In this document: positions 1 through 43,849 of the stretch, one piece after another
How the letters are laid out: every line of letters begins with the position of its first letter
Position numbering within the stretch: position 1 is the first letter of the stretch
Virus record (IMG/VR): IMGVR_UViG_3300037193_001696
Location: 1 to 43,849 of that record
Length of the DNA stretch: 43,849 nucleotides
From: a virus
Reading direction: 5' to 3' (one strand)
Made by a program: the position numbers and the translations under genes
The notes under the pieces: model-generated
What the model saw: only the letters and a program-made list of their open reading frames with translations
Told to the model about the DNA's origin: nothing
Databases searched by the model: none

Positions 1-141
1 GCCGATGTTGTCCACCAGCTCGTCCATGCGGTCGACGATTTCCTGTGGCGGGCTGCCCATCTCGCCCAGCTCGGCCAGCTCCCGCCGGTCCGCTTCCGCC
101 CAGTCCTCGTGCGCTTCGGCCTGGGCGGTGTACTCGGTCGC
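1..141. repeat. Left copy of 141-bp terminal direct repeat
   Basis: Identical to 43709-43849. An exact 141-bp overlap at both ends of a contig is typical of de Bruijn assembly of a circular molecule with k=141. It also falls inside one continuous reading frame, which reads through cleanly when the copies are merged. It is therefore read as an assembly overlap, not a biological terminal repeat. Confidence 0.93.
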
Positions 142-207
142 CAGGCCCCGGTAGGTCCGCTCGTCTGCGGACATCACGTCGCTGCTGATCGTCGCCGCGT
201 TGGTCAT
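1..207 (-). CDS. Possible nested product from an internal start
   Basis: Inside the junction-spanning gene, and in the same frame, ATG 207 is preceded by a good ribosome binding site (GGAGGC, 3 nt before the ATG). It would give a soluble acidic protein of about 99 aa (MTNAATISSDVMSADERTYR...), ending at 43616 on the circle. The composition changes here from Arg/Pro-rich to a helical Glu/Ala-rich domain, so the C-terminal domain may also be made alone. An alternative is that this is the true start of a separate gene and the upstream open frame is partly fortuitous. Confidence 0.45.
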   Translation of the reverse strand, partial: MTNAATISSDVMSADERTYRGLATEYTAQAEAHEDWAEADRRELAELGEMGSPPQEIVDRMDELVDNIG

Positions 208-1146
208 CGTGCCTCCATTCCGTCGGTGTGCAGGCCCGTTCGGGAACAGGCCGTCGAGGGGTTCGAAAAAGGTGCGTGGCCACCGGCCCGACCGGACTTC
301 GTCGCCCACCACCGTGGCGGCGCGGTTCCAGCCGTTGAGCCCGCGTTCCCACTGCCGCCGGGCCCACGTGCCGGCGACGGCCCAGTCCGGCGACCAGCGG
401 TCGCGGTTGGGCTTCTTCTTCCTCCAGGCCCGGTCCTTGTCCCGGGCCTTCCTGCGCGCTCGTTCCTTCTTCCCGTACGGCTTCGGCTTCGGCGCGGGAC
501 GACCGGGCCCGCGCGACCGCGACCGGGCCCGGCCTGGCCCGCCGCCCGCGCGGACAGCGGCCCGCGCGGAAGCCGACCGCCGGGCCCGCCGGGAGAACGC
601 GGCGCCCGCCGCCGCGCGTGCCTGCCGGGCCCGGCCCGCGCCCTGTTGCCGGGCCCGGCCCGCTGCGGCACGGGCCCGGTGGGCCGGGCCCGTCACGGCC
701 CGCCGGGCCCGACGCAGGGCCTGCCGGGCCCGGCCCGCAGGCCCGGCCCGGCCCGGCCTGCGGGCCTGCCGGGCCCGGGCCCGGGCCGTACGGCGGGCCC
801 GGTTCCACGGGGCCCATCGGGCCCGGCCCGGCCGGCCCCGGCCCGATGGGCCCGGCCCCGGCCGGGCCCGCTGGCGCCCGGCCTGGCCCGGCCGGGCCCG
901 CCAGGCCCACACGACGACCACGATCACGACGACCGCACCCAGCGCCGCCAGGACCCAGCCCGACCACAGCCACACCGACAGCCCCACCAGCGCCACCAGC
1001 AGCGGCCAGGTCCAGAGCAGCACCTGGCGCCAGTGCCAGCCGTCGACCCGCTCGTCGACGACCTCACCCACACCCCCGTCGACCACCAACGGGGTCGACG
1101 CGAAGACCTCATCGGCGGTGCGGTCCTGGTCGACGGGGGCGCTCAC
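1..1146 (-). CDS. Junction-spanning Spd-like membrane protein, Arg/Ala/Gly/Pro-rich (N-terminal part)
   Basis: The reading frame opens at GTG 1146, overlapping the stop of the upstream SpdB-like gene (GTGA), and has no stop down to base 1. It continues on the circle through 43708 to a TAA at 43616-43618, giving about 412 aa. Residues ~38-78 form two hydrophobic segments rich in Trp, Leu and Val (VLLWTWPLLVALVGLSVWLW, then VLAALGAVVVIVVVVWAW). Next comes a long Arg/Ala/Gly/Pro low-complexity tract (RARPG, RARQ units) and then a normal-looking basic region (KKERARRKARDKD, KKKPNRDRW). The role is inferred from context: it is co-transcribed with SpdB-like and TraB genes, so it is probably a plasmid-spread membrane protein. 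The low-complexity frame was checked codon by codon, and this frame gives the more protein-like ends. I do not recognise a named family. Confidence 0.7.
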   Translation of the reverse strand, partial: MSAPVDQDRTADEVFASTPLVVDGGVGEVVDERVDGWHWRQVLLWTWPLLVALVGLSVWLWSGWVLAALGAVVVIVVVVWAWRARPGQAGRQRARPGPGPSGRGRPGRARWAPWNRARRTARARARQARRPGRAGPAGRARQALRRARRAVTGPAHRARAAAGRARQQGAGRARQARAAAGAAFSRRARRSASARAAVRAGGGPGRARSRSRGPGRPAPKPKPYGKKERARRKARDKDRAWRKKKPNRDRWSPDWAVAGTWARRQWERGLNGWNRAATVVGDEVRSGRWPRTFFEPLDGLFPNGPAHRRNGGTMTNAATISSDVMSADERTYRGLATEYTAQAEAHEDWAEADRRELAELGEMGSPPQEIVDRMDELVDNIG

Positions 1147-1575
1147 TCGGTCGCCCCAACCGGTGCAAGCCGGTCACGGACCGCCTCGACCAGTGGCGTG
1201 CGCATGGTGTGCTGCACGCTGCGGTTCTGCGCCCGCATCGCGTCGAGCAGGTCCCCGCGCGTCCACGTCCCCCGCTCGGCCAGCTGCTGCCGGGCCCACT
1301 CGACGGCGGCCGTCAGCAGCTCGTCGGGGAGGTCGTCCGCCGTGAGCTTCGCGGGCGTGGGCTGCTCCACCGGCTTGAACGGCTGGGTGCGCTCGGCCTC
1401 GGTCTCGGGCCCGGCCCGGCCCGGCCCGGCCTGCTCGTCGGTCTCGGGCCCGGCCCGGCCCGGCCCGGCCTGCTCGTCGGCCTCGGGCCCGGCCCGGCCC
1501 GGCCCGGCCTGCTCGTCGGCCTCGGGCCCGGCCTGCTCGTCAGCGCGGGCCCGGCCCGGCCCGGTCAGGCCCGAG
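490..1575. repeat. GGGCCCGG/GGCCCGGCC-rich repeat tract
   Basis: Dozens of copies of GGGCCCGG or GGCCCGGCCC are spread over about 1 kb, densest at 500-900 and 1405-1575. They cross the boundary between two genes, with a plainer stretch at ~905-1400. On the minus strand they encode Arg/Ala/Gly/Pro-rich segments. The motif is self-complementary (GGGCCC), so the tract can form many small hairpins. It lies in the transfer block, where actinomycete plasmids may carry the short repeats (TRS) bound by TraB. A link to that role is inference only. Confidence 0.75.
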
Positions 1576-2300
1576 GTCGGGCCCGCCAGGCCTACCGTGG
1601 CCAGGCCCGCGTTGATCGTCAGCGCCCACGCGCCGGCGTTGCAGGCCCGCACGAACCGGCGGAGCCGATCGACTGCGATGGCCAGCTTGGGCGTCGTGGG
1701 CGTGGCGGGCGGTTGGACCGCAGCGGGCCGGCGCGGTGCGACCTTCGGCCGGGCGTGGCCTGCCGCGGCTGCGGCAGCCTCGACGGCCTCGGTCAGGCGG
1801 TCGCGCATCTTCGGCCCGGCTTCGGCCGCGAACAGCACCAGCAACGGCGGCACCGAGTGCAGCACCACGCCGCTGGCGCCGTGGCCGTCGTCGATCAACC
1901 TGTGCCAGGACTCCCAGGTGTTCATGGTGTAGGTCGCGGCGAACGTGCCCCACTTGGTGAGTTTGATCCAGTTCAGCAGGCCGTGGGTGGCGCGGGTGCT
2001 GACCTGCCACCGCCCCAGAACCTGCTCACCCAGCAGCAGGCCGATCAGCACCAGGCTGACGATCGGGTCGAGGACCCAAGCCGCCCACCACCCTGGGCTG
2101 TCCTTGTCGAGACCCCGCGCGGCGAAGGCCTGGACGTTGACCATCGTGAACGCCAGGCCGCCCACGATCCCGGTCCAGACCAGCACGTCGCAGACTCGCC
2201 GTACACGCTCGACGTGCAGCGCGACGACGTCCGGGTTGGTGCGGTGCTCCCGCAGCCGCGCGGCGGAGGCCGCCTTCTCGTCGAGGCTCTTCCTGGGCAA
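1143..2300 (-). CDS. SpdB-like plasmid spread membrane protein (DUF2637-like)
   Basis: About 385 aa. The start is taken as TTG 2300, since AGGAGG lies 9 nt upstream and directly follows the stop of the preceding gene. The N-terminal ~190 residues hold several membrane segments (VLVWTGIVGGLAFTMVNVQA, WVLDPIVSLVLIGLLLG, SGVVLHSVPPLLVLFAA) and the GLLNWIKLTKWGTFAATY stretch typical of DUF2637/SpdB2-type proteins of actinomycete plasmids. The middle is Ala/Pro-rich, followed by the 13-residue tandem repeats. The last ~75 residues look like a small DNA-binding helical domain (DLPDELLTAAVEWARQQL, RGDLLDAMRAQNRSVQH). The family is linked to intramycelial plasmid spreading. The gene is translationally coupled to the next gene downstream. 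Confidence 0.8.
   Translation of the reverse strand: MPRKSLDEKAASAARLREHRTNPDVVALHVERVRRVCDVLVWTGIVGGLAFTMVNVQAFAARGLDKDSPGWWAAWVLDPIVSLVLIGLLLGEQVLGRWQVSTRATHGLLNWIKLTKWGTFAATYTMNTWESWHRLIDDGHGASGVVLHSVPPLLVLFAAEAGPKMRDRLTEAVEAAAAAAGHARPKVAPRRPAAVQPPATPTTPKLAIAVDRLRRFVRACNAGAWALTINAGLATVGLAGPTSGLTGPGRARADEQAGPEADEQAGPGRAGPEADEQAGPGRAGPETDEQAGPGRAGPETEAERTQPFKPVEQPTPAKLTADDLPDELLTAAVEWARQQLAERGTWTRGDLLDAMRAQNRSVQHTMRTPLVEAVRDRLAPVGATE
1402..1542 (-). repeat. 39-bp tandem repeat (three full copies and a 24-bp partial)
   Basis: Full units lie at 1402-1440, 1441-1479 and 1480-1518, with a partial unit lacking 15 bp at 1519-1542. On the minus strand each unit encodes a 13-residue DEQAGPGRAGPET/EA repeat within the C-terminal half of the SpdB-like protein. 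Units are nearly identical at DNA level, which suggests recent slippage or selection on the DNA motif itself. Confidence 0.9.
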
Positions 2301-2313
2301 GGTGGTCTTCCTC

Positions 2314-2775
2314 CTAGTCGATCGAACTTGGCGGCGGGGTGGGCAACGACTCGACATCGGCCAGGGCCTGGACGCCGTGCGGGCTGCGCGCCAGCAGCTC
2401 GCCCGCCCAGCGCAGGATCGAGTCCGGGTCGCGGGGGTTGACCTTCCGGGACGCCAGTTGGCCGGCCCAGTGTTCGGCGACCGCCCGCGCCATGTGCCAG
2501 TCGGTGGCCGTCAGCGGCAGATAGCCGACGACCCTGTCCAGGAGCAGCCACAGGGTCATCGCGTGGGTGACCTTGGTGACCAGGTTGCCCTTCGTCTCGG
2601 ACGGGTAGGTGACCGGGAAGATCTCGACGTTGACCTTGCCCACGACCACCGCGATCGAGGGGACGGGGTGGCGCTTGCGGGCGCCTTTGAGCCGCAGGTA
2701 CACCAGCGAGTCGGCGGGGTAGGTGTCGTCGGGGCGCGGCTGGAAGCGGACCAGCTTGTCGGTGGACGTGCTCAT
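2314..2775 (-). CDS. Conserved hypothetical protein of the transfer block
   Basis: About 153 aa starting at ATG 2775, which overlaps the stop of the upstream gene (ATGA). The sequence begins MSTSTDKLVRFQPRPDD and is a mixed soluble protein with no clear membrane span (VPSIAVVVGKVNVEIFPVTY; THAMTLWLLLDRVVGYLPL may be a buried helix). It ends in the AGGAGG that serves the SpdB-like gene. Its position between two membrane proteins in one operon suggests an accessory transfer role. No family recognised. Confidence 0.8.
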   Translation of the reverse strand: MSTSTDKLVRFQPRPDDTYPADSLVYLRLKGARKRHPVPSIAVVVGKVNVEIFPVTYPSETKGNLVTKVTHAMTLWLLLDRVVGYLPLTATDWHMARAVAEHWAGQLASRKVNPRDPDSILRWAGELLARSPHGVQALADVESLPTPPPSSID

Positions 2776-3032
2776 CGACGGCCCCCCGAGCGGTCGCGCC
2801 GCCGGCGACGCCGCCTGACCCACACGGAGTAGGTCGCGCAGGTCAGCACCGACCACAGGACGACGACCCCGCCCATCCAGCGCAGACCGCTGTCGCTGTC
2901 CAGGTCCAGGTCGTCGGCCGTCATCAGCAGGTTGACCAGGCTGGCCACCAGGATCAGCACGGCGATGAGGAAGTACCAGCGGGTGAACCGCTCGTCGGGG
3001 TCGAGGGGGTCGACGCTCGGCCGGCGCCCCAT
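2772..3032 (-). CDS. Small two-span membrane protein, first gene of the transfer block
   Basis: About 86 aa from ATG 3032; a GTG at 3041 would add three residues. It has two hydrophobic helices (WYFLIAVLILVASLVNLLM and GGVVVLWSVLTCATYSVWV) separated by an acidic loop (DDLDLDSDSG), and ends in a very basic tail (RRRRRRRDRSGGRR). The tail would sit in the cytoplasm. It resembles the small Spd membrane proteins of actinomycete plasmids in size and layout only. The 4-bp ATGA overlap with the next gene supports one operon running to TraB. Confidence 0.75.
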   Translation of the reverse strand: MGRRPSVDPLDPDERFTRWYFLIAVLILVASLVNLLMTADDLDLDSDSGLRWMGGVVVLWSVLTCATYSVWVRRRRRRRDRSGGRR

Positions 3033-3116
3033 CACAACCACGCCCGATCATGAACACTCCACGTGTTTGCTTTACTACGCATGGCAAATCCGTCCTTCCG
3101 ACGACGGGTGAGCCAG

Positions 3117-3147
3117 CCCCGGCCGGATGGACAAGATCCGGTCGGGG
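3117..3147. other. Hairpin in the divergent intergenic region
   Basis: A 12-bp stem (CCCCGGCCGGAT / ATCCGGTCGGGG, one G-T pair) with a 7-nt loop, midway between the divergent transfer operon and the GntR gene. It may act as an attenuator or insulating terminator. The rest of 3033-3116 holds no gene; a TTGCCA-like -35 for the transfer operon is visible on the minus strand but is weak. Confidence 0.5.
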
Positions 3148-3178
3148 CCCTGTATTCGGGTGATCTTCCTGAGGTAGC

Positions 3179-3223
3179 TTGATCTGCGTCGGCGCAGATG
3201 TCAATGTCTGAGTCGGCGCAGTT
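3179..3223 (+). promoter_or_regulatory. Promoter and operator of the GntR gene
   Basis: TTGATC at 3179-3184 and CAATGT at 3202-3207 are spaced 17 bp apart. Two copies of TCTGNGTCGGCGCAG start at 3183 and 3207, exactly 24 bp apart. The first forms a perfect dyad (TCTGCG TCGG CGCAGA). The repeats overlap the promoter elements, as expected for autoregulation by a dimeric GntR repressor. That the GntR protein binds here is inference. Confidence 0.6.
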
Positions 3224-3243
3224 CACCCTTAGGAGGCATTGCC

Positions 3244-4062
3244 GTGGAGCGTTACCGGCTAGTAGCCGACGACCTGGAACGGCGGATCGACGCCGGCGAG
3301 TTTCCGCCGGGTGCGCGGTTGCCGTCCTGGCGGTCGTTGCAGGAGAGCTACAACATCAGCAGGACGCTGGTGGGCGAGGCGATGTCCGTGCTCGTCGCGC
3401 GGAACCGCATCCGGGCCAAGGCCCGCTCCGGTGCTTTCGTCCTGCCACCGTCCGCACCCCGCCAGCGCATGGCCATCGGAATGGCCGTGGCCCGCAATGA
3501 GCTGGGCTATCTGTTCAACCAGCACGCCGGGCACTGGCGCCCGCTGGGCCCGCCGACCATCCACCGCGTGCCGTGCCCGGCTGCCGACGACGTCGCCGAG
3601 CTGCTGCACGTCGAGCCCGGTACCGAGGTCGTCGAGCGGCGGCGGGTCGTCGGCATCAGCGAGACCGAGCCCATGCAGATCACCAGCACCTACCTGTCAC
3701 CCGCGCTCGTCGACCAGGCCCCGGTCGTCGCGGACTCCGACACCGGCCCGGGTGGCTGGGTCGAGCGCGTCGAGCAGGACCTGGCGCTGGGACCGGTGTC
3801 CTGGCCCGTCGACGTCATCACCCGGCTACCGACCCGGCGGGAGGCCAGCGACCTGGACATGCCCGAGTCCCAGCCGGTGCTGGTCGAGCTGCGCCTGGTC
3901 CTGCCCGCCGGAGCGGTGGCGGGGGAGGACCCGCCGCTGGCCGCGGAGATCGCCGTACGGGACGGCCGCCGCTGGAAGGTGTCCTACGAGCTGGTGCGCG
4001 ACGAGTCCGCGGCCTGGCCCGTCACCCCGGCCACCGCCCGCAACACCCCGGAACCCCGATGA
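3244..4062 (+). CDS. GntR-family transcriptional regulator (wHTH plus UTRA-like domain)
   Basis: 272 aa from GTG 3244, with AGGAGG 7 nt upstream. Residues ~1-70 are a GntR winged helix (YRLVADDLERRIDAGEFPPG, RLPSWRSLQESYNISRTLVG, then a wing at ARSGAF). Residues ~85-260 match the UTRA/HutC effector fold, with the typical VERRRVVGISETEPMQITSTY segment. In actinomycete conjugative plasmids, GntR proteins of the Kor type repress transfer genes whose unchecked expression is toxic (established). Divergence from the spd/tra operon fits this. It may also control lysogeny. Confidence 0.9.
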   Translation: MERYRLVADDLERRIDAGEFPPGARLPSWRSLQESYNISRTLVGEAMSVLVARNRIRAKARSGAFVLPPSAPRQRMAIGMAVARNELGYLFNQHAGHWRPLGPPTIHRVPCPAADDVAELLHVEPGTEVVERRRVVGISETEPMQITSTYLSPALVDQAPVVADSDTGPGGWVERVEQDLALGPVSWPVDVITRLPTRREASDLDMPESQPVLVELRLVLPAGAVAGEDPPLAAEIAVRDGRRWKVSYELVRDESAAWPVTPATARNTPEPR

Positions 4063-4262
4063 CCGGCCCGGCCGAGAGGCGTCGACCCGAATGCCGCCCG
4101 GTCGACGTCGGCTCGGGTCCGCCCGCACTAGCCCGTTCGAGTGGACCACTGACCGAGCGCGATCGGGCGGCGCTGGCGCGGTTCGCGGCCGAGCTGAGGG
4201 CCTATCAAGATCAACTCCGCGCACTACAGGATCTACAAAAGCGCAGGTCAGAGCAGCTTTGA
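4059..4262 (+). CDS. Small hypothetical protein downstream of the GntR gene
   Basis: 67 aa from ATG 4059, overlapping the regulator stop by 4 bp (ATGA). The N-terminal half is Pro/Arg-rich; the C-terminal half is a probable amphipathic helix or coiled coil (RAALARFAAELRAYQDQLRA). Translational coupling suggests it modulates or partners the regulator. No family recognised. Confidence 0.65.
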   Translation: MTGPAERRRPECRPVDVGSGPPALARSSGPLTERDRAALARFAAELRAYQDQLRALQDLQKRRSEQL

Positions 4263-4275
4263 GGTGCGAATTTCT

Positions 4276-4300
4276 CGCGCGCGCGCGTGCGCGCGCACGC
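4276..4300. repeat. Alternating CG (Z-DNA-prone) tract with 16-bp palindrome
   Basis: 25 bp of strictly alternating pyrimidine-purine, nearly all CG. Bases 4285-4300 form a perfect palindrome (GCGTGCGCGCGCACGC). It is followed by two copies of ATCGTTCTT (4309-4317, 4319-4327) in an unusually AT-richer stretch. Such features are common near origins or strong regulatory sites. No gene is convincing in 4263-4765. Confidence 0.7.
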
Positions 4301-4432
4301 GGGACTCTATCGTTCTTGATCGTTCTTCGTATAGCGAACCGATGAGTATGCGTACGAAGGGCTGAACTGCGGAAACTTGCGCCGTGTGTCGCGTTCGGAC
4401 GTTGCACGCGGCGCGCTTAGATGGCCCCCACC

Positions 4433-4559
4433 CACCGGTCACCCGGTGTGGCCGCCCCCATCGGCACCCCCACCGGTGCGGGGCTCGACCCCCCCATAAC
4501 TGAATGGGGGCCCCGGGACCGAAGTCCCGAGGCCCCGATCTCGACCACCAAAGGTCGAG
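4433..4559. other. Array of five consecutive hairpins upstream of rep
   Basis: Five hairpins follow within 127 bp: CACCGG/CCGGTG (4433-4448), GCACC/GGTGC (4464-4479), CCCCCAT/ATGGGGG (4491-4510), CGGGAC-CGAA-GTCCCG (4514-4529) and CTCGACC/GGTCGAG (4540-4559). All have perfect stems and 4-6-nt loops. The array lies in the 503-bp gene-free gap just before the putative replication gene. It could be a structured untranslated RNA, a replication or single-strand origin, or a transfer site. The sequence alone does not decide. Confidence 0.7.
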
Positions 4560-4765
4560 GAGCTGGCACGCGTGCGGTTGGCGCCGCTGCGTGGCCGGTG
4601 CCTGCCCAACTTTTCCCGAGTCGCAGGCGTGACGAATGGTAGCGGCCTGCACCGACAGTGCGGCAGAGCTACCGGGCCGCCACGCCGGAGAGCGTGGCCC
4701 CCAGTGCGATCTTTCATCCATTCGGGTGAACAGGGTCCCCTAAAAAGTCCTGGTCAGGGCGCATA

Positions 4766-6676
4766 ATGCCCCCTGCCGAACGGGTGTCCCCCGAAGCGCA
4801 CGAACCCGCACCCGCGTGCGTCAGCTGCGGCCTGCCGGGCCGGTGGCGACCAGCCCCGCCGGGTGGTCGATCCCTCCCGGTTTGCGACGTTGAGTGGCAG
4901 ATGTCCGGTGGCCTGGACGCCACCGACGACGCCATCGTCCTGCGCGACCCCGACCCCACGTCCTGGGCGCGCGAGTCCGCGGTGGCCTGGGCCGACGACT
5001 GGGAGTCCGGCCGGGTCGTGGCCTGGATGCTCGCTCACGGCGTGCGGTGGTCGCTGCTGCGCTGGATTCGTCCGGATAGCCGATGGGCTTGGTACGAACA
5101 GCTGATCAAGTTGACCCCGCCGCCGGGCACCAGGGCGTGCGTCGAAGGCCGTGAGGTGTGGCTGGACCACGTCGTCGAGGTCATCAGCTCCCAGCCCTGG
5201 CAGAAGCGCCGCAAGGACAAGTGGCTGGCCATCGCCCACGCCATCGCCTACGCCGTGCCGCTGCACGGCGGCGCGATCACCCGGGACGGCTGCACCTACC
5301 CCGAGCTGGCCGAGGCCGCCGGCTGCTGCCTGGACTACGTCGCGGACATCGTGGAGTGGTTCGTCCAGGCCGGCCTGCTGCACATCGTGGTGCCCGGCAC
5401 CCGCAAGAAGCCGATGCCCCAGCCCGAGGACGAGACGCCCGAGGAAGCCGCGGCCAGGGAGGCCTACGAGCAGCGCCTGGCCGCCCACACCGAGGCCCGG
5501 GCCGAAGAGCTGAAGCGGGCCAAGGCCCAGCTGCGGGAGCAGATCAACGACGAGATGCGCACCGGCGCCATCGTCGTCCAGCTGGACCCGTTCCGGGACA
5601 CCGTGCCCGCGCCCGAGCTGCCCCCGTCCCACAAGGGGGAGTGGATCAACGTGGCGCAGGTGTACCAGCTGCGGCTACCCGCACCCCCTGAACCCTCCGA
5701 GCTGCCCGCCGAAGCGTGGGGCAGGCCCAAGGTGGCCAGCCTGGGGAAGGCCCGTCAGCGTCGCGCACAGCGCCGGCGCGGCACCCTCACGCGCAAGGCC
5801 GTGCAGCCGGGGCGCACGGCGGCTCTACCAGGGCAGACGGAAAATTCCAGCCCCAACGCTGATCATCTAGAAAGAGATCGTCCATGCAGTTCCAGCGCGG
5901 TTGTGGAGAAACGAGCGGCTTCGCCGCGCTCAGACGAAGGAGCGTCAGGGCAAAGCGGGGGTTCGAAACGTACCAGCCGACCCGGTTCACGCGTCGTACG
6001 TGCAGCTCAGCGCCTGTTGGGCGTGTCCCAGAGTGGGCACGGCATGCCCTCGGGTCGGTACGAGCGGCTACCCCTGTCGCTGCGCGGGGTGGGGGTGGCC
6101 TGGCTGGCCCGCCGCATCGCGCCGTACGTGGTGGCCGGCTGGACCGATGAGCAGCTGGTGCAGCTCATCGCCTACGACAGCGGTCGCAAGCCGTCCTGCC
6201 CGCCGGACATCCCCAACCCACGCGGGTTCGTGGTCAACGCGCTGCGCAGGCAGGCACCCAGCGTGCCGTTCCGCTCGGCCGCCGAGACCGACGAGCTGCG
6301 CCAGGCCGTCGACGTCGAGGTCACCAGGAACGACGACGCGCAGCAGCTGCGCGAGCAGAACGCCCGGCGGATCGCCCGCCTGGTGGCCGCCGCGGCCGAC
6401 TGCGACCAGTGCGACGACGAGGGGTTCCGCCAGATCACCGGCCCGCGCGGACACCTGGTCGTCCAGCGCTGCACCCACGACGAACCCGAACCCCAGCCCG
6501 AGCCGACCGAACCGAAGCCACCCGCGTCCGACGAGTTCCGCGAGCGGCTGATGGCCCAGGCCCGCGCCGCCGACGAACGCCGACGTGCGGCGGCGGCAGC
6601 CGCCGGTGAACCCCGGCCACGTCGCAAGCCCGGCCGGCGCATCCGCCTGGCGCCAGGGCGGTACTGGAAGCGGTGA
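4766..6676 (+). CDS. Putative plasmid-type replication initiator
   Basis: 636 aa from ATG 4766; the ribosome site is weak. Cys18, Cys21 and a Cys near 40 suggest a zinc site. Residues ~150-215 look like a winged helix (YAVPLHGGAITRDGCTYPEL, then DYVADIVEWFVQAGLLHIVV). Residues ~225-280 are a charged coiled coil. Residues ~430-505 are a second helical domain (VAWLARRIAPYVVAGWTDEQ). A CDQC...CTH motif lies near 546-571 and the C-terminus is basic. The layout and context resemble Rep proteins of actinomycete integrative plasmids (RepAM-like), but I cannot confirm homology. No other replication gene is present, which supports the role. Residues ~350-420 are atypical in composition (see the candidate origin). 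Confidence 0.6.
   Translation: MPPAERVSPEAHEPAPACVSCGLPGRWRPAPPGGRSLPVCDVEWQMSGGLDATDDAIVLRDPDPTSWARESAVAWADDWESGRVVAWMLAHGVRWSLLRWIRPDSRWAWYEQLIKLTPPPGTRACVEGREVWLDHVVEVISSQPWQKRRKDKWLAIAHAIAYAVPLHGGAITRDGCTYPELAEAAGCCLDYVADIVEWFVQAGLLHIVVPGTRKKPMPQPEDETPEEAAAREAYEQRLAAHTEARAEELKRAKAQLREQINDEMRTGAIVVQLDPFRDTVPAPELPPSHKGEWINVAQVYQLRLPAPPEPSELPAEAWGRPKVASLGKARQRRAQRRRGTLTRKAVQPGRTAALPGQTENSSPNADHLERDRPCSSSAVVEKRAASPRSDEGASGQSGGSKRTSRPGSRVVRAAQRLLGVSQSGHGMPSGRYERLPLSLRGVGVAWLARRIAPYVVAGWTDEQLVQLIAYDSGRKPSCPPDIPNPRGFVVNALRRQAPSVPFRSAAETDELRQAVDVEVTRNDDAQQLREQNARRIARLVAAAADCDQCDDEGFRQITGPRGHLVVQRCTHDEPEPQPEPTEPKPPASDEFRERLMAQARAADERRRAAAAAAGEPRPRRKPGRRIRLAPGRYWKR
5835..6010. other. Candidate replication origin inside rep
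   Basis: This stretch is clearly less GC-rich than its surroundings (GGAAAATTCC, GATCATCTAGAAAGAGATC). It encodes Ser-rich residues without evident fold and contains a strong hairpin (GAGCGGCTTCGCCGCGCTC). In the AICE pSAM2 the origin is associated with the rep region (established). Equivalence here is inference. Confidence 0.35.
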
Positions 6677-6693
6677 GTTCACCCGGATGTGCT

Positions 6694-6730
6694 ATTAGCT
6701 GGATTAGCTGAATTGGCTAGATTGGTCGCT
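6694..6730 (+). promoter_or_regulatory. Leaderless-type promoter built on 9-bp repeats
   Basis: Four 9-bp units start at 6694, 6703, 6712 and 6721 (ATTAGCTGG, ATTAGCTGA, ATTGGCTAG, ATTGGTCGC). TTAGCT (6695-6700) and TAGATT (6718-6723) could serve as -35 and -10 with 17-bp spacing. Transcription would then start at or next to ATG 6731, which lacks a Shine-Dalgarno site. The repeats are plausible operators for the encoded Phd-like protein. Confidence 0.5.
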
Positions 6731-7159
6731 ATGCGTCAGGTAGACAGCACCACCGCCAAGAACACGTTCGGCGCGGTCGTGGACGCCACGATGGCGTCGG
6801 GCGAGCCGATCGAGATAACGCGCGGCCGCGGCGGCAACCCCCGCCCGGTCGCCGTGCTGCTCAGCACCAGCCTGTACCAGGCCCAGCAGGAAGAACGGGC
6901 CGACCTCGAACGCGCCGTCACCGAGCTGCGGCATCAAGTGGTCCGCCTGGCCAACGTCATCACCGACGACTACGACACCGACTTCTGGCCCCGGACCACC
7001 GTCGACCAGGTCCGCGAGCTGGTCGACGAGCTGGTCATCAAGTCCGTCCACCAGGTCGTCGACCAGACCATCCACAAGCGGATGACGACCGGTTCGGCCG
7101 CAGAGACGCGCCCGCATGCGCGTCCCCGCGGCACCTCCCAGTTGCCCGAGGAGAGCTGA
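6731..7159 (+). CDS. Phd/YefM-like antitoxin-domain protein without an obvious toxin
   Basis: 142 aa if started at ATG 6731; a GTG at 6689 in the same frame would add 14 residues made of the 9-bp repeat. The N-terminal ~60 residues match the Phd/YefM DNA-binding fold (VDSTTAKNTFGAVVDATMAS, RPVAVLLSTSLYQ). The remainder is helical and acidic (VDQVRELVDELVIKSVHQVV), where Phd proteins carry the toxin-binding segment. Neither following gene resembles a Doc, RelE or PIN toxin, so this may be a stand-alone regulator or an orphan maintenance protein. The next gene follows after 3 bp. Confidence 0.65.
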   Translation: MRQVDSTTAKNTFGAVVDATMASGEPIEITRGRGGNPRPVAVLLSTSLYQAQQEERADLERAVTELRHQVVRLANVITDDYDTDFWPRTTVDQVRELVDELVIKSVHQVVDQTIHKRMTTGSAAETRPHARPRGTSQLPEES

Positions 7160-7162
7160 CCC

Positions 7163-7450
7163 ATGCCCTACCACGTGACCGAGTACAAGCCACCCCGCGA
7201 CCCCATGACCGTACGGGAGTTCGTGCGGATCTTGGGAGTGCCGGACGACGTGCCGCTGGCCGTGCCGGACGACGTGCCCCTGGTGGTGGCCACCACCCTG
7301 GACGTCGGCGACGACCTGGTCGGCGACGAGCAGGTCGTGATCGAGGTCGACCTGTCCTACCAGGCCCGACTCTCCCTCGACGGACCGCGCACCCCGGCGG
7401 TCTACCTGGCCGGTGACTTCCCGGCCGGTGACTACGAGGTGGAGTCGTGA
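7163..7450 (+). CDS. Acidic hypothetical protein
   Basis: 95 aa from ATG 7163, with GAGGAG upstream. It contains an internal duplication (VPDDVPLAVPDDVPLVV) and is rich in Asp and Val, suggesting a small beta-rich fold. The gene overlaps the next start by 4 bp (GTGA). It belongs to a tightly packed plus-strand operon from 6731 to 8740. No family recognised. Confidence 0.7.
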   Translation: MPYHVTEYKPPRDPMTVREFVRILGVPDDVPLAVPDDVPLVVATTLDVGDDLVGDEQVVIEVDLSYQARLSLDGPRTPAVYLAGDFPAGDYEVES

Positions 7451-8172
7451 TCGCCAACGGCGCGCACGTGGAATCCGCTCTGGCCCTACGCGCCGCTGCG
7501 TCGCGCGTGCTCGCCGACCGCGACGCAGCGGGACCGGTCGCCGTCCAGGCCGCCTTGCTGCTCGACGTCGTCAGCGGCCTGCTGGGCACCCGCCCGGAGC
7601 TGGCCGACGACCTGATCGAGGTCGAGCGGCGGGCCCACGACCTCGGCCGCGCCCTGGTCGACCAGGTGGGCGAACGCGCCCTCGACGACGGCCAGGTCGA
7701 CGTCGACACCGCGGCCGGGCCGTCCAGGCTCGACCAGGTCGAGGCCATCACGGCCTGGACGAAGGCCTACCCGGACGGCGACGAGCTGGTCGACCTGGAC
7801 GGCTGCGCGGTCCGGCTGGCCGAGCAGGTCACCGGAGCGTTGGCCGGCGCACCGCGGCCGTACCCGCTGGACGTGGTGCGCGAGATCGTGCTGGGCGTCC
7901 AGCTGACCGCGCGGACGCTGGCCGCCAGGGCGGACGCCCTGGTGATGCAGCTCTACAGCTGGCGCGTGGTCCCGGCCGACCAGCCCGGCGCGCTGCGGCA
8001 CGACCGCACCGGCGTGCCCGACGTCGCCGGCGACAACGCGCACCTGGTCGACGGGGAAGTCACGGCGGTGCGCGACGTGATGGTGTGGGTGGCGGACAGC
8101 CTCACCCGCGTCGACGAGCTGGCGCCCCGTGCGCTCACCAGCCTCAACCACCTGAGCCACCACCGGAAGTGA
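7447..8172 (+). CDS. Hypothetical helical protein
   Basis: 241 aa from GTG 7447. It is largely alpha-helical and acidic (ALRAAASRVLADRDAAGPVA, ELADDLIEVERRAHDLGRAL), with no membrane span, signal peptide or recognised motif. It is translationally coupled to the preceding gene, and the next start is 10 bp past its stop. A role in replication or early element functions is possible from position only. Confidence 0.75.
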   Translation: MIANGAHVESALALRAAASRVLADRDAAGPVAVQAALLLDVVSGLLGTRPELADDLIEVERRAHDLGRALVDQVGERALDDGQVDVDTAAGPSRLDQVEAITAWTKAYPDGDELVDLDGCAVRLAEQVTGALAGAPRPYPLDVVREIVLGVQLTARTLAARADALVMQLYSWRVVPADQPGALRHDRTGVPDVAGDNAHLVDGEVTAVRDVMVWVADSLTRVDELAPRALTSLNHLSHHRK

Positions 8173-8182
8173 GGGGCCCACG

Positions 8183-8740
8183 ATGCCGACGCTCGACGAG
8201 ATCACCGACCAGGACGTCACCAAGCCGGAAGTCCGGACCCGCGTCCGCAACCAGCTGGTGTACCTGGTCGCCACCTACAACCAGCAGATGGGGGACGCGC
8301 GCGCGTGCCCGAACCTCGACGTCGACCAGGACGGCCACCTGGTGCACGGCTGCGACGTCCACTGGCGCGCGCTGCTGACCAAGGCCGTCGAGTCGCTGCG
8401 CTGGGTCGAGCGGTACGCGCCGGCCGAACGCACGGCCTACCGGGAGCGCGCCACGCTCATCGGCCTGATGCTGGCCATGCCCGGCGCGCAGCAGGTGATC
8501 CGGTCCGCGGCGATCGCGTTCAACGACCCGCAGCTGCCCGGCTGGCCCGTGCTCTACGTCCAGCACGAGTGGGGCAGCGTGGCCTGGCACATCCACCCGC
8601 TGGACGTCGACCTGGTCTCCCAGGTCCCGGTCGTCGAGCCGATGGACGCCCGCGCGCTGTGGTCCGGGACGACCAAGGACGACGAGCTGCGGGGACTGGC
8701 GTACCTGCGCAAGGCGATCTTGGAGCGCGCCGCCGCGTAA
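8183..8740 (+). CDS. Hypothetical protein
   Basis: 185 aa from ATG 8183, with GAGGGG upstream. It is soluble, mixed alpha/beta, and carries a His/Trp/Asp-rich segment (EWGSVAWHIHPLDVDLVSQV). It is the last gene of the rep-antitoxin operon and is followed by a strong terminator. No family recognised. Confidence 0.75.
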   Translation: MPTLDEITDQDVTKPEVRTRVRNQLVYLVATYNQQMGDARACPNLDVDQDGHLVHGCDVHWRALLTKAVESLRWVERYAPAERTAYRERATLIGLMLAMPGAQQVIRSAAIAFNDPQLPGWPVLYVQHEWGSVAWHIHPLDVDLVSQVPVVEPMDARALWSGTTKDDELRGLAYLRKAILERAAA

Positions 8741-8814
8741 CCTCGGGTCGGGTTGGCCGTTGAACCGGGTAACCGCGGTTGGCGAAGCGCTCTGGCGGCC
8801 TGCCCCACAGGTCT

Positions 8815-8849
8815 GGGCCCGTACTCCCCCCTCACGGGAGTGCGGGCCC
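8815..8849 (+). terminator. Strong hairpin terminator after the rep operon
   Basis: A 14-bp stem (GGGCCCGTACTCCC / GGGAGTGCGGGCCC, one G-T pair) with a 7-nt loop, 75 bp past the last stop. No clear T-run follows, which is usual in high-GC actinomycetes. The 332-bp gap 8741-9072 holds only this hairpin and the leader structures described below. Confidence 0.75.
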
Positions 8850-8951
8850 CGCTGTTTCCCGGGGTGGCCCGCCCCACGCTGTCAGCTACCGCACGGTAAC
8901 AGCGAGTCGAACACATGATCGACGTACCACGACTATCGTCCGCAGGGGTCC

Positions 8952-9063
8952 GTGACGTTTCAACGAGCCACGAAACGTGATCGACTTTCAGCCATTTAGC
9001 CCAACGCGGTTGTCACACAGCGTTGCTAAATGCGAATGTCCCCTGGCACGAAGCACAGGGGAG
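8952..9063 (+). promoter_or_regulatory. Structured leader with possible Shine-Dalgarno sequestration
   Basis: Three dyads precede ATG 9073. ACGTTTC is inverted as GAAACGT (~8954-8978). CATTTAGC-cc-AACGC pairs with GCGTTGCTAAATG (8993-9032, 13 bp with a 2-nt bulge). CCCCTG pairs with CAGGGG (9040-9061). The right arm of the last covers the only ribosome binding site (GGGGAG, 9058-9063), so its folding could block translation. This resembles translational control, but the ligand or factor is unknown. Confidence 0.5.
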
Positions 9064-9072
9064 CGTGACTCA

Positions 9073-10071
9073 ATGCAACATCAGGATGAGATCACCGACC
9101 CGTGCGTCTTCCCCGGCTGTCTCGCGCCCCACGCGGTCGACGCCCGGATCTGCACCACCCACACGGATGTACTCCGTGACGCCCTGACCCGAATAGTGCG
9201 GGTCGAAGACGATCTCGACACCGTGATCAGCCGCCAGGCCCGCCTGGCCGAGGACACCGGCGGCGGCCACCCCGCCGACCGCCCGCTGCCCTTCCACTGG
9301 GATGGCTCGGTCGCCCGTGACGAGCTGGTCAACACGGTCACCACCTGGGCACGCGCGGTCGCCGACTCCGCAGGCCTGCCCCTGGACCTCGACGCCGTCG
9401 TGGTCCCGCCGCCACCACGCCACGCCAAAGCGCACCTGGCCGTGGTGGCACCACCCGCCCGCGGCTCGGACGGCCGCCGCACCGGCCCGGCCCGGCCCAC
9501 CGGCCGCCACCACGACGACCCGGCGCAGCTGCCCTACCGGCCCGGCCCGGCCGCCCGCGCCGCCCAGTGGCTGCTCGACCAGCGCCGGCTGCGCTGGTTC
9601 GACGACCTCGGTCGCCTGGCCGAAGAGGTCGTCTACATCGCCAGCCGCATGCAGCACGTCATCGACCGCGCCCCGACCCGCTGGTACGTGGGCCTGTGCG
9701 ACGGCTGCCACAAGCCGCTGTACTCCCGACCCGAGTCGACCTTCGTGGTGTGCCGCAACCCCGACTGCCTCGACCTGTCGACCGGTCGGCCGTGCGTCTA
9801 CGAGGTCGACGAACGGCGGGAATGGCTGCTTGAAGCCGCGGCCGAGTACATGGTCACCGCGGCCGAGGCGTCCCGGGCCGTGCCGATGCTCGCCCCGCCG
9901 GGAACGCCGTGGAACTACTCGACGTTTCGCAGCGCGCTGGGCCGGGTAATTGCGGCGGATCGCACCCACCCGGACGGACACCCGCGCTACCGATTGGGGG
10001 ACTGCATCGCATGGGCTGAATCACGATCGGCAGACCACGCGCGTCGCGTTGGCGAGCGACGCGCCGGCTGA
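9073..10071 (+). CDS. Zinc-site DNA-binding-like phage protein
   Basis: 332 aa from ATG 9073. Residues 11-30 hold a Cys/His cluster (C11, C16, H20, C27, H30). A second cluster lies near residues 209-231 (CDGCHKP ... CRNPDC). Between them is a Pro/Arg-rich linker. The C-terminal ~70 residues (AAEYMVTAAEASRAVPM; ... HPRYRLGDCIAWAESR) look like a helix-turn-helix of the excisionase/MerR-like type. I infer a DNA-binding or regulatory protein. Translation may be controlled by the leader hairpins. The unit is closed by three hairpins at 10159-10311. Confidence 0.7.
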   Translation: MQHQDEITDPCVFPGCLAPHAVDARICTTHTDVLRDALTRIVRVEDDLDTVISRQARLAEDTGGGHPADRPLPFHWDGSVARDELVNTVTTWARAVADSAGLPLDLDAVVVPPPPRHAKAHLAVVAPPARGSDGRRTGPARPTGRHHDDPAQLPYRPGPAARAAQWLLDQRRLRWFDDLGRLAEEVVYIASRMQHVIDRAPTRWYVGLCDGCHKPLYSRPESTFVVCRNPDCLDLSTGRPCVYEVDERREWLLEAAAEYMVTAAEASRAVPMLAPPGTPWNYSTFRSALGRVIAADRTHPDGHPRYRLGDCIAWAESRSADHARRVGERRAG

Positions 10072-10158
10072 GGGGGAGACTGCCCGCTTGACCGGCCCGC
10101 TGACCTCGTTGGACACTCGTGTGCAGTGAGGACAGCTGTGGCCACAGGCCGGCAGTCC

Positions 10159-10205
10159 ACGACGAAGCCCCCGCGCCCACCCGGTTGCAGCGGGGGCTTC
10201 GTCGT
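10159..10205. terminator. Perfect 16-bp hairpin terminator
   Basis: ACGACGAAGCCCCCGC pairs perfectly with GCGGGGGCTTCGTCGT, with a 15-nt loop, 87 bp past the preceding stop. It may be bidirectional. Confidence 0.8.
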
Positions 10206-10209
10206 ATCC

Positions 10210-10311
10210 GGGAGACGCGATCCGCTGCCCGTCTCCCCCTCAACCGCACCAGGGCCGCGGCCGGAAGACCGCCGCGCCTCTCCCCGCGCCGCGCCCCCGC
10301 GGCCCTGGTGC
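10210..10311. terminator. Two further hairpins (8-bp and 15-bp stems)
   Basis: GGGAGACG/CGTCTCCC at 10210-10237, then GCACCAGGGCCGCGG/CCGCGGCCCTGGTGC (15 bp, perfect) at 10246-10311. With the preceding hairpin they fill most of the 263-bp gap and isolate the late genes from upstream transcription. The last lies just 23 bp before the next start, so it could instead be a leader attenuator. Confidence 0.65.
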
Positions 10312-10334
10312 TTCTCACCCCCGGGAGACCAGCC

Positions 10335-10706
10335 GTGACGCTCGCTGCCGCCGCACCCGCACCGACCCAGGCCCCGGTCGCCATCCGCATCGGCAACACG
10401 GTGCTGACCCTGGGAAGCCTGTCCCTGCCCGCCACCGGCGACCCCCGGCACGACCTCGCGCACCTGCTGCGCGTCGCGGCCGAGCACGTCGACGGCCGCC
10501 GCCACGACTGGCCCCGCCGGGTCTGGTGCGTCGGCGACCGCGTCCGGCTGCCGCACAGCCTGGCCTACGGCCGCGTGGTCCAGGTCGACGAGTGGAGCAA
10601 GCAGTACCTGTTGGACGTCGGCCCCAACGGGCGCGTGCACGTGCCGTGGTCCGACGTCGACGAGCCCACCGCCCGCCGGGCCGACGAGGACGACGACCGG
10701 CGCTGA
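10335..10706 (+). CDS. Hypothetical protein with SH3-like beta segment
   Basis: 123 aa from GTG 10335, with GGGAG 7 nt upstream. The segment RVWCVGDRVRLPHSLAYGRV-VQVDEW...YLLDVGPNGRVHVPWSDV looks like a small SH3/KOW-type beta barrel, and the C-terminus is acidic (RRADEDDDRR). First gene of the late region after the triple hairpin. Function unknown; a KOW-like fold would fit nucleic-acid binding or anti-termination, but that is speculation. Confidence 0.65.
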   Translation: MTLAAAAPAPTQAPVAIRIGNTVLTLGSLSLPATGDPRHDLAHLLRVAAEHVDGRRHDWPRRVWCVGDRVRLPHSLAYGRVVQVDEWSKQYLLDVGPNGRVHVPWSDVDEPTARRADEDDDRR

Positions 10707-10768
10707 TCGGCAGGACACCCCGACCCATCCGCAGATCACCGGCTCACCCGAGAGGGAGGTGAGCCACG

Positions 10769-10999
10769 GTGACGAAGCGGCACCTGCGACGCCTGATCCG
10801 CCGGGCCCGCCACGACCAACAGTGCGCGATCGCGCTGGCCGTCGAGGTCATGGCGTCCGCGCCCTACGGCAGCCCGTCCAAGGACAAGAGCGCCCCGGAC
10901 ATCGCCGGATACGTCACCGGCGCAGTCGATCACGGCCGCCTGGTCGACGCCTACCTGGACCGCCTGGCCGCCCGCCTGGGCGTGGCCACCGCGTCATGA
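10769..10999 (+). CDS. Small basic hypothetical protein
   Basis: 76 aa from GTG 10769, with GGGAGGTGAG upstream. The N-terminus is strongly basic (MTKRHLRRLIRRARHD), followed by helical sequence. Overlaps the next gene by 4 bp (ATGA). No family recognised. Confidence 0.65.
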   Translation: MTKRHLRRLIRRARHDQQCAIALAVEVMASAPYGSPSKDKSAPDIAGYVTGAVDHGRLVDAYLDRLAARLGVATAS

Positions 11000-11250
11000 G
11001 GGACCGCGCCACCATCCGCCGCACCGGCCCCGGCCAGTGGACCGTCGTCCGCCCGCGCGCCGGCTTCGCACCGCCCGAGGTGCACACCACCGACTCGGCC
11101 GCCGCCGCCTGGCGCTGGCTGGCCACCGCCACGAAGCCCCGTGGCGGCCACTCCGCCACCGACCGCGCCGCGAACTACGCCGACGCCATCGGCAGCTACC
11201 CCCGCTGGGACCCCTGGCGCTACCGCTGGGCGCCCAAGCCCTGGAGGTGA
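10996..11250 (+). CDS. Small Arg/Trp-rich hypothetical protein
   Basis: 84 aa from ATG 10996. It is rich in Arg, Trp and Tyr (WRWLATATKPRGG, YPRWDPWRYRWAPKPWR). The end of the gene, GGAGGTGA at 11243-11250, also serves as the ribosome binding site for the tail-fibre-like gene. No family recognised. Confidence 0.65.
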   Translation: MRDRATIRRTGPGQWTVVRPRAGFAPPEVHTTDSAAAAWRWLATATKPRGGHSATDRAANYADAIGSYPRWDPWRYRWAPKPWR

Positions 11251-11256
11251 TCTCTG

Positions 11257-12411
11257 GTGGCTCTGCGCACCCTGCACATCCGGATCACCCACGACGACCA
11301 GGTCACCGCCGCCAAGGGCAAGGTGGTCTTCCGGTCGGACGACGCGCTGCGCGACAGCGCAGGCAACCTGATCCACGGGCCCGTCTACAAGGTCGCCAAG
11401 CTGGCCGCCGGCGAAGCCACCGTGCAGCTGCCCGCGTGCGACGACCCCGCCTACAGCCCGTCCGGCTGGACCTACACCGTCACCGTCGACACCGACGCCT
11501 GGCAGGACCGCTTCCAGCTGTCCATCCCCTCGGCCGGCAGCGGCACGCTGGAGTTCGCCGACCTGGCCCCCGCGACCACCCCGACCACCGTGGCCACCTA
11601 CTCGCTGCTGGGCCACACCCACGACAACGTCTCCGACCACGGCGGCCTGACCGGCCTGGCCGACGACGACCACCCGCAGTACCTCACCAACGCCCGCGGC
11701 GACCTGCGCTACCAGCCGCTGGACGGCGACCTGACCGCGATCGCCGCGCTGGCCCCGGCCAACGACGACATCGTCCAGCGCAAGGCCGGCGCGTGGACCA
11801 ACCGGACCCTGGCGCAGCTCAAGACCGACCTGGCGATCACCAAGACCGACGTCGGCCTGGGCAACGCCGACAACACCAGCGACGCCGCCAAGCCCATCTC
11901 CACCGCCACCCAGACCGCGCTCGACGGCAAGGCCACCAAGCCCGCCGTCCGCCGCGCCACCATCACGTCCGGGAACATCCCGATCCCCGACACCGGCGGG
12001 TTCCCGGGCAGCAACTGGACCATCCTCACCGCCGCCGGTGAGCTGGTCGTGCCCGCGGCCGTGGGCGACCACATCGAGGTCAACTACAACGGCCTGCGCG
12101 AGGGATACACCGAGTGGGGCATGGACCTGGCCGTGGTCAAGGGCAGCGGGCCCACCACGATCCAGCGCTACCTGTCCAGCGACAGCGGCACCCCCAGCGC
12201 CGCTGGCGACCCGGGCCAGTACCCGGGCGACGCCAGCTTCCAACCCCACGCCGGCGCCCTGGACCTGGTCGTCGAAGCCGCCGACCGGGACGGCGCCAAC
12301 GTCCGCATCGCCATCGTGGTCGTCAGCAGCGCGGTGGGCACCCGCACGCTGCGCGCCACGCCCAGCTACCCGTTCCGCTGGTGGACCAAGAACAACGGCC
12401 CGTACCTGTAA
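11257..12411 (+). CDS. Tail-fibre-like protein located upstream of the terminase
   Basis: 384 aa from GTG 11257. Residues ~120-155 carry the fibre motif GLADDDHPQYLTNARGDLRY, common in phage tail fibre and collar proteins. Next comes VGLGNADNTSDAAKPISTAT, the repeat seen in many fibre shafts. The C-terminal ~130 residues are beta-rich (EWGMDLAVVKGSGPTTIQRY) and may form a receptor-binding head. In most siphovirus genomes such genes follow the tape measure, so the location is unusual. It may be an adhesin or decoration protein rather than a tail-tip fibre. Confidence 0.75.
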   Translation: MALRTLHIRITHDDQVTAAKGKVVFRSDDALRDSAGNLIHGPVYKVAKLAAGEATVQLPACDDPAYSPSGWTYTVTVDTDAWQDRFQLSIPSAGSGTLEFADLAPATTPTTVATYSLLGHTHDNVSDHGGLTGLADDDHPQYLTNARGDLRYQPLDGDLTAIAALAPANDDIVQRKAGAWTNRTLAQLKTDLAITKTDVGLGNADNTSDAAKPISTATQTALDGKATKPAVRRATITSGNIPIPDTGGFPGSNWTILTAAGELVVPAAVGDHIEVNYNGLREGYTEWGMDLAVVKGSGPTTIQRYLSSDSGTPSAAGDPGQYPGDASFQPHAGALDLVVEAADRDGANVRIAIVVVSSAVGTRTLRATPSYPFRWWTKNNGPYL

Positions 12412-12468
12412 CCAGGGCCTCGACGACGGCGATACCTTAGATCGTTTCCGCACTTGGGGAGGGCACAC

Positions 12469-12717
12469 GTGGACGACACCGACTGCATGGCATCCGGCTG
12501 CAACGTCACCACCGACCTGGTCAGCTGGGAGCGCATCGCCCGGGAAGACGAGCTGCCCGACGACATGCCGCCGCTCGCCCCCGGCGACACCGTCAAGCTG
12601 CTCGTCCTGGCCTGCCAGGACCACGCCATCCCCGAGGAACTGCGGGTGTCCGGCGTCGTCCACCAGTCCACGTGCACCGCGCCGCCCACCTGCGACTGCA
12701 CCCCGAGCACACCGTGA
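12469..12717 (+). CDS. Cys-rich small hypothetical protein
   Basis: 82 aa from GTG 12469, with GGGGAGGG 5 nt upstream. Cysteines at both ends (DCMASGC near the start, TCTAPPTCDCTPSTP at the end) plus a central ACQDH suggest zinc binding. Overlaps the next start by 4 bp. No family recognised. Confidence 0.6.
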   Translation: MDDTDCMASGCNVTTDLVSWERIAREDELPDDMPPLAPGDTVKLLVLACQDHAIPEELRVSGVVHQSTCTAPPTCDCTPSTP

Positions 12718-12992
12718 CCACCGGCTGGTTCGAAGGCGCGGTCACCTCGGCCGCGCCCGCCGTGCTCGACGAGCTCAACCGGCGGCTCGACGACCAGCTG
12801 CGCAACGACGACCCGACGCAGCGGTCCCTGGAACGCATGGACTGGGCGTTGCAGCGCCGTGCCCAGACGCCACCGGCCCAGCGCGACGAGCGCTGGCACC
12901 GCGCGGTCGACCTGGTCCTGGACCACCGGCTGAAGCTGATGGCCGACCGCGACCGCGGCTACCGCCTGGTGGACAACCGGCGGCTGTCGTGA
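12714..12992 (+). CDS. Small helical hypothetical protein
   Basis: 92 aa from GTG 12714 (GTGA overlap with the preceding stop). Charged and helical (VLDELNRRLDDQLRND, RAVDLVLDHRLKLMADRDRG). It overlaps the next gene by 4 bp, in a chain of coupled small genes leading to the HNH gene. Confidence 0.65.
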   Translation: MTTGWFEGAVTSAAPAVLDELNRRLDDQLRNDDPTQRSLERMDWALQRRAQTPPAQRDERWHRAVDLVLDHRLKLMADRDRGYRLVDNRRLS

Positions 12993-13321
12993 GCGCGGCC
13001 GACCGGGAACAGCTCGAAGAGGTCGCCGCGGCGGCCTGGGCAGCCGCCCGCGGGCAGGCCGTGGCCGGCACGCCCTACGACGAGTTCCTGCCCCGCGCAG
13101 TGTCGAAAATGGTCGCGGCCGTCGTCGACGCCCAGCACTACCTGCGGCCCCAAGTGGCCGAGGTCGTCGGCACACCGTCCGAAGTCGACGGCATCACCAT
13201 CGTGGCCGGCCCGCCCGGCAACCCCCACACGATGGTCACCGTGCACTACCCGATGCGGATGAGCGACGACCAGCTGAAGCTGCTGATCCAGGCAGCCCGC
13301 GCAGCGGCACAGCACCACTGA
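12989..13321 (+). CDS. Hypothetical protein
   Basis: 110 aa from GTG 12989. The N-terminal half is Ala-rich helical; the C-terminal half is a beta segment ending in MRMSDDQLKLLIQAARAAAQ. The 4-bp overlap upstream indicates coupled translation. No family recognised. Confidence 0.65.
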   Translation: MSAADREQLEEVAAAAWAAARGQAVAGTPYDEFLPRAVSKMVAAVVDAQHYLRPQVAEVVGTPSEVDGITIVAGPPGNPHTMVTVHYPMRMSDDQLKLLIQAARAAAQHH

Positions 13322-13342
13322 GGCCGAGTCGGGGGTGAGTCG

Positions 13343-13687
13343 ATGCCACCCCTGCGCCCCTGCCTGGGCCTGCGCGACAAGCCCTGTGGCCGCCTCACAC
13401 CCGAGTCGCGGTGTCCCCGCTGTGCGACGGCCCTGGCATCCATGAGGACCCGCCAGAAGCGCGCACAGCGCCCGTACGGCCGCGCCGAGCTGGAACGCCG
13501 CGCGGCAGCGGTCGCCGAGTGGATCGCACAGCACGGCTACTGGTGTCCCGGCTGGGGCGTGCCCCAGCACCAGGACGCAGACCTGACCGCCGACCACGTC
13601 ATCCCCGTGGCCGCCGGTGGGCCCGAGGACGGGCCGCTGACCGTTTTGTGCCGCAGCTGCAATGGACGCAAAGGGAAACGCGAGTGA
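13343..13687 (+). CDS. HNH endonuclease
   Basis: 114 aa from ATG 13343. The N-terminus has a CxxC knuckle (CGRLTPESRCPRC), and the C-terminus has the HNH core: CPGWG, then TADHVIPVAAGGPEDGPLTV and LCRSCNGRKG. The DH pair and the CxxCN motif match the family. HNH proteins beside the terminase are needed for cos cleavage or packaging in several siphoviruses (established). Location just before the candidate cos and terminase fits this. Confidence 0.9.
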   Translation: MPPLRPCLGLRDKPCGRLTPESRCPRCATALASMRTRQKRAQRPYGRAELERRAAAVAEWIAQHGYWCPGWGVPQHQDADLTADHVIPVAAGGPEDGPLTVLCRSCNGRKGKRE

Positions 13688-14061
13688 CCAAGCGCAAGCA
13701 GGCGACCATCAACGGCCGGGTGTACATCACCGACACCGACTTCGTCGAGGTGCTGGACGCGCTGCGCGCCATGCCGGGGGCGCGTGCCGAGCGTGAGGGC
13801 TGGCCGTACGTCGAGACGGCACCGGGCGAGTTCGTCCACCCCCACCTGGTGTGGGTGCCGGGCTCGACCATCACGGTCACCGCCGATCGGCCGCTCGGCC
13901 AGGCGCTGCCGCACCTCATCGGCCGGCAGGTTGGCTACCGCGACCACATTGACCGCATCGACCCGTACGACGTGGTCGGCCCCTGGACCCCGTCACAGGA
14001 AGACCTGCTGACCGCCGACTGGACAGTCAGCTGGCCCACCGGTGAGGCGCGGCGTGGATGA
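13684..14061 (+). CDS. Hypothetical protein next to HNH
   Basis: 125 aa from GTG 13684, overlapping the HNH stop (GTGA). The start is basic (TKRKQATINGRVYITDTDF) and the rest mixed alpha/beta with no recognised motif. Packaging-region position only. Confidence 0.7.
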   Translation: MTKRKQATINGRVYITDTDFVEVLDALRAMPGARAEREGWPYVETAPGEFVHPHLVWVPGSTITVTADRPLGQALPHLIGRQVGYRDHIDRIDPYDVVGPWTPSQEDLLTADWTVSWPTGEARRG

Positions 14062-14389
14062 GCTGGACACCACGCCGCCCGAAGAGGGAGTGCACCTCAC
14101 CCCTGGCCAGCTGCTCGCCCGGATAGACGCCGCGAGCCGCAAGGACCGACTGGACCTCGCGGCGGCAATGCTCGGTGCCGTCGAGGCTGCCGACCGCTGC
14201 TGGTCCCTCAACCACGACAGCCTGATGGCCGAGCTGGACTTCCTGGCCGGTGAGGTGCGTCGGCTGCGCAGCGAGAACGTGAAGTTGCTCGCTGCTCAGC
14301 AGCAGCGTCGCCCAGCCCGGTTGGCCGTCGACGGCCACGCGTACCGACGTCGGACCCGAGCCCGGACAAGGCGCCGAGGGCGAGCCTGA
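14054..14389 (+). CDS. Small hypothetical protein with coiled-coil segment
   Basis: 111 aa from GTG 14054 (a GTG at 14042 is possible but has no ribosome site). The segment LMAELDFLAGEVRRLRSENV is a probable coiled coil, and the C-terminus is very basic (RRRTRARTRRRGRA), suggesting DNA or RNA contact. Overlaps the preceding gene by 8 bp. Function unknown. Confidence 0.6.
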   Translation: MDELDTTPPEEGVHLTPGQLLARIDAASRKDRLDLAAAMLGAVEAADRCWSLNHDSLMAELDFLAGEVRRLRSENVKLLAAQQQRRPARLAVDGHAYRRRTRARTRRRGRA

Positions 14390-14433
14390 AGCCGCTCGAC
14401 TAGGCCGTCTGGGGGTACCCGGCAGGGCGGCGC

Positions 14434-14514
14434 TCTGACCAGCAGAAACAGGTGTTTGCGCAGGTCAGAGGGGGTGTCCCGCCCCCCCGGGGGGTGAGGT
14501 CCGTCTGACCTGCG
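14434..14514. other. Candidate cos site
   Basis: The 221-bp gap before the small terminase has an 11-bp perfect inverted repeat, CGCAGGTCAGA (14459-14469) and TCTGACCTGCG (14504-14514). It flanks a G/C core with the palindrome CCCCCCGGGGGG (14483-14494). A third TCTGACC lies at 14434-14440. A dyad around a GC core directly upstream of the terminase genes, with HNH nearby, is what a cohesive-end site would look like. No cleavage site is proven. Confidence 0.5.
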
Positions 14515-14610
14515 GTTATGTGACCCCGCTGAAGGGTGCCTTTTCCGCTGTACGGGTCCGGGAGTTTTCGGCCCCCGGGCCGCGTGATGATCGAGTAGCG
14601 GAGGGTGATC

Positions 14611-15204
14611 ATGGGGGGGATGAGCAACGGGCCGCTGTCGACCGGCAGCGCCCGACGCCGCAACGCGGCGCTGGCGCTGACCGAGCTGCCCGCCGAGGGT
14701 CGCACCGGCCCGACGCCGGACTGGCCGCTAGGCCCGGACCTGATGCTGTGGTCCATGCGGGAAGTCGCCCAGAGTCGGCTCGACCAGCTGGAGTTCGACC
14801 GCGACGAAGGCAAGGCGGTCGACGACGACAAGATCGACCGCGTGCGCGCGGAAGTCCTGCGGCTGGACACCATGCTGGCCCGCCAGGGCGAAGCCGAAGC
14901 CGAGCTGTGGGCCGCACTGTGGGCGACCCCGCAGGCCGTGCAGTGGGAGCGGCTGCGCTGGACCCGCACCGTGGCCACGTACGTGCGCTGGCAGGTCCGC
15001 GGCGAAGGGGGCGACCTCAAGGCCGCGCAGGAAGCGCGACACCTCAACGACAGGTTGGGCCTCAACCCCGTGGCCATGCAGCGCCTACGGTGGACCGTGG
15101 TCGCCGACGAGCTGGCCGAACGCAAGACCGCCAAGGCCAGCGCGGCCACAGCACGCAAGCGAGTCCGAGCGGTGAAAGCGGTGGACACCAGTGCGAGCAG
15201 CTGA
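14611..15204 (+). CDS. Terminase small subunit (putative)
   Basis: 197 aa from ATG 14611, with GGAGGG 5 nt upstream. The pattern PAEGRTGPTPDWPL, then ELWAALWATPQAVQWERLRW, ATYVRWQ and LGLNPVAMQRLRW matches the small terminase-like proteins of actinophages. The protein would recognise packaging DNA and recruit the large subunit. Position just after the candidate cos and two genes before the large subunit supports this. The basic tail (RKRVRAVKAV) could contact DNA. Confidence 0.75.
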   Translation: MGGMSNGPLSTGSARRRNAALALTELPAEGRTGPTPDWPLGPDLMLWSMREVAQSRLDQLEFDRDEGKAVDDDKIDRVRAEVLRLDTMLARQGEAEAELWAALWATPQAVQWERLRWTRTVATYVRWQVRGEGGDLKAAQEARHLNDRLGLNPVAMQRLRWTVVADELAERKTAKASAATARKRVRAVKAVDTSASS

Positions 15205-15628
15205 CGACGACGGACCGCTGTGCCACTTCGAGGTCGACGAACACGGCGAGATTCACCAGCGCGTCGACCCGGCGCTGAGCGCCGTGCTGCCGCTGCCGGA
15301 CGCGCACTACCTGGCGCTCGACTACGTGTCCGACGACGTGTGGTCCCTGGTTCTGGCCAAGTTGAGCGACAAGGGCGTACTGCAACTGCACGTCACAACC
15401 CCCGATGGGCCCAGCCGCGCCGAGCAGTTGTTCACTCGGCCGCGGCCCGAGTTCGTCGACGAGGTGTGGGCAACATGGTCCGGATGGTCCGATGAGGTCG
15501 ACCGATGGGCTGCGGCTGCAACGGAAGCGCCGCCGGTCGAATTCGACCAGGACACGCTGGACAAGATCCGCGAGGCCTACAGGCAGCGATGGCACGACCC
15601 GGGCATCTTCGGCCCTGGCGGCTTCTGA
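15191..15628 (+). CDS. Hypothetical protein between terminase subunits
   Basis: 145 aa from GTG 15191, overlapping the small terminase end by 14 bp. Acidic, with a beta-rich start (CHFEVDEHGEIHQRV) and Trp-rich centre (VWATWSGWSDEVDRWAA). No family recognised. Confidence 0.75.
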   Translation: MRAADDDGPLCHFEVDEHGEIHQRVDPALSAVLPLPDAHYLALDYVSDDVWSLVLAKLSDKGVLQLHVTTPDGPSRAEQLFTRPRPEFVDEVWATWSGWSDEVDRWAAAATEAPPVEFDQDTLDKIREAYRQRWHDPGIFGPGGF

Positions 15629-15698
15629 CCTGGCCTCATCCGAGGTCGAAAAAGTAGACGACCCATCGCGTTGACGCAGGCCACAGGGGGTGATCCCT

Positions 15699-17366
15699 GT
15701 GCCCTGGCGCGGTGCGCAAGAAACCGGCGAATTCCCGTCCCTCGGTTGGCTCATCGGCGAGTGGATCGAGGATCACTGCATCGTCCCGGACGGCGAAAAG
15801 CTAGGTGAGCCTTACCTGCTCACCGACGAGATGTGGGAACACCTGGTGTGGTCCTACAGGCTGCGCCCCGACGCACGGGACGGCGACGGTTCCGACGCGA
15901 TGGCCTACCGCGGGGACCAGCTGGTGCGCCCGCAGAAGTGGGGCAAGGACCCGCTGAACGCCGCGCGGTGCGCGGCGCACGCCCTGGGCCCCGTGCTGTT
16001 CGCGGGCTGGGACGCCAGGGGGGAACCTGTCGGCAAGCCGCACCCGTCCCCGTGGATCGCCATCGCGGCGTACAACGAGACCCAGACCAACAACACCTAC
16101 CGCCCGCTGATGACGATGCTCACCGGGCCGATGCTGGTGGGAACACCCGGTCTCGACGTCGGCCTGGAAGGCGTGAAGCTTCCGGGGGTCGGCTGGATCG
16201 ACCCTGTGACGTCGTCGGCCTTCGGCAAGCTCGGTGGCCGGTTCACGTACGTCTCGGTGACCGAGTCCGGCTTGCTGATCGGTGAGGGCAAGACCGGTGG
16301 CGTGACGTTCGGCCGTGTGCTGAAACGCAACGTCGGCGGTATGGGCGGCATGTGGTCGGAGATCACCAACCCGTGGGACCCGACCGAGAATTCGCTGGCC
16401 CAGCGGACCTACGAGGCGAAGGCCAAGGACGTCTACATCAACTACCGCCTGCCGCGCCAGCGAGTCGAGTTGGACGACGACGAAGGGCTGTTGCGGGAGA
16501 TCATCTACCTGTACGGCGACAGCATCCGGGAGAACGGCGGCTGGGCGTCGTCGCAGTACATCAAGGCCTGCGTGCAGGACAAGTCGATGGGCGAGGCCGA
16601 CGTCCGCAGGTTCTTCCTACAGGAGATCGTCAGCGGCACCCGCGACGTCGTCACCACCGAGGGTTGGGCCGCGCTGGCCCGCCCCAACGACGACCCACTG
16701 CGCCCTGGCGAAGCGATCGCCCTGGGTTTCGACGGCTCCCGCAGTTCCGACGCCACCGCGTTGGTTGCGTGCCGCATCCGGGACGCCAAGCTGTTCCGGC
16801 TGCGGACCTGGACCCCGGCCGACTACCAGGACCACCTGGTGCCACGGCCCGAGGTACACCGCGCGGTCGTCGACGCCTTCGAGGGCTTCGACGTCCACTA
16901 CCTGTTCGCCGATCCCTACAAGTGGTCCGAGTACCTGGACCTGTGGGCCGGGTTGTTCCCGGGCCGGATCGTCGAGTTCCCGACCAACGTCGAGACCCGG
17001 ATGGACCAAGCGGTCGTCCGGTTCCTGACCGCCTACGCCAACGGCGAAGTCCTGCACGACGGCGACCCCCTGGCCACCGAGCACGCCCTGAACGCCGTGC
17101 TGGTCAAGGGCAAGCGCAAGCCGGGCCGAGTCGACGACAACGGCATCCCCGAGCACTACATGGGCCTGGCGAAGAAGCGCACCGGTCTGCTGATCGACAA
17201 CTTCGTCGCGGCCATCCTCGCGCTGCACGCCCGCGGCCACGCCATCGAACACGGCGCCCTGGCCGACGACAGCTACCCGCCGGCGGCGGCACCGGCGGAC
17301 CAGGCCGACGTCGACGACCCGCTGGCGTTCTGGCGCCCGAACCGGCGCCTATCCGACCTGATCTGA
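15699..17366 (+). CDS. Terminase large subunit
   Basis: 555 aa from GTG 15699, chosen because AGGGGGTGAT precedes it at good spacing (GTG 15690 is too close). The N-terminal ATPase carries a Walker-A-like RPQKWGKDPL near residue 75, and the YNETQTNNTYRPLMTML segment is typical of actinophage TerL. The nuclease domain begins near residue 345 (LGFDGSRSSDAT, first metal-binding Asp), with a later acidic site at IDNFVAAIL (~500). The enzyme pumps DNA into the prohead and cuts it. It starts the head gene order. Confidence 0.93.
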   Translation: MPWRGAQETGEFPSLGWLIGEWIEDHCIVPDGEKLGEPYLLTDEMWEHLVWSYRLRPDARDGDGSDAMAYRGDQLVRPQKWGKDPLNAARCAAHALGPVLFAGWDARGEPVGKPHPSPWIAIAAYNETQTNNTYRPLMTMLTGPMLVGTPGLDVGLEGVKLPGVGWIDPVTSSAFGKLGGRFTYVSVTESGLLIGEGKTGGVTFGRVLKRNVGGMGGMWSEITNPWDPTENSLAQRTYEAKAKDVYINYRLPRQRVELDDDEGLLREIIYLYGDSIRENGGWASSQYIKACVQDKSMGEADVRRFFLQEIVSGTRDVVTTEGWAALARPNDDPLRPGEAIALGFDGSRSSDATALVACRIRDAKLFRLRTWTPADYQDHLVPRPEVHRAVVDAFEGFDVHYLFADPYKWSEYLDLWAGLFPGRIVEFPTNVETRMDQAVVRFLTAYANGEVLHDGDPLATEHALNAVLVKGKRKPGRVDDNGIPEHYMGLAKKRTGLLIDNFVAAILALHARGHAIEHGALADDSYPPAAAPADQADVDDPLAFWRPNRRLSDLI

Positions 17367-17379
17367 CCGGAGGATCACC

Positions 17380-17676
17380 GTGGCGAAGCTGCGCTTGACC
17401 ATCGACGTGCCGACGCCCGGCAGCACCACGGTGTCCAACTACCTGTGCCTGGCCGGTGTGGTCGGCCTGGCGGTGTCCGCCGGTGGCCTGGTCGGCAACT
17501 GGTGGGTGTCCGCGCTGGTCGGCTCCCTGGTGCTGATCGTGGTGGCCGCGGTGGCGAAGTACAACGCCCGCGGCGACGGCGACACCGGCGAACCCGGCCC
17601 GGCCGCGTCGCAGAACGTCGAGCGTCGTCGGCCGCCGTTCGGCGTGGTCGACGACGAGCTGCCTCGGGGTGCCTGA
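17380..17676 (+). CDS. Two-span membrane protein between terminase and portal
   Basis: 98 aa from GTG 17380, with GGAGG upstream. Two adjacent hydrophobic helices (NYLCLAGVVGLAVSAGGLVG, VSALVGSLVLIVVAAVA) are followed by a polar C-terminus. It overlaps the portal start (TGATG). A membrane protein here is uncommon; it may be holin-like or involved in superinfection exclusion. Function unknown. Confidence 0.75.
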   Translation: MAKLRLTIDVPTPGSTTVSNYLCLAGVVGLAVSAGGLVGNWWVSALVGSLVLIVVAAVAKYNARGDGDTGEPGPAASQNVERRRPPFGVVDDELPRGA

Positions 17677-19112
17677 TGGGCGGGTCCTGGTTCTTCCCGG
17701 ACCGCCGTGCGGTCGAGGCCAGCCCGTCCCAGATCGTTGCCACCGGCGCGGCCGGGTCGGGCTACGGCGTCGACCCGCTGGACGGCGACTACGGCTGGCA
17801 GGCCATCGGCAGCGGGGGCGGACCGCGCGAGATCCCCTGGCACACAAGGGAACGCGCCCGCACCTACTCGGTCGCGGCGTACCGGTACAACCCGATGGCC
17901 AAGGCCATCGTGGACACCTACATCAGCTTCTGCGTCGGCGACTCCGGGGTGCACCTGGAAGGCACCAACCCCGACGTGCTGCGCGTGGCGAGCGAGTTCT
18001 GGGACGACCCGGCGGTCGACCTGGGCGCCCGCCAGGAGCTGCTGCTGCGTGACGGGATGCTCTCCGGTGAGCAGCTGGTGGAGTTGATGACCGGCCAGCA
18101 CAGCCACGCCGTGCGGTTCGCGCCCGTCGAACCCGCCGGCATCGACGACATCACCCGCCACCTGGGCAACCCCTTGTGGCCCGACCAGGCAGTGTTCCGC
18201 CGCGCCGGTGACGAACTGCGCCTGGACATCGCCCGGGTCGACGATCGGACCGGCCTGCGCACCGGTGACGCCATCTGGTGGGCACCGTGGAAGACCACGG
18301 CCACCGACATGAGGTCCCAGCCGTTCCTGGCGACCGTGCTCGACTGGCTCGACAGCTACGACATGATCCTGTCGAACCTGATCGACCGGACCGCGCTGGC
18401 GCGCTACATCGTCTGGGACGTCACGGTCACCGGCGACCAGAAAGACGTCGACAGCTACGTCAAGGGCCGCGGCGGCAACCGCATCCCGCGCAGCGGCACC
18501 GTCGAGGTCCACAACGACCGCGTGAAGTGGGAACCCAAGGTCGCGCAGACCGGGGCCTACGAGGACAACGCGGCCAACCGCAGCGTGCTGACGATGGCTG
18601 CCGCCGGCTCGGGCCTGTCCCGCCACTGGCTGGCCGACCCGGAAGACGCCAACAGGGCCACGTCCCAGTCGATGGCCGAACCGGTGCGCCGCCGCGTGCA
18701 GTCGGTCCAGCGGATGTGGCTGGACCACCAGACCGAGCTGGCGCGCTACGCCGTCGACCACGCCGTGCGGCGCGGCCGGCTGCCGCAGCTGGTCGACGCC
18801 GTCGACCCGCGCACCAACGAGCGCTACCGCGTCCCCGCCGCCCAGACCATCACGGCCGTGGGCCCCGAGGTCGCGGCGGCCGACGCGCAGATCGCCGCGG
18901 CTGTGCTGCTGAACCTCAGCACCGGCCTGGAGAAGTTCGCCGAGATCGGCGCCCTGTCGCCCGAGGGCATCCAGCTGGCCGCGCGCCGCGCCTGGGAACA
19001 GTTCATGGGCGTGCCCTACGTGGCCGAGCTGGACAAGCCGGGCACGGACCGCGACAAGGTCGCGGACCACATCGACAGCAACACCAAGCCGCCGGCCGAA
19101 GCCGCGGCCTGA
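17676..19112 (+). CDS. Phage portal protein
   Basis: 478 aa from ATG 17676 (TGATG with the preceding stop). Portal-like features are RYNPMAKAIVDTYISFCVGD, the wing and stem region with a long helix (SYDMILSNLIDRTALARYIV), and a C-terminal segment with AAADAQIAAAVLLNLSTGL. The portal forms the dodecameric DNA gate at the capsid vertex and binds the large terminase. Gene order and length are normal for siphoviruses. Confidence 0.85.
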   Translation: MGGSWFFPDRRAVEASPSQIVATGAAGSGYGVDPLDGDYGWQAIGSGGGPREIPWHTRERARTYSVAAYRYNPMAKAIVDTYISFCVGDSGVHLEGTNPDVLRVASEFWDDPAVDLGARQELLLRDGMLSGEQLVELMTGQHSHAVRFAPVEPAGIDDITRHLGNPLWPDQAVFRRAGDELRLDIARVDDRTGLRTGDAIWWAPWKTTATDMRSQPFLATVLDWLDSYDMILSNLIDRTALARYIVWDVTVTGDQKDVDSYVKGRGGNRIPRSGTVEVHNDRVKWEPKVAQTGAYEDNAANRSVLTMAAAGSGLSRHWLADPEDANRATSQSMAEPVRRRVQSVQRMWLDHQTELARYAVDHAVRRGRLPQLVDAVDPRTNERYRVPAAQTITAVGPEVAAADAQIAAAVLLNLSTGLEKFAEIGALSPEGIQLAARRAWEQFMGVPYVAELDKPGTDRDKVADHIDSNTKPPAEAAA

Positions 19113-19155
19113 CCGCCAACCCCAATCACCTGACCCCGGGAAGGGGCTCTTTGCC

Positions 19156-19578
19156 ATGTCCGAAACCCGTCAGGAGTGGGCGGCGCACGCGCTCGGTATG
19201 CGGACCGACGAGGTCGTGAACGTGGTCAGCCGCGGTGACGTCCACCTGGCCACCCTGCACGACCGCACCCGCGCCGTGCTCACCGCGGACGGCCGCTACA
19301 CGTTCGACGTCGACGTCGTCGACGAGTTCGTCACCGCCACGACCGAGACCGAGCCCGTCGACGTGCAGCCCACCGGCGACCCGGGCCAGCAGCCCGCGGA
19401 CCCCGGCGTCGACGACGTCGTGCCGGACGGCCCCGTCGACGACGTCCTGGCCTGGGTCGGCAGCGACGTCGACCGCGCCCGCCGCGCCCTGGTGGCCGAG
19501 GGCGAGCGCCCCAAGCCGAGGTCCGGGCTGACCGCGACGCTGACCGGGCTGGTGGCGCCCGCCGGTGACGGCGCATGA
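19156..19578 (+). CDS. Hypothetical head-region protein
   Basis: 140 aa from ATG 19156. The N-terminal half looks folded (ARQ-poor, GRYTFDVDVVDEFVTATT), the middle is acidic and Pro-rich, and the end is basic. It overlaps the protease-capsid gene by 4 bp (ATGA). Position suggests a scaffold or head-assembly helper; not recognised. Confidence 0.7.
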   Translation: MSETRQEWAAHALGMRTDEVVNVVSRGDVHLATLHDRTRAVLTADGRYTFDVDVVDEFVTATTETEPVDVQPTGDPGQQPADPGVDDVVPDGPVDDVLAWVGSDVDRARRALVAEGERPKPRSGLTATLTGLVAPAGDGA

Positions 19579-21932
19579 CGACCACGGCCACCAGCGAAGC
19601 GCTGGTCAACGGCGCGCTGAGTTTTTCGGACCGGGGCGACCTGGTCCGCAAGGCGCTGCGCGCCCGGCTGCTGCACACCGGCGTCGACTACTGCTGGGTG
19701 TGGGTGGTCGACATGACCGCCACCGACGTGGTCTACGAGACCGAGGGCGACCAGCTCTGGCAGTGCGGCTACAGCATCGACGACGACGGCACGGTCGTGC
19801 TGGCCGACCCGGTCCAGGTGGCCCGCACGTACGTCGTGGTCGGCACCCCGGCCGAGGACACCAGCGTCGACCTGTCCGCCGCTGTGGAGAGCGCACAGCC
19901 GGGCGAACGCGACCACCTGGTCGGCCGGGTGCTGGAGTCCAAGGGCACCAGCAGCATCACCGGCGGCCGGGTCTACGCGGTGCGGATCATCAGCGTGGGC
20001 GACAGCCTCAACGGCAACCGCTACGGCGAGTCCGTGCTGGCCGCCGCCGCAGGCCTCTACGAGGGGGCCAAGGCCTACAACCGCCACCGGTCGACCGAAG
20101 AGATCAGTAGCGGAACGATCGAAGGCCTGGTCGGGCTGTACCGCAACGTCACCGCCAGCCGCGAAGGCCTCGACGCCGAGCTGCACCTGTTCCCCTCCGC
20201 GACCTCGACGGCCGAAGCGCTCGACGCCGCCCTGGCCGCCGAAGCCGAAGGCCTGCCGCCCACGGTCGGCATCAGCCACGACGTGCTCGGCTCGTTCAGC
20301 TCGACCACCGAGTCGGGCCGCCAGATCCGCGTGGCGCAGTCCATCACCCACGTGTTCAGCGCCGACGTCGTCAGCGAACCCGCCGCCGGCGGCAAGGCCA
20401 CGCGCGTGGTCGCCGGCGGCATCCACCTCGACCTGACCGCCACCCGCGCGGCCGAGAACCAGCAGGAGACCCCCATGTCCGTGTCCACCGAGGCCGTGCT
20501 GGCCGCGCTCAAGGACGCCAAGCCCGACCAGCTCGCCTCGGTGGGCTTGCAGCGCGCCGGCGAGACCACGGCCAAGCCCGAGGCCGAGCCGGCCCGCGCG
20601 CCCGAGGCCACCACCCCGGCCGAGCCGCTGCACTCCAAGAACGGCTGGGCCGTGCGCGGCATGGTGCAGCACTACGTCACCCAGGCGTCGCTGCCCGCGC
20701 AGGTCGTCGAGTCGGTGCTGGACGCCCTGCCGGAGCAGGTCACCGAGTCGCAGGTGAACGCCCAGCTGCGCGTCGTCCAGGACGGCCTGGCGGTCGTCGA
20801 GCGGGCGGGCCTGGCGCCGCGCACCGCCGAGACCCAGGTGACGAAGGACGAGCGCGACCGCAAGCGCGAGGCCATCGGCCAGATGCTGGTCAACAACGGC
20901 CAGGGTTACGGCTCGCTGCGCGAAGCGTTCATCGACTGGTCCGGCGAGCGTCCGCGCGCCTTCGACGAGGACTTCAACCGGCGCGTGCTGGCCGAGTGCT
21001 TCCTGATCAGGGACCCGCGTGCCCGTGAGTCGCTGGACTCGGGCAGCTGGGCGCAGGTCTTCTCCGACGAGCTGGGCAAGCGCCTGGTCGCCGAGTACGA
21101 CACCCCGGAGTTGCAGTCCTGGCGGCAGGTCGTCAGCTCGACGCCGCGGATCAACGACTTCCGCGAGCAGAAGATCAGCCGGGTGGGCGGCTACGGGCAG
21201 CTGCCCGAGGTCGCCGAGGGCGCCCCGTACCAGCCGCTCACCTCGCCCGGCGACGAGGACGCCCGCTACTCGATCACCAAGCGCGGCGGCACCGAGGACC
21301 TGACCCTGGAGATGATCGCCAACGACGACCTGCGGGCCGTGGCGAACATCCCGAAGATGTTGGGTCGGGCGGCGGCGATCACCCTCTACAGGTTCGTCTG
21401 GGACATCTTCCCGACCAACGGCACGGTCACCTACGACTCGAAGGCGCTGTTCCACGCCGACCACAGCAACACCACGGCGTCCGCGCTGTCGTACAGCTCG
21501 CTCACCACGCTGCGCGGCAAGATGCGCAAGCAGGCCCGCTTCGGCAGCTCGATCGACGTGCTGTCGCTGGTGCCCAAGTTCCTCATCGTCCCCACCGACC
21601 TCGAGGACATGGCCAACCGGCTGTGCACCAGCGAGAAGGCGCAGCCCGCGGCCAGCGACGCCTCGGACATGCCGAACCTGCACCGCGGGTTGACCCCGAT
21701 CGTGATCGACTACTGGTCGGACGCGAACGACTGGTTCCTGCTGGCCAACCCGATGCTGTGCCCCACCATCGAGGTCGGCTTCTACCAGGGCAAGGAGCAG
21801 CCCGAGCTGTTCTCCCAGATCGACAACAACGTCGGCAGCGTGTTCGACGCCGACAAGATCACGTGGAAGATCCGGCACATCTACGGGTCCGTGGTGGTCG
21901 ACCACCGCGGCATGCAGCGCGGCACCGCCTGA
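19575..21932 (+). CDS. Prohead protease-major capsid protein fusion
   Basis: 785 aa from ATG 19575. Residues ~110-300 look like a prohead serine protease (VYAVRIISVGDSLNGNRYGE, YNRHRSTEEI, GISHDVLGSFSS). Residues ~300-450 form a charged scaffold-like linker. Residues ~450-785 are a major capsid protein of the Mu gpT-like type (SSTPRINDFREQKISRVGGY, FHADHSNTTASAL, WKIRHIYGSVVVDHRGMQRG). Such fusions are known in actinophages. The protease would cut itself and the scaffold away during maturation. An internal start at 20475 may make extra capsid chain. Confidence 0.85.
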   Translation: MTTTATSEALVNGALSFSDRGDLVRKALRARLLHTGVDYCWVWVVDMTATDVVYETEGDQLWQCGYSIDDDGTVVLADPVQVARTYVVVGTPAEDTSVDLSAAVESAQPGERDHLVGRVLESKGTSSITGGRVYAVRIISVGDSLNGNRYGESVLAAAAGLYEGAKAYNRHRSTEEISSGTIEGLVGLYRNVTASREGLDAELHLFPSATSTAEALDAALAAEAEGLPPTVGISHDVLGSFSSTTESGRQIRVAQSITHVFSADVVSEPAAGGKATRVVAGGIHLDLTATRAAENQQETPMSVSTEAVLAALKDAKPDQLASVGLQRAGETTAKPEAEPARAPEATTPAEPLHSKNGWAVRGMVQHYVTQASLPAQVVESVLDALPEQVTESQVNAQLRVVQDGLAVVERAGLAPRTAETQVTKDERDRKREAIGQMLVNNGQGYGSLREAFIDWSGERPRAFDEDFNRRVLAECFLIRDPRARESLDSGSWAQVFSDELGKRLVAEYDTPELQSWRQVVSSTPRINDFREQKISRVGGYGQLPEVAEGAPYQPLTSPGDEDARYSITKRGGTEDLTLEMIANDDLRAVANIPKMLGRAAAITLYRFVWDIFPTNGTVTYDSKALFHADHSNTTASALSYSSLTTLRGKMRKQARFGSSIDVLSLVPKFLIVPTDLEDMANRLCTSEKAQPAASDASDMPNLHRGLTPIVIDYWSDANDWFLLANPMLCPTIEVGFYQGKEQPELFSQIDNNVGSVFDADKITWKIRHIYGSVVVDHRGMQRGTA
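20475..21932 (+). CDS. Possible capsid protein from internal start
   Basis: In frame within the fusion gene, ATG 20475 is preceded by CAGGAGAC at 6-7 nt. It would yield about 485 aa (MSVSTEAVLAALKDAKPDQL...), exactly the scaffold-plus-capsid part. Nested starts in protease/scaffold genes occur in lambda-like phages (established). Use here is inference. Confidence 0.45.
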   Translation: MSVSTEAVLAALKDAKPDQLASVGLQRAGETTAKPEAEPARAPEATTPAEPLHSKNGWAVRGMVQHYVTQASLPAQVVESVLDALPEQVTESQVNAQLRVVQDGLAVVERAGLAPRTAETQVTKDERDRKREAIGQMLVNNGQGYGSLREAFIDWSGERPRAFDEDFNRRVLAECFLIRDPRARESLDSGSWAQVFSDELGKRLVAEYDTPELQSWRQVVSSTPRINDFREQKISRVGGYGQLPEVAEGAPYQPLTSPGDEDARYSITKRGGTEDLTLEMIANDDLRAVANIPKMLGRAAAITLYRFVWDIFPTNGTVTYDSKALFHADHSNTTASALSYSSLTTLRGKMRKQARFGSSIDVLSLVPKFLIVPTDLEDMANRLCTSEKAQPAASDASDMPNLHRGLTPIVIDYWSDANDWFLLANPMLCPTIEVGFYQGKEQPELFSQIDNNVGSVFDADKITWKIRHIYGSVVVDHRGMQRGTA

Positions 21933-21953
21933 TCCCCAACCCCTGACGCGCCA

Positions 21954-21985
21954 CCGGCCCGCGCCCCCGAAACGGCGCGGGCCGG
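21954..21985 (+). terminator. Hairpin after the capsid gene
   Basis: 12-bp perfect stem CCGGCCCGCGCC/GGCGCGGGCCGG with an 8-nt loop, 21 bp after the capsid stop. It may protect the 3' end or attenuate readthrough into downstream genes. Confidence 0.65.
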
Positions 21986-22017
21986 CGTGCGTTCCTACCA
22001 GCCTGAGGAGAAGGCAC

Positions 22018-22419
22018 GTGACCACCATCAACCAGTTGCAGGGCGACCACGTCTTCGAGATCGCCGTACTGGGCCAGGCCACCGCCGGCACCGCCGACGA
22101 GTGGTCCGGCGTGAAGATCCCCTACGACGCCACGGTCGTGGCCGCCAAGTGGATCCCGGCCGCCGCCGTCACCGCGGACCCCACCAACTACTGCAACGTC
22201 AACCTGCGCAACCGCGGCGCGGCCGGGGCCGGCACGACCCTGCCCGCCACCAAGTCCTACGCCACCGGCAGCTCGACCGCGTTCGCGGCCGACGACATGA
22301 CGCTGTCGACCGACGTCGACCTCACCGCCGGCGACGTGCTCACCGTGTCCAAGACCAACACCGGCACCGGCCTGGCCCTGCCGGACGGCGTGGTCCAGGT
22401 CCACGTCCGGTGGCGCTGA
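22018..22419 (+). CDS. Putative capsid decoration protein
   Basis: 133 aa from GTG 22018, with GAGGAGAAGG upstream. It is Thr/Ala/Gly-rich and probably all beta (YCNVNLRNRGAAGAGTTLPA, TDVDLTAGDVLTVSK). Position directly after the capsid gene is where decoration or head-fibre proteins lie. Overlaps the next start (TGATG). Confidence 0.55.
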   Translation: MTTINQLQGDHVFEIAVLGQATAGTADEWSGVKIPYDATVVAAKWIPAAAVTADPTNYCNVNLRNRGAAGAGTTLPATKSYATGSSTAFAADDMTLSTDVDLTAGDVLTVSKTNTGTGLALPDGVVQVHVRWR

Positions 22420-22703
22420 TGAGCGCCCCGGCCGTGTCCGTCCCGCTGACCGGGACCGACCAGGTCGTGCGTGACGTGCCCGCCTACTACGTCGGGTTCA
22501 CGATCCGCGAGACCGCCGGCGCGACCGCCGTGGTCCGCATCTTCGACCACGCGTCGGCCGCCACCGGCACGGTGCTGGAAGAGATCAGCCTGACCGCCAA
22601 CCAGTCGGCCCGCGAGTACTACCCGAGCGGGCTGCGCGCGGCACTCGGCGTGTACGTCGACGTGGTGTCCGGCTCGGTCGCCGGCTCGGTCCGGATCGCC
22701 TGA
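22419..22703 (+). CDS. Small beta-rich head-region protein
   Basis: 94 aa from ATG 22419. It reads as a small beta sandwich (YYVGFTIRETAGATAVVRIF, ALGVYVDVVSGSVAGSVRIA). Coupled to the preceding gene, so the two may form a head decoration pair. No family recognised. Confidence 0.6.
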   Translation: MSAPAVSVPLTGTDQVVRDVPAYYVGFTIRETAGATAVVRIFDHASAATGTVLEEISLTANQSAREYYPSGLRAALGVYVDVVSGSVAGSVRIA

Positions 22704-22705
22704 CC

Positions 22706-22749
22706 ACCAGGGGCGCGCGACCCCGTGCCCCCGGCCGCGCGCCCCTGGT
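22706..22749 (+). terminator. 14-bp hairpin terminator in head genes
   Basis: ACCAGGGGCGCGCG pairs perfectly with CGCGCGCCCCTGGT over a 16-nt loop, starting 2 bp after the stop. Together with the hairpin at 21954 it brackets the decoration genes as a separable transcript. Confidence 0.75.
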
Positions 22750-22780
22750 CCCCTGCTCGACCCTTCGTAGGAGGTCCACA

Positions 22781-23734
22781 GTGGCACTGACTCGCGTGCT
22801 CCGCACGGCGAAAGGCGCCCTGGAACACGTCTTCTACGACCTCGACGGCGAAACCCCGCTGAGCGCGACCGGTGACGTGTCCGTCTCGGTCGTCGACGCC
22901 AACGGCGACAGCGTGGCCAGCGGCACGGCCGGCACCGGCGGCACCGGCGCGTACACCTGGACGCTGCCCGCCCAGGCCCAGCTGGCCGCGCTGACCGTGT
23001 CCTGGACCGCCGTGCTGGACGGCACCACGGTCACCGAGACCGACCAGGTCGAGATCGTCGGCGGGTACTTCTTCCCGCTGGCGGCGGGCCGGGCGCAGGA
23101 CTCGTCGCTGGCCAACGCCAACCGGTACACCACCGCCAAGCTGGCCGTCACGCGCACGGAAACCGAGCAGGAGTGCGAAGAGATCTGCGCGCAGGCCTTC
23201 GTCCCCCGCTACCGGCGGGTGGTGCTCGACGGCACCGGCGGCACGGAAATCCTGCTGCCGGACCCCAACATCCGCCGCATCCGCGCGGTGCACATGGCCC
23301 CCCGCGTCGACGGCACGTTCACCGCGTTCACCACGGCGCAGCTGGCGGCGCTGGTCGAGCGCGGGGACCGGGTGCTGCGCCGCACGGACGGCAACACCTG
23401 GACCGAGGGCTACGGCAACGTGATCGTCGAGTACGAGCACGGCCTGGACGCCCCGCCCACCGACCTGGTCCGGGTGGCCAAGCTGCGGATGCGCAGCCGC
23501 CTGAACATGGAGACCACCGGCATCCCGGACCGCGCCCTGTCCTACCAGGCAGCATCCGGCGGGACGTTCCGCCTGTCCACGCCGGGCAAGTACCGCACCG
23601 GCATCCCCGAGGTCGACGCGGTGTACCAGCGCTACTCGCTGCGCGCCGACGACGAGGACCAGGGCGGCGCCGCTTCCCGGCAGCTGAACTTCGACCCACA
23701 GCGCTACTCGCTGTTCCACGGGGGTGAACGCTGA
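22781..23734 (+). CDS. Head-tail connector with N-terminal Ig-like extension
   Basis: 317 aa from GTG 22781, with AGGAGG upstream. Residues ~1-90 are a beta-rich domain (GDVSVSVVDANGDSVASGTA, YTWTLPAQAQLAALTVSW). Residues ~105-317 resemble head-tail connector proteins (TETEQECEEICAQAFVPRYR, then VVLDGTGGTEILLPDPNIRR, and VRVAKLRMRSRLNMETTGIP). It would sit beneath the portal. Overlaps the next gene by 1 bp. Confidence 0.7.
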   Translation: MALTRVLRTAKGALEHVFYDLDGETPLSATGDVSVSVVDANGDSVASGTAGTGGTGAYTWTLPAQAQLAALTVSWTAVLDGTTVTETDQVEIVGGYFFPLAAGRAQDSSLANANRYTTAKLAVTRTETEQECEEICAQAFVPRYRRVVLDGTGGTEILLPDPNIRRIRAVHMAPRVDGTFTAFTTAQLAALVERGDRVLRRTDGNTWTEGYGNVIVEYEHGLDAPPTDLVRVAKLRMRSRLNMETTGIPDRALSYQAASGGTFRLSTPGKYRTGIPEVDAVYQRYSLRADDEDQGGAASRQLNFDPQRYSLFHGGER

Positions 23735-24201
23735 TGGCCGGCACCAACGTCGTGGCGATCAAGCGCACGCTGATCGCGCTGCTGTCCGAGTCCGAAGAGC
23801 TGACCAGCCGGGCGGAACTGGGCATCTCCTACAGCCCGCGGTTCCGGGACATCCCCCGCGAGTACCTGTACCTGGGCGCGGCCGAGTTCGACCACACGTA
23901 CGCCGGCCACAAGGGCGGCGCGACGCGGCTGCCCCGCGACGAGGTCGCCTACATCGACCTGCACATCGAGTGCTGGGCGCCCGGCGGCATCCAGGAAGAG
24001 CTGGACCAGGCCGCCACCGAGATCGGCCTGGTCGTCGAGCACCTGCTGGCGTCGAACTTCAACCTGGCCACCAACGGCACCGGGCTGGCCGGGCTGACGT
24101 ACGGCGGTGTCACCAGCGGCAAGCTCACGCCGGTGACCGACGACGACGGCACCGGCGCCCTGCTGTCCTACCGGCTGCGGTTCACCAGCCGGCTGAACTG
24201 A
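23734..24201 (+). CDS. Tail terminator/completion-type protein
   Basis: 155 aa from ATG 23734. Pattern typical of tail terminator proteins: an N-terminal helix (VVAIKRTLIALLSESEELTS), central HTYAGHKGG, the strand EVAYIDLHIECW, and a final strand ALLSYRLRFTSRLN. Position between connector and tail tube agrees. Confidence 0.65.
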   Translation: MAGTNVVAIKRTLIALLSESEELTSRAELGISYSPRFRDIPREYLYLGAAEFDHTYAGHKGGATRLPRDEVAYIDLHIECWAPGGIQEELDQAATEIGLVVEHLLASNFNLATNGTGLAGLTYGGVTSGKLTPVTDDDGTGALLSYRLRFTSRLN

Positions 24202-24219
24202 CCCCCTTCCCCTTCGCCC

Positions 24220-24234
24220 CCGGCGGTTCGCCGG
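24220..24234 (+). other. Small intergenic hairpin
   Basis: CCGGCG-gtt-CGCCGG in the 63-bp gap after the tail terminator gene. Short but perfect; may affect mRNA stability. Confidence 0.4.
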
Positions 24235-24264
24235 CGGGCCGCTTCGCCATGCCCAGGAGGGCAG

Positions 24265-24507
24265 ATGACCAAGATCCGGTCCCCGTTCGACGAACCGGTG
24301 CGGGTGCCCTGGCTGAACGAACGGATCGTCGGCCCCGACGAAGTCGTCCAGGTCCCCGACCAGTACGTCGAGAACTTCCTGGCCGGCGGCTGGCAGCTCG
24401 TCGACCCGCCCACCGACCCGCCCACCGACGTCGACCCGCCCGTCGACCCGCCCGCGCCGCGCCGCAAGGTAGCCGCGCGCCCGCGCACCACCCCGCAGGA
24501 GGGATGA
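24265..24507 (+). CDS. Small tail-region protein with Pro/Asp repeat
   Basis: 80 aa from ATG 24265, with AGGAGGGCAG upstream. The N-terminal ~50 residues look folded (YVENFLAGGWQLVDPP), followed by PTDPPTDVDPPVDPPAP repeats and a basic tail. Similar short proteins often precede the tail tube gene in actinophages. Function unknown. Confidence 0.7.
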   Translation: MTKIRSPFDEPVRVPWLNERIVGPDEVVQVPDQYVENFLAGGWQLVDPPTDPPTDVDPPVDPPAPRRKVAARPRTTPQEG

Positions 24508-24508
24508 C

Positions 24509-25516
24509 ATGGCCGGCTCTGGTCTGTCCGGATCGCTCGGCCTGGCGCCCGAGGTCACCTACGGCACGTACGTCGCGCCCACCCGCCACATCGAGGTCGC
24601 GGGCAAGATCGGCCTGAAGAAGGTCAAGAACACCAAGGTGAGCCAGGGCCTGGCGGCCGGCCGCCAGGTGCCGCTGGCCACCCGCCGCAAGGTCATCACC
24701 AAGGCCGGCGGCGGCAGCTTCCCGATCGAGGTGGCCAGCAAGGGCTTCGGCCTGCTGCTCAACCAGCTGATCGGCGGCACGGTCACCCCCACCCAGCAGG
24801 GCATCACCACGGCGTACCTGCAAACCCACCAGCTGACCTCGACCCAGGACGTCGCCGGCAAGTACCTGACCTTGCAGGCCGGTGTCCCGGACGCCGGTGG
24901 GACCGTGCGCCCGTACACGTTCCTGGGCAGCAAGGTCACGGCGATGGAGTTCAGCTGTGGCGTCGACGAGTACCTGACGGCCGCAGTCGACGTCGACTGC
25001 CGTGACGTCACCGAAGCCGAGACCCTGGTGGCGCCCAGCTACAGCGCGACCGCAGAGCCGTTCCACTTCGGTCAGGGCACGGTCAAGATCGGGTCCACGG
25101 TGGGCGGCGCGGCAGCGATCCAGGGCGTGCGCAAGATGAGCCTGAAGATCGAGCGGAAGATGGCCACCGACCGGTTCTTCTACGGCAACGGCGGCCTGAA
25201 GTCCGAGCCGCTGCTCAACGACTTCGCCGGCCTGTCCGGGTCGCTCGACGTCGACTTCATCACCAAGGCCGACCTGGCCGACCGGTTCGCGGACGACACC
25301 CAGTTCGCGCTCATCTGGGAGTTCACCGGCGACCTGATCGAGGACACCTACTACGACCTGATCAGGTTCACGCTGCCCGCGTGCTTCCTGGACGACGAGA
25401 CCCCGCAGGTCGACGGGCCGGACCTGGTCAAGACGCCCTACAAGTTCACGGTGCTCAACGACGGCACGAACGCGCCCGTCAAGGTCGAGTACATCAGCAC
25501 CGACACCACCCTGTAG
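24509..25516 (+). CDS. Major tail (tube) protein
   Basis: 335 aa from ATG 24509, with GGAGGG 5 nt upstream. The start GLSGSLGLAPEVTYGTYVAP is typical of actinophage tail tube proteins. The body is beta-rich and ends in a strand-rich domain (YKFTVLNDGTNAPVKVEYIS). It polymerises into the tail tube around the tape measure. Order before the chaperone and tape measure is standard. Confidence 0.85.
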   Translation: MAGSGLSGSLGLAPEVTYGTYVAPTRHIEVAGKIGLKKVKNTKVSQGLAAGRQVPLATRRKVITKAGGGSFPIEVASKGFGLLLNQLIGGTVTPTQQGITTAYLQTHQLTSTQDVAGKYLTLQAGVPDAGGTVRPYTFLGSKVTAMEFSCGVDEYLTAAVDVDCRDVTEAETLVAPSYSATAEPFHFGQGTVKIGSTVGGAAAIQGVRKMSLKIERKMATDRFFYGNGGLKSEPLLNDFAGLSGSLDVDFITKADLADRFADDTQFALIWEFTGDLIEDTYYDLIRFTLPACFLDDETPQVDGPDLVKTPYKFTVLNDGTNAPVKVEYISTDTTL

Positions 25517-25538
25517 CCCGCGCGAAGGGTGGTGCGCG

Positions 25539-26144
25539 GTGGCCATCCAGATCGTCAAGGTCGAGGGCACCGACCAGCTGCGCGATGCCGCCGCCCGACT
25601 CAAGGCAGCGGGCCGCACCGACCTGCAACGGGCGCTGACCAAGGCGATCCGCAAGTCCACCGCGGACGCAGTCGACGACGCCCGCGAAACGGTCCGAGGC
25701 CTGGACATCGACGGCCACGACGCTGGCGTCTCCGAGCGCGCCGCCACCGCACGGCACACCACCGGCCGCGGTGGCGGCGCCCGCGCCCGCCTGGAACACC
25801 AGCTCTCCCGCGCCAAAGACCGCGAGCGGGCCTACAAGCGGGCGCACCTGCGCGCAGGCCTGCGCGAAGCGACCGCCCGCGCCACCACACCCAAGATCAA
25901 GGTCAACGCGGCCAGCGTCTACGTGCGCATCCGGGTCAACCGGGCCCAGATGCCCCCGGACCAGACCCGGCTGCCGCGCTACATGAACAAGGGCGAGTGG
26001 CGACACCCGGTGTTCGGCGACCGCGACGTCTGGGTCTCCCAGTCCGCGCCGCCCGGCTGGTTCGACACCACCCTGGCCGGCCACAGCGACGACATCCGCG
26101 CGGCCATCGGCAAAGAGATCGGCGCCGTCATGGCGCAACTGTGA
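25539..26144 (+). CDS. HK97 gp10-like tail protein (putative)
   Basis: 201 aa from GTG 25539. A long basic helical N-terminal half (DQLRDAAARLKAAGRTDLQR) is followed by KINVNAASVYV-type strands and GEWRHPVFGDRDVWVSQSAP, the conserved C-terminal pattern of HK97 gp10-type proteins. It is slightly displaced, lying after the tail tube rather than before it. Overlaps the next frame (TGATG). Confidence 0.65.
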   Translation: MAIQIVKVEGTDQLRDAAARLKAAGRTDLQRALTKAIRKSTADAVDDARETVRGLDIDGHDAGVSERAATARHTTGRGGGARARLEHQLSRAKDRERAYKRAHLRAGLREATARATTPKIKVNAASVYVRIRVNRAQMPPDQTRLPRYMNKGEWRHPVFGDRDVWVSQSAPPGWFDTTLAGHSDDIRAAIGKEIGAVMAQL

Positions 26145-26164
26145 TGATCACCAAGGGGCACAAC

Positions 26165-26524
26165 ATGATCAGGTTCACCATCCCGCCCGGCGCGCTCGTC
26201 GGCGAGGACGACGAGCTGGTGCTGGACTACGACGACGACCGGATGATGCTGTCCGAGGCGCGCATCCTGGAAAAGGCCACCGGCAGCAGGATCAGCGAGA
26301 TCCACCGCGAGTTCCTGGCCGGTGGCCAGCTCGGTGTGGCCGCCTACGTGTGGCTGGCCATGATCCGCACCGACCGGCGCGTGAAGTTCTCCGAGTTGGA
26401 CTTCGACATGGCGAAGATCGTCGCGCAGCGGCTCGACGACCCGGTCGACGACGAGGACCAGGACGACACCGACCCCGAGCCGCACGAGGGCGATGCCGTC
26501 CCTCCTACCCCGGCGGTCGCGTAG
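26165..26524 (+). CDS. Tail assembly chaperone, short form
   Basis: 119 aa from ATG 26165 with AAGGGG 6 nt upstream; ATG 26144, coupled to the preceding stop, would add 7 residues. The N-terminal ~85 residues are helical (YDDDRMMLSEARILEKATGS, AAYVWLAMIRTDRRV) and the tail is acidic (DDPVDDEDQDDTDPEPHEGD). Position directly before the tape measure is that of the G/T chaperone pair. Confidence 0.8.
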   Translation: MIRFTIPPGALVGEDDELVLDYDDDRMMLSEARILEKATGSRISEIHREFLAGGQLGVAAYVWLAMIRTDRRVKFSELDFDMAKIVAQRLDDPVDDEDQDDTDPEPHEGDAVPPTPAVA

Positions 26525-26688
26525 ATCCCTGGCTCGACGACGACGTGGCCGCCTACGAATGGCTGATCGCCCACGTCCTGCACATCGCACCGTGGGACCT
26601 GGCCGAGCGCTGCACGCTCGCCCAGTGGTTCCGGGCCAAGAAGTACCTGGAAGTCCTGGCTGAGCAGCAGCAACGTCAAGCCGAGTAG
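26165..26688 (+). CDS. Tail assembly chaperone, -1 frameshift long form
   Basis: A second frame, -1 relative to the short form, runs open past the TAG at 26522-26524 to 26688. It encodes YPGGRVDPWLDDDVAAYEWL and then TLAQWFRAKKYLEVLAEQQQ, and has no convincing start of its own. A -1 slip somewhere in ~26460-26520 (for example at GTCCCTCCTACCCC) gives a product of about 174 aa. Programmed frameshifting here is conserved across long-tailed phages (established). The exact slip site is not certain. Confidence 0.7.
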
Positions 26689-26714
26689 ACGCACACCGCG
26701 CGGGAGGTGGTCCC

Positions 26715-29423
26715 GTGGCGGGCGACACCCTGGTCTACACGCTGCTGGGCATCAACAAGCTGTCGAGGCCGACCAACGAAGCCGGCGAGGACATCGACCG
26801 GCTGGCGGGCAAGCTCGACTCGTTCGGCAAGGCCGGCGCCAAGTCGCTGTCCCTGCTGACCGCCGCCGGTGTCGGTTCCGGTGTGGCGATCGGCGGCGCG
26901 GTCGGCGGCCTGGCCGCGCTGTTCGCGGTCATCACGGGCATGCTCGTGATGCAGAACCAGGTCGTGCGCGAACAGTTCGGCGACCTCGGCGAGCAGGTGT
27001 CGCAGCAGCTGACATCCGCAGCCGCGCCGGTGGTCCCCTTCTACCAGCAGGTGGCCACCGAGCTGGGCCGCACCGCGTCCCAGCTCGATCCGCTGTTGAA
27101 CCGGGCGTTCGCGGCCAGCGGGCCGCATGTCCTCACCCTGACCCGCTCCGTCCAGCTGTTCGCGCTCAACGCCATGCCGGGGTTCGTGCGCAGTGTCGAG
27201 CGGGCGGGCCCCGCTCTGCTGGGCTGGCAGGGCATGCTGGCCGCCACCGGCAACGGCTTGGGCGATTTCTTCGACGAGATCTCCCTGGGCGCGTCCGACT
27301 CGCAGACCGTGTTGACCGGCTTCGGCGAGATCCTGCGCATCGTGCTGCCCGCGGTCGGCGCTCTGCTGACGCAGCTGGCCGGCGTCGCGGCCGACCACAT
27401 GGACCAGCTGGTGGTCGCGGTGGCCAACGTCGTGGGCATCGTGACCATGCTCAGCGGCGGCGCGCTGCCCGCGCTGTCGGGCGCGCTGACCGTGGCGCTG
27501 AACGTGCTCGACGGGCTGATGCAGCTGCTGGGCCCCTGGTCCGGTCTCATCGGTGCCGGCGCGGTCGCCGTCTGGGGGCTGAACGCGGCGCTGCGTGGCA
27601 TCGGCGCGGTGACCGGCATCGTGTCCACCGTCGACGCCGCGATCTCCGGTGTGGTGACCAAGCTCAAGGGCGGCGGCGACAACGCGGTGTCCTTCGGCAA
27701 GCGGGTCGGCGGCCTGGTCGGGATGCTCGGCGGACCGCTCGGGCTGGTGATCGGTGCGGTCACCATCGGCCTGGGCCTGCTCGGTGCCGCGCAGGCCTCG
27801 ACGGCGGAGAAGACCGCCGCGCACACGGCCTACGTCGACGCGCTGACCGAGTCGCTGCGCGAGTCCAACGGTGTCATCGACGCCAACGCCCGCAGCACGA
27901 CCGCCCGCAACGAAGACGTCAAGGACGCGATCAACTCCGCCAAGCAGTTCGGCGTGTCCCAGTCCCAGGTGGTCGACGCCGTCCTGGGCCAGGGTCGGGC
28001 GCTCGACGAGCTGCGCCCGAAGCTGCAATCGATCATCGACGCCAACAAGGAGTACGCGACCAACGAGGTCACCGGCGAACTGGAGTGGACCGGTGCCTAC
28101 GTCGGCCAGGGCCAGGCCGCCGCCGAACTGCTGGCCAAGATCAACGGCCTGAACCAGGGCACGCAGGAAGCGCGGCAGGCCACCGACGACTACGGCGCCT
28201 CGATGCAGTCGACGTCGCGGTCCATGCGCGAGACGACCAACGCGGGCGCGGCCATCGCGTCGGCTATCGAGGTGCTGCGGGACACCACCCGGGACGCTGA
28301 GTCCCGGATGCGTGCCCTGAAGGACATCATGGACGCGCTGGCCGGCGAGCAGCTGAGCGCGGCCGACGCAGAAGCGAAGTTCAACGCCCAGCTGATCGAC
28401 CTGCGCGAGCTGGCCGGCGACGGCACCGACCGGTTGCAGGGCTGGGGCGACGCCCTGGTCGACGTCAACGGCAAGATCGACACCCTGCTGCCGAACGGCC
28501 AGTCGCTGTACTCGACGCTGCGGTCGCTGCGCGACAGCGCCGTCGAGTCGGCCCAGGCCACCTACGACCTGGCCATCGCCCAGGGCGACACGATGCCGGC
28601 CGCCGCCGCCAAGGCAGCCGCCGTCATCCAGGCCGCACGGGACGAAGTCCTCAAGACCGCGCAGGCGATGGGCATCGGCGAGGAACGCGCCAACGCGCTG
28701 GCCGACCAGATGGGGCTCATCCCCGACCGGGTCGTCACCGCGATCGACACCCCCAACATGGGCGAGACCCAGCAGGAACTGCTGATCCTCAAGGCCCGGG
28801 TGGACCAGATCCCCGGACAGAAGTCGGTCACCGTCACCTCGCTGTCGGAGGGTGCCCGGCTGAAGCTGGTCGAGCTGGGCTACACCGTGACCACCCTGCC
28901 CAACGGCACGGTCCGGATCGAGTCCAACACCGACCCCGCATGGTCCAAGCTCAACGAGTTCACGCAGACCCGCAGCACCAAGTACGTCGACGTCGTGACC
29001 GTCAGCCGCGGCTACGGCGGCGGCATGCAGGTCAACTACCACGGCAACATCCTGCGGTTCGCCACCGGCGGCATGCTCGGCCGGTTGACGCCGTTCGCCG
29101 GTGGCATCGCGGACGTGTTCGGGCCCAACACCTGGCGCATCACCGGCGACCGGCCCGACGTCCCCGAGTCGTACATCCCCTGGGTGGCCAACGCCCGGTC
29201 CTTGTCGATCCTGGACACGACCGCCCGCGCGCTCGGCCGCCAGGTCGTCCCGCTCGGCGGTGGCGGCCAGGTGACGCCCGTGTTCATGCCCGGCGGCGGG
29301 ACCTCGATGTCCGTCGTGATCAACGTATCCGGCGCCGATTCGCCCACCCGCACGGCGCAGGAGATCCGGCGCGCGCTGCTGGAACTGCGGCGCGATCTGG
29401 GCGGCGCCCCCCTGTCCCTGTGA
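26715..29423 (+). CDS. Tape measure protein
   Basis: 902 aa from GTG 26715 with GGGAGGTGG upstream; the longest gene in the window. It has hydrophobic segments near residues 48-82 (GSGVAIGGAVGGLAALFAVI) and ~250-380, and long Ala/Gln-rich helices. At ~0.15 nm per residue it predicts a tail of roughly 135 nm. The C-terminal ~100 residues include a Gly-rich region (YGGGMQVNYHGNILRFATGG). It sets tail length and probably enters the host membrane during infection. Confidence 0.92.
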   Translation: MAGDTLVYTLLGINKLSRPTNEAGEDIDRLAGKLDSFGKAGAKSLSLLTAAGVGSGVAIGGAVGGLAALFAVITGMLVMQNQVVREQFGDLGEQVSQQLTSAAAPVVPFYQQVATELGRTASQLDPLLNRAFAASGPHVLTLTRSVQLFALNAMPGFVRSVERAGPALLGWQGMLAATGNGLGDFFDEISLGASDSQTVLTGFGEILRIVLPAVGALLTQLAGVAADHMDQLVVAVANVVGIVTMLSGGALPALSGALTVALNVLDGLMQLLGPWSGLIGAGAVAVWGLNAALRGIGAVTGIVSTVDAAISGVVTKLKGGGDNAVSFGKRVGGLVGMLGGPLGLVIGAVTIGLGLLGAAQASTAEKTAAHTAYVDALTESLRESNGVIDANARSTTARNEDVKDAINSAKQFGVSQSQVVDAVLGQGRALDELRPKLQSIIDANKEYATNEVTGELEWTGAYVGQGQAAAELLAKINGLNQGTQEARQATDDYGASMQSTSRSMRETTNAGAAIASAIEVLRDTTRDAESRMRALKDIMDALAGEQLSAADAEAKFNAQLIDLRELAGDGTDRLQGWGDALVDVNGKIDTLLPNGQSLYSTLRSLRDSAVESAQATYDLAIAQGDTMPAAAAKAAAVIQAARDEVLKTAQAMGIGEERANALADQMGLIPDRVVTAIDTPNMGETQQELLILKARVDQIPGQKSVTVTSLSEGARLKLVELGYTVTTLPNGTVRIESNTDPAWSKLNEFTQTRSTKYVDVVTVSRGYGGGMQVNYHGNILRFATGGMLGRLTPFAGGIADVFGPNTWRITGDRPDVPESYIPWVANARSLSILDTTARALGRQVVPLGGGGQVTPVFMPGGGTSMSVVINVSGADSPTRTAQEIRRALLELRRDLGGAPLSL

Positions 29424-29454
29424 CCGCCCAGACCAGCAGGGAGGGGACGTCGTC

Positions 29455-31761
29455 GTGCCCATCGCCACCATCGTCGAGTGCGCCTTCGGGTCGTTGCCGC
29501 TGGCGGCCAGTCCGACCTGGACCGACATCACCCGCTACGTCGACATGGGCGACGAGATCACCATCCAGCGCGGCGCGGCCGACGAGCTGGAAGAGATCCC
29601 GGGCGGGACGCTGACGTTCACCCTGGACAACAGCGACGCCCGGTTCACCCCCGGCCTGGCCAGCAGCCCGTACTACCCGAACGTGCGCAAGGGCGTCCGC
29701 ATCCGGGTGCGCCAGGTCCACGTCCACGCCAACTACTGCCTCAACGGCGGGTTCGAGTCGGCCGCGGTCACCGACTGGGCCGCGTTCGGCTCGACCCCGC
29801 CGACGCTGTCCGCCTCGACCACCCACGCGCACGAGGGCACCTACGGGATGCGGATCGTGTGGGCCACCGGCACCACCGCCAACGGCGCCCAGACCACGCT
29901 CTACGGCTTGCAGGTCGGCCGGCAGTACACCGCGAGCGCCTGGGTGTGGGTCACCGGTGGCGCCACTGCGGTACGGCTCGGTGTGTCCGGCATCGCCACC
30001 GGCACGGCGTCGTCGACCACCGGCGCGTGGCAGCAGATCAGCTACACGTGGACCGCCACCGCCACCAGCCACGTCGTGCAGGTGACACCGGCGGCCGGCA
30101 CCACGTCGGGCCACGACGTGTGGGTCGACGAGGTCATGGTGGCCGAAGGCACGGCGGTGGCCACCTACGACGCCACCGCGCCGCTGATCTCCGCGCGGTT
30201 CAACGGTTTCGTGAACAGGTGGCCGGTGTCCTGGCCCGGCGGCCACAAGGTCGCGCGGTCCCGGATGACCGCCACCGACCTGTTCAAGCCGTTGACCCGC
30301 CGCCAGTTGCGGTCGGCGTTGGAAGAGGAAGTGCTGATCGACGGGCCGCTGGCCTACTACCCGTTGTCGGAACCCGCCGGCTCGACTTCGGCCGGCGACC
30401 TGTCCGGCACCGTGGGCGGATCGCTCGCGGTGACCGGCACTGGCGGTGAGCTGACCTTCGCCGCGGGGACGGGCCCGGGTGCGGACGGCCTGTCCTGCCC
30501 GGTGTTCGCGCCCAGCTCATCGACGGTCGGCCAGTACCTGCTTTCCGACATGGGCAGCGACTTCGAGATCGCCTCGGTCGACGGGTTCATCCGCATCGAA
30601 GCCTGGTTCTCCACAACGGTGACCGGTCGTGTGCTGCTGGCGATGCGGACGGTCGACGCCATGACACCGGCACGGCTGGCGATCCAGCTCGAAACGGGCA
30701 CCGGCAAGCTGCAAATGGTGTGGTCGATAGGCGAGATCGTGTCCCCCACGACGTCCACCTGGGCCACCGCGAACCTGGCGGACGGCGAGGTGCACCACGT
30801 TGTGTACGACGAGCAGGACGGCCGGATCTACATCGACGGCGTCTCCCAGGGCACGCAGAGCCGCCTGGTGATGCGCCGGCTGCGGCGGCTCAGCGTCGGC
30901 TCGGACTTCGGGACCGGGTACTGGGACGGCGGCATCTCGCACGTCGCGGTCTACACCTCGTGGTCCGACCTGGCCGCCCGGACCGCCACCCACTACGACG
31001 CGGGTACCACCGGAATCGAAGCCGAAGCCGCCGACGACCGGCTTGCACGGCTGGCCGGGTACGCCGGTGTCACCCTCACCACCGAGGGCACCCTGTTCGA
31101 CCCGGTCGCCAACCAGGGCGGCGGCGGGAAGTCGGCGCTGGCCCTGATGCGGGAGATCAGCAACAGCGAGTCCGGCCGGCTGTTCGCCGACCGCGCGGAC
31201 GGGCTGCGCTACCAGTCCCGCGACGTCCGCTACGCCCCGGCCAGTGCGGTGACCCTGGACGCCGCGGACTGCGGACCGCCGGTGTACGCCGACGACGACC
31301 AGTTCTTGATCAACCGGGTCGACGCCAGCCGCCCCGGCGGCGCGCTGATCCGTGTCGAGGACACCGAGTCGCAGGGCTACTACTTCGTCTACCCCAAGAC
31401 GTTGAGCCTGTTCAAAGCTTCCGACGCGGCAGTGGTCGACGCCGCCCAGTGGATGATCAACCGCTACGCCGACCCCGCGCCGCGGATCTCCGCCGTCGAG
31501 GTCGAGGGCGCGACGCTGGGCACCACCACCTACCGGGCGCTGCTCGGGCTGGAGATCAGCGACGCGTTCACCGTCACCGGCCTGCCCAGCCAGGCCCCGT
31601 CGACCAGCGAGCTGCTGACCGTCGAGGGCTGGCGCGAAGTGATCGGGCCCGAACACCACACGTGGGTGTTCAACACCTCCCCCGCGCTCGTCGACCAGGT
31701 CTGGTCGCTCGACTCGTCCACCCGCTCGCAGCTGGACGACACCACCCGGCTCGCCTACTGA
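29455..31761 (+). CDS. Minor tail protein with LamG-like domain
   Basis: 768 aa from GTG 29455, with GGGAGGGGAC upstream. The N-terminus (SPTWTDITRYVDMGDEITIQ, RGAADELEEIPGGTLTFTLD) is the distal-tail-type start seen in actinophage minor tail proteins. Residues ~90-240 form a carbohydrate-binding-like domain (YCLNGGFESAAVTDWAAF). Residues ~285-515 include a concanavalin/LamG-like domain (GFIRIEAWFSTTVTGRVLLA, VHHVVYDEQDGRIYIDGVSQ). The C-terminal third resumes the tail-hub pattern. Likely tail tip and host surface contact. Confidence 0.8.
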   Translation: MPIATIVECAFGSLPLAASPTWTDITRYVDMGDEITIQRGAADELEEIPGGTLTFTLDNSDARFTPGLASSPYYPNVRKGVRIRVRQVHVHANYCLNGGFESAAVTDWAAFGSTPPTLSASTTHAHEGTYGMRIVWATGTTANGAQTTLYGLQVGRQYTASAWVWVTGGATAVRLGVSGIATGTASSTTGAWQQISYTWTATATSHVVQVTPAAGTTSGHDVWVDEVMVAEGTAVATYDATAPLISARFNGFVNRWPVSWPGGHKVARSRMTATDLFKPLTRRQLRSALEEEVLIDGPLAYYPLSEPAGSTSAGDLSGTVGGSLAVTGTGGELTFAAGTGPGADGLSCPVFAPSSSTVGQYLLSDMGSDFEIASVDGFIRIEAWFSTTVTGRVLLAMRTVDAMTPARLAIQLETGTGKLQMVWSIGEIVSPTTSTWATANLADGEVHHVVYDEQDGRIYIDGVSQGTQSRLVMRRLRRLSVGSDFGTGYWDGGISHVAVYTSWSDLAARTATHYDAGTTGIEAEAADDRLARLAGYAGVTLTTEGTLFDPVANQGGGGKSALALMREISNSESGRLFADRADGLRYQSRDVRYAPASAVTLDAADCGPPVYADDDQFLINRVDASRPGGALIRVEDTESQGYYFVYPKTLSLFKASDAAVVDAAQWMINRYADPAPRISAVEVEGATLGTTTYRALLGLEISDAFTVTGLPSQAPSTSELLTVEGWREVIGPEHHTWVFNTSPALVDQVWSLDSSTRSQLDDTTRLAY

Positions 31762-31771
31762 AGGGGGCGCA

Positions 31772-32302
31772 ATGCCCGTACCGGCACCACGCACCTGGAC
31801 GGCAGGCGAAACCGTCACGGCCGCCATGCTCAATGTGGACATCCGCGACGCGGTCAACTGGCTGCTCAACCCGCCGTACCTGCACGTCTACCAAACCGCG
31901 GTACAAGTCCTGCCCAACGCCACCGCCGCCGCGCTGACCTTCGGCGGGGAGCTGCACGACACCATCTCCGGGCACAGCACCAGCGTCAACACCTCCCGGT
32001 ACACGCCCAACATCGCCGGCAAGTACCTGTGCCTGGGCGCGCTGGCCACCGACCCCATCGCCGCGGGCCAACGCACCGCTCAGTTCCGCAAGAACGGCGC
32101 CGCGGTGACCGGCAACGGTTACGTCGGCCTCGACAGCTTCGGCGCTGGCTTCAGCCACAACTCGTCGGTCGCGTTCGCCACCATCAGCGTCAACGGCAGC
32201 ACCGACTACATCGAGCTGTGGGGTGGCCAGGACTGCGGCGGCTCACTGTCCACCGACGCCGTGCACCCCAGCTTCATGATCTGCAAGTGGGTCGGCCTGT
32301 AG
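31772..32302 (+). CDS. Minor tail/spike protein with C1q-like head
   Basis: 176 aa from ATG 31772, with GAAGGGGGCG upstream. The N-terminal ~30 residues (PRTWTAGETVTAAMLNVDIR) are a common attachment motif of actinophage tail proteins. The rest resembles a C1q/TNF-like trimeric beta sandwich (YTPNIAGKYLCLGALAT, AQFRKNGAAVTGNGYV). Probable receptor-binding protein. Confidence 0.7.
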   Translation: MPVPAPRTWTAGETVTAAMLNVDIRDAVNWLLNPPYLHVYQTAVQVLPNATAAALTFGGELHDTISGHSTSVNTSRYTPNIAGKYLCLGALATDPIAAGQRTAQFRKNGAAVTGNGYVGLDSFGAGFSHNSSVAFATISVNGSTDYIELWGGQDCGGSLSTDAVHPSFMICKWVGL

Positions 32303-32344
32303 CCGACCCCGTCCACCAACCGCGCCCCGAAAGGAGGTGCGGCC

Positions 32345-32647
32345 GTGGACGACAGCGAGACCCTGCGCCGCATCCTCGATCTGACCGTCGACACCAACCG
32401 GGCCGTGCACGACGCCAGCCGGCAGCTGGCGGCGCACGAAGTCCGGATCGGCCACGTAGAGGACGGCGTCCGCGAGCTCAAGGGCGACCAGCGCGAAGGT
32501 GTCCGCGACCTCAAGGGCGACCGCACCCACGACCGGCGCCAGCGCCGGGCCACCCGCAGCACCCTGCGCACCAGCCTGCTGGTCGGGGTGTGCACGGTGC
32601 TGCTCAGCACCGGCGGGTCGGCCGTGGTCCAGATCATCACCCGCTGA
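32345..32647 (+). CDS. XhlA-like holin-associated membrane protein
   Basis: 100 aa from GTG 32345, with AAAGGAGGTG upstream. An N-terminal coiled coil (RRILDLTVDTNRAVHDASRQ) and the repeat ELKGDQREGVRDLKGD are followed by one transmembrane helix (LLVGVCTVLLSTGGSAVVQI) at the C-terminus. This coil-plus-anchor layout matches haemolysin XhlA/holin-associated proteins. It sits directly before the endolysin. Confidence 0.65.
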   Translation: MDDSETLRRILDLTVDTNRAVHDASRQLAAHEVRIGHVEDGVRELKGDQREGVRDLKGDRTHDRRQRRATRSTLRTSLLVGVCTVLLSTGGSAVVQIITR

Positions 32648-32678
32648 CGCGGGCCACCACGACCCGAGGTGATCCCCC

Positions 32679-33590
32679 TTGGCACTCTGCCCCTTCGCAC
32701 GCCACCGCCTGATCCCGGAGAGCTACAGCCAGGGCCGGATCAACCCGCGCGTGCTGATCTTCCACCAGGCCGTCAGCACGGCCGAATCCCTCTACGGCTA
32801 CTGGACTTCCCCCGGCGTCGAGCTGGAGTCGCACTTCTACGTCTACAAGGACGGGTCGCTGGACCAGTACGTCGACACCGAGGTCCGGGCCGACGCCAAC
32901 GTCGAGGCCAACGGCTTCGCGGTCAGCGTCGAGACCTGGGACAACGGTGGCAGCGACGAGCCCTGGACCGACGCCCAGCTGGCCACGCTCACCCGCCTGG
33001 CCGCCTGGGTCTCCGAGGTGCACGGCATCCCGGCCGTCGTGCCGTCCGGCCCGTACGGGTCCGGCATCGGCTGGCACAACCTCTACCCCGACGAGTGGGC
33101 CGGCGGACCCCGCGCCTGCCCCGGCAACCACCGCATCGCCCAGGTGCGCAACCACATCATCCCCACCGTGGCCGCCGGCGGCGGCTGGCAGGAGGAAGAC
33201 ATGCAGGCCGACGAGCGCGCCGCCCTGTTCCGCATCAAGGAGATCCTTGAGGTCTTCAACAAGGGCGCCACCAAGCGACTGCCCGCGGGCTGGGGCATCG
33301 ACATGTTCGCCCAGTTCCTGTACGAGGCCGTCATCTCGATGCACCGCCACGGGTTCAAGCCGATGGCCGAGGGCGCCCTGGGCGGCGACCTCAGCTGGTT
33401 CGACACCAAGCTGACCGACGCCCTGTCCAAGTCGGACAAGGCCGTGCTGGACGGCGTGGCCCGCATCGTCGAGGCCCACCAGACCCAGGTCGAGCTGACC
33501 CCCGAGCAGGCCCAGACCCTGTTCGACGCCTTCCCGCCCGTGGTCGCCCAGGCCCTGCGCGACGCTGCCGCGCGCGTGGCCACCGGCTGA
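32679..33590 (+). CDS. Endolysin: N-acetylmuramoyl-L-alanine amidase
   Basis: 303 aa from TTG 32679, with GAGGTGATC upstream. Residues ~20-160 are a PGRP/amidase_2 fold with zinc-ligand candidates His29 (LIFHQAV), a His near 130 (GIGWHNLYP) and one near 146 (ACPGNHRI). The last ~130 residues form a helical cell-wall-binding or oligomerisation region (DERAALFRIKEIL ... TPEQAQTLFDAFPPVVAQAL). It cuts peptidoglycan between sugar and peptide at lysis. Confidence 0.88.
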   Translation: MALCPFARHRLIPESYSQGRINPRVLIFHQAVSTAESLYGYWTSPGVELESHFYVYKDGSLDQYVDTEVRADANVEANGFAVSVETWDNGGSDEPWTDAQLATLTRLAAWVSEVHGIPAVVPSGPYGSGIGWHNLYPDEWAGGPRACPGNHRIAQVRNHIIPTVAAGGGWQEEDMQADERAALFRIKEILEVFNKGATKRLPAGWGIDMFAQFLYEAVISMHRHGFKPMAEGALGGDLSWFDTKLTDALSKSDKAVLDGVARIVEAHQTQVELTPEQAQTLFDAFPPVVAQALRDAAARVATG

Positions 33591-33636
33591 CCGGCCCCCA
33601 CCTACCCAGTCCACAACGGACCAAGGAGAAACCCCC

Positions 33637-33954
33637 GTGCTGAACTTCCTGGTGTCGGTGGTCCGCACCGGCGTGCCCTACCTGTGGGGTGCGCTCGTCG
33701 CGTGGCTCACCGCCCGCGGCCTGGGCGCCGACGTCGTCGCGGTCATCGACGACCCGCAGTGGCAGGGCGCGGTGTCCGCCGCCCTGATCACCGTCGTCAC
33801 CACCGCGGTGTACGTGGTGGTCCGCCTGATCGAACAGAACCTGCCGCGCCTGCTGACGCGCTTCCTGCCGGACAACGTGGTCGACACCGTGACCAAGCTG
33901 CTGCTGGTGCTGCTCATCGGCGTGCCACGGGAACCGAGCTACACCAAGCCCTGA
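33637..33954 (+). CDS. Putative holin
   Basis: 105 aa from GTG 33637, with AAGGAG upstream. Two or three hydrophobic helices (PYLWGALVAWLTARGL, AVSAALITVVTTAVYVVVRL, VTKLLLVLLIGVP). It directly follows the endolysin and precedes the late terminator, the usual holin place. The sequence resembles uncharacterised actinophage membrane proteins annotated as holins. Confidence 0.65.
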   Translation: MLNFLVSVVRTGVPYLWGALVAWLTARGLGADVVAVIDDPQWQGAVSAALITVVTTAVYVVVRLIEQNLPRLLTRFLPDNVVDTVTKLLLVLLIGVPREPSYTKP

Positions 33955-33968
33955 CCCGGGCAACGACT

Positions 33969-34009
33969 GGGCCCGCCGCTCCCCTCCGCCAGCGGGGAGC
34001 GGCGGGCCC
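33969..34009 (+). terminator. Late-operon terminator
   Basis: Perfect 16-bp stem GGGCCCGCCGCTCCCC/GGGGAGCGGCGGGCCC with a 9-nt loop, followed by CTTCTTCCT, 15 bp after the last lysis gene. Closes the morphogenesis and lysis region. Confidence 0.9.
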
Positions 34010-34068
34010 CTTCTTCCTATCGCCACCAGGCCACTCTGTCGTTTCAGTGCAGCCCGAAGGACACCATC

Positions 34069-34305
34069 ATGGCCCGATCCCCCGGCCGCCCGCGTGCCGC
34101 CACGCCGGCCAACATCGACAGCGCGACCAAGGCCGAAGTCGCCATGCTGCTGTCCTGCTCGGAACGCCACGTCGAACGGCTCATCGACCGCGGCGAGCTG
34201 GAAGCGTGGAAGTCCGGCCGCGCCGTGCGCGTGTGGCTGCGCTCGGTCCTCAGCTACCAGGAAGCCAACCGCGTCCTACCGGTGTCCCCGCTCGGTTCGA
34301 ACTAG
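34069..34305 (+). CDS. Excisionase-like HTH protein
   Basis: 78 aa from ATG 34069, with GAAGGA upstream. The core ATKAEVAMLLSCSERHVERL-IDRGELEAWKSGRAVRV matches the HTH_17/MerR-like fold of excisionases and small regulators. It could direct excision with the integrase encoded 3.7 kb downstream, or act as an early regulator. It has its own gap on both sides, so it is probably a single-gene unit. Confidence 0.7.
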   Translation: MARSPGRPRAATPANIDSATKAEVAMLLSCSERHVERLIDRGELEAWKSGRAVRVWLRSVLSYQEANRVLPVSPLGSN

Positions 34306-34516
34306 GCTTTGCGCCGGTGCCCCGCGACGTATACCGCACCGGGGTTGAATGGCCGGCCGGCAGCCCATGCCGGGTGCCACGTGCCCACCGCACCGGACGC
34401 GACGGACGGGGGACAACGCGCGGCGCCCGGCGCCTGCCCGCCGTTGCCAGCGACTGGGTCCGACTGGGTGAACCTGGGGCCGACTCCCGCAGAAGTGCGT
34501 ACTGGGTCCTTTAGAT

Positions 34517-34558
34517 GTCCGATAATGTGCCTTACCGGACACCTAACAGGGGGTGTCC
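34517..34558. promoter_or_regulatory. Overlapping operator dyads at the early/integration operon
   Basis: GTCCGATAA (34517-34525) is inverted as TTACCGGAC (34532-34540), a 24-bp dyad with one mismatch that contains a -10-like GATAAT (34521-34526). GGACACC (34537-34543) is inverted as GGTGTCC (34552-34558). No clear -35 is seen. The 278-bp gap 34306-34583 also contains repeats of GACTGGGT but no credible gene. Likely control site of the operon starting at 34584. Confidence 0.55.
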
Positions 34559-34583
34559 CAAGATCACTCCGAAGGGGGGTCCG

Positions 34584-35648
34584 GTGAAAACCAGACCCAC
34601 GGTCACCCCCGCGGCCGTCACCAGAGCCGCCCGCACCGTGCTGCGCGCGGCCGGTCTGCTCGACGCCGTCGTGAAGGTCGGCACCATCGAGGGCGTCGTT
34701 GATGGAAGGGCGACGTGGTCGACCGACGTCGACATGATCGGCAACAGCCCGAGGTCGGTCGAGTCGGCCGTGGCCGCGCTGTCGGCCGCCTACCCCGCTG
34801 CGACGGTCAAGGCCACGCCGTACGCCAACATCATGATCGTGCGGGTGGTCCGGCCGCAGGACGAGGACACCACCGCCGTCGTGATCGACGGCCCCGCCGA
34901 ACCCAAGATCACCCCCCTGGCCACCAGCCCCATCGCCGACCACTACGCCCGGACGCAGCTGGCCGTCATCGACGGGATGCGCGACGCCATCCGCCGCGGC
35001 GCCGCGGCGGACCTCGAACCGCTCGTCTGGACCCTCGGGTACGACGGCGCGGCCGGCGAGATCACCAACATCGGCCCCGGCACCGCGAAGGCCCGCGCCG
35101 TGTACGACGCCTGGGTCGCCATCCTGGGCGCCGAACCCGTCCGCGACTTCCCGCCGGACAGGCACGGCGACTCCGCCCGCACCGCGCGGGTCTCGCTGCC
35201 CGGCGGCAAGGGCGGCCTGCACCTGCGGCTGAAGCTGTACGGCCACGAGATCGAGCGCGAGCAGGCCGAAGCGGCGGCTGCCGACTTCCGCGAGCGGGCC
35301 GCCGCAGCGGCCGACGACCCCGACGACGTGGTCGTCACCGAGATCCGCAAGGCGTACCTGCGGTGGCGGTTCACGCGGGCCGAGCACAACCGGTTGATGC
35401 CGCTGGCCGCCGTGATGGCCGACGACCAGATCAAGGCGCTGAACGTGTCGCGCGAACAGTGGGCGCGCGTGCTGATCCGGCTGGCCCGGACCGAGGGCGT
35501 CCACTTGTGGTCGGAGAACGACCAGAAGCGGCTGACCGAGGCCGACCGCGCCGCGGCCGTCACGCTCGGGGGAACCGAGCGCCACGTGATCACCTACACC
35601 GCCGAGTACACGCTGACCAGCGAAGGCCCCGGGGTGATCCACCGATGA
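34584..35648 (+). CDS. Unknown protein, first of the early/integration operon
   Basis: 354 aa from GTG 34584, with AAGGGGGG 4-5 nt upstream (an ATG at 34515 is in the operator and lacks a ribosome site). It is soluble, with helical and charged C-terminal half (HEIEREQAEAAAADFRERAA, RWRFTRAEHNRLMPLAAVMA). The middle contains LVWTLGYDGAAGEITNIGPG. No motif recognised. It overlaps the next gene by 4 bp (ATGA), so the two are likely functional partners. Confidence 0.75.
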   Translation: MKTRPTVTPAAVTRAARTVLRAAGLLDAVVKVGTIEGVVDGRATWSTDVDMIGNSPRSVESAVAALSAAYPAATVKATPYANIMIVRVVRPQDEDTTAVVIDGPAEPKITPLATSPIADHYARTQLAVIDGMRDAIRRGAAADLEPLVWTLGYDGAAGEITNIGPGTAKARAVYDAWVAILGAEPVRDFPPDRHGDSARTARVSLPGGKGGLHLRLKLYGHEIEREQAEAAAADFRERAAAAADDPDDVVVTEIRKAYLRWRFTRAEHNRLMPLAAVMADDQIKALNVSREQWARVLIRLARTEGVHLWSENDQKRLTEADRAAAVTLGGTERHVITYTAEYTLTSEGPGVIHR

Positions 35649-36865
35649 GCAGCAACGCTAACAGCGAAGGAAGGTCGTCCACCACCGTGACCCAGACCCC
35701 CGCTCCCCCGGACCCCGCCACCCTGGCCTTCGACGTACCGAACAGCGTGCTGACCGCCGAGAACCCCCGGGCCGCGTGCCTCAAGTGGTGGATCGACAAC
35801 GCGCGCGAAGCCGGCCACCCGATCGCCGAGTTCCTGCGCCGTGGCGACGAGTTCAACGCCACGCACTGCGGTACCGCCCGCATCGGCAGCGAGGGGTTCG
35901 ACATCTACATGCGCGCCCCGGAAGCGGAAGACGACACCCCCCAGGTCTACGCCATCCGCGCCAGCGGACCGCGCACCCGGCAGCTGCTCGGTCTGATGAC
36001 CGGAACCAGCACCACGGTCACCGGCACTATCACCGACCGCGCCATGACCAGCACGGGCACCAACCACCGCGCCTGGGTGGTCGACGGCAAGGACCAGTAC
36101 GACCCCGGCGCGTGGCGGGTGTCCTGGTTCGACAGCGAGCCGTTCGACCGCAACCAGGCCATCACGGCCATGCACCTGGCCGAGTACGTGAACGCCGGCG
36201 TCGTCGGCCCGGCCGACCCCAAGTGGCCGTTCGTGCAGGGCTGGGCTGCCGAACTGCGCATCGAGCCCGGCCTGGCCGTGTCCCTGATCCAGCAAGGCGG
36301 GCTGACCACCGTGGTGTTCTTCTCCCGCTACGGCGACGGCGACTGGGTCGAGTTCTTCCGTGACGGCCACGTCGAGGACTACCGACCCACCCTCGACGAC
36401 TTGCAGACCACCGGGGACGAAGGGCTGCGGGCCTGGTTCCGCGGCCTGATGGGGCACGACCCCCGCGATGGCGAAGAGATCAAAGTCGAGGTGTTCAACC
36501 GTGCGGGCAAGCTGCTGGCCGGCTCCCGGGTGACCATCCAACCGCGACAGCCCAACGACGAGGACGTCCAGATCGTGCGTGACTACGTGCTGGTGGGCCA
36601 GCGGTACTACCAGGGCGAAGACCACATGACCCTGGCTGGCGTCCTGCGCGGCGCGGGGTACAACCCGCTCGACCACCTGGACAAGCCGGGCCTGGTCGCC
36701 CAGATCGTCTCGGGCCTGAACCAGGACATCCTCAAGGGCTTCGAGCGGCTGCTGGTCACGGTCTACGACCCGGACGGCCGCCAGGTGGGTTCCCGCGAAT
36801 TCGACGAACACGGCGTGATCGAGTACGGCACCGCCGCGAAGCGGCCGGGCCGGGAAGGCGCCTGA
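35645..36865 (+). CDS. Unknown protein coupled to the preceding gene
   Basis: 406 aa from ATG 35645. The first ~25 residues are Ser/Thr/Pro-rich and may be disordered. Beyond them is a mixed alpha/beta protein (AACLKWWIDNAREAGHPIAE, TTVVFFSRYGDGDWVEFFRD) with no recognised catalytic motif, membrane span or signal peptide. As a large unknown in the lysogeny-side operon it could be an immunity, exclusion or accessory function; nothing in the sequence decides. Confidence 0.75.
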   Translation: MSSNANSEGRSSTTVTQTPAPPDPATLAFDVPNSVLTAENPRAACLKWWIDNAREAGHPIAEFLRRGDEFNATHCGTARIGSEGFDIYMRAPEAEDDTPQVYAIRASGPRTRQLLGLMTGTSTTVTGTITDRAMTSTGTNHRAWVVDGKDQYDPGAWRVSWFDSEPFDRNQAITAMHLAEYVNAGVVGPADPKWPFVQGWAAELRIEPGLAVSLIQQGGLTTVVFFSRYGDGDWVEFFRDGHVEDYRPTLDDLQTTGDEGLRAWFRGLMGHDPRDGEEIKVEVFNRAGKLLAGSRVTIQPRQPNDEDVQIVRDYVLVGQRYYQGEDHMTLAGVLRGAGYNPLDHLDKPGLVAQIVSGLNQDILKGFERLLVTVYDPDGRQVGSREFDEHGVIEYGTAAKRPGREGA

Positions 36866-36866
36866 C

Positions 36867-36998
36867 ATGAGCCGCAGCCGGCGGCGCCCGCCGCACCCGC
36901 TCACCCGCACCCCGTTCGACCTGGTCATGTTCATGCTCCCGTTCGTGACGATCGCCGTGCTGATCACCCTGTTTCTGACCGGGGTGATCAAGCCGTGA
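36867..36998 (+). CDS. 43-aa single-span membrane peptide
   Basis: From ATG 36867, 1 bp after the preceding stop. A basic N-terminus (MSRSRRRPPHPLTRTP) is followed by one membrane helix (LVMFMLPFVTIAVLITLFLT) and ends in GVIKP. Its stop overlaps the next start (GTGA). The tight spacing on both sides supports a real gene. Confidence 0.65.
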   Translation: MSRSRRRPPHPLTRTPFDLVMFMLPFVTIAVLITLFLTGVIKP

Positions 36999-37810
36999 CG
37001 ACGACCAGCACCGTCGAGTTCCCGGACCCGACCATCGCCGACGTCGTCGCCCTGGCCCACGCGGCGGCGGGGAAGCTGCGCCGCCGCGCCGGTGATGGCC
37101 GTGTCGAGCGGGACATGGACGGCGACCGCCACTCCGCGCCGGTGTTCCGCGACCTGCTGACCCGGGCGGCCGACGAGGTGACCACCCTGGCAACGCAGCT
37201 GGAAGCCAACCCCGTGGTCGACCAGGCGACCGCGAAGCGGCTCGGTGCGCTGCTGGACCAAGTGAACCAGGCCCAGCGGATGACGAAGAACCACACGTCT
37301 TTCGCTATGGCCCAAGACCTGTACGCGATGAGCGACCTAGCCCGGACCGCCCACGCCGTGTGGCGTGGTCTGTGCCCGGCCGGGGTCGGCAAGAACACCT
37401 TGTGCACCCCCGACCCGGTCCGCGTGCAGCTGTACGTGAAGGACGACTTCGGCGCCGACGAGCGCGTGCAGGGGTGCATCTGGCACGTGGCCGAAGCGTG
37501 GACGCATTGGGACCCGGCGCAGGTCGGGCTGTTCTGGTCGGGTCCCCAGCCCGCGGTCGAGCTGGCCTACCGGCTGGCGCGGCAGCTCGACGAGGCCCAC
37601 CGGGGACTCGGCCTGATCGAACACCAGCCCTACGACCTGCTGGCCGCAGCCGTCCAGCGGGCCGGGTACCCCTACGAGTTCCCGCTGGTGTTCTGCTGCC
37701 CGCAGTGCAACCGGCGCTCCCACCACCCCGACGACTTCGACAACGGCTACTGCGGCGCGTGCCACGCCCAGACCGGGTACTGGCGGACGCTCACCAGGAA
37801 CGAGGACTGA
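36995..37810 (+). CDS. Unknown protein with C-terminal zinc ribbon
   Basis: 271 aa from GTG 36995. The N-terminal ~130 residues are helical (DVVALAHAAAGKLRRRAGDG). The centre is Trp-rich (GCIWHVAEAWTHWDPAQVGL). The C-terminus holds a four-Cys zinc ribbon (CCPQCNRRSHHPDDFDNGYC then GACHAQ). Likely nucleic-acid or protein binding. Function unknown. Confidence 0.75.
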   Translation: MTTTSTVEFPDPTIADVVALAHAAAGKLRRRAGDGRVERDMDGDRHSAPVFRDLLTRAADEVTTLATQLEANPVVDQATAKRLGALLDQVNQAQRMTKNHTSFAMAQDLYAMSDLARTAHAVWRGLCPAGVGKNTLCTPDPVRVQLYVKDDFGADERVQGCIWHVAEAWTHWDPAQVGLFWSGPQPAVELAYRLARQLDEAHRGLGLIEHQPYDLLAAAVQRAGYPYEFPLVFCCPQCNRRSHHPDDFDNGYCGACHAQTGYWRTLTRNED

Positions 37811-37811
37811 C

Positions 37812-37994
37812 GTGGATCTTGAAAAGGACGGCCCACGCCAGCGGGAAGTCGTGGCGCGGCTGGCGGGCGGCATCGCCGACATGTTCATCCGCCACGCGAA
37901 CAACCGGCCCGACGACCAGCAGGCCCAGCAGGCGGCCAACGAAGCCACGGACCGCGCCGCCGCCGTGCGGCGGGAACTGCTGGACGAGTCGTGA
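37812..37994 (+). CDS. Small acidic/helical protein upstream of integrase
   Basis: 60 aa from GTG 37812. A single helical, charged domain (REVVARLAGGIADMFIRHAN, AANEATDRAAAVRRELLDES). Overlaps the integrase start by 4 bp. No family recognised. Confidence 0.6.
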   Translation: MDLEKDGPRQREVVARLAGGIADMFIRHANNRPDDQQAQQAANEATDRAAAVRRELLDES

Positions 37995-39157
37995 CCAGCG
38001 TCCAGGACGACGGCCAGGTGATCGAGGCCGAGCTGGTCGACGACGAGCGGACCGCGGGCAACCTGCCCGCGGTCCCCGCGCAGCAGCGCTCCGACGACGG
38101 CCTGGTCCTCAGCGACGAAGCGCACCGGCTGATCGCCGCGAGCATCCCGCCGACGACCCAGCGCGCCTACACCCGCTACCTGTACGGGCGGGTGGTGCGC
38201 ACGACGGAGGACGGCCGCACGGTGGAAGACAACGGCCCGGCCGTCCACCCGTGGCCCGAGGTGGCCTGGGTGCCGTGGTGCCTGCGCACCGGCCGCCAGT
38301 CGGGGATCGACGGCCCGGCCACCGGCGTGGACTTCGCCGAGTGGGTCACCGAGCTGGTGCGCCGGGAGATGGGCGCCCCGACCATCGAGCAGGCCCGCGC
38401 CGCGGTGCGGTGGCTGCACGACATGCACCACCACCAGGACCTGCCGCCAGGCAAGCTGGCGGGCCGGGTGCTGGCCGGCTACCGGGCGTTGGGCGCGGGC
38501 AAGGCCCAGCAGCAGGCCAACGCGATGACGCCCAGGGTGGTGCGTCGCATCCTGGTGGCGATGGACGAGCAGCGGCCGGACCTGCCGCTGCTCAACCAGC
38601 GGGACAAGGTGATGCTGCTGCTGGGCGTGCCCGGGATGCTGCGGCGCAGCGAGCTGGTCGACATGCTGCTGGACCACGTGCGCGTCGAGGACCGCGGCCT
38701 GGACGTCTTCCTGCCCAAGAGCAAGACCGACAAGCTGGGCAAGGGCGCGACGATCAGCATTCCGCAGGGCCGGCACCCCGAGACGTGCGCCAAGACCCAG
38801 TTCCTGATCTGGAAGGGGATGCTGGCCGAACACGGGCTGACCGATGGCGGCCAGCACGTCATCTGCTCGGTGGTCCGGCACGGCCGCGGGCGCCGCGAAC
38901 GGCTCGTCGGCCGCCAGCTCGACGGCCGGGACGTCGACCGCGCGGTCAAGCGCCTGGTGGTGCTCGCCGGTGAAGAGGTCGCGGGCTGGTCGGCGCACAG
39001 CCTGCGCGCCGGCGGCGCGACCGCCGCGGCCGAGGGCGGCGCGGACCTTAAAGAGATCATGGACCAGGGCCGGTGGATCTCCCCGGCCACCGCGCTGCGC
39101 TACATCCGGCGTGCCCACCGGTGGACCCAGAACGCCGCAACCAAGATCGACCTGTGA
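37991..39157 (+). CDS. int: Tyrosine-family site-specific integrase
   Basis: 388 aa from GTG 37991, coupled to the preceding gene. The SAM-like N-terminal DNA-binding region contains ASIPPTTQRAYTRYLYG. The catalytic domain shows the first Arg in GMLRRSELVDM (~215-220), the box HSLRAGG (His336, Arg339), Trp362 in place of the usual His, and nucleophile Tyr371 (ALRYIRR). It would integrate the circle at a host attB and, with an excisionase, excise it. An attP is expected nearby but no clear tRNA-type core is visible. Confidence 0.9.
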   Translation: MTSVQDDGQVIEAELVDDERTAGNLPAVPAQQRSDDGLVLSDEAHRLIAASIPPTTQRAYTRYLYGRVVRTTEDGRTVEDNGPAVHPWPEVAWVPWCLRTGRQSGIDGPATGVDFAEWVTELVRREMGAPTIEQARAAVRWLHDMHHHQDLPPGKLAGRVLAGYRALGAGKAQQQANAMTPRVVRRILVAMDEQRPDLPLLNQRDKVMLLLGVPGMLRRSELVDMLLDHVRVEDRGLDVFLPKSKTDKLGKGATISIPQGRHPETCAKTQFLIWKGMLAEHGLTDGGQHVICSVVRHGRGRRERLVGRQLDGRDVDRAVKRLVVLAGEEVAGWSAHSLRAGGATAAAEGGADLKEIMDQGRWISPATALRYIRRAHRWTQNAATKIDL

Positions 39158-39167
39158 GGATCGCCAG

Positions 39168-39290
39168 ATGTTCGTTTCCGGTGACCCGCTGGCGTCGGCG
39201 GTGACGCTCGCCCTGGCGCTGCTCGTGCTGGCGGTCGGCGGCCAGGTGTACCGAACCTGGTTGGCGCGTCAGCACCGACGACGGTCGTAA
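39168..39290 (+). CDS. 40-aa membrane peptide after integrase
   Basis: From ATG 39168, 10 bp after the integrase stop, with GAGGATCG upstream. One membrane helix (LASAVTLALALLVLAVGGQV) followed by a basic tail (RTWLARQHRRRS). Last gene of the operon; function unknown. Confidence 0.55.
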   Translation: MFVSGDPLASAVTLALALLVLAVGGQVYRTWLARQHRRRS

Positions 39291-39307
39291 TTGCTCCGAA
39301 CGAGTGG

Positions 39308-39373
39308 TTCAACCCTGGGGTTCAGCAACTTTTGAACCCTGGGGTTGAACCATGATTGAACCCTAGGGTTTAA
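39308..39373. repeat. Three operator palindromes at exact 24-bp intervals
   Basis: AACCCTGGGGTT at 39311, AACCCTGGGGTT at 39335 and AACCCTAGGGTT at 39359, each extended by TTCA/TTGA arms. The centres lie exactly 24 bp apart and the third is a perfect palindrome. They lie in the only markedly AT-rich gap of the region, between int and an isolated gene. They could be operators, iterons or arm-type integrase sites. Confidence 0.75.
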
Positions 39374-39374
39374 T
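39345..39374 (+). promoter_or_regulatory. Promoter of the isolated gene at 39413
   Basis: TTGAAC (39345-39350) and TTTAAT (39369-39374), 18-bp spacing, overlap the second and third palindromes. Binding there would block transcription of the gene that starts 38 bp downstream. Confidence 0.6.
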
Positions 39375-39412
39375 TCGTAGGTCCCGCTCACGCGACACCT
39401 ACGGAGGACCTC

Positions 39413-39919
39413 ATGACCACCACCGACCTCGGCGGCTTCGGCAGCTTCACCTACTCGGCGCGCGTCGTCGACTTCGTCTCGGGCTACCTCAACGAGTACG
39501 CGGACCGCTTCGACGTCGACGGCCTGGTCGACGCCTGGCGCGACGCGGTCAACGCCAAGCTGGCCCCGCACGGCATCAGCCTGCACGGCGACGACTTCTA
39601 CGGCGTCTACCCCGCCACCCAGGGCTACGGCGAGCTGATCCGCGACGCCATCGAGTCCACCGACCTGGCCGACCTGGCGCCGCTGTTCGACCTCGACTCC
39701 GCGACCAAGATGACCCTGTCCACCCCGGACCACGGGATCGTCGAGTCCGGCCCGTTCAGCCTGGGCAGCCTGACCGCCGCCCGGGCCATCGAGATCATGC
39801 GCACGAACACGGTCGCGGCGGACGGCGACCGGATCATCGCGGGCCGCACCTACAGCGTGGAGCTGCGCGACGACGACGACCGCGTGATCGTCGCAGTCCA
39901 GGCACTGGCCGCCGCCTGA
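39413..39919 (+). CDS. Stand-alone unknown gene (moron-like)
   Basis: 168 aa from ATG 39413, with GGAGG 5 nt upstream. It is a soluble acidic protein (GGFGSFTYSARVVDFVSGYL, SLHGDDFYGVYPATQGYGEL) with a beta-rich end (RTYSVELRDDDDRVIVAVQA). It has its own promoter, operator array and strong terminator, the layout of a lysogenically expressed cargo gene. No family recognised. Confidence 0.75.
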   Translation: MTTTDLGGFGSFTYSARVVDFVSGYLNEYADRFDVDGLVDAWRDAVNAKLAPHGISLHGDDFYGVYPATQGYGELIRDAIESTDLADLAPLFDLDSATKMTLSTPDHGIVESGPFSLGSLTAARAIEIMRTNTVAADGDRIIAGRTYSVELRDDDDRVIVAVQALAAA

Positions 39920-39935
39920 CCATCCACGCGAAGCC

Positions 39936-39976
39936 AGCGGGCGCCCTGCTCGTCGGTACCGAGCAGGGCGCCCGCT
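39936..39976 (+). terminator. Perfect 17-bp hairpin terminator
   Basis: AGCGGGCGCCCTGCTCG pairs perfectly with CGAGCAGGGCGCCCGCT over a 7-nt loop, followed by GCTCTTCCT, 16 bp past the stop of the isolated gene. Confidence 0.88.
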
Positions 39977-40008
39977 GCTCTTCCTACCACCCGAAGAGGA
40001 CTGTTGAA

Positions 40009-40368
40009 GTGGCTGAAGAAGCGACCACCGACCACGACCCGATGGCCTTGCTGGACGGCCCGCCGCTGCCCAACCCCACGCCGTGGGAATCGCTGGCGCA
40101 GCAAGCCCGCTGGCTGGCCGAGTACGCCGAACGGTGCGCCAAGGCCGCACCCCAAGACCTGCTGCCGGCGGCGGACAGCACCGACGTGCTGCTGGAAGAC
40201 CTGGACGGACGTCTCTCGGCCATCAACCACGTGGTCGCCGCGTGCCGCTCCCACACCTACCGCGCCCTGGCCGACGCCGGCATCGGTGTCGACGCCATCG
40301 CCGCGGCGCGCGGCGTGTCGGTGCAGGCCATCTACAAGGCGCTGAGGGGCTGGAGCTGGCCGGCTTAG
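40009..40368 (+). CDS. HTH protein, possible regulator
   Basis: 119 aa from GTG 40009. The N-terminal half is acidic and helical. The C-terminal ~35 residues form a likely helix-turn-helix (RALADAGIGVDAIAAARGVS, VQAIYKALRG). Its stop overlaps the stop of the converging transfer-block gene. It could be the DNA-binding partner of the nearby palindromes, but this is inference. Confidence 0.65.
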   Translation: MAEEATTDHDPMALLDGPPLPNPTPWESLAQQARWLAEYAERCAKAAPQDLLPAADSTDVLLEDLDGRLSAINHVVAACRSHTYRALADAGIGVDAIAAARGVSVQAIYKALRGWSWPA

Positions 40369-40377
40369 CCGGCCAGC
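40355..40377. terminator. Palindrome shared by two converging stop codons
   Basis: GCTGGCCGGCT-t-AGCCGGCCAGC is an 11-bp perfect dyad centred at 40366. It contains the TAG of the plus-strand gene and the TAA of the minus-strand gene. It may act as a bidirectional terminator within the coding ends. Confidence 0.65.
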
Positions 40378-40694
40378 GCGTCGAGGTCGAGCGCCAGCTG
40401 CGCGCCGTGCGGGTGGGTCGCCACCGGCGCGGCGCGCAGCCCGTTTCCGCGTAGGCACCGGCGACAGGTCACCGCGTCGCTGGTCGGCTGGAAGCGCGTG
40501 AAGTCCCAGCCGCCCACCCCGATGTGGCAGGCCGGGCCGGGGATCTCCACCCCGAACCACGGCCGCAGGCTCACGTCGTGCACCGCGCCCTTGGCCGACA
40601 GCCGGCCCCGGCGGCCGTCGAACCGCCGGCGCGCGTGTGCCGCGCTGGTGGCGAGCAGCGCGGCACGGCGTTCGTCGGTGACCTGGCTGGTCAT
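40365..40694 (-). CDS. Hypothetical protein, last of the transfer block
   Basis: 109 aa from ATG 40694, overlapping the upstream stop by 4 bp. The N-terminus is helical and basic (LATSAAHARRRFDGRRGRLS). Later come a Cys/His site (CHIGVGGWDFTRF) and a CRRC pair (AVTCRRCLRGN), suggesting zinc. No family recognised. Confidence 0.7.
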   Translation of the reverse strand: MTSQVTDERRAALLATSAAHARRRFDGRRGRLSAKGAVHDVSLRPWFGVEIPGPACHIGVGGWDFTRFQPTSDAVTCRRCLRGNGLRAAPVATHPHGAQLALDLDALAG

Positions 40695-41065
40695 GACCCG
40701 AAGTGTCTCCGCCGCGCGTCCCGCACGGCGTTGATCGACACGGCCGCGTTCATCACCTCGTCGTACACGCGGAGGATGCCGGGCGCGCCCATGCTGTCCA
40801 GCACACGCTGGTCGCACTGCGCCAGCAGGTTCTTCGCGCTGTCGTACAGCTCCCGGTTGTGGCCGTGGTCGGAGATCGCCTGGCCCGCGACCACCAGCAG
40901 CATCCGCACCATCTGCTGGGCCGGGGTCTCCCCGCTGTCCCGGGAGTCCGCGCCCACCCGCTCGACCATCGCCTGGACGTCGGCCAGGCCCGCGCGGCCG
41001 CGCGCGTGCAGCCGGACCGCGGAGGTCAGCTCGTCCAGCCACGTCACCGTGGCGTCGGCCGTCAT
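40691..41065 (-). CDS. Hypothetical helical protein in the transfer block
   Basis: 124 aa from ATG 41065 (ATGA with the upstream stop). All-helical and charged (TVTWLDELTSAVRLHARG, VRMLLVVAGQAISDHGHNRE). Soluble; coupled to genes on both sides. Function unknown. Confidence 0.7.
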   Translation of the reverse strand: MTADATVTWLDELTSAVRLHARGRAGLADVQAMVERVGADSRDSGETPAQQMVRMLLVVAGQAISDHGHNRELYDSAKNLLAQCDQRVLDSMGAPGILRVYDEVMNAAVSINAVRDARRRHFGS

Positions 41066-41379
41066 GACCGCATCGCCGGCGTGCGCGCGGTGGTGCTCGC
41101 CGATCGCTGTTCGTGGCGGCGGACCTGGACCAGGACGGCGACGAAGACCAGGGCCATGATCGGCCCGAGGATGCCGTACAGCAGCCACGTGCCTTGCCAC
41201 TTGCCCGCGCCGGCGAACGCTCCGCCGGCCATCCAGACCCACAGCGGGACCTGCTGCACCTGCCACCGGGGGCCGCTGAACATCGGCGTGCCCGGTCGCC
41301 GGAACGCCCAGAGCACCAGCAGCGCGACGCCCGCCCACACGGCCAGCGTCCCGAGCATGGTCTGTGCTTCCCCGGTCAT
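41062..41379 (-). CDS. Three-span membrane protein downstream of TraB
   Basis: 105 aa from ATG 41379, chosen because GGAGAGGGGAAG lies just upstream. Three hydrophobic segments (MLGTLAVWAGVALLVLWAF, VPLWVWMAGGAFAGAGKW, LLYGILGPIMALVFVAVLVQ) precede a basic C-terminus. Small membrane proteins beside traB in actinomycete plasmids are linked to spreading (Spd); equivalence here is by context. Confidence 0.7.
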   Translation of the reverse strand: MTGEAQTMLGTLAVWAGVALLVLWAFRRPGTPMFSGPRWQVQQVPLWVWMAGGAFAGAGKWQGTWLLYGILGPIMALVFVAVLVQVRRHEQRSASTTARTPAMRS

Positions 41380-41408
41380 GTCGCTTCCCCTCTCCGTTCG
41401 TTCCCGGT

Positions 41409-41488
41409 CACTCACTCACACACTCACCCGTGCCCACACCCGCGTATGCGCAGGTAGGGGCACGTGTGTGAGTGTGTGAGTGAGTCAC
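41409..41488. repeat. GT-rich inverted repeat overlapping the end of traB
   Basis: ACTCACTCACACACTCAC (from 41410) is inverted as GTGAGTGTGTGAGTGAGT (to 41485), followed inward by a second matched pair (CGTGCCC / GGGCACG). The arms alternate purine-pyrimidine and contain GTGAGT/GTGTGT repeats. It separates traB from the next gene. It may be a terminator, or a transfer site (clt) since TraB-binding sites lie near traB in related plasmids. Confidence 0.75.
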
Positions 41489-43548
41489 GCCGCTGCGACC
41501 CGGTCGGCCAAGTCGAACGTCTTGTCGTCGTGCTGCACCAGGACCCCCTCACGATCCCGCATCCCGGCCAGCAGGTTGTAGACCGCGTTGGGGTTGGTCA
41601 CCGCGTCGCCGTTCTGGCGTAGCAGTTCGATCAGCCGGCCCGAGTCCATCGCCCCGTGCTCACGCAGCAGCTGCACCACCAGGTCCCGCCGCGCGACCTT
41701 GCGCCGCGCCGCCGGTGCGACGTCGGTGACTTCGGCCGCCGGCCGCAGCCCGGCCGCGGCTTCGAGCTTGGCCAGGGTTTCCCTGTAAGCCCGGTCCTCG
41801 ATGTCCGCAGCGCGGCCGCCGCGCCGAGCCTGGCTGGCCGGGCCGCGCCCGGTGACGGTCGGCCGTACGTCGTCGTCGCCGCGTTGCAGGTAGGCCATCA
41901 GGTCCTGGGTGACGTACTGGTGACGGTCCGCGTAGTGCGAGCCGGCGGCTGCGGCGCTGCGGCCGTGCAGCGTGTTCGCCATGCCCCGCCGCGCCCAACC
42001 CACTTCGGGGATGGTCACGCCACCGGTCTGCGGCGCTTGGGGCTTGCCGACTTCCTGCACGTAGCTGGCCTTGATGCGCAGGACGGGCCCGCCTGCCCGC
42101 CGCGCGTACAGCTCTCCCGGGTGTTCCAGCGGCGGCAGGCTGCCCGTGCCCAGCGCCCGCGGCGCGTCGCCCGGGTCGTTGCTGCGCAGCACGATCGTCC
42201 AGTCGAACGCGACCTTGATGTTGCCGCCCTCGTGCCCGAACTGGCCGTTGACGTACCGGTGCAACACGATGATCAAGTACATGTGCGCGGCCTTGACGCC
42301 CCGGCTGATCATGCCCATCAGCCGTGAGGCGTCGTACCACTCGCCCTGGTACTCGATCACCACGCTGGTGTCGGTGAGCACGTCCGTGGCTTCGTCGAGG
42401 ATCACGTACAGCGGCGCCCAGTCGTCGCGCTCGTCGAACGGGGTGGCCAGCCGATCCTGCGCCAGCAGCCAGGTGGCCAGCAGCAGCTCGACCGTGTCGT
42501 ACTGGCCGTTGACCAGCCAGTCGATGACCATTTTGTGGCGGGTGTCGAGGTACTTGAGCAGGTACTGGGCCCACGTTTCGTATTGCTTGCGGCGCCCTGC
42601 CGCCCACACCACCGCGCCCGTCCGCACCAGGAAGCTGGTGATCTGGATCAGCAGGTTCGACTTGCCCACACCGGATGCGGCGACGATGACCCCGTGGCCC
42701 TGCAACAGCAGCGCGCCGACCGACCCGTCCGACTGCACCCCCAACGGGCACGGCGTGGACAGGTCGACGGGCGACAGGTCGTCGACGAACGGGCGGATGT
42801 CGGCCATGACGTCGCGGGTCAACACGGTGACGTCGTAGTAGCCCGCGTACCCGGTCGACTGGACCGTCACCCACTTCTCGCGCAGCGGGATCTCCAGTAC
42901 CTGGCTGAGTGCCCGGGCCAGCACCGGCCCGCTGCTCTCGTCGAACGGGATCAGCGTGCGCTTCTCCGACGTCGCCTCCTGCAACAGCCGCGCGGTGGCC
43001 CGTGCCGGCACCGTGCAGTGGAAGACGTTGCAGGCCGGGCCGCGCTGCTCGTAGCGGTTGTCGACCTGGACGTAACCCCATTCCCCCTCGTCCAGGGCGG
43101 CGCGGAACTTCCGCACGGCCGCCGGCGCTTCCAGCTGCTGGCGCTGCCGCTGGGCGGCCACGTCGGCGCGGGTACGCGTGCGTGCACGCAGCACGTGTTG
43201 CCGTACCAGCAGCGTCACGCCGCACTCGGCCCACGCCAGCACCGGCAGGACAGGCAGCAGCAGCAACACCCACGCCGGCGACCAGGCCCACGCCGCCACC
43301 CAGGCCACGTGTACTGCGGCGGCCAGGGTGACCAGCCACGCCGCGAACGTGCGCCGCGCGGACGGGACCGCCGCCAGCCGCACGCTGCCGTACAGCCGGC
43401 GGCGCGCGACCACGGCCGCCGCCGCCACGGGCACCAGCCCGGCCAGGACGACCGCCCACCAGGACGCGGCCGCGGCCCACGCGGCCAGCCCGGCCACTAG
43501 GGTGGCCACACCGACCACACCGGCCACTACCGGAGTGCGAGGCAGCAC
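41485..43548 (-). CDS. traB: TraB-like FtsK/SpoIIIE double-stranded DNA translocase
   Basis: 687 aa from GTG 43548, with TAGGAGG 7 nt upstream. Residues ~8-40 and ~68-105 hold membrane helices. The motor domain has Walker A (AASGVGKSNLL, ~290-300) and Walker B (LYVILDEATD, ~380-389). The last ~75 residues form a winged helix (RRDLVVQLLREHGAMDSGRL), as in TraB proteins that bind short repeats of plasmid DNA. TraB moves double-stranded plasmid DNA between mycelia as a hexamer, without relaxase (established). No relaxase is seen here. A TraB within a complete phage is the main surprise of the window. Confidence 0.9.
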   Translation of the reverse strand: MLPRTPVVAGVVGVATLVAGLAAWAAAASWWAVVLAGLVPVAAAAVVARRRLYGSVRLAAVPSARRTFAAWLVTLAAAVHVAWVAAWAWSPAWVLLLLPVLPVLAWAECGVTLLVRQHVLRARTRTRADVAAQRQRQQLEAPAAVRKFRAALDEGEWGYVQVDNRYEQRGPACNVFHCTVPARATARLLQEATSEKRTLIPFDESSGPVLARALSQVLEIPLREKWVTVQSTGYAGYYDVTVLTRDVMADIRPFVDDLSPVDLSTPCPLGVQSDGSVGALLLQGHGVIVAASGVGKSNLLIQITSFLVRTGAVVWAAGRRKQYETWAQYLLKYLDTRHKMVIDWLVNGQYDTVELLLATWLLAQDRLATPFDERDDWAPLYVILDEATDVLTDTSVVIEYQGEWYDASRLMGMISRGVKAAHMYLIIVLHRYVNGQFGHEGGNIKVAFDWTIVLRSNDPGDAPRALGTGSLPPLEHPGELYARRAGGPVLRIKASYVQEVGKPQAPQTGGVTIPEVGWARRGMANTLHGRSAAAAGSHYADRHQYVTQDLMAYLQRGDDDVRPTVTGRGPASQARRGGRAADIEDRAYRETLAKLEAAAGLRPAAEVTDVAPAARRKVARRDLVVQLLREHGAMDSGRLIELLRQNGDAVTNPNAVYNLLAGMRDREGVLVQHDDKTFDLADRVAAA

Positions 43549-43570
43549 GACGATTCCTCCTACGGGATCG

Positions 43571-43608
43571 AGCGGGGGGACCACGCCAGCCCGCGTGGTC
43601 CCCCCGCT
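43571..43608 (-). terminator. 16-bp hairpin between the Spd-like gene and traB
   Basis: AGCGGGGGGACCACGC pairs perfectly with GCGTGGTCCCCCCGCT over a 6-nt loop. It starts 7 bp past the stop of the junction-spanning gene and 22 bp before the traB start. It may limit transcription into traB, whose overexpression is toxic in related plasmids (Kil phenotype, established). Confidence 0.8.
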
Positions 43609-43615
43609 GCTGGGG

Positions 43616-43849
43616 TTAGTTGGCGGGTTCGCCTGCCGCCGCGCGGTCGGCCATCTCCGCCGCCGCACGCGCCTTGCCGCGCCATTCCGCTTCCGCCTCG
43701 ACGTGCTTGCCGATGTTGTCCACCAGCTCGTCCATGCGGTCGACGATTTCCTGTGGCGGGCTGCCCATCTCGCCCAGCTCGGCCAGCTCCCGCCGGTCCG
43801 CTTCCGCCCAGTCCTCGTGCGCTTCGGCCTGGGCGGTGTACTCGGTCGC
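43616..43849 (-). CDS. C-terminal end of the junction-spanning Spd-like gene
   Basis: Same frame as the gene at 1-1146; bases 43709-43849 duplicate 1-141. The end of the protein (DELVDNIGKHVEAEAEWRGK, then AEMADRAAAGEPAN and TAA at 43616-43618) is acidic and helical. Merging the two copies gives one uninterrupted reading frame of about 412 codons. Confidence 0.8.
   Translation of the reverse strand, partial: ATEYTAQAEAHEDWAEADRRELAELGEMGSPPQEIVDRMDELVDNIGKHVEAEAEWRGKARAAAEMADRAAAGEPAN
43709..43849. repeat. Right copy of 141-bp terminal direct repeat
   Basis: Exact copy of bases 1-141. Removing one copy gives a circle of 43,708 bp. Confidence 0.93.

Follow-up and report, generated by a model that had tools for sequence, protein, structure and literature searches.

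Phages and conjugative elements are commonly credited with one route of spread each. The DNA analyzed here (IMG/VR virus record IMGVR_UViG_3300037193_001696, 43,849 nucleotides, hereafter the window) raises the question of whether a virus can make use of two, as a full particle gene set and a plasmid-type operon for the transfer of double-stranded DNA are combined on a 43.7-kb circle of a virus infecting actinobacteria. An earlier note on the sequence had interpreted the window as a siphovirus joined to an AICE-type transfer and replication module.

Gene content of the circle

The last 141 bp of the window (43709-43849) are an exact copy of positions 1-141 and the window was thus regarded as a circle of 43,708 bp. 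Besides an extrachromosomal form, excised or packaged DNA could also have given rise to such a circular contig. The circle comprises siphovirus virion and lysis genes, genes for an excisionase (Xis) and an integrase (Int), a Rep-like gene and a GntR regulator gene with a divergent TraB/FtsK operon (Table 1). Virion genes were called with PHROGs, while lysin, integrase and GntR regulator were called with Pfam; the two latter matches bear out the integrase as one of the tyrosine type and the regulator as a GntR/UTRA protein. The set of virion and lysis genes is complete, with the holin assigned by size and place; its sole PHROG match is a family of unknown function. All large genes of the virion and transfer modules are open. 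Among the window proteins scanned, no polymerase, primase or helicase families were detected, which agrees with the earlier note, and ParAB proteins were not found in the window.

Table 1. Positions of genes and candidate sites in the window
Feature	Position	Strand	Basis or remark
Spd-like gene, first part	1..1146	-	position and layout
tra-operon membrane protein, 404 aa, 3 TM	1143..2357	-	50% identity to a G187 protein
Small membrane protein, tra operon gene 1	2772..3041	-	counterpart at equivalent Lentzea position
Candidate GntR operator, two palindromes (CTGCGTCGGCGCAG and CTGAGTCGGCGCAG)	3183..3221		5' of GntR gene
GntR/UTRA regulator, divergent from tra operon	3244..4062	+	Pfam; Lentzea homologue 52%
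Rep-like gene, presumed plasmid replication initiator	4766..6676	+	distant plasmid relatives
Phd/YefM-type antitoxin-like gene	6689..7159	+	family-model match
Tail fibre-like protein	11257..12411	+	PHROGs
HNH endonuclease, 5' of terminase genes	13343..13687	+	PHROGs
Putative small terminase	14605..15204	+	position; PHROG 226
Large terminase (TerL)	15690..17366	+	PHROGs
Portal protein	17445..19112	+	PHROGs
Head protease-major capsid (MCP) fusion	19575..21932	+	PHROGs
Head-tail adaptor	22781..23734	+	PHROGs
Major tail protein	24509..25516	+	PHROG 290 ("minor tail protein"); role by position
Tape measure protein	26715..29423	+	PHROGs
Tail/virion structural protein	29455..31761	+	PHROGs
Amidase_2 endolysin	32679..33590	+	PHROGs and Pfam
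Holin-like small membrane protein	33637..33954	+	size and place, 3' of lysin; 62% identical in Lentzea
Excisionase-like protein (Xis)	34069..34305	+	PHROGs
Tyrosine integrase	37991..39157	+	Pfam
Small membrane protein 3' of traB	41062..41415	-	last gene of tra operon
Candidate clt, inverted 16-mer pair	41407..41488		directly 3' of traB stop
traB, FtsK/TraB-type DNA translocase, 727 aa	41485..43668	-	exact start uncertain; approximately 50 bp overlap with upstream gene as called
Spd-like gene, last part	43616..43849	-	crosses circle join

The Rep-like protein matched no Pfam or NCBIfam model. Its relatives are encoded by actinobacterial plasmids and, in one genome (G218), next to a TraB gene. 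The designation as a plasmid-type Rep is therefore backed by these relatives but not by a family model, and a function as a plasmid replication initiator is presumed from distant plasmid homologues. The AICE Rep families are RepSA, RepAM and Prim-pol (PMC3218068). For RepAM (DUF3631) and Prim-pol, no Pfam match was obtained with the Rep-like protein and the other non-virion proteins scanned, while RepSA has no Pfam model. As none of these families was found and all relatives of the Rep-like protein are of plasmid type, the proposed AICE-type replication module is unsupported. The window shares the Int/Xis module with AICEs; a tRNA-type attP was not detected, as neither a tRNA gene nor a T-arm-like match is present within the window. 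Like AICEs and Streptomyces conjugative plasmids (pSAM2, pIJ101, pJV1), the window possesses a tra operon that encodes an FtsK-like Tra protein and would be under GntR control, but those elements lack virion genes.

The transfer operon

The tra operon lies on the minus strand and spans the join of the circle. It encodes, in this order, a small membrane protein, a 404-aa protein, a 412-aa protein, a 727-aa P-loop ATPase (TraB) and another small membrane protein. The term SpdB-like, used previously for proteins of this operon, fits the 404-aa protein in so far as a homologue (E=1e-37) exists in a locus (G187) with TraB and GntR genes in which no phage genes were detected, while the 412-aa gene bears the name by its position only; its product reveals two TM segments, an R/K-rich basic linker and a C-terminal coil. 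BLASTP comparison of the 404-aa protein with its counterparts in the plasmids pAmyja1 and pGBA129-24a gave no significant match, its homologues being found elsewhere.

TraB is characterized by N-terminal TM segments, a Walker A (GVGKS) and a Walker B (LDEA) motif and a predicted C-terminal winged helix. On its own, the protein matched no Pfam or NCBIfam model and did not reach PF01580. By tblastn (1e-5), no match was obtained in phage records, while among plasmids only pGBA129-24a and pAmyja1 were hit, both of which are complete siphovirus phage-plasmids. A family profile built from window-like TraBs, with known Tra proteins excluded, found FtsK/SpoIIIE structures (4nh0, E=2.6e-9; FtsK 2iuu, 1e-4). 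Comparison by hhalign yielded values of 3.5e-12 for pJV1 TraB, 3e-8 for pZL12.71c and 8e-7 for pIJ101 Tra, compared to about 0.5 for the controls, TerL (0.48) and shuffled Tra. The possibility that TraB is a packaging ATPase, which the earlier note had named as an objection, was rejected due to this control and the presence of TerL as a separate gene. Judged by these profile comparisons, the ATPase of the operon belongs with the plasmid Tra/FtsK proteins, apart from the terminases. For the last 88 residues of TraB, a winged-helix topology was predicted (pLDDT 68) and a Foldseek search of the PDB with this model gave mostly winged-helix domains as top matches, none of them individually significant. 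AlphaFold modelling of full-length TraB (four sequences) reached a pLDDT of 42 and was not used.

Candidate cis-acting sites

TraB proteins require a cis site, clt. Directly behind the traB stop codon, the 16-mer TCACTCACACACTCAC occurs as an exact inverted pair, both in the window and in a related circle of Lentzea sp. NBRC 102530 (see below). The pair is absent elsewhere in either circle, and the 15-mer core of the sequence was found in 0 of 200 dinucleotide shuffles of each circle. It has been kept although the two TraB proteins share only 36% identity. In another TraB locus (G133), TCACTCAC repeats are located at the corresponding place behind traB, and a plasmid (G079) contains a different repeat (TTGTTTG) there. 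A search of viral_contigs with the clt pattern gave no exact match. The proven clt of pWTY27 sits at this position relative to traB (PMC3583192), and the winged-helix domain of Streptomyces TraB binds to 8-bp repeats (PMC3583192; PMC4170104). The inverted TCACTCAC repeats behind traB are, by position and sequence, candidates for clt. The traB gene of a Nocardioides phage encodes no winged helix and is not followed by such repeats, suggesting that some TraB copies are possibly non-functional.

A second candidate site precedes the GntR gene, whose position resembles that of korA, korSA and traR. The Lentzea circle contains a palindrome pair (CTGCGGTACCGCAG) that matches the one of the window at the equivalent place, with matching spacing and the linker CGCAGATGTCAA common to both. 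This arrangement is what might be expected of the operator of an autoregulator.

Relatives and TraB phylogeny

The Lentzea contig (NZ_BSTF01000034) was found by a TerL-based genome search. It has 42,988 bp with a terminal repeat of 127 bp, corresponding to a circle of 42,861 bp, and originates from a cultured isolate. Genes for Int, TraB, GntR, Rep, HNH endonuclease, TerL, portal, MCP, adaptor, tape measure, Xis and holin are arranged in nearly the same order as in the window, at protein identities of 61% (TerL), 55% (MCP), 52% (GntR), 42% (Int) and 36% (TraB). Both circles represent one phage family with one composite architecture and have the candidate clt and operator in common, but in Lentzea the tail fibre gene has moved, and distal tail and small genes differ. 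The only TraB match of the Lentzea genome sits on this circle. The Lentzea relative thus keeps both modules. Contig G001, a relative from a metagenome, shares the gene order of the window between Rep and Int, and both of its ends fall where the transfer region would be, which can be explained by the GC-rich, repetitive nature of this stretch in the window. TraB together with a related TerL was also detected on a 69-kb circular contig of Nocardioides.

A search with the TraB profile (E<=1e-10) in 299 whole genomes of the Lentzea family gave matches in 18 of them. Phage genes and TraB share a contig in six: Lentzea, G042, Amycolatopsis japonica (pAmyja1), G017, G120 and G012. G120 and G012 contain pZL12-like virion genes, for G012 by a single short match. 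In G042, TerL, portal and MCP are 51-61% identical to those of the window, with the TraB operon approximately 20 kb away. Other loci, without detected phage genes, are plasmid-like (G079 with ParA; G178 with ParA/ParB-like genes) or possess, as G133, a KorA-like GntR protein 47% identical to that of pIJ101; plasmid and AICE labels were assigned by eye from gene content. Prauserella and Nocardiopsis harbor related phages, but their genomes gave no TraB match at the sensitivity of this search, and the operon would thus be dispensable for the phage. A TraB scan of genome_contigs with a four-row alignment produced no confirmed match.

In a maximum-likelihood tree, the TraBs of the window and Lentzea were paired (100/99) within a clade of six (100/100) that also includes those of the G079 plasmid, G133 and G178. 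A second phage clade is formed by pAmyja1, pGBA129-24a and G042. Since phage and plasmid TraBs are interspersed, the tra module moves between phages and plasmids. G042, which combines window-like virion genes with the other TraB type, indicates separate histories of the two modules.

Discussion

We consider it probable that the window is the genome of a temperate siphovirus of actinobacteria that has taken up a TraB-type operon for double-stranded DNA transfer. In the lysogen, it would persist at least in part as an extrachromosomal circle kept by the Rep-like protein, and Int and Xis would make its integration possible. If Streptomyces plasmids are taken as a guide, the GntR protein may act as a repressor both of the divergent operon and of its own expression. 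Upon derepression, hexamers of TraB would form on the TCACTCAC repeats that follow traB and, assisted by the Spd-like membrane proteins, drive the circle without prior processing into a neighboring cell or across mycelial septa, while induction of the virion genes would lead to infectious particles. Dual transmission, by virions and by mycelial transfer, is a likely inference.

A joining of phage and plasmid or AICE sequences during assembly might be suspected, as the window is a metagenomic contig with an extremely GC-rich and repetitive tra region, and as contig G001 is broken at this region. As regards the architecture, this explanation was rejected and its probability is close to nil, for a separate assembly, made from a pure Lentzea culture, gave a circle with the same modules, bridging the borders at which chimeric joins had been proposed (near 10.1-10.8, 34.0 and 40.3 kb), and the closed plasmids pAmyja1 and pGBA129-24a have an equal architecture. 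A different view is that the phage uses the FtsK/TraB-like protein for its own needs, for instance in prophage segregation across septa or into spores or in DNA entry, and that the protein does not mediate horizontal transfer. The recurrence of the operon in several phages, the Nocardioides copy deprived of the DNA-recognition domain and the lack of detected ParAB in the window would fit such a role. On the other hand, plasmids with ParA and without detected phage genes (G079, G178) carry TraBs of this clade together with such membrane proteins, and GntR control, Spd-like genes and clt-like repeats constitute the anatomy of a transfer operon, so that we regard this view as rather unlikely.

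Even less probable is that the window represents a decaying phage-plasmid cointegrate, in which one module has lost its function and a single route of spread is left. The tra genes diverge fast, the operon was lost or never present in some relatives, and phage-plasmids have been reported to turn into plasmids or prophages (PMC10879196). However, every large gene is open in both modules, and the Lentzea element retains both at 30-60% protein identity, indicating that they were kept over a long divergence. The interpretation as a temperate phage with an acquired transfer operon is hence preferred.

The earlier note named no well-described phage-plasmid carrying a complete TraB/Spd set. This is superseded by pZL12/phage ZL12 (GQ919031; Zhong et al. 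2010, J Bacteriol 192:3747), a Streptomyces plasmid-phage which, according to papers citing it, has tra genes of its own. Like the window, pZL12 is a circular replicon with virion genes whose operon comprises genes for a GntR protein, a membrane protein (398 aa), a large basic protein (766 aa) and an FtsK-like protein (725 aa); the combination of GntR, two large membrane or basic genes and an FtsK-like Tra is present in the window as well. Unlike the window, pZL12 has a size of 90 kb (window: 43.7 kb) and possesses ParAB, and its TraB is only distantly related to that of the window (E=6e-5) and falls into another clade. In 2020, pZL12 was classed as a singleton, with no other temperate actinophage outside cluster A being extrachromosomal (PMC7157519), although pSLE1 closely resembles it (PMC4487206). 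Plasmid-phages such as pFP4 are said to conjugate and also to form particles (PMC4170104). With pZL12 as a precedent, the window stands for a new lineage within a pattern that recurs, and not for a new category; the combination of a virion gene set and a tra operon is also seen in other actinobacterial viruses. What the analysis adds are the conserved candidate clt, the conserved candidate operator of the regulator and the recurrence in other phages.

Whether actinobacterial temperate phages repeatedly swap a complete TraB/Spd/GntR/clt cassette with conjugative plasmids and AICEs, and thus form a widespread, mostly unrecognised group of viruses spreading both by virions and by mycelial transfer of double-stranded DNA, is in our estimation evenly balanced. 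Standard models would miss them, since neither PF01580 nor the "plasmid_TraB" model detects their TraB. The AICE survey relied on PF01580, and the phage-plasmid literature examined treats relaxases and oriT, but not TraB. The TraB family is broader than present models detect. With a compact genome, a transfer operon and a conserved candidate cis site at hand, dual transmission can be put to the test in Lentzea sp. NBRC 102530, a non-model strain available in culture.

Two annotated plasmids deserve mention in this context, pAmyja1 of A. japonica (92.5 kb) and pGBA129-24a of Actinoalloteichus (59 kb). Both contain a complete siphovirus set including terminase, portal, tape measure and lysis genes, and a TraB homologue with 26% identity to that of the window, belonging to the sister clade. 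As in the window, the GntR gene of pAmyja1 is divergent from an operon with the order membrane protein-X-TraB. Unlike the window, pGBA129-24a encodes its own DnaB-type helicase and SSB, and the integrases of both plasmids differ from that of the window. These two closed plasmids, regarded as "non-mobilizable", are virus genomes with transfer genes.

TraB operons on plasmids and TraB variants

A complete siphovirus gene set together with a TraB operon was found on two closed plasmids, pGBA129-24a of Actinoalloteichus (loci L004/L006) and pAmyja1 of Amycolatopsis japonica (L007/L008), both of which were typed as non-mobilizable. The phage-borne TraB of the Nocardioides circle (479 aa) does not possess the winged helix at its C-terminus, and its gene is not followed by clt-like repeats. 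Genome G042 harbors, in addition to a phage-linked TraB, a second TraB fragment that is broken and lies close to the contig start.

Sequence features of the window

Coordinates of the described features
Feature	Position
GGCCC-rich part of the Spd-like gene	window 0.60-0.91 kb
39-bp tandem repeats	window 1399-1533
CG run and direct repeat	window 4276-4327
Antitoxin-like gene	window 6689-7159
Palindrome array	window 39305-39374
Nocardioides circle TraB	L026:14837-16276
TraB fragment L052	G042:C1:3223-3836

Upstream of the Rep-like gene, an alternating CG run and the direct repeat ATCGTTCTTG were identified which possibly constitute a replication origin. The region from int to the next gene contains an array of three palindromes (type TTGAACCCTGGGGTTCAA) that may represent an operator or iterons. 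No recognised toxin adjoins the Phd/YefM-type antitoxin-like gene. The 404-aa tra membrane protein contains a linker of the (DEQAGPGRAGPE) type, which is encoded by three near-identical repeats arranged in tandem, and part of the Spd-like gene is extremely GGCCC-rich.

Follow-up and report, generated by a model that had tools for sequence, protein, structure and literature searches.

A clustered GC-rich word in two spread genes of a phage-borne tra/spd module: a candidate cis-acting array for a membrane Spd protein

A phage genome with a tra/spd module

The stretch of DNA analyzed here, hereafter the window, is the whole of IMG/VR record IMGVR_UViG_3300037193_001696 (43,849 bases). A 141-bp direct terminal repeat defines a unit of 43,708 bases, with window position 43709 corresponding to position 1. 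The window is a phage genome that carries, alongside its virion genes, a tra/spd module of the actinobacterial conjugative-element type, so that virion genes and TraB, Spd and GntR genes stand together on one 43.7-kb circle. Outside the module, a siphophage-type set of genes (terminase to endolysin) and an integrase were identified:

15690-17366: terminase
17445-19112: portal
19575-21932: capsid-protease
26715-29423: tape measure
32679-33590: endolysin
37991-39157: tyrosine integrase

A 12-base tandem repeat (CGACCCGCCCAC) also lies between virion-region genes at 24402-24454. The module, which includes some further small genes, and its neighborhood are organized as follows:

1-1146, minus strand: orfX, an Arg/Ala-rich gene with a GTG start at 1146; hydrophobic N-terminus followed by an Arg-rich stretch
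43616-43708, minus strand: end of the orfX frame, which continues over the junction of the circle as far as a stop at 43616
358-1585: cluster of GGGCCCGG / CCGGGCCC (29 of the 32 copies in the window), core word CGGGCC / GGGCCCG
1143-2357, minus strand: SpdB-like gene encoding 404 aa, with some three hydrophobic segments (55-178) followed by a linker and a C-terminal helical domain
1146-1331, minus strand: C-terminal tail of the SpdB-like protein, modeled as three helices; a candidate DNA-binding domain
1399-1585: linker-coding part of the SpdB-like gene that carries the word
1399-1533: within that part, a 39-bp tandem unit in 3.5 copies
3244-4062, plus strand: GntR/UTRA regulator in a KorSA-like position
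4766-6676, plus strand: candidate replication gene, assigned by position only and without a family match
41409-41484: hairpin 3' of the traB stop, arms of about 20 bases
41485-43668, minus strand: translocase of the TraB/FtsK type, called at 727 aa, with a hydrophobic N-terminus and with Walker A (GVGKS) and Walker B (LDEA) motifs
41509-41688, minus strand: predicted winged-helix end of TraB (residues 661-720)

The true start of TraB is probably downstream of the called one. The winged helix that an earlier note on this DNA had ascribed to its C-terminus was recovered as a prediction (HHH-beta-beta, pLDDT 55-77 by ten-residue block) in a model that is otherwise poor. CACTCAC/GTGAGTG occurs five times in the genome, always in the hairpin beyond the traB stop. 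This hairpin is a candidate for an alternative TraB site, being similar in place and make-up to a compact clt, or for a terminator.

The earlier note had also named the two genes next to traB as Spd genes. Synteny and similarity to genes of pAmyja1 and G007 support this name, but no Pfam match does. The SpdB-like gene occupies the position of the DUF2637 genes in G007 and in Streptomyces relatives, yet it matched no Pfam family, including DUF2637 (PF10935), to which the G007 gene in the equivalent position matches at 3e-36. In the AlphaFold model its residues 320-404 form three helices (mean pLDDT 72.7), and a fold search of this tail against the PDB returned no significant match. The orfX gene corresponds in position to a 530-aa gene of G007 and pAmyja1, with which it shares a local VGxxVRSG segment identified by eye.

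One word is concentrated in two spread genes

Counted on both strands of the whole window, GGGCCCGG occurs 32 times against 11.2 +/- 3.6 expected from dinucleotide shuffles, none of 100 of which reached the observed number. Most of these copies (28/32) lie at 503-1554, with one more at 358 and only three in the remaining 42 kb. This count over the window, which the earlier note had proposed as a check, identified GGGCCCGG as the most clustered 8-mer (Poisson score ~1e-55). The best 7-mer or 8-mer scores ranged from 1e-5 to 1e-11 in controls, namely regions outside the module in the elements compared here and the phages mu1/6, SV1 and G001. The same scan recovered the known sps site of pIJ101 (CACGTGAC, 4/4 copies at 8140-8177) as the top 300-bp 8-mer cluster of that plasmid.

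The cluster is divided between two genes, with 23 copies of GGGCCCGG in orfX and six in the SpdB-like gene, and it is read differently in each of them. On the minus strand of orfX the word is mostly read as CGG GCC CGG (R-A-R), while in the SpdB-like gene (1143-2357) it is read as GCC GGG CCC (A-G-P). Both the repetition of one motif in two genes near traB and its two reading patterns had been described from the sequence, and both were confirmed. The tract had been placed at 490-1575; the cluster is real, but its extent is 358-1585. Its segment at 1399-1533 is also a 39-bp tandem repeat, so that the array is partly a tandem duplication, and it shows in addition a period-5 GGCCC pattern. The region at 2358-4100 had no excess, with a single GGGCCCG.

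The words exceed what protein and codon use account for

We compared word counts with a null in which synonymous codons were permuted within each gene (2000 runs), keeping both the protein and its codon usage. For orfX, 7.7 copies of GGGCCCGG were expected and at most 18 were obtained, against 23 observed (0/2000). For the SpdB-like gene, the excess was weak for GGGCCCGG itself (6 vs 2.8, P ~0.06) and larger for GGGCCCG (13 vs 6.1, P ~0.01) and GGCCCGG (18 vs 7.3, 0/2000). Sites within the spread genes therefore exceed the need of the protein, strongly in orfX and more weakly in the SpdB-like gene, and the DNA word is favored beyond the protein. This bears out the earlier proposal of selection on DNA and not on protein only. 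The Arg-rich gene of G007 in the position of orfX contains zero copies of GGGCCCGG.

More widely, we surveyed 20 Spd, 16 orfX, 19 traB, and 43 control genes, taking for each gene the largest 6-mer excess over synonymous permutation. Spd genes, several of which were assigned by module position and not by family match, had a median of 4.2 compared to 2.1 in controls (Mann-Whitney P=3.8e-5; 20 vs 43 genes). As classes, neither traB genes (n=19, P=0.12) nor orfX genes (n=16, P=0.20) exceeded the controls. The strongest excesses among Spd genes were those of NBC_01353 (CGCTCA, 32 vs 5.9 expected), NBC_01333 (GGCTCA, 21 vs 2.75), NBC_01259, NBC_01723, NBC_01417, Micromonospora NBC_00821, and phage VWB (CGCACC, 15 vs 3.0). 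Related Spd genes without an array were found in NBC_01590, S. libani, pFQ12, and Gilgamesh.

Arrays in related phages and plasmids

A pattern scan of viral and genome contigs returned no close relatives of the window TraB, and none were found in the phage collection. There were only two distant plasmid matches, and identity to any relative found was ~21-26%. The nearest annotated relatives are the TraB proteins of the phage-plasmids pGBA129-24a (Actinoalloteichus) and pAmyja1 (Amycolatopsis japonica), at ~21-25% identity; more distant ones are encoded by 86-102 kb Streptomyces plasmids that carry virion genes.

In pGBA129-24a, pAmyja1, and G007 the top 8-mer cluster over 1.5 kb adjoins traB (CCGTCCCG/GGACGGAC and CGGGGACG), and the Spd gene itself showed no significant excess in any of them. 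The array of pAmyja1 and G007 is mostly noncoding, and its GGGGA sites are 92.7% identical between the two elements, compared to 84.5% outside the sites. Within the CGGGGAC array of pAmyja1, an iteron-like group of ACCCGT/GACCCGT at 3900-4190 is largely kept in G007. Phage G002 has a capsid protein at 70% identity to that of the window. Its FtsK-like gene is a different one, with separate repeats at the 5' end that stayed within the synonymous null (P=0.14).

Streptomyces phage-plasmids and phage VWB each carry one clustered, element-specific word per module, usually in the linker-coding half of the Spd gene. In the Streptomyces elements the array lies in or near this gene, with words such as GAGACC, CGGCTCA, CGAGACC, CGGACCG, and CGAAGC. 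Phage VWB, at first taken as a negative control, proved to be a case and was treated as one: it has a DUF2637-type Spd gene and a 26-copy array over this gene and its neighbor (score 1e-40), and no TraB homologue was found in it. Its region 16326-19508, annotated as hypothetical, holds the Spd gene together with more membrane genes of spread-like type and a CGCACCCG array. In most Spd genes scanned for membrane segments the words start past the last one; the words of Micromonospora NBC_00821, outside that scan, begin at residue 88. We found no consistent 10.5-bp signal of helical phasing.

These arrays bear on the reading of the tract as a functionless low-complexity GC-rich stretch, grown by slippage and tandem duplication where the protein tolerates nearly anything. 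On the one hand, such growth would account for the 39-bp unit, the period-5 pattern, and a product rich in Arg, Ala, Gly, and Pro. Copies in a single frame are also compatible with it, as for 12/14 CGCACCC in VWB p24 and 19/19 CCGAAGC in the S. atratus Spd gene. On the other hand, it does not predict the excess over synonymous permutation, the conservation in noncoding DNA of pAmyja1 and G007, or the lack of GGGCCCGG in the Arg-rich gene of G007. Copies are moreover dispersed at irregular spacing in several elements. Both strands and more than one frame are used in S. anulatus NBC_01333, S. albidoflavus, and NBC_01353, and mainly one frame in NBC_01723 and Micromonospora. We consider slippage a rather unlikely explanation of the tract as a whole; GC-rich repeat growth may apply above all to its tandem part. 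The one-frame words of S. atratus were separately considered as a coiled coil at the protein level, and this was rejected, as S. atratus and NBC_01417 exceed the synonymous null for CGAAGC.

Other repeats were observed in the same elements. Phage Gilgamesh has 48 of its 66 GCGCGCC copies in one mostly noncoding stretch (18383-19297) beside the AAA-ATPase gene gp77. The Streptomyces MMBL 11-1 plasmid has a second array at 40486-40802, distant from traB, with 14/16 copies of ACGGACCC in ~270 bases, and the Micromonospora NBC_00821 plasmid has dense repeat arrays (AACGCGCA, 27/27) at 39600-40780, distant from the transfer module.

In relatives the words follow the Spd gene rather than TraB

The TraB proteins of S. 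anulatus NBC_01333 and NBC_01417 are 99.9% identical (100% over the C-terminal 110 residues), and the products of the preceding gene are 98.1% identical. Their Spd genes are unrelated, and their words differ: the CGGCTCA array of NBC_01333 is absent from NBC_01417, which has GAAGCG/CGAAGC instead. The latter words are common to NBC_01417 and NBC_01723, whose TraB proteins share 23% identity and whose Spd proteins share 58%. NBC_01259 and NBC_01333 have the same word at 74% TraB and 75% Spd identity. The earlier note had proposed TraB as the reader of the motif and had set, beforehand, its absence from relatives with the same TraB C-terminus as a refuting outcome; in NBC_01333 and NBC_01417 the C-terminus is the same and the word is not kept. 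Together with the shared word at 23% TraB identity and with VWB, which lacks a TraB match, this disfavors TraB as the reader in the relatives.

Over the set, similarity in word excess correlated with that of the Spd tail at r=0.86, compared to 0.24-0.28 for TraB (0.24 for the TraB tail). Shared descent of the Spd genes accounts for part of this correlation, and with one element per Spd family the values were 0.26 and 0.28 and the contrast between Spd and TraB vanished. Word-excess correlations of four Spd pairs (0.38-0.55) were above those of 54 control homologous pairs at 45-85% identity (<=0.27); the one control pair at 85-95% identity gave r=0.32. The case for Spd over TraB is based on a few Spd families and on VWB. 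Since words track the Spd gene rather than TraB in the relatives, the Spd protein is the likelier reader. No element with the TraB of the window was found, and for this reason we infer the same pattern for the window from Streptomyces and leave TraB some probability there.

TraB recognition would mean that the array is a TRS or clt where the C-terminal winged helix guides the loading of hexameric TraB onto GGGCCCGG, in the manner of pSVH1 TraB on its 8-bp repeats. The array does adjoin traB, as arrays also do in pAmyja1, G007, and G002, a winged helix is predicted on the window TraB, and a weak residual correlation of words with TraB persists with one element per Spd family. Known plasmid clt loci are likewise clusters of direct repeats (pJV1, pWTY27; PMC3583192), but those described are compact (~54 to 175 bp) compared to the 1.2 kb found here, and the window has a separate compact repeat and hairpin at the traB 3' end. 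Added to the evidence from identical TraB proteins with different words and from VWB, this makes TraB recognition unlikely. Operators or iterons of another module protein, such as the GntR regulator or the replication protein, are very unlikely: the GntR gene and the candidate replication gene are close by and the pAmyja1 array contains the iteron-like group, but the words are spread within genes over 1.2 kb and not at promoters, with no excess at 2358-4100.

A possible word array for a membrane spread protein

We tentatively read the tract, with slightly less than even confidence, as a cis-acting word array of the phage tra/spd module, for which the membrane Spd protein is the most likely reader. 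The array would repeat a single short word specific to the element (core CGGGCC, best GGGCCCGG) within protein-tolerant parts of two spread genes. Its reader would be a protein of the same module, and the first candidate is the membrane-anchored SpdB-like protein, with the C-terminal domain that follows its word-rich linker. Binding of many words could hold the circular DNA at the membrane or at the cross-wall, from where it might be pumped by TraB or spread along the mycelium. We infer the binding protein, its mode of binding, and its role in spread or transfer; the Spd protein is taken as the likeliest reader and membrane tethering as the likeliest role because of the analogy with SpdA2, which binds sps in its own gene. 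Counter to this reading, most words of the window are in orfX and not in the SpdB-like gene.

More tentatively still, actinobacterial plasmids and phages may share exchangeable Spd cassettes, in which a membrane spread protein has its own gene and neighboring genes densely written with the word that its C-terminal domain binds. The cassette, and not TraB, would then select the DNA to be collected at the membrane, so that phages like VWB could use it without TraB. If the arrays mark Spd-bound DNA, each element names the sequence to test with its Spd protein, and the two S. anulatus elements, alike in TraB but not in their Spd cassettes, offer an experiment already set up. A DNA-binding code would in that case have shaped coding sequence, and phages would have a working spread system.

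Comparison with known systems

For most spd genes the molecular function has yet to be worked out (PMC4170104). The closest parallel is SpdA2 of pIJ101, which binds sps within its own coding region and affects segregational stability (PMC4170104); here, too, repeated sites lie inside the coding sequence of a spread gene. However, sps is one conserved 12-bp palindrome (CGTCACGTGACG) in 1-3 copies that is common to many plasmids (PMC4170104), whereas the word of the window is unrelated to this palindrome and present in dozens of copies, words vary between elements, and the Spd protein is membrane-bound, with putative binding only. SpdB2 of pSVH1 is a membrane protein with non-specific DNA binding that interacts with TraB (PMC4170104).

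As in the TraB/TRS and clt systems of pSVH1, pJV1, pIJ101, and pWTY27, short direct repeats are clustered beside an actinobacterial translocase gene. In contrast to those systems, the array is longer, lies inside the Spd and orfX genes, and has words that do not track TraB in the relatives tested. The combination of short GC-rich words with an FtsK-like motor also recalls FtsK and KOPS. KOPS are replicon-wide and of fixed orientation (PMC2680272), whereas the words of the window are local and those of several relatives occur in both orientations. Finally, the window resembles the actinobacterial phage-plasmids (pAmyja1, pGBA129-24a, and the Streptomyces NBC series) in combining virion genes with a Spd-TraB module, with GntR in most of them, and differs from them in its divergent TraB and in a circle of 43.7 kb.
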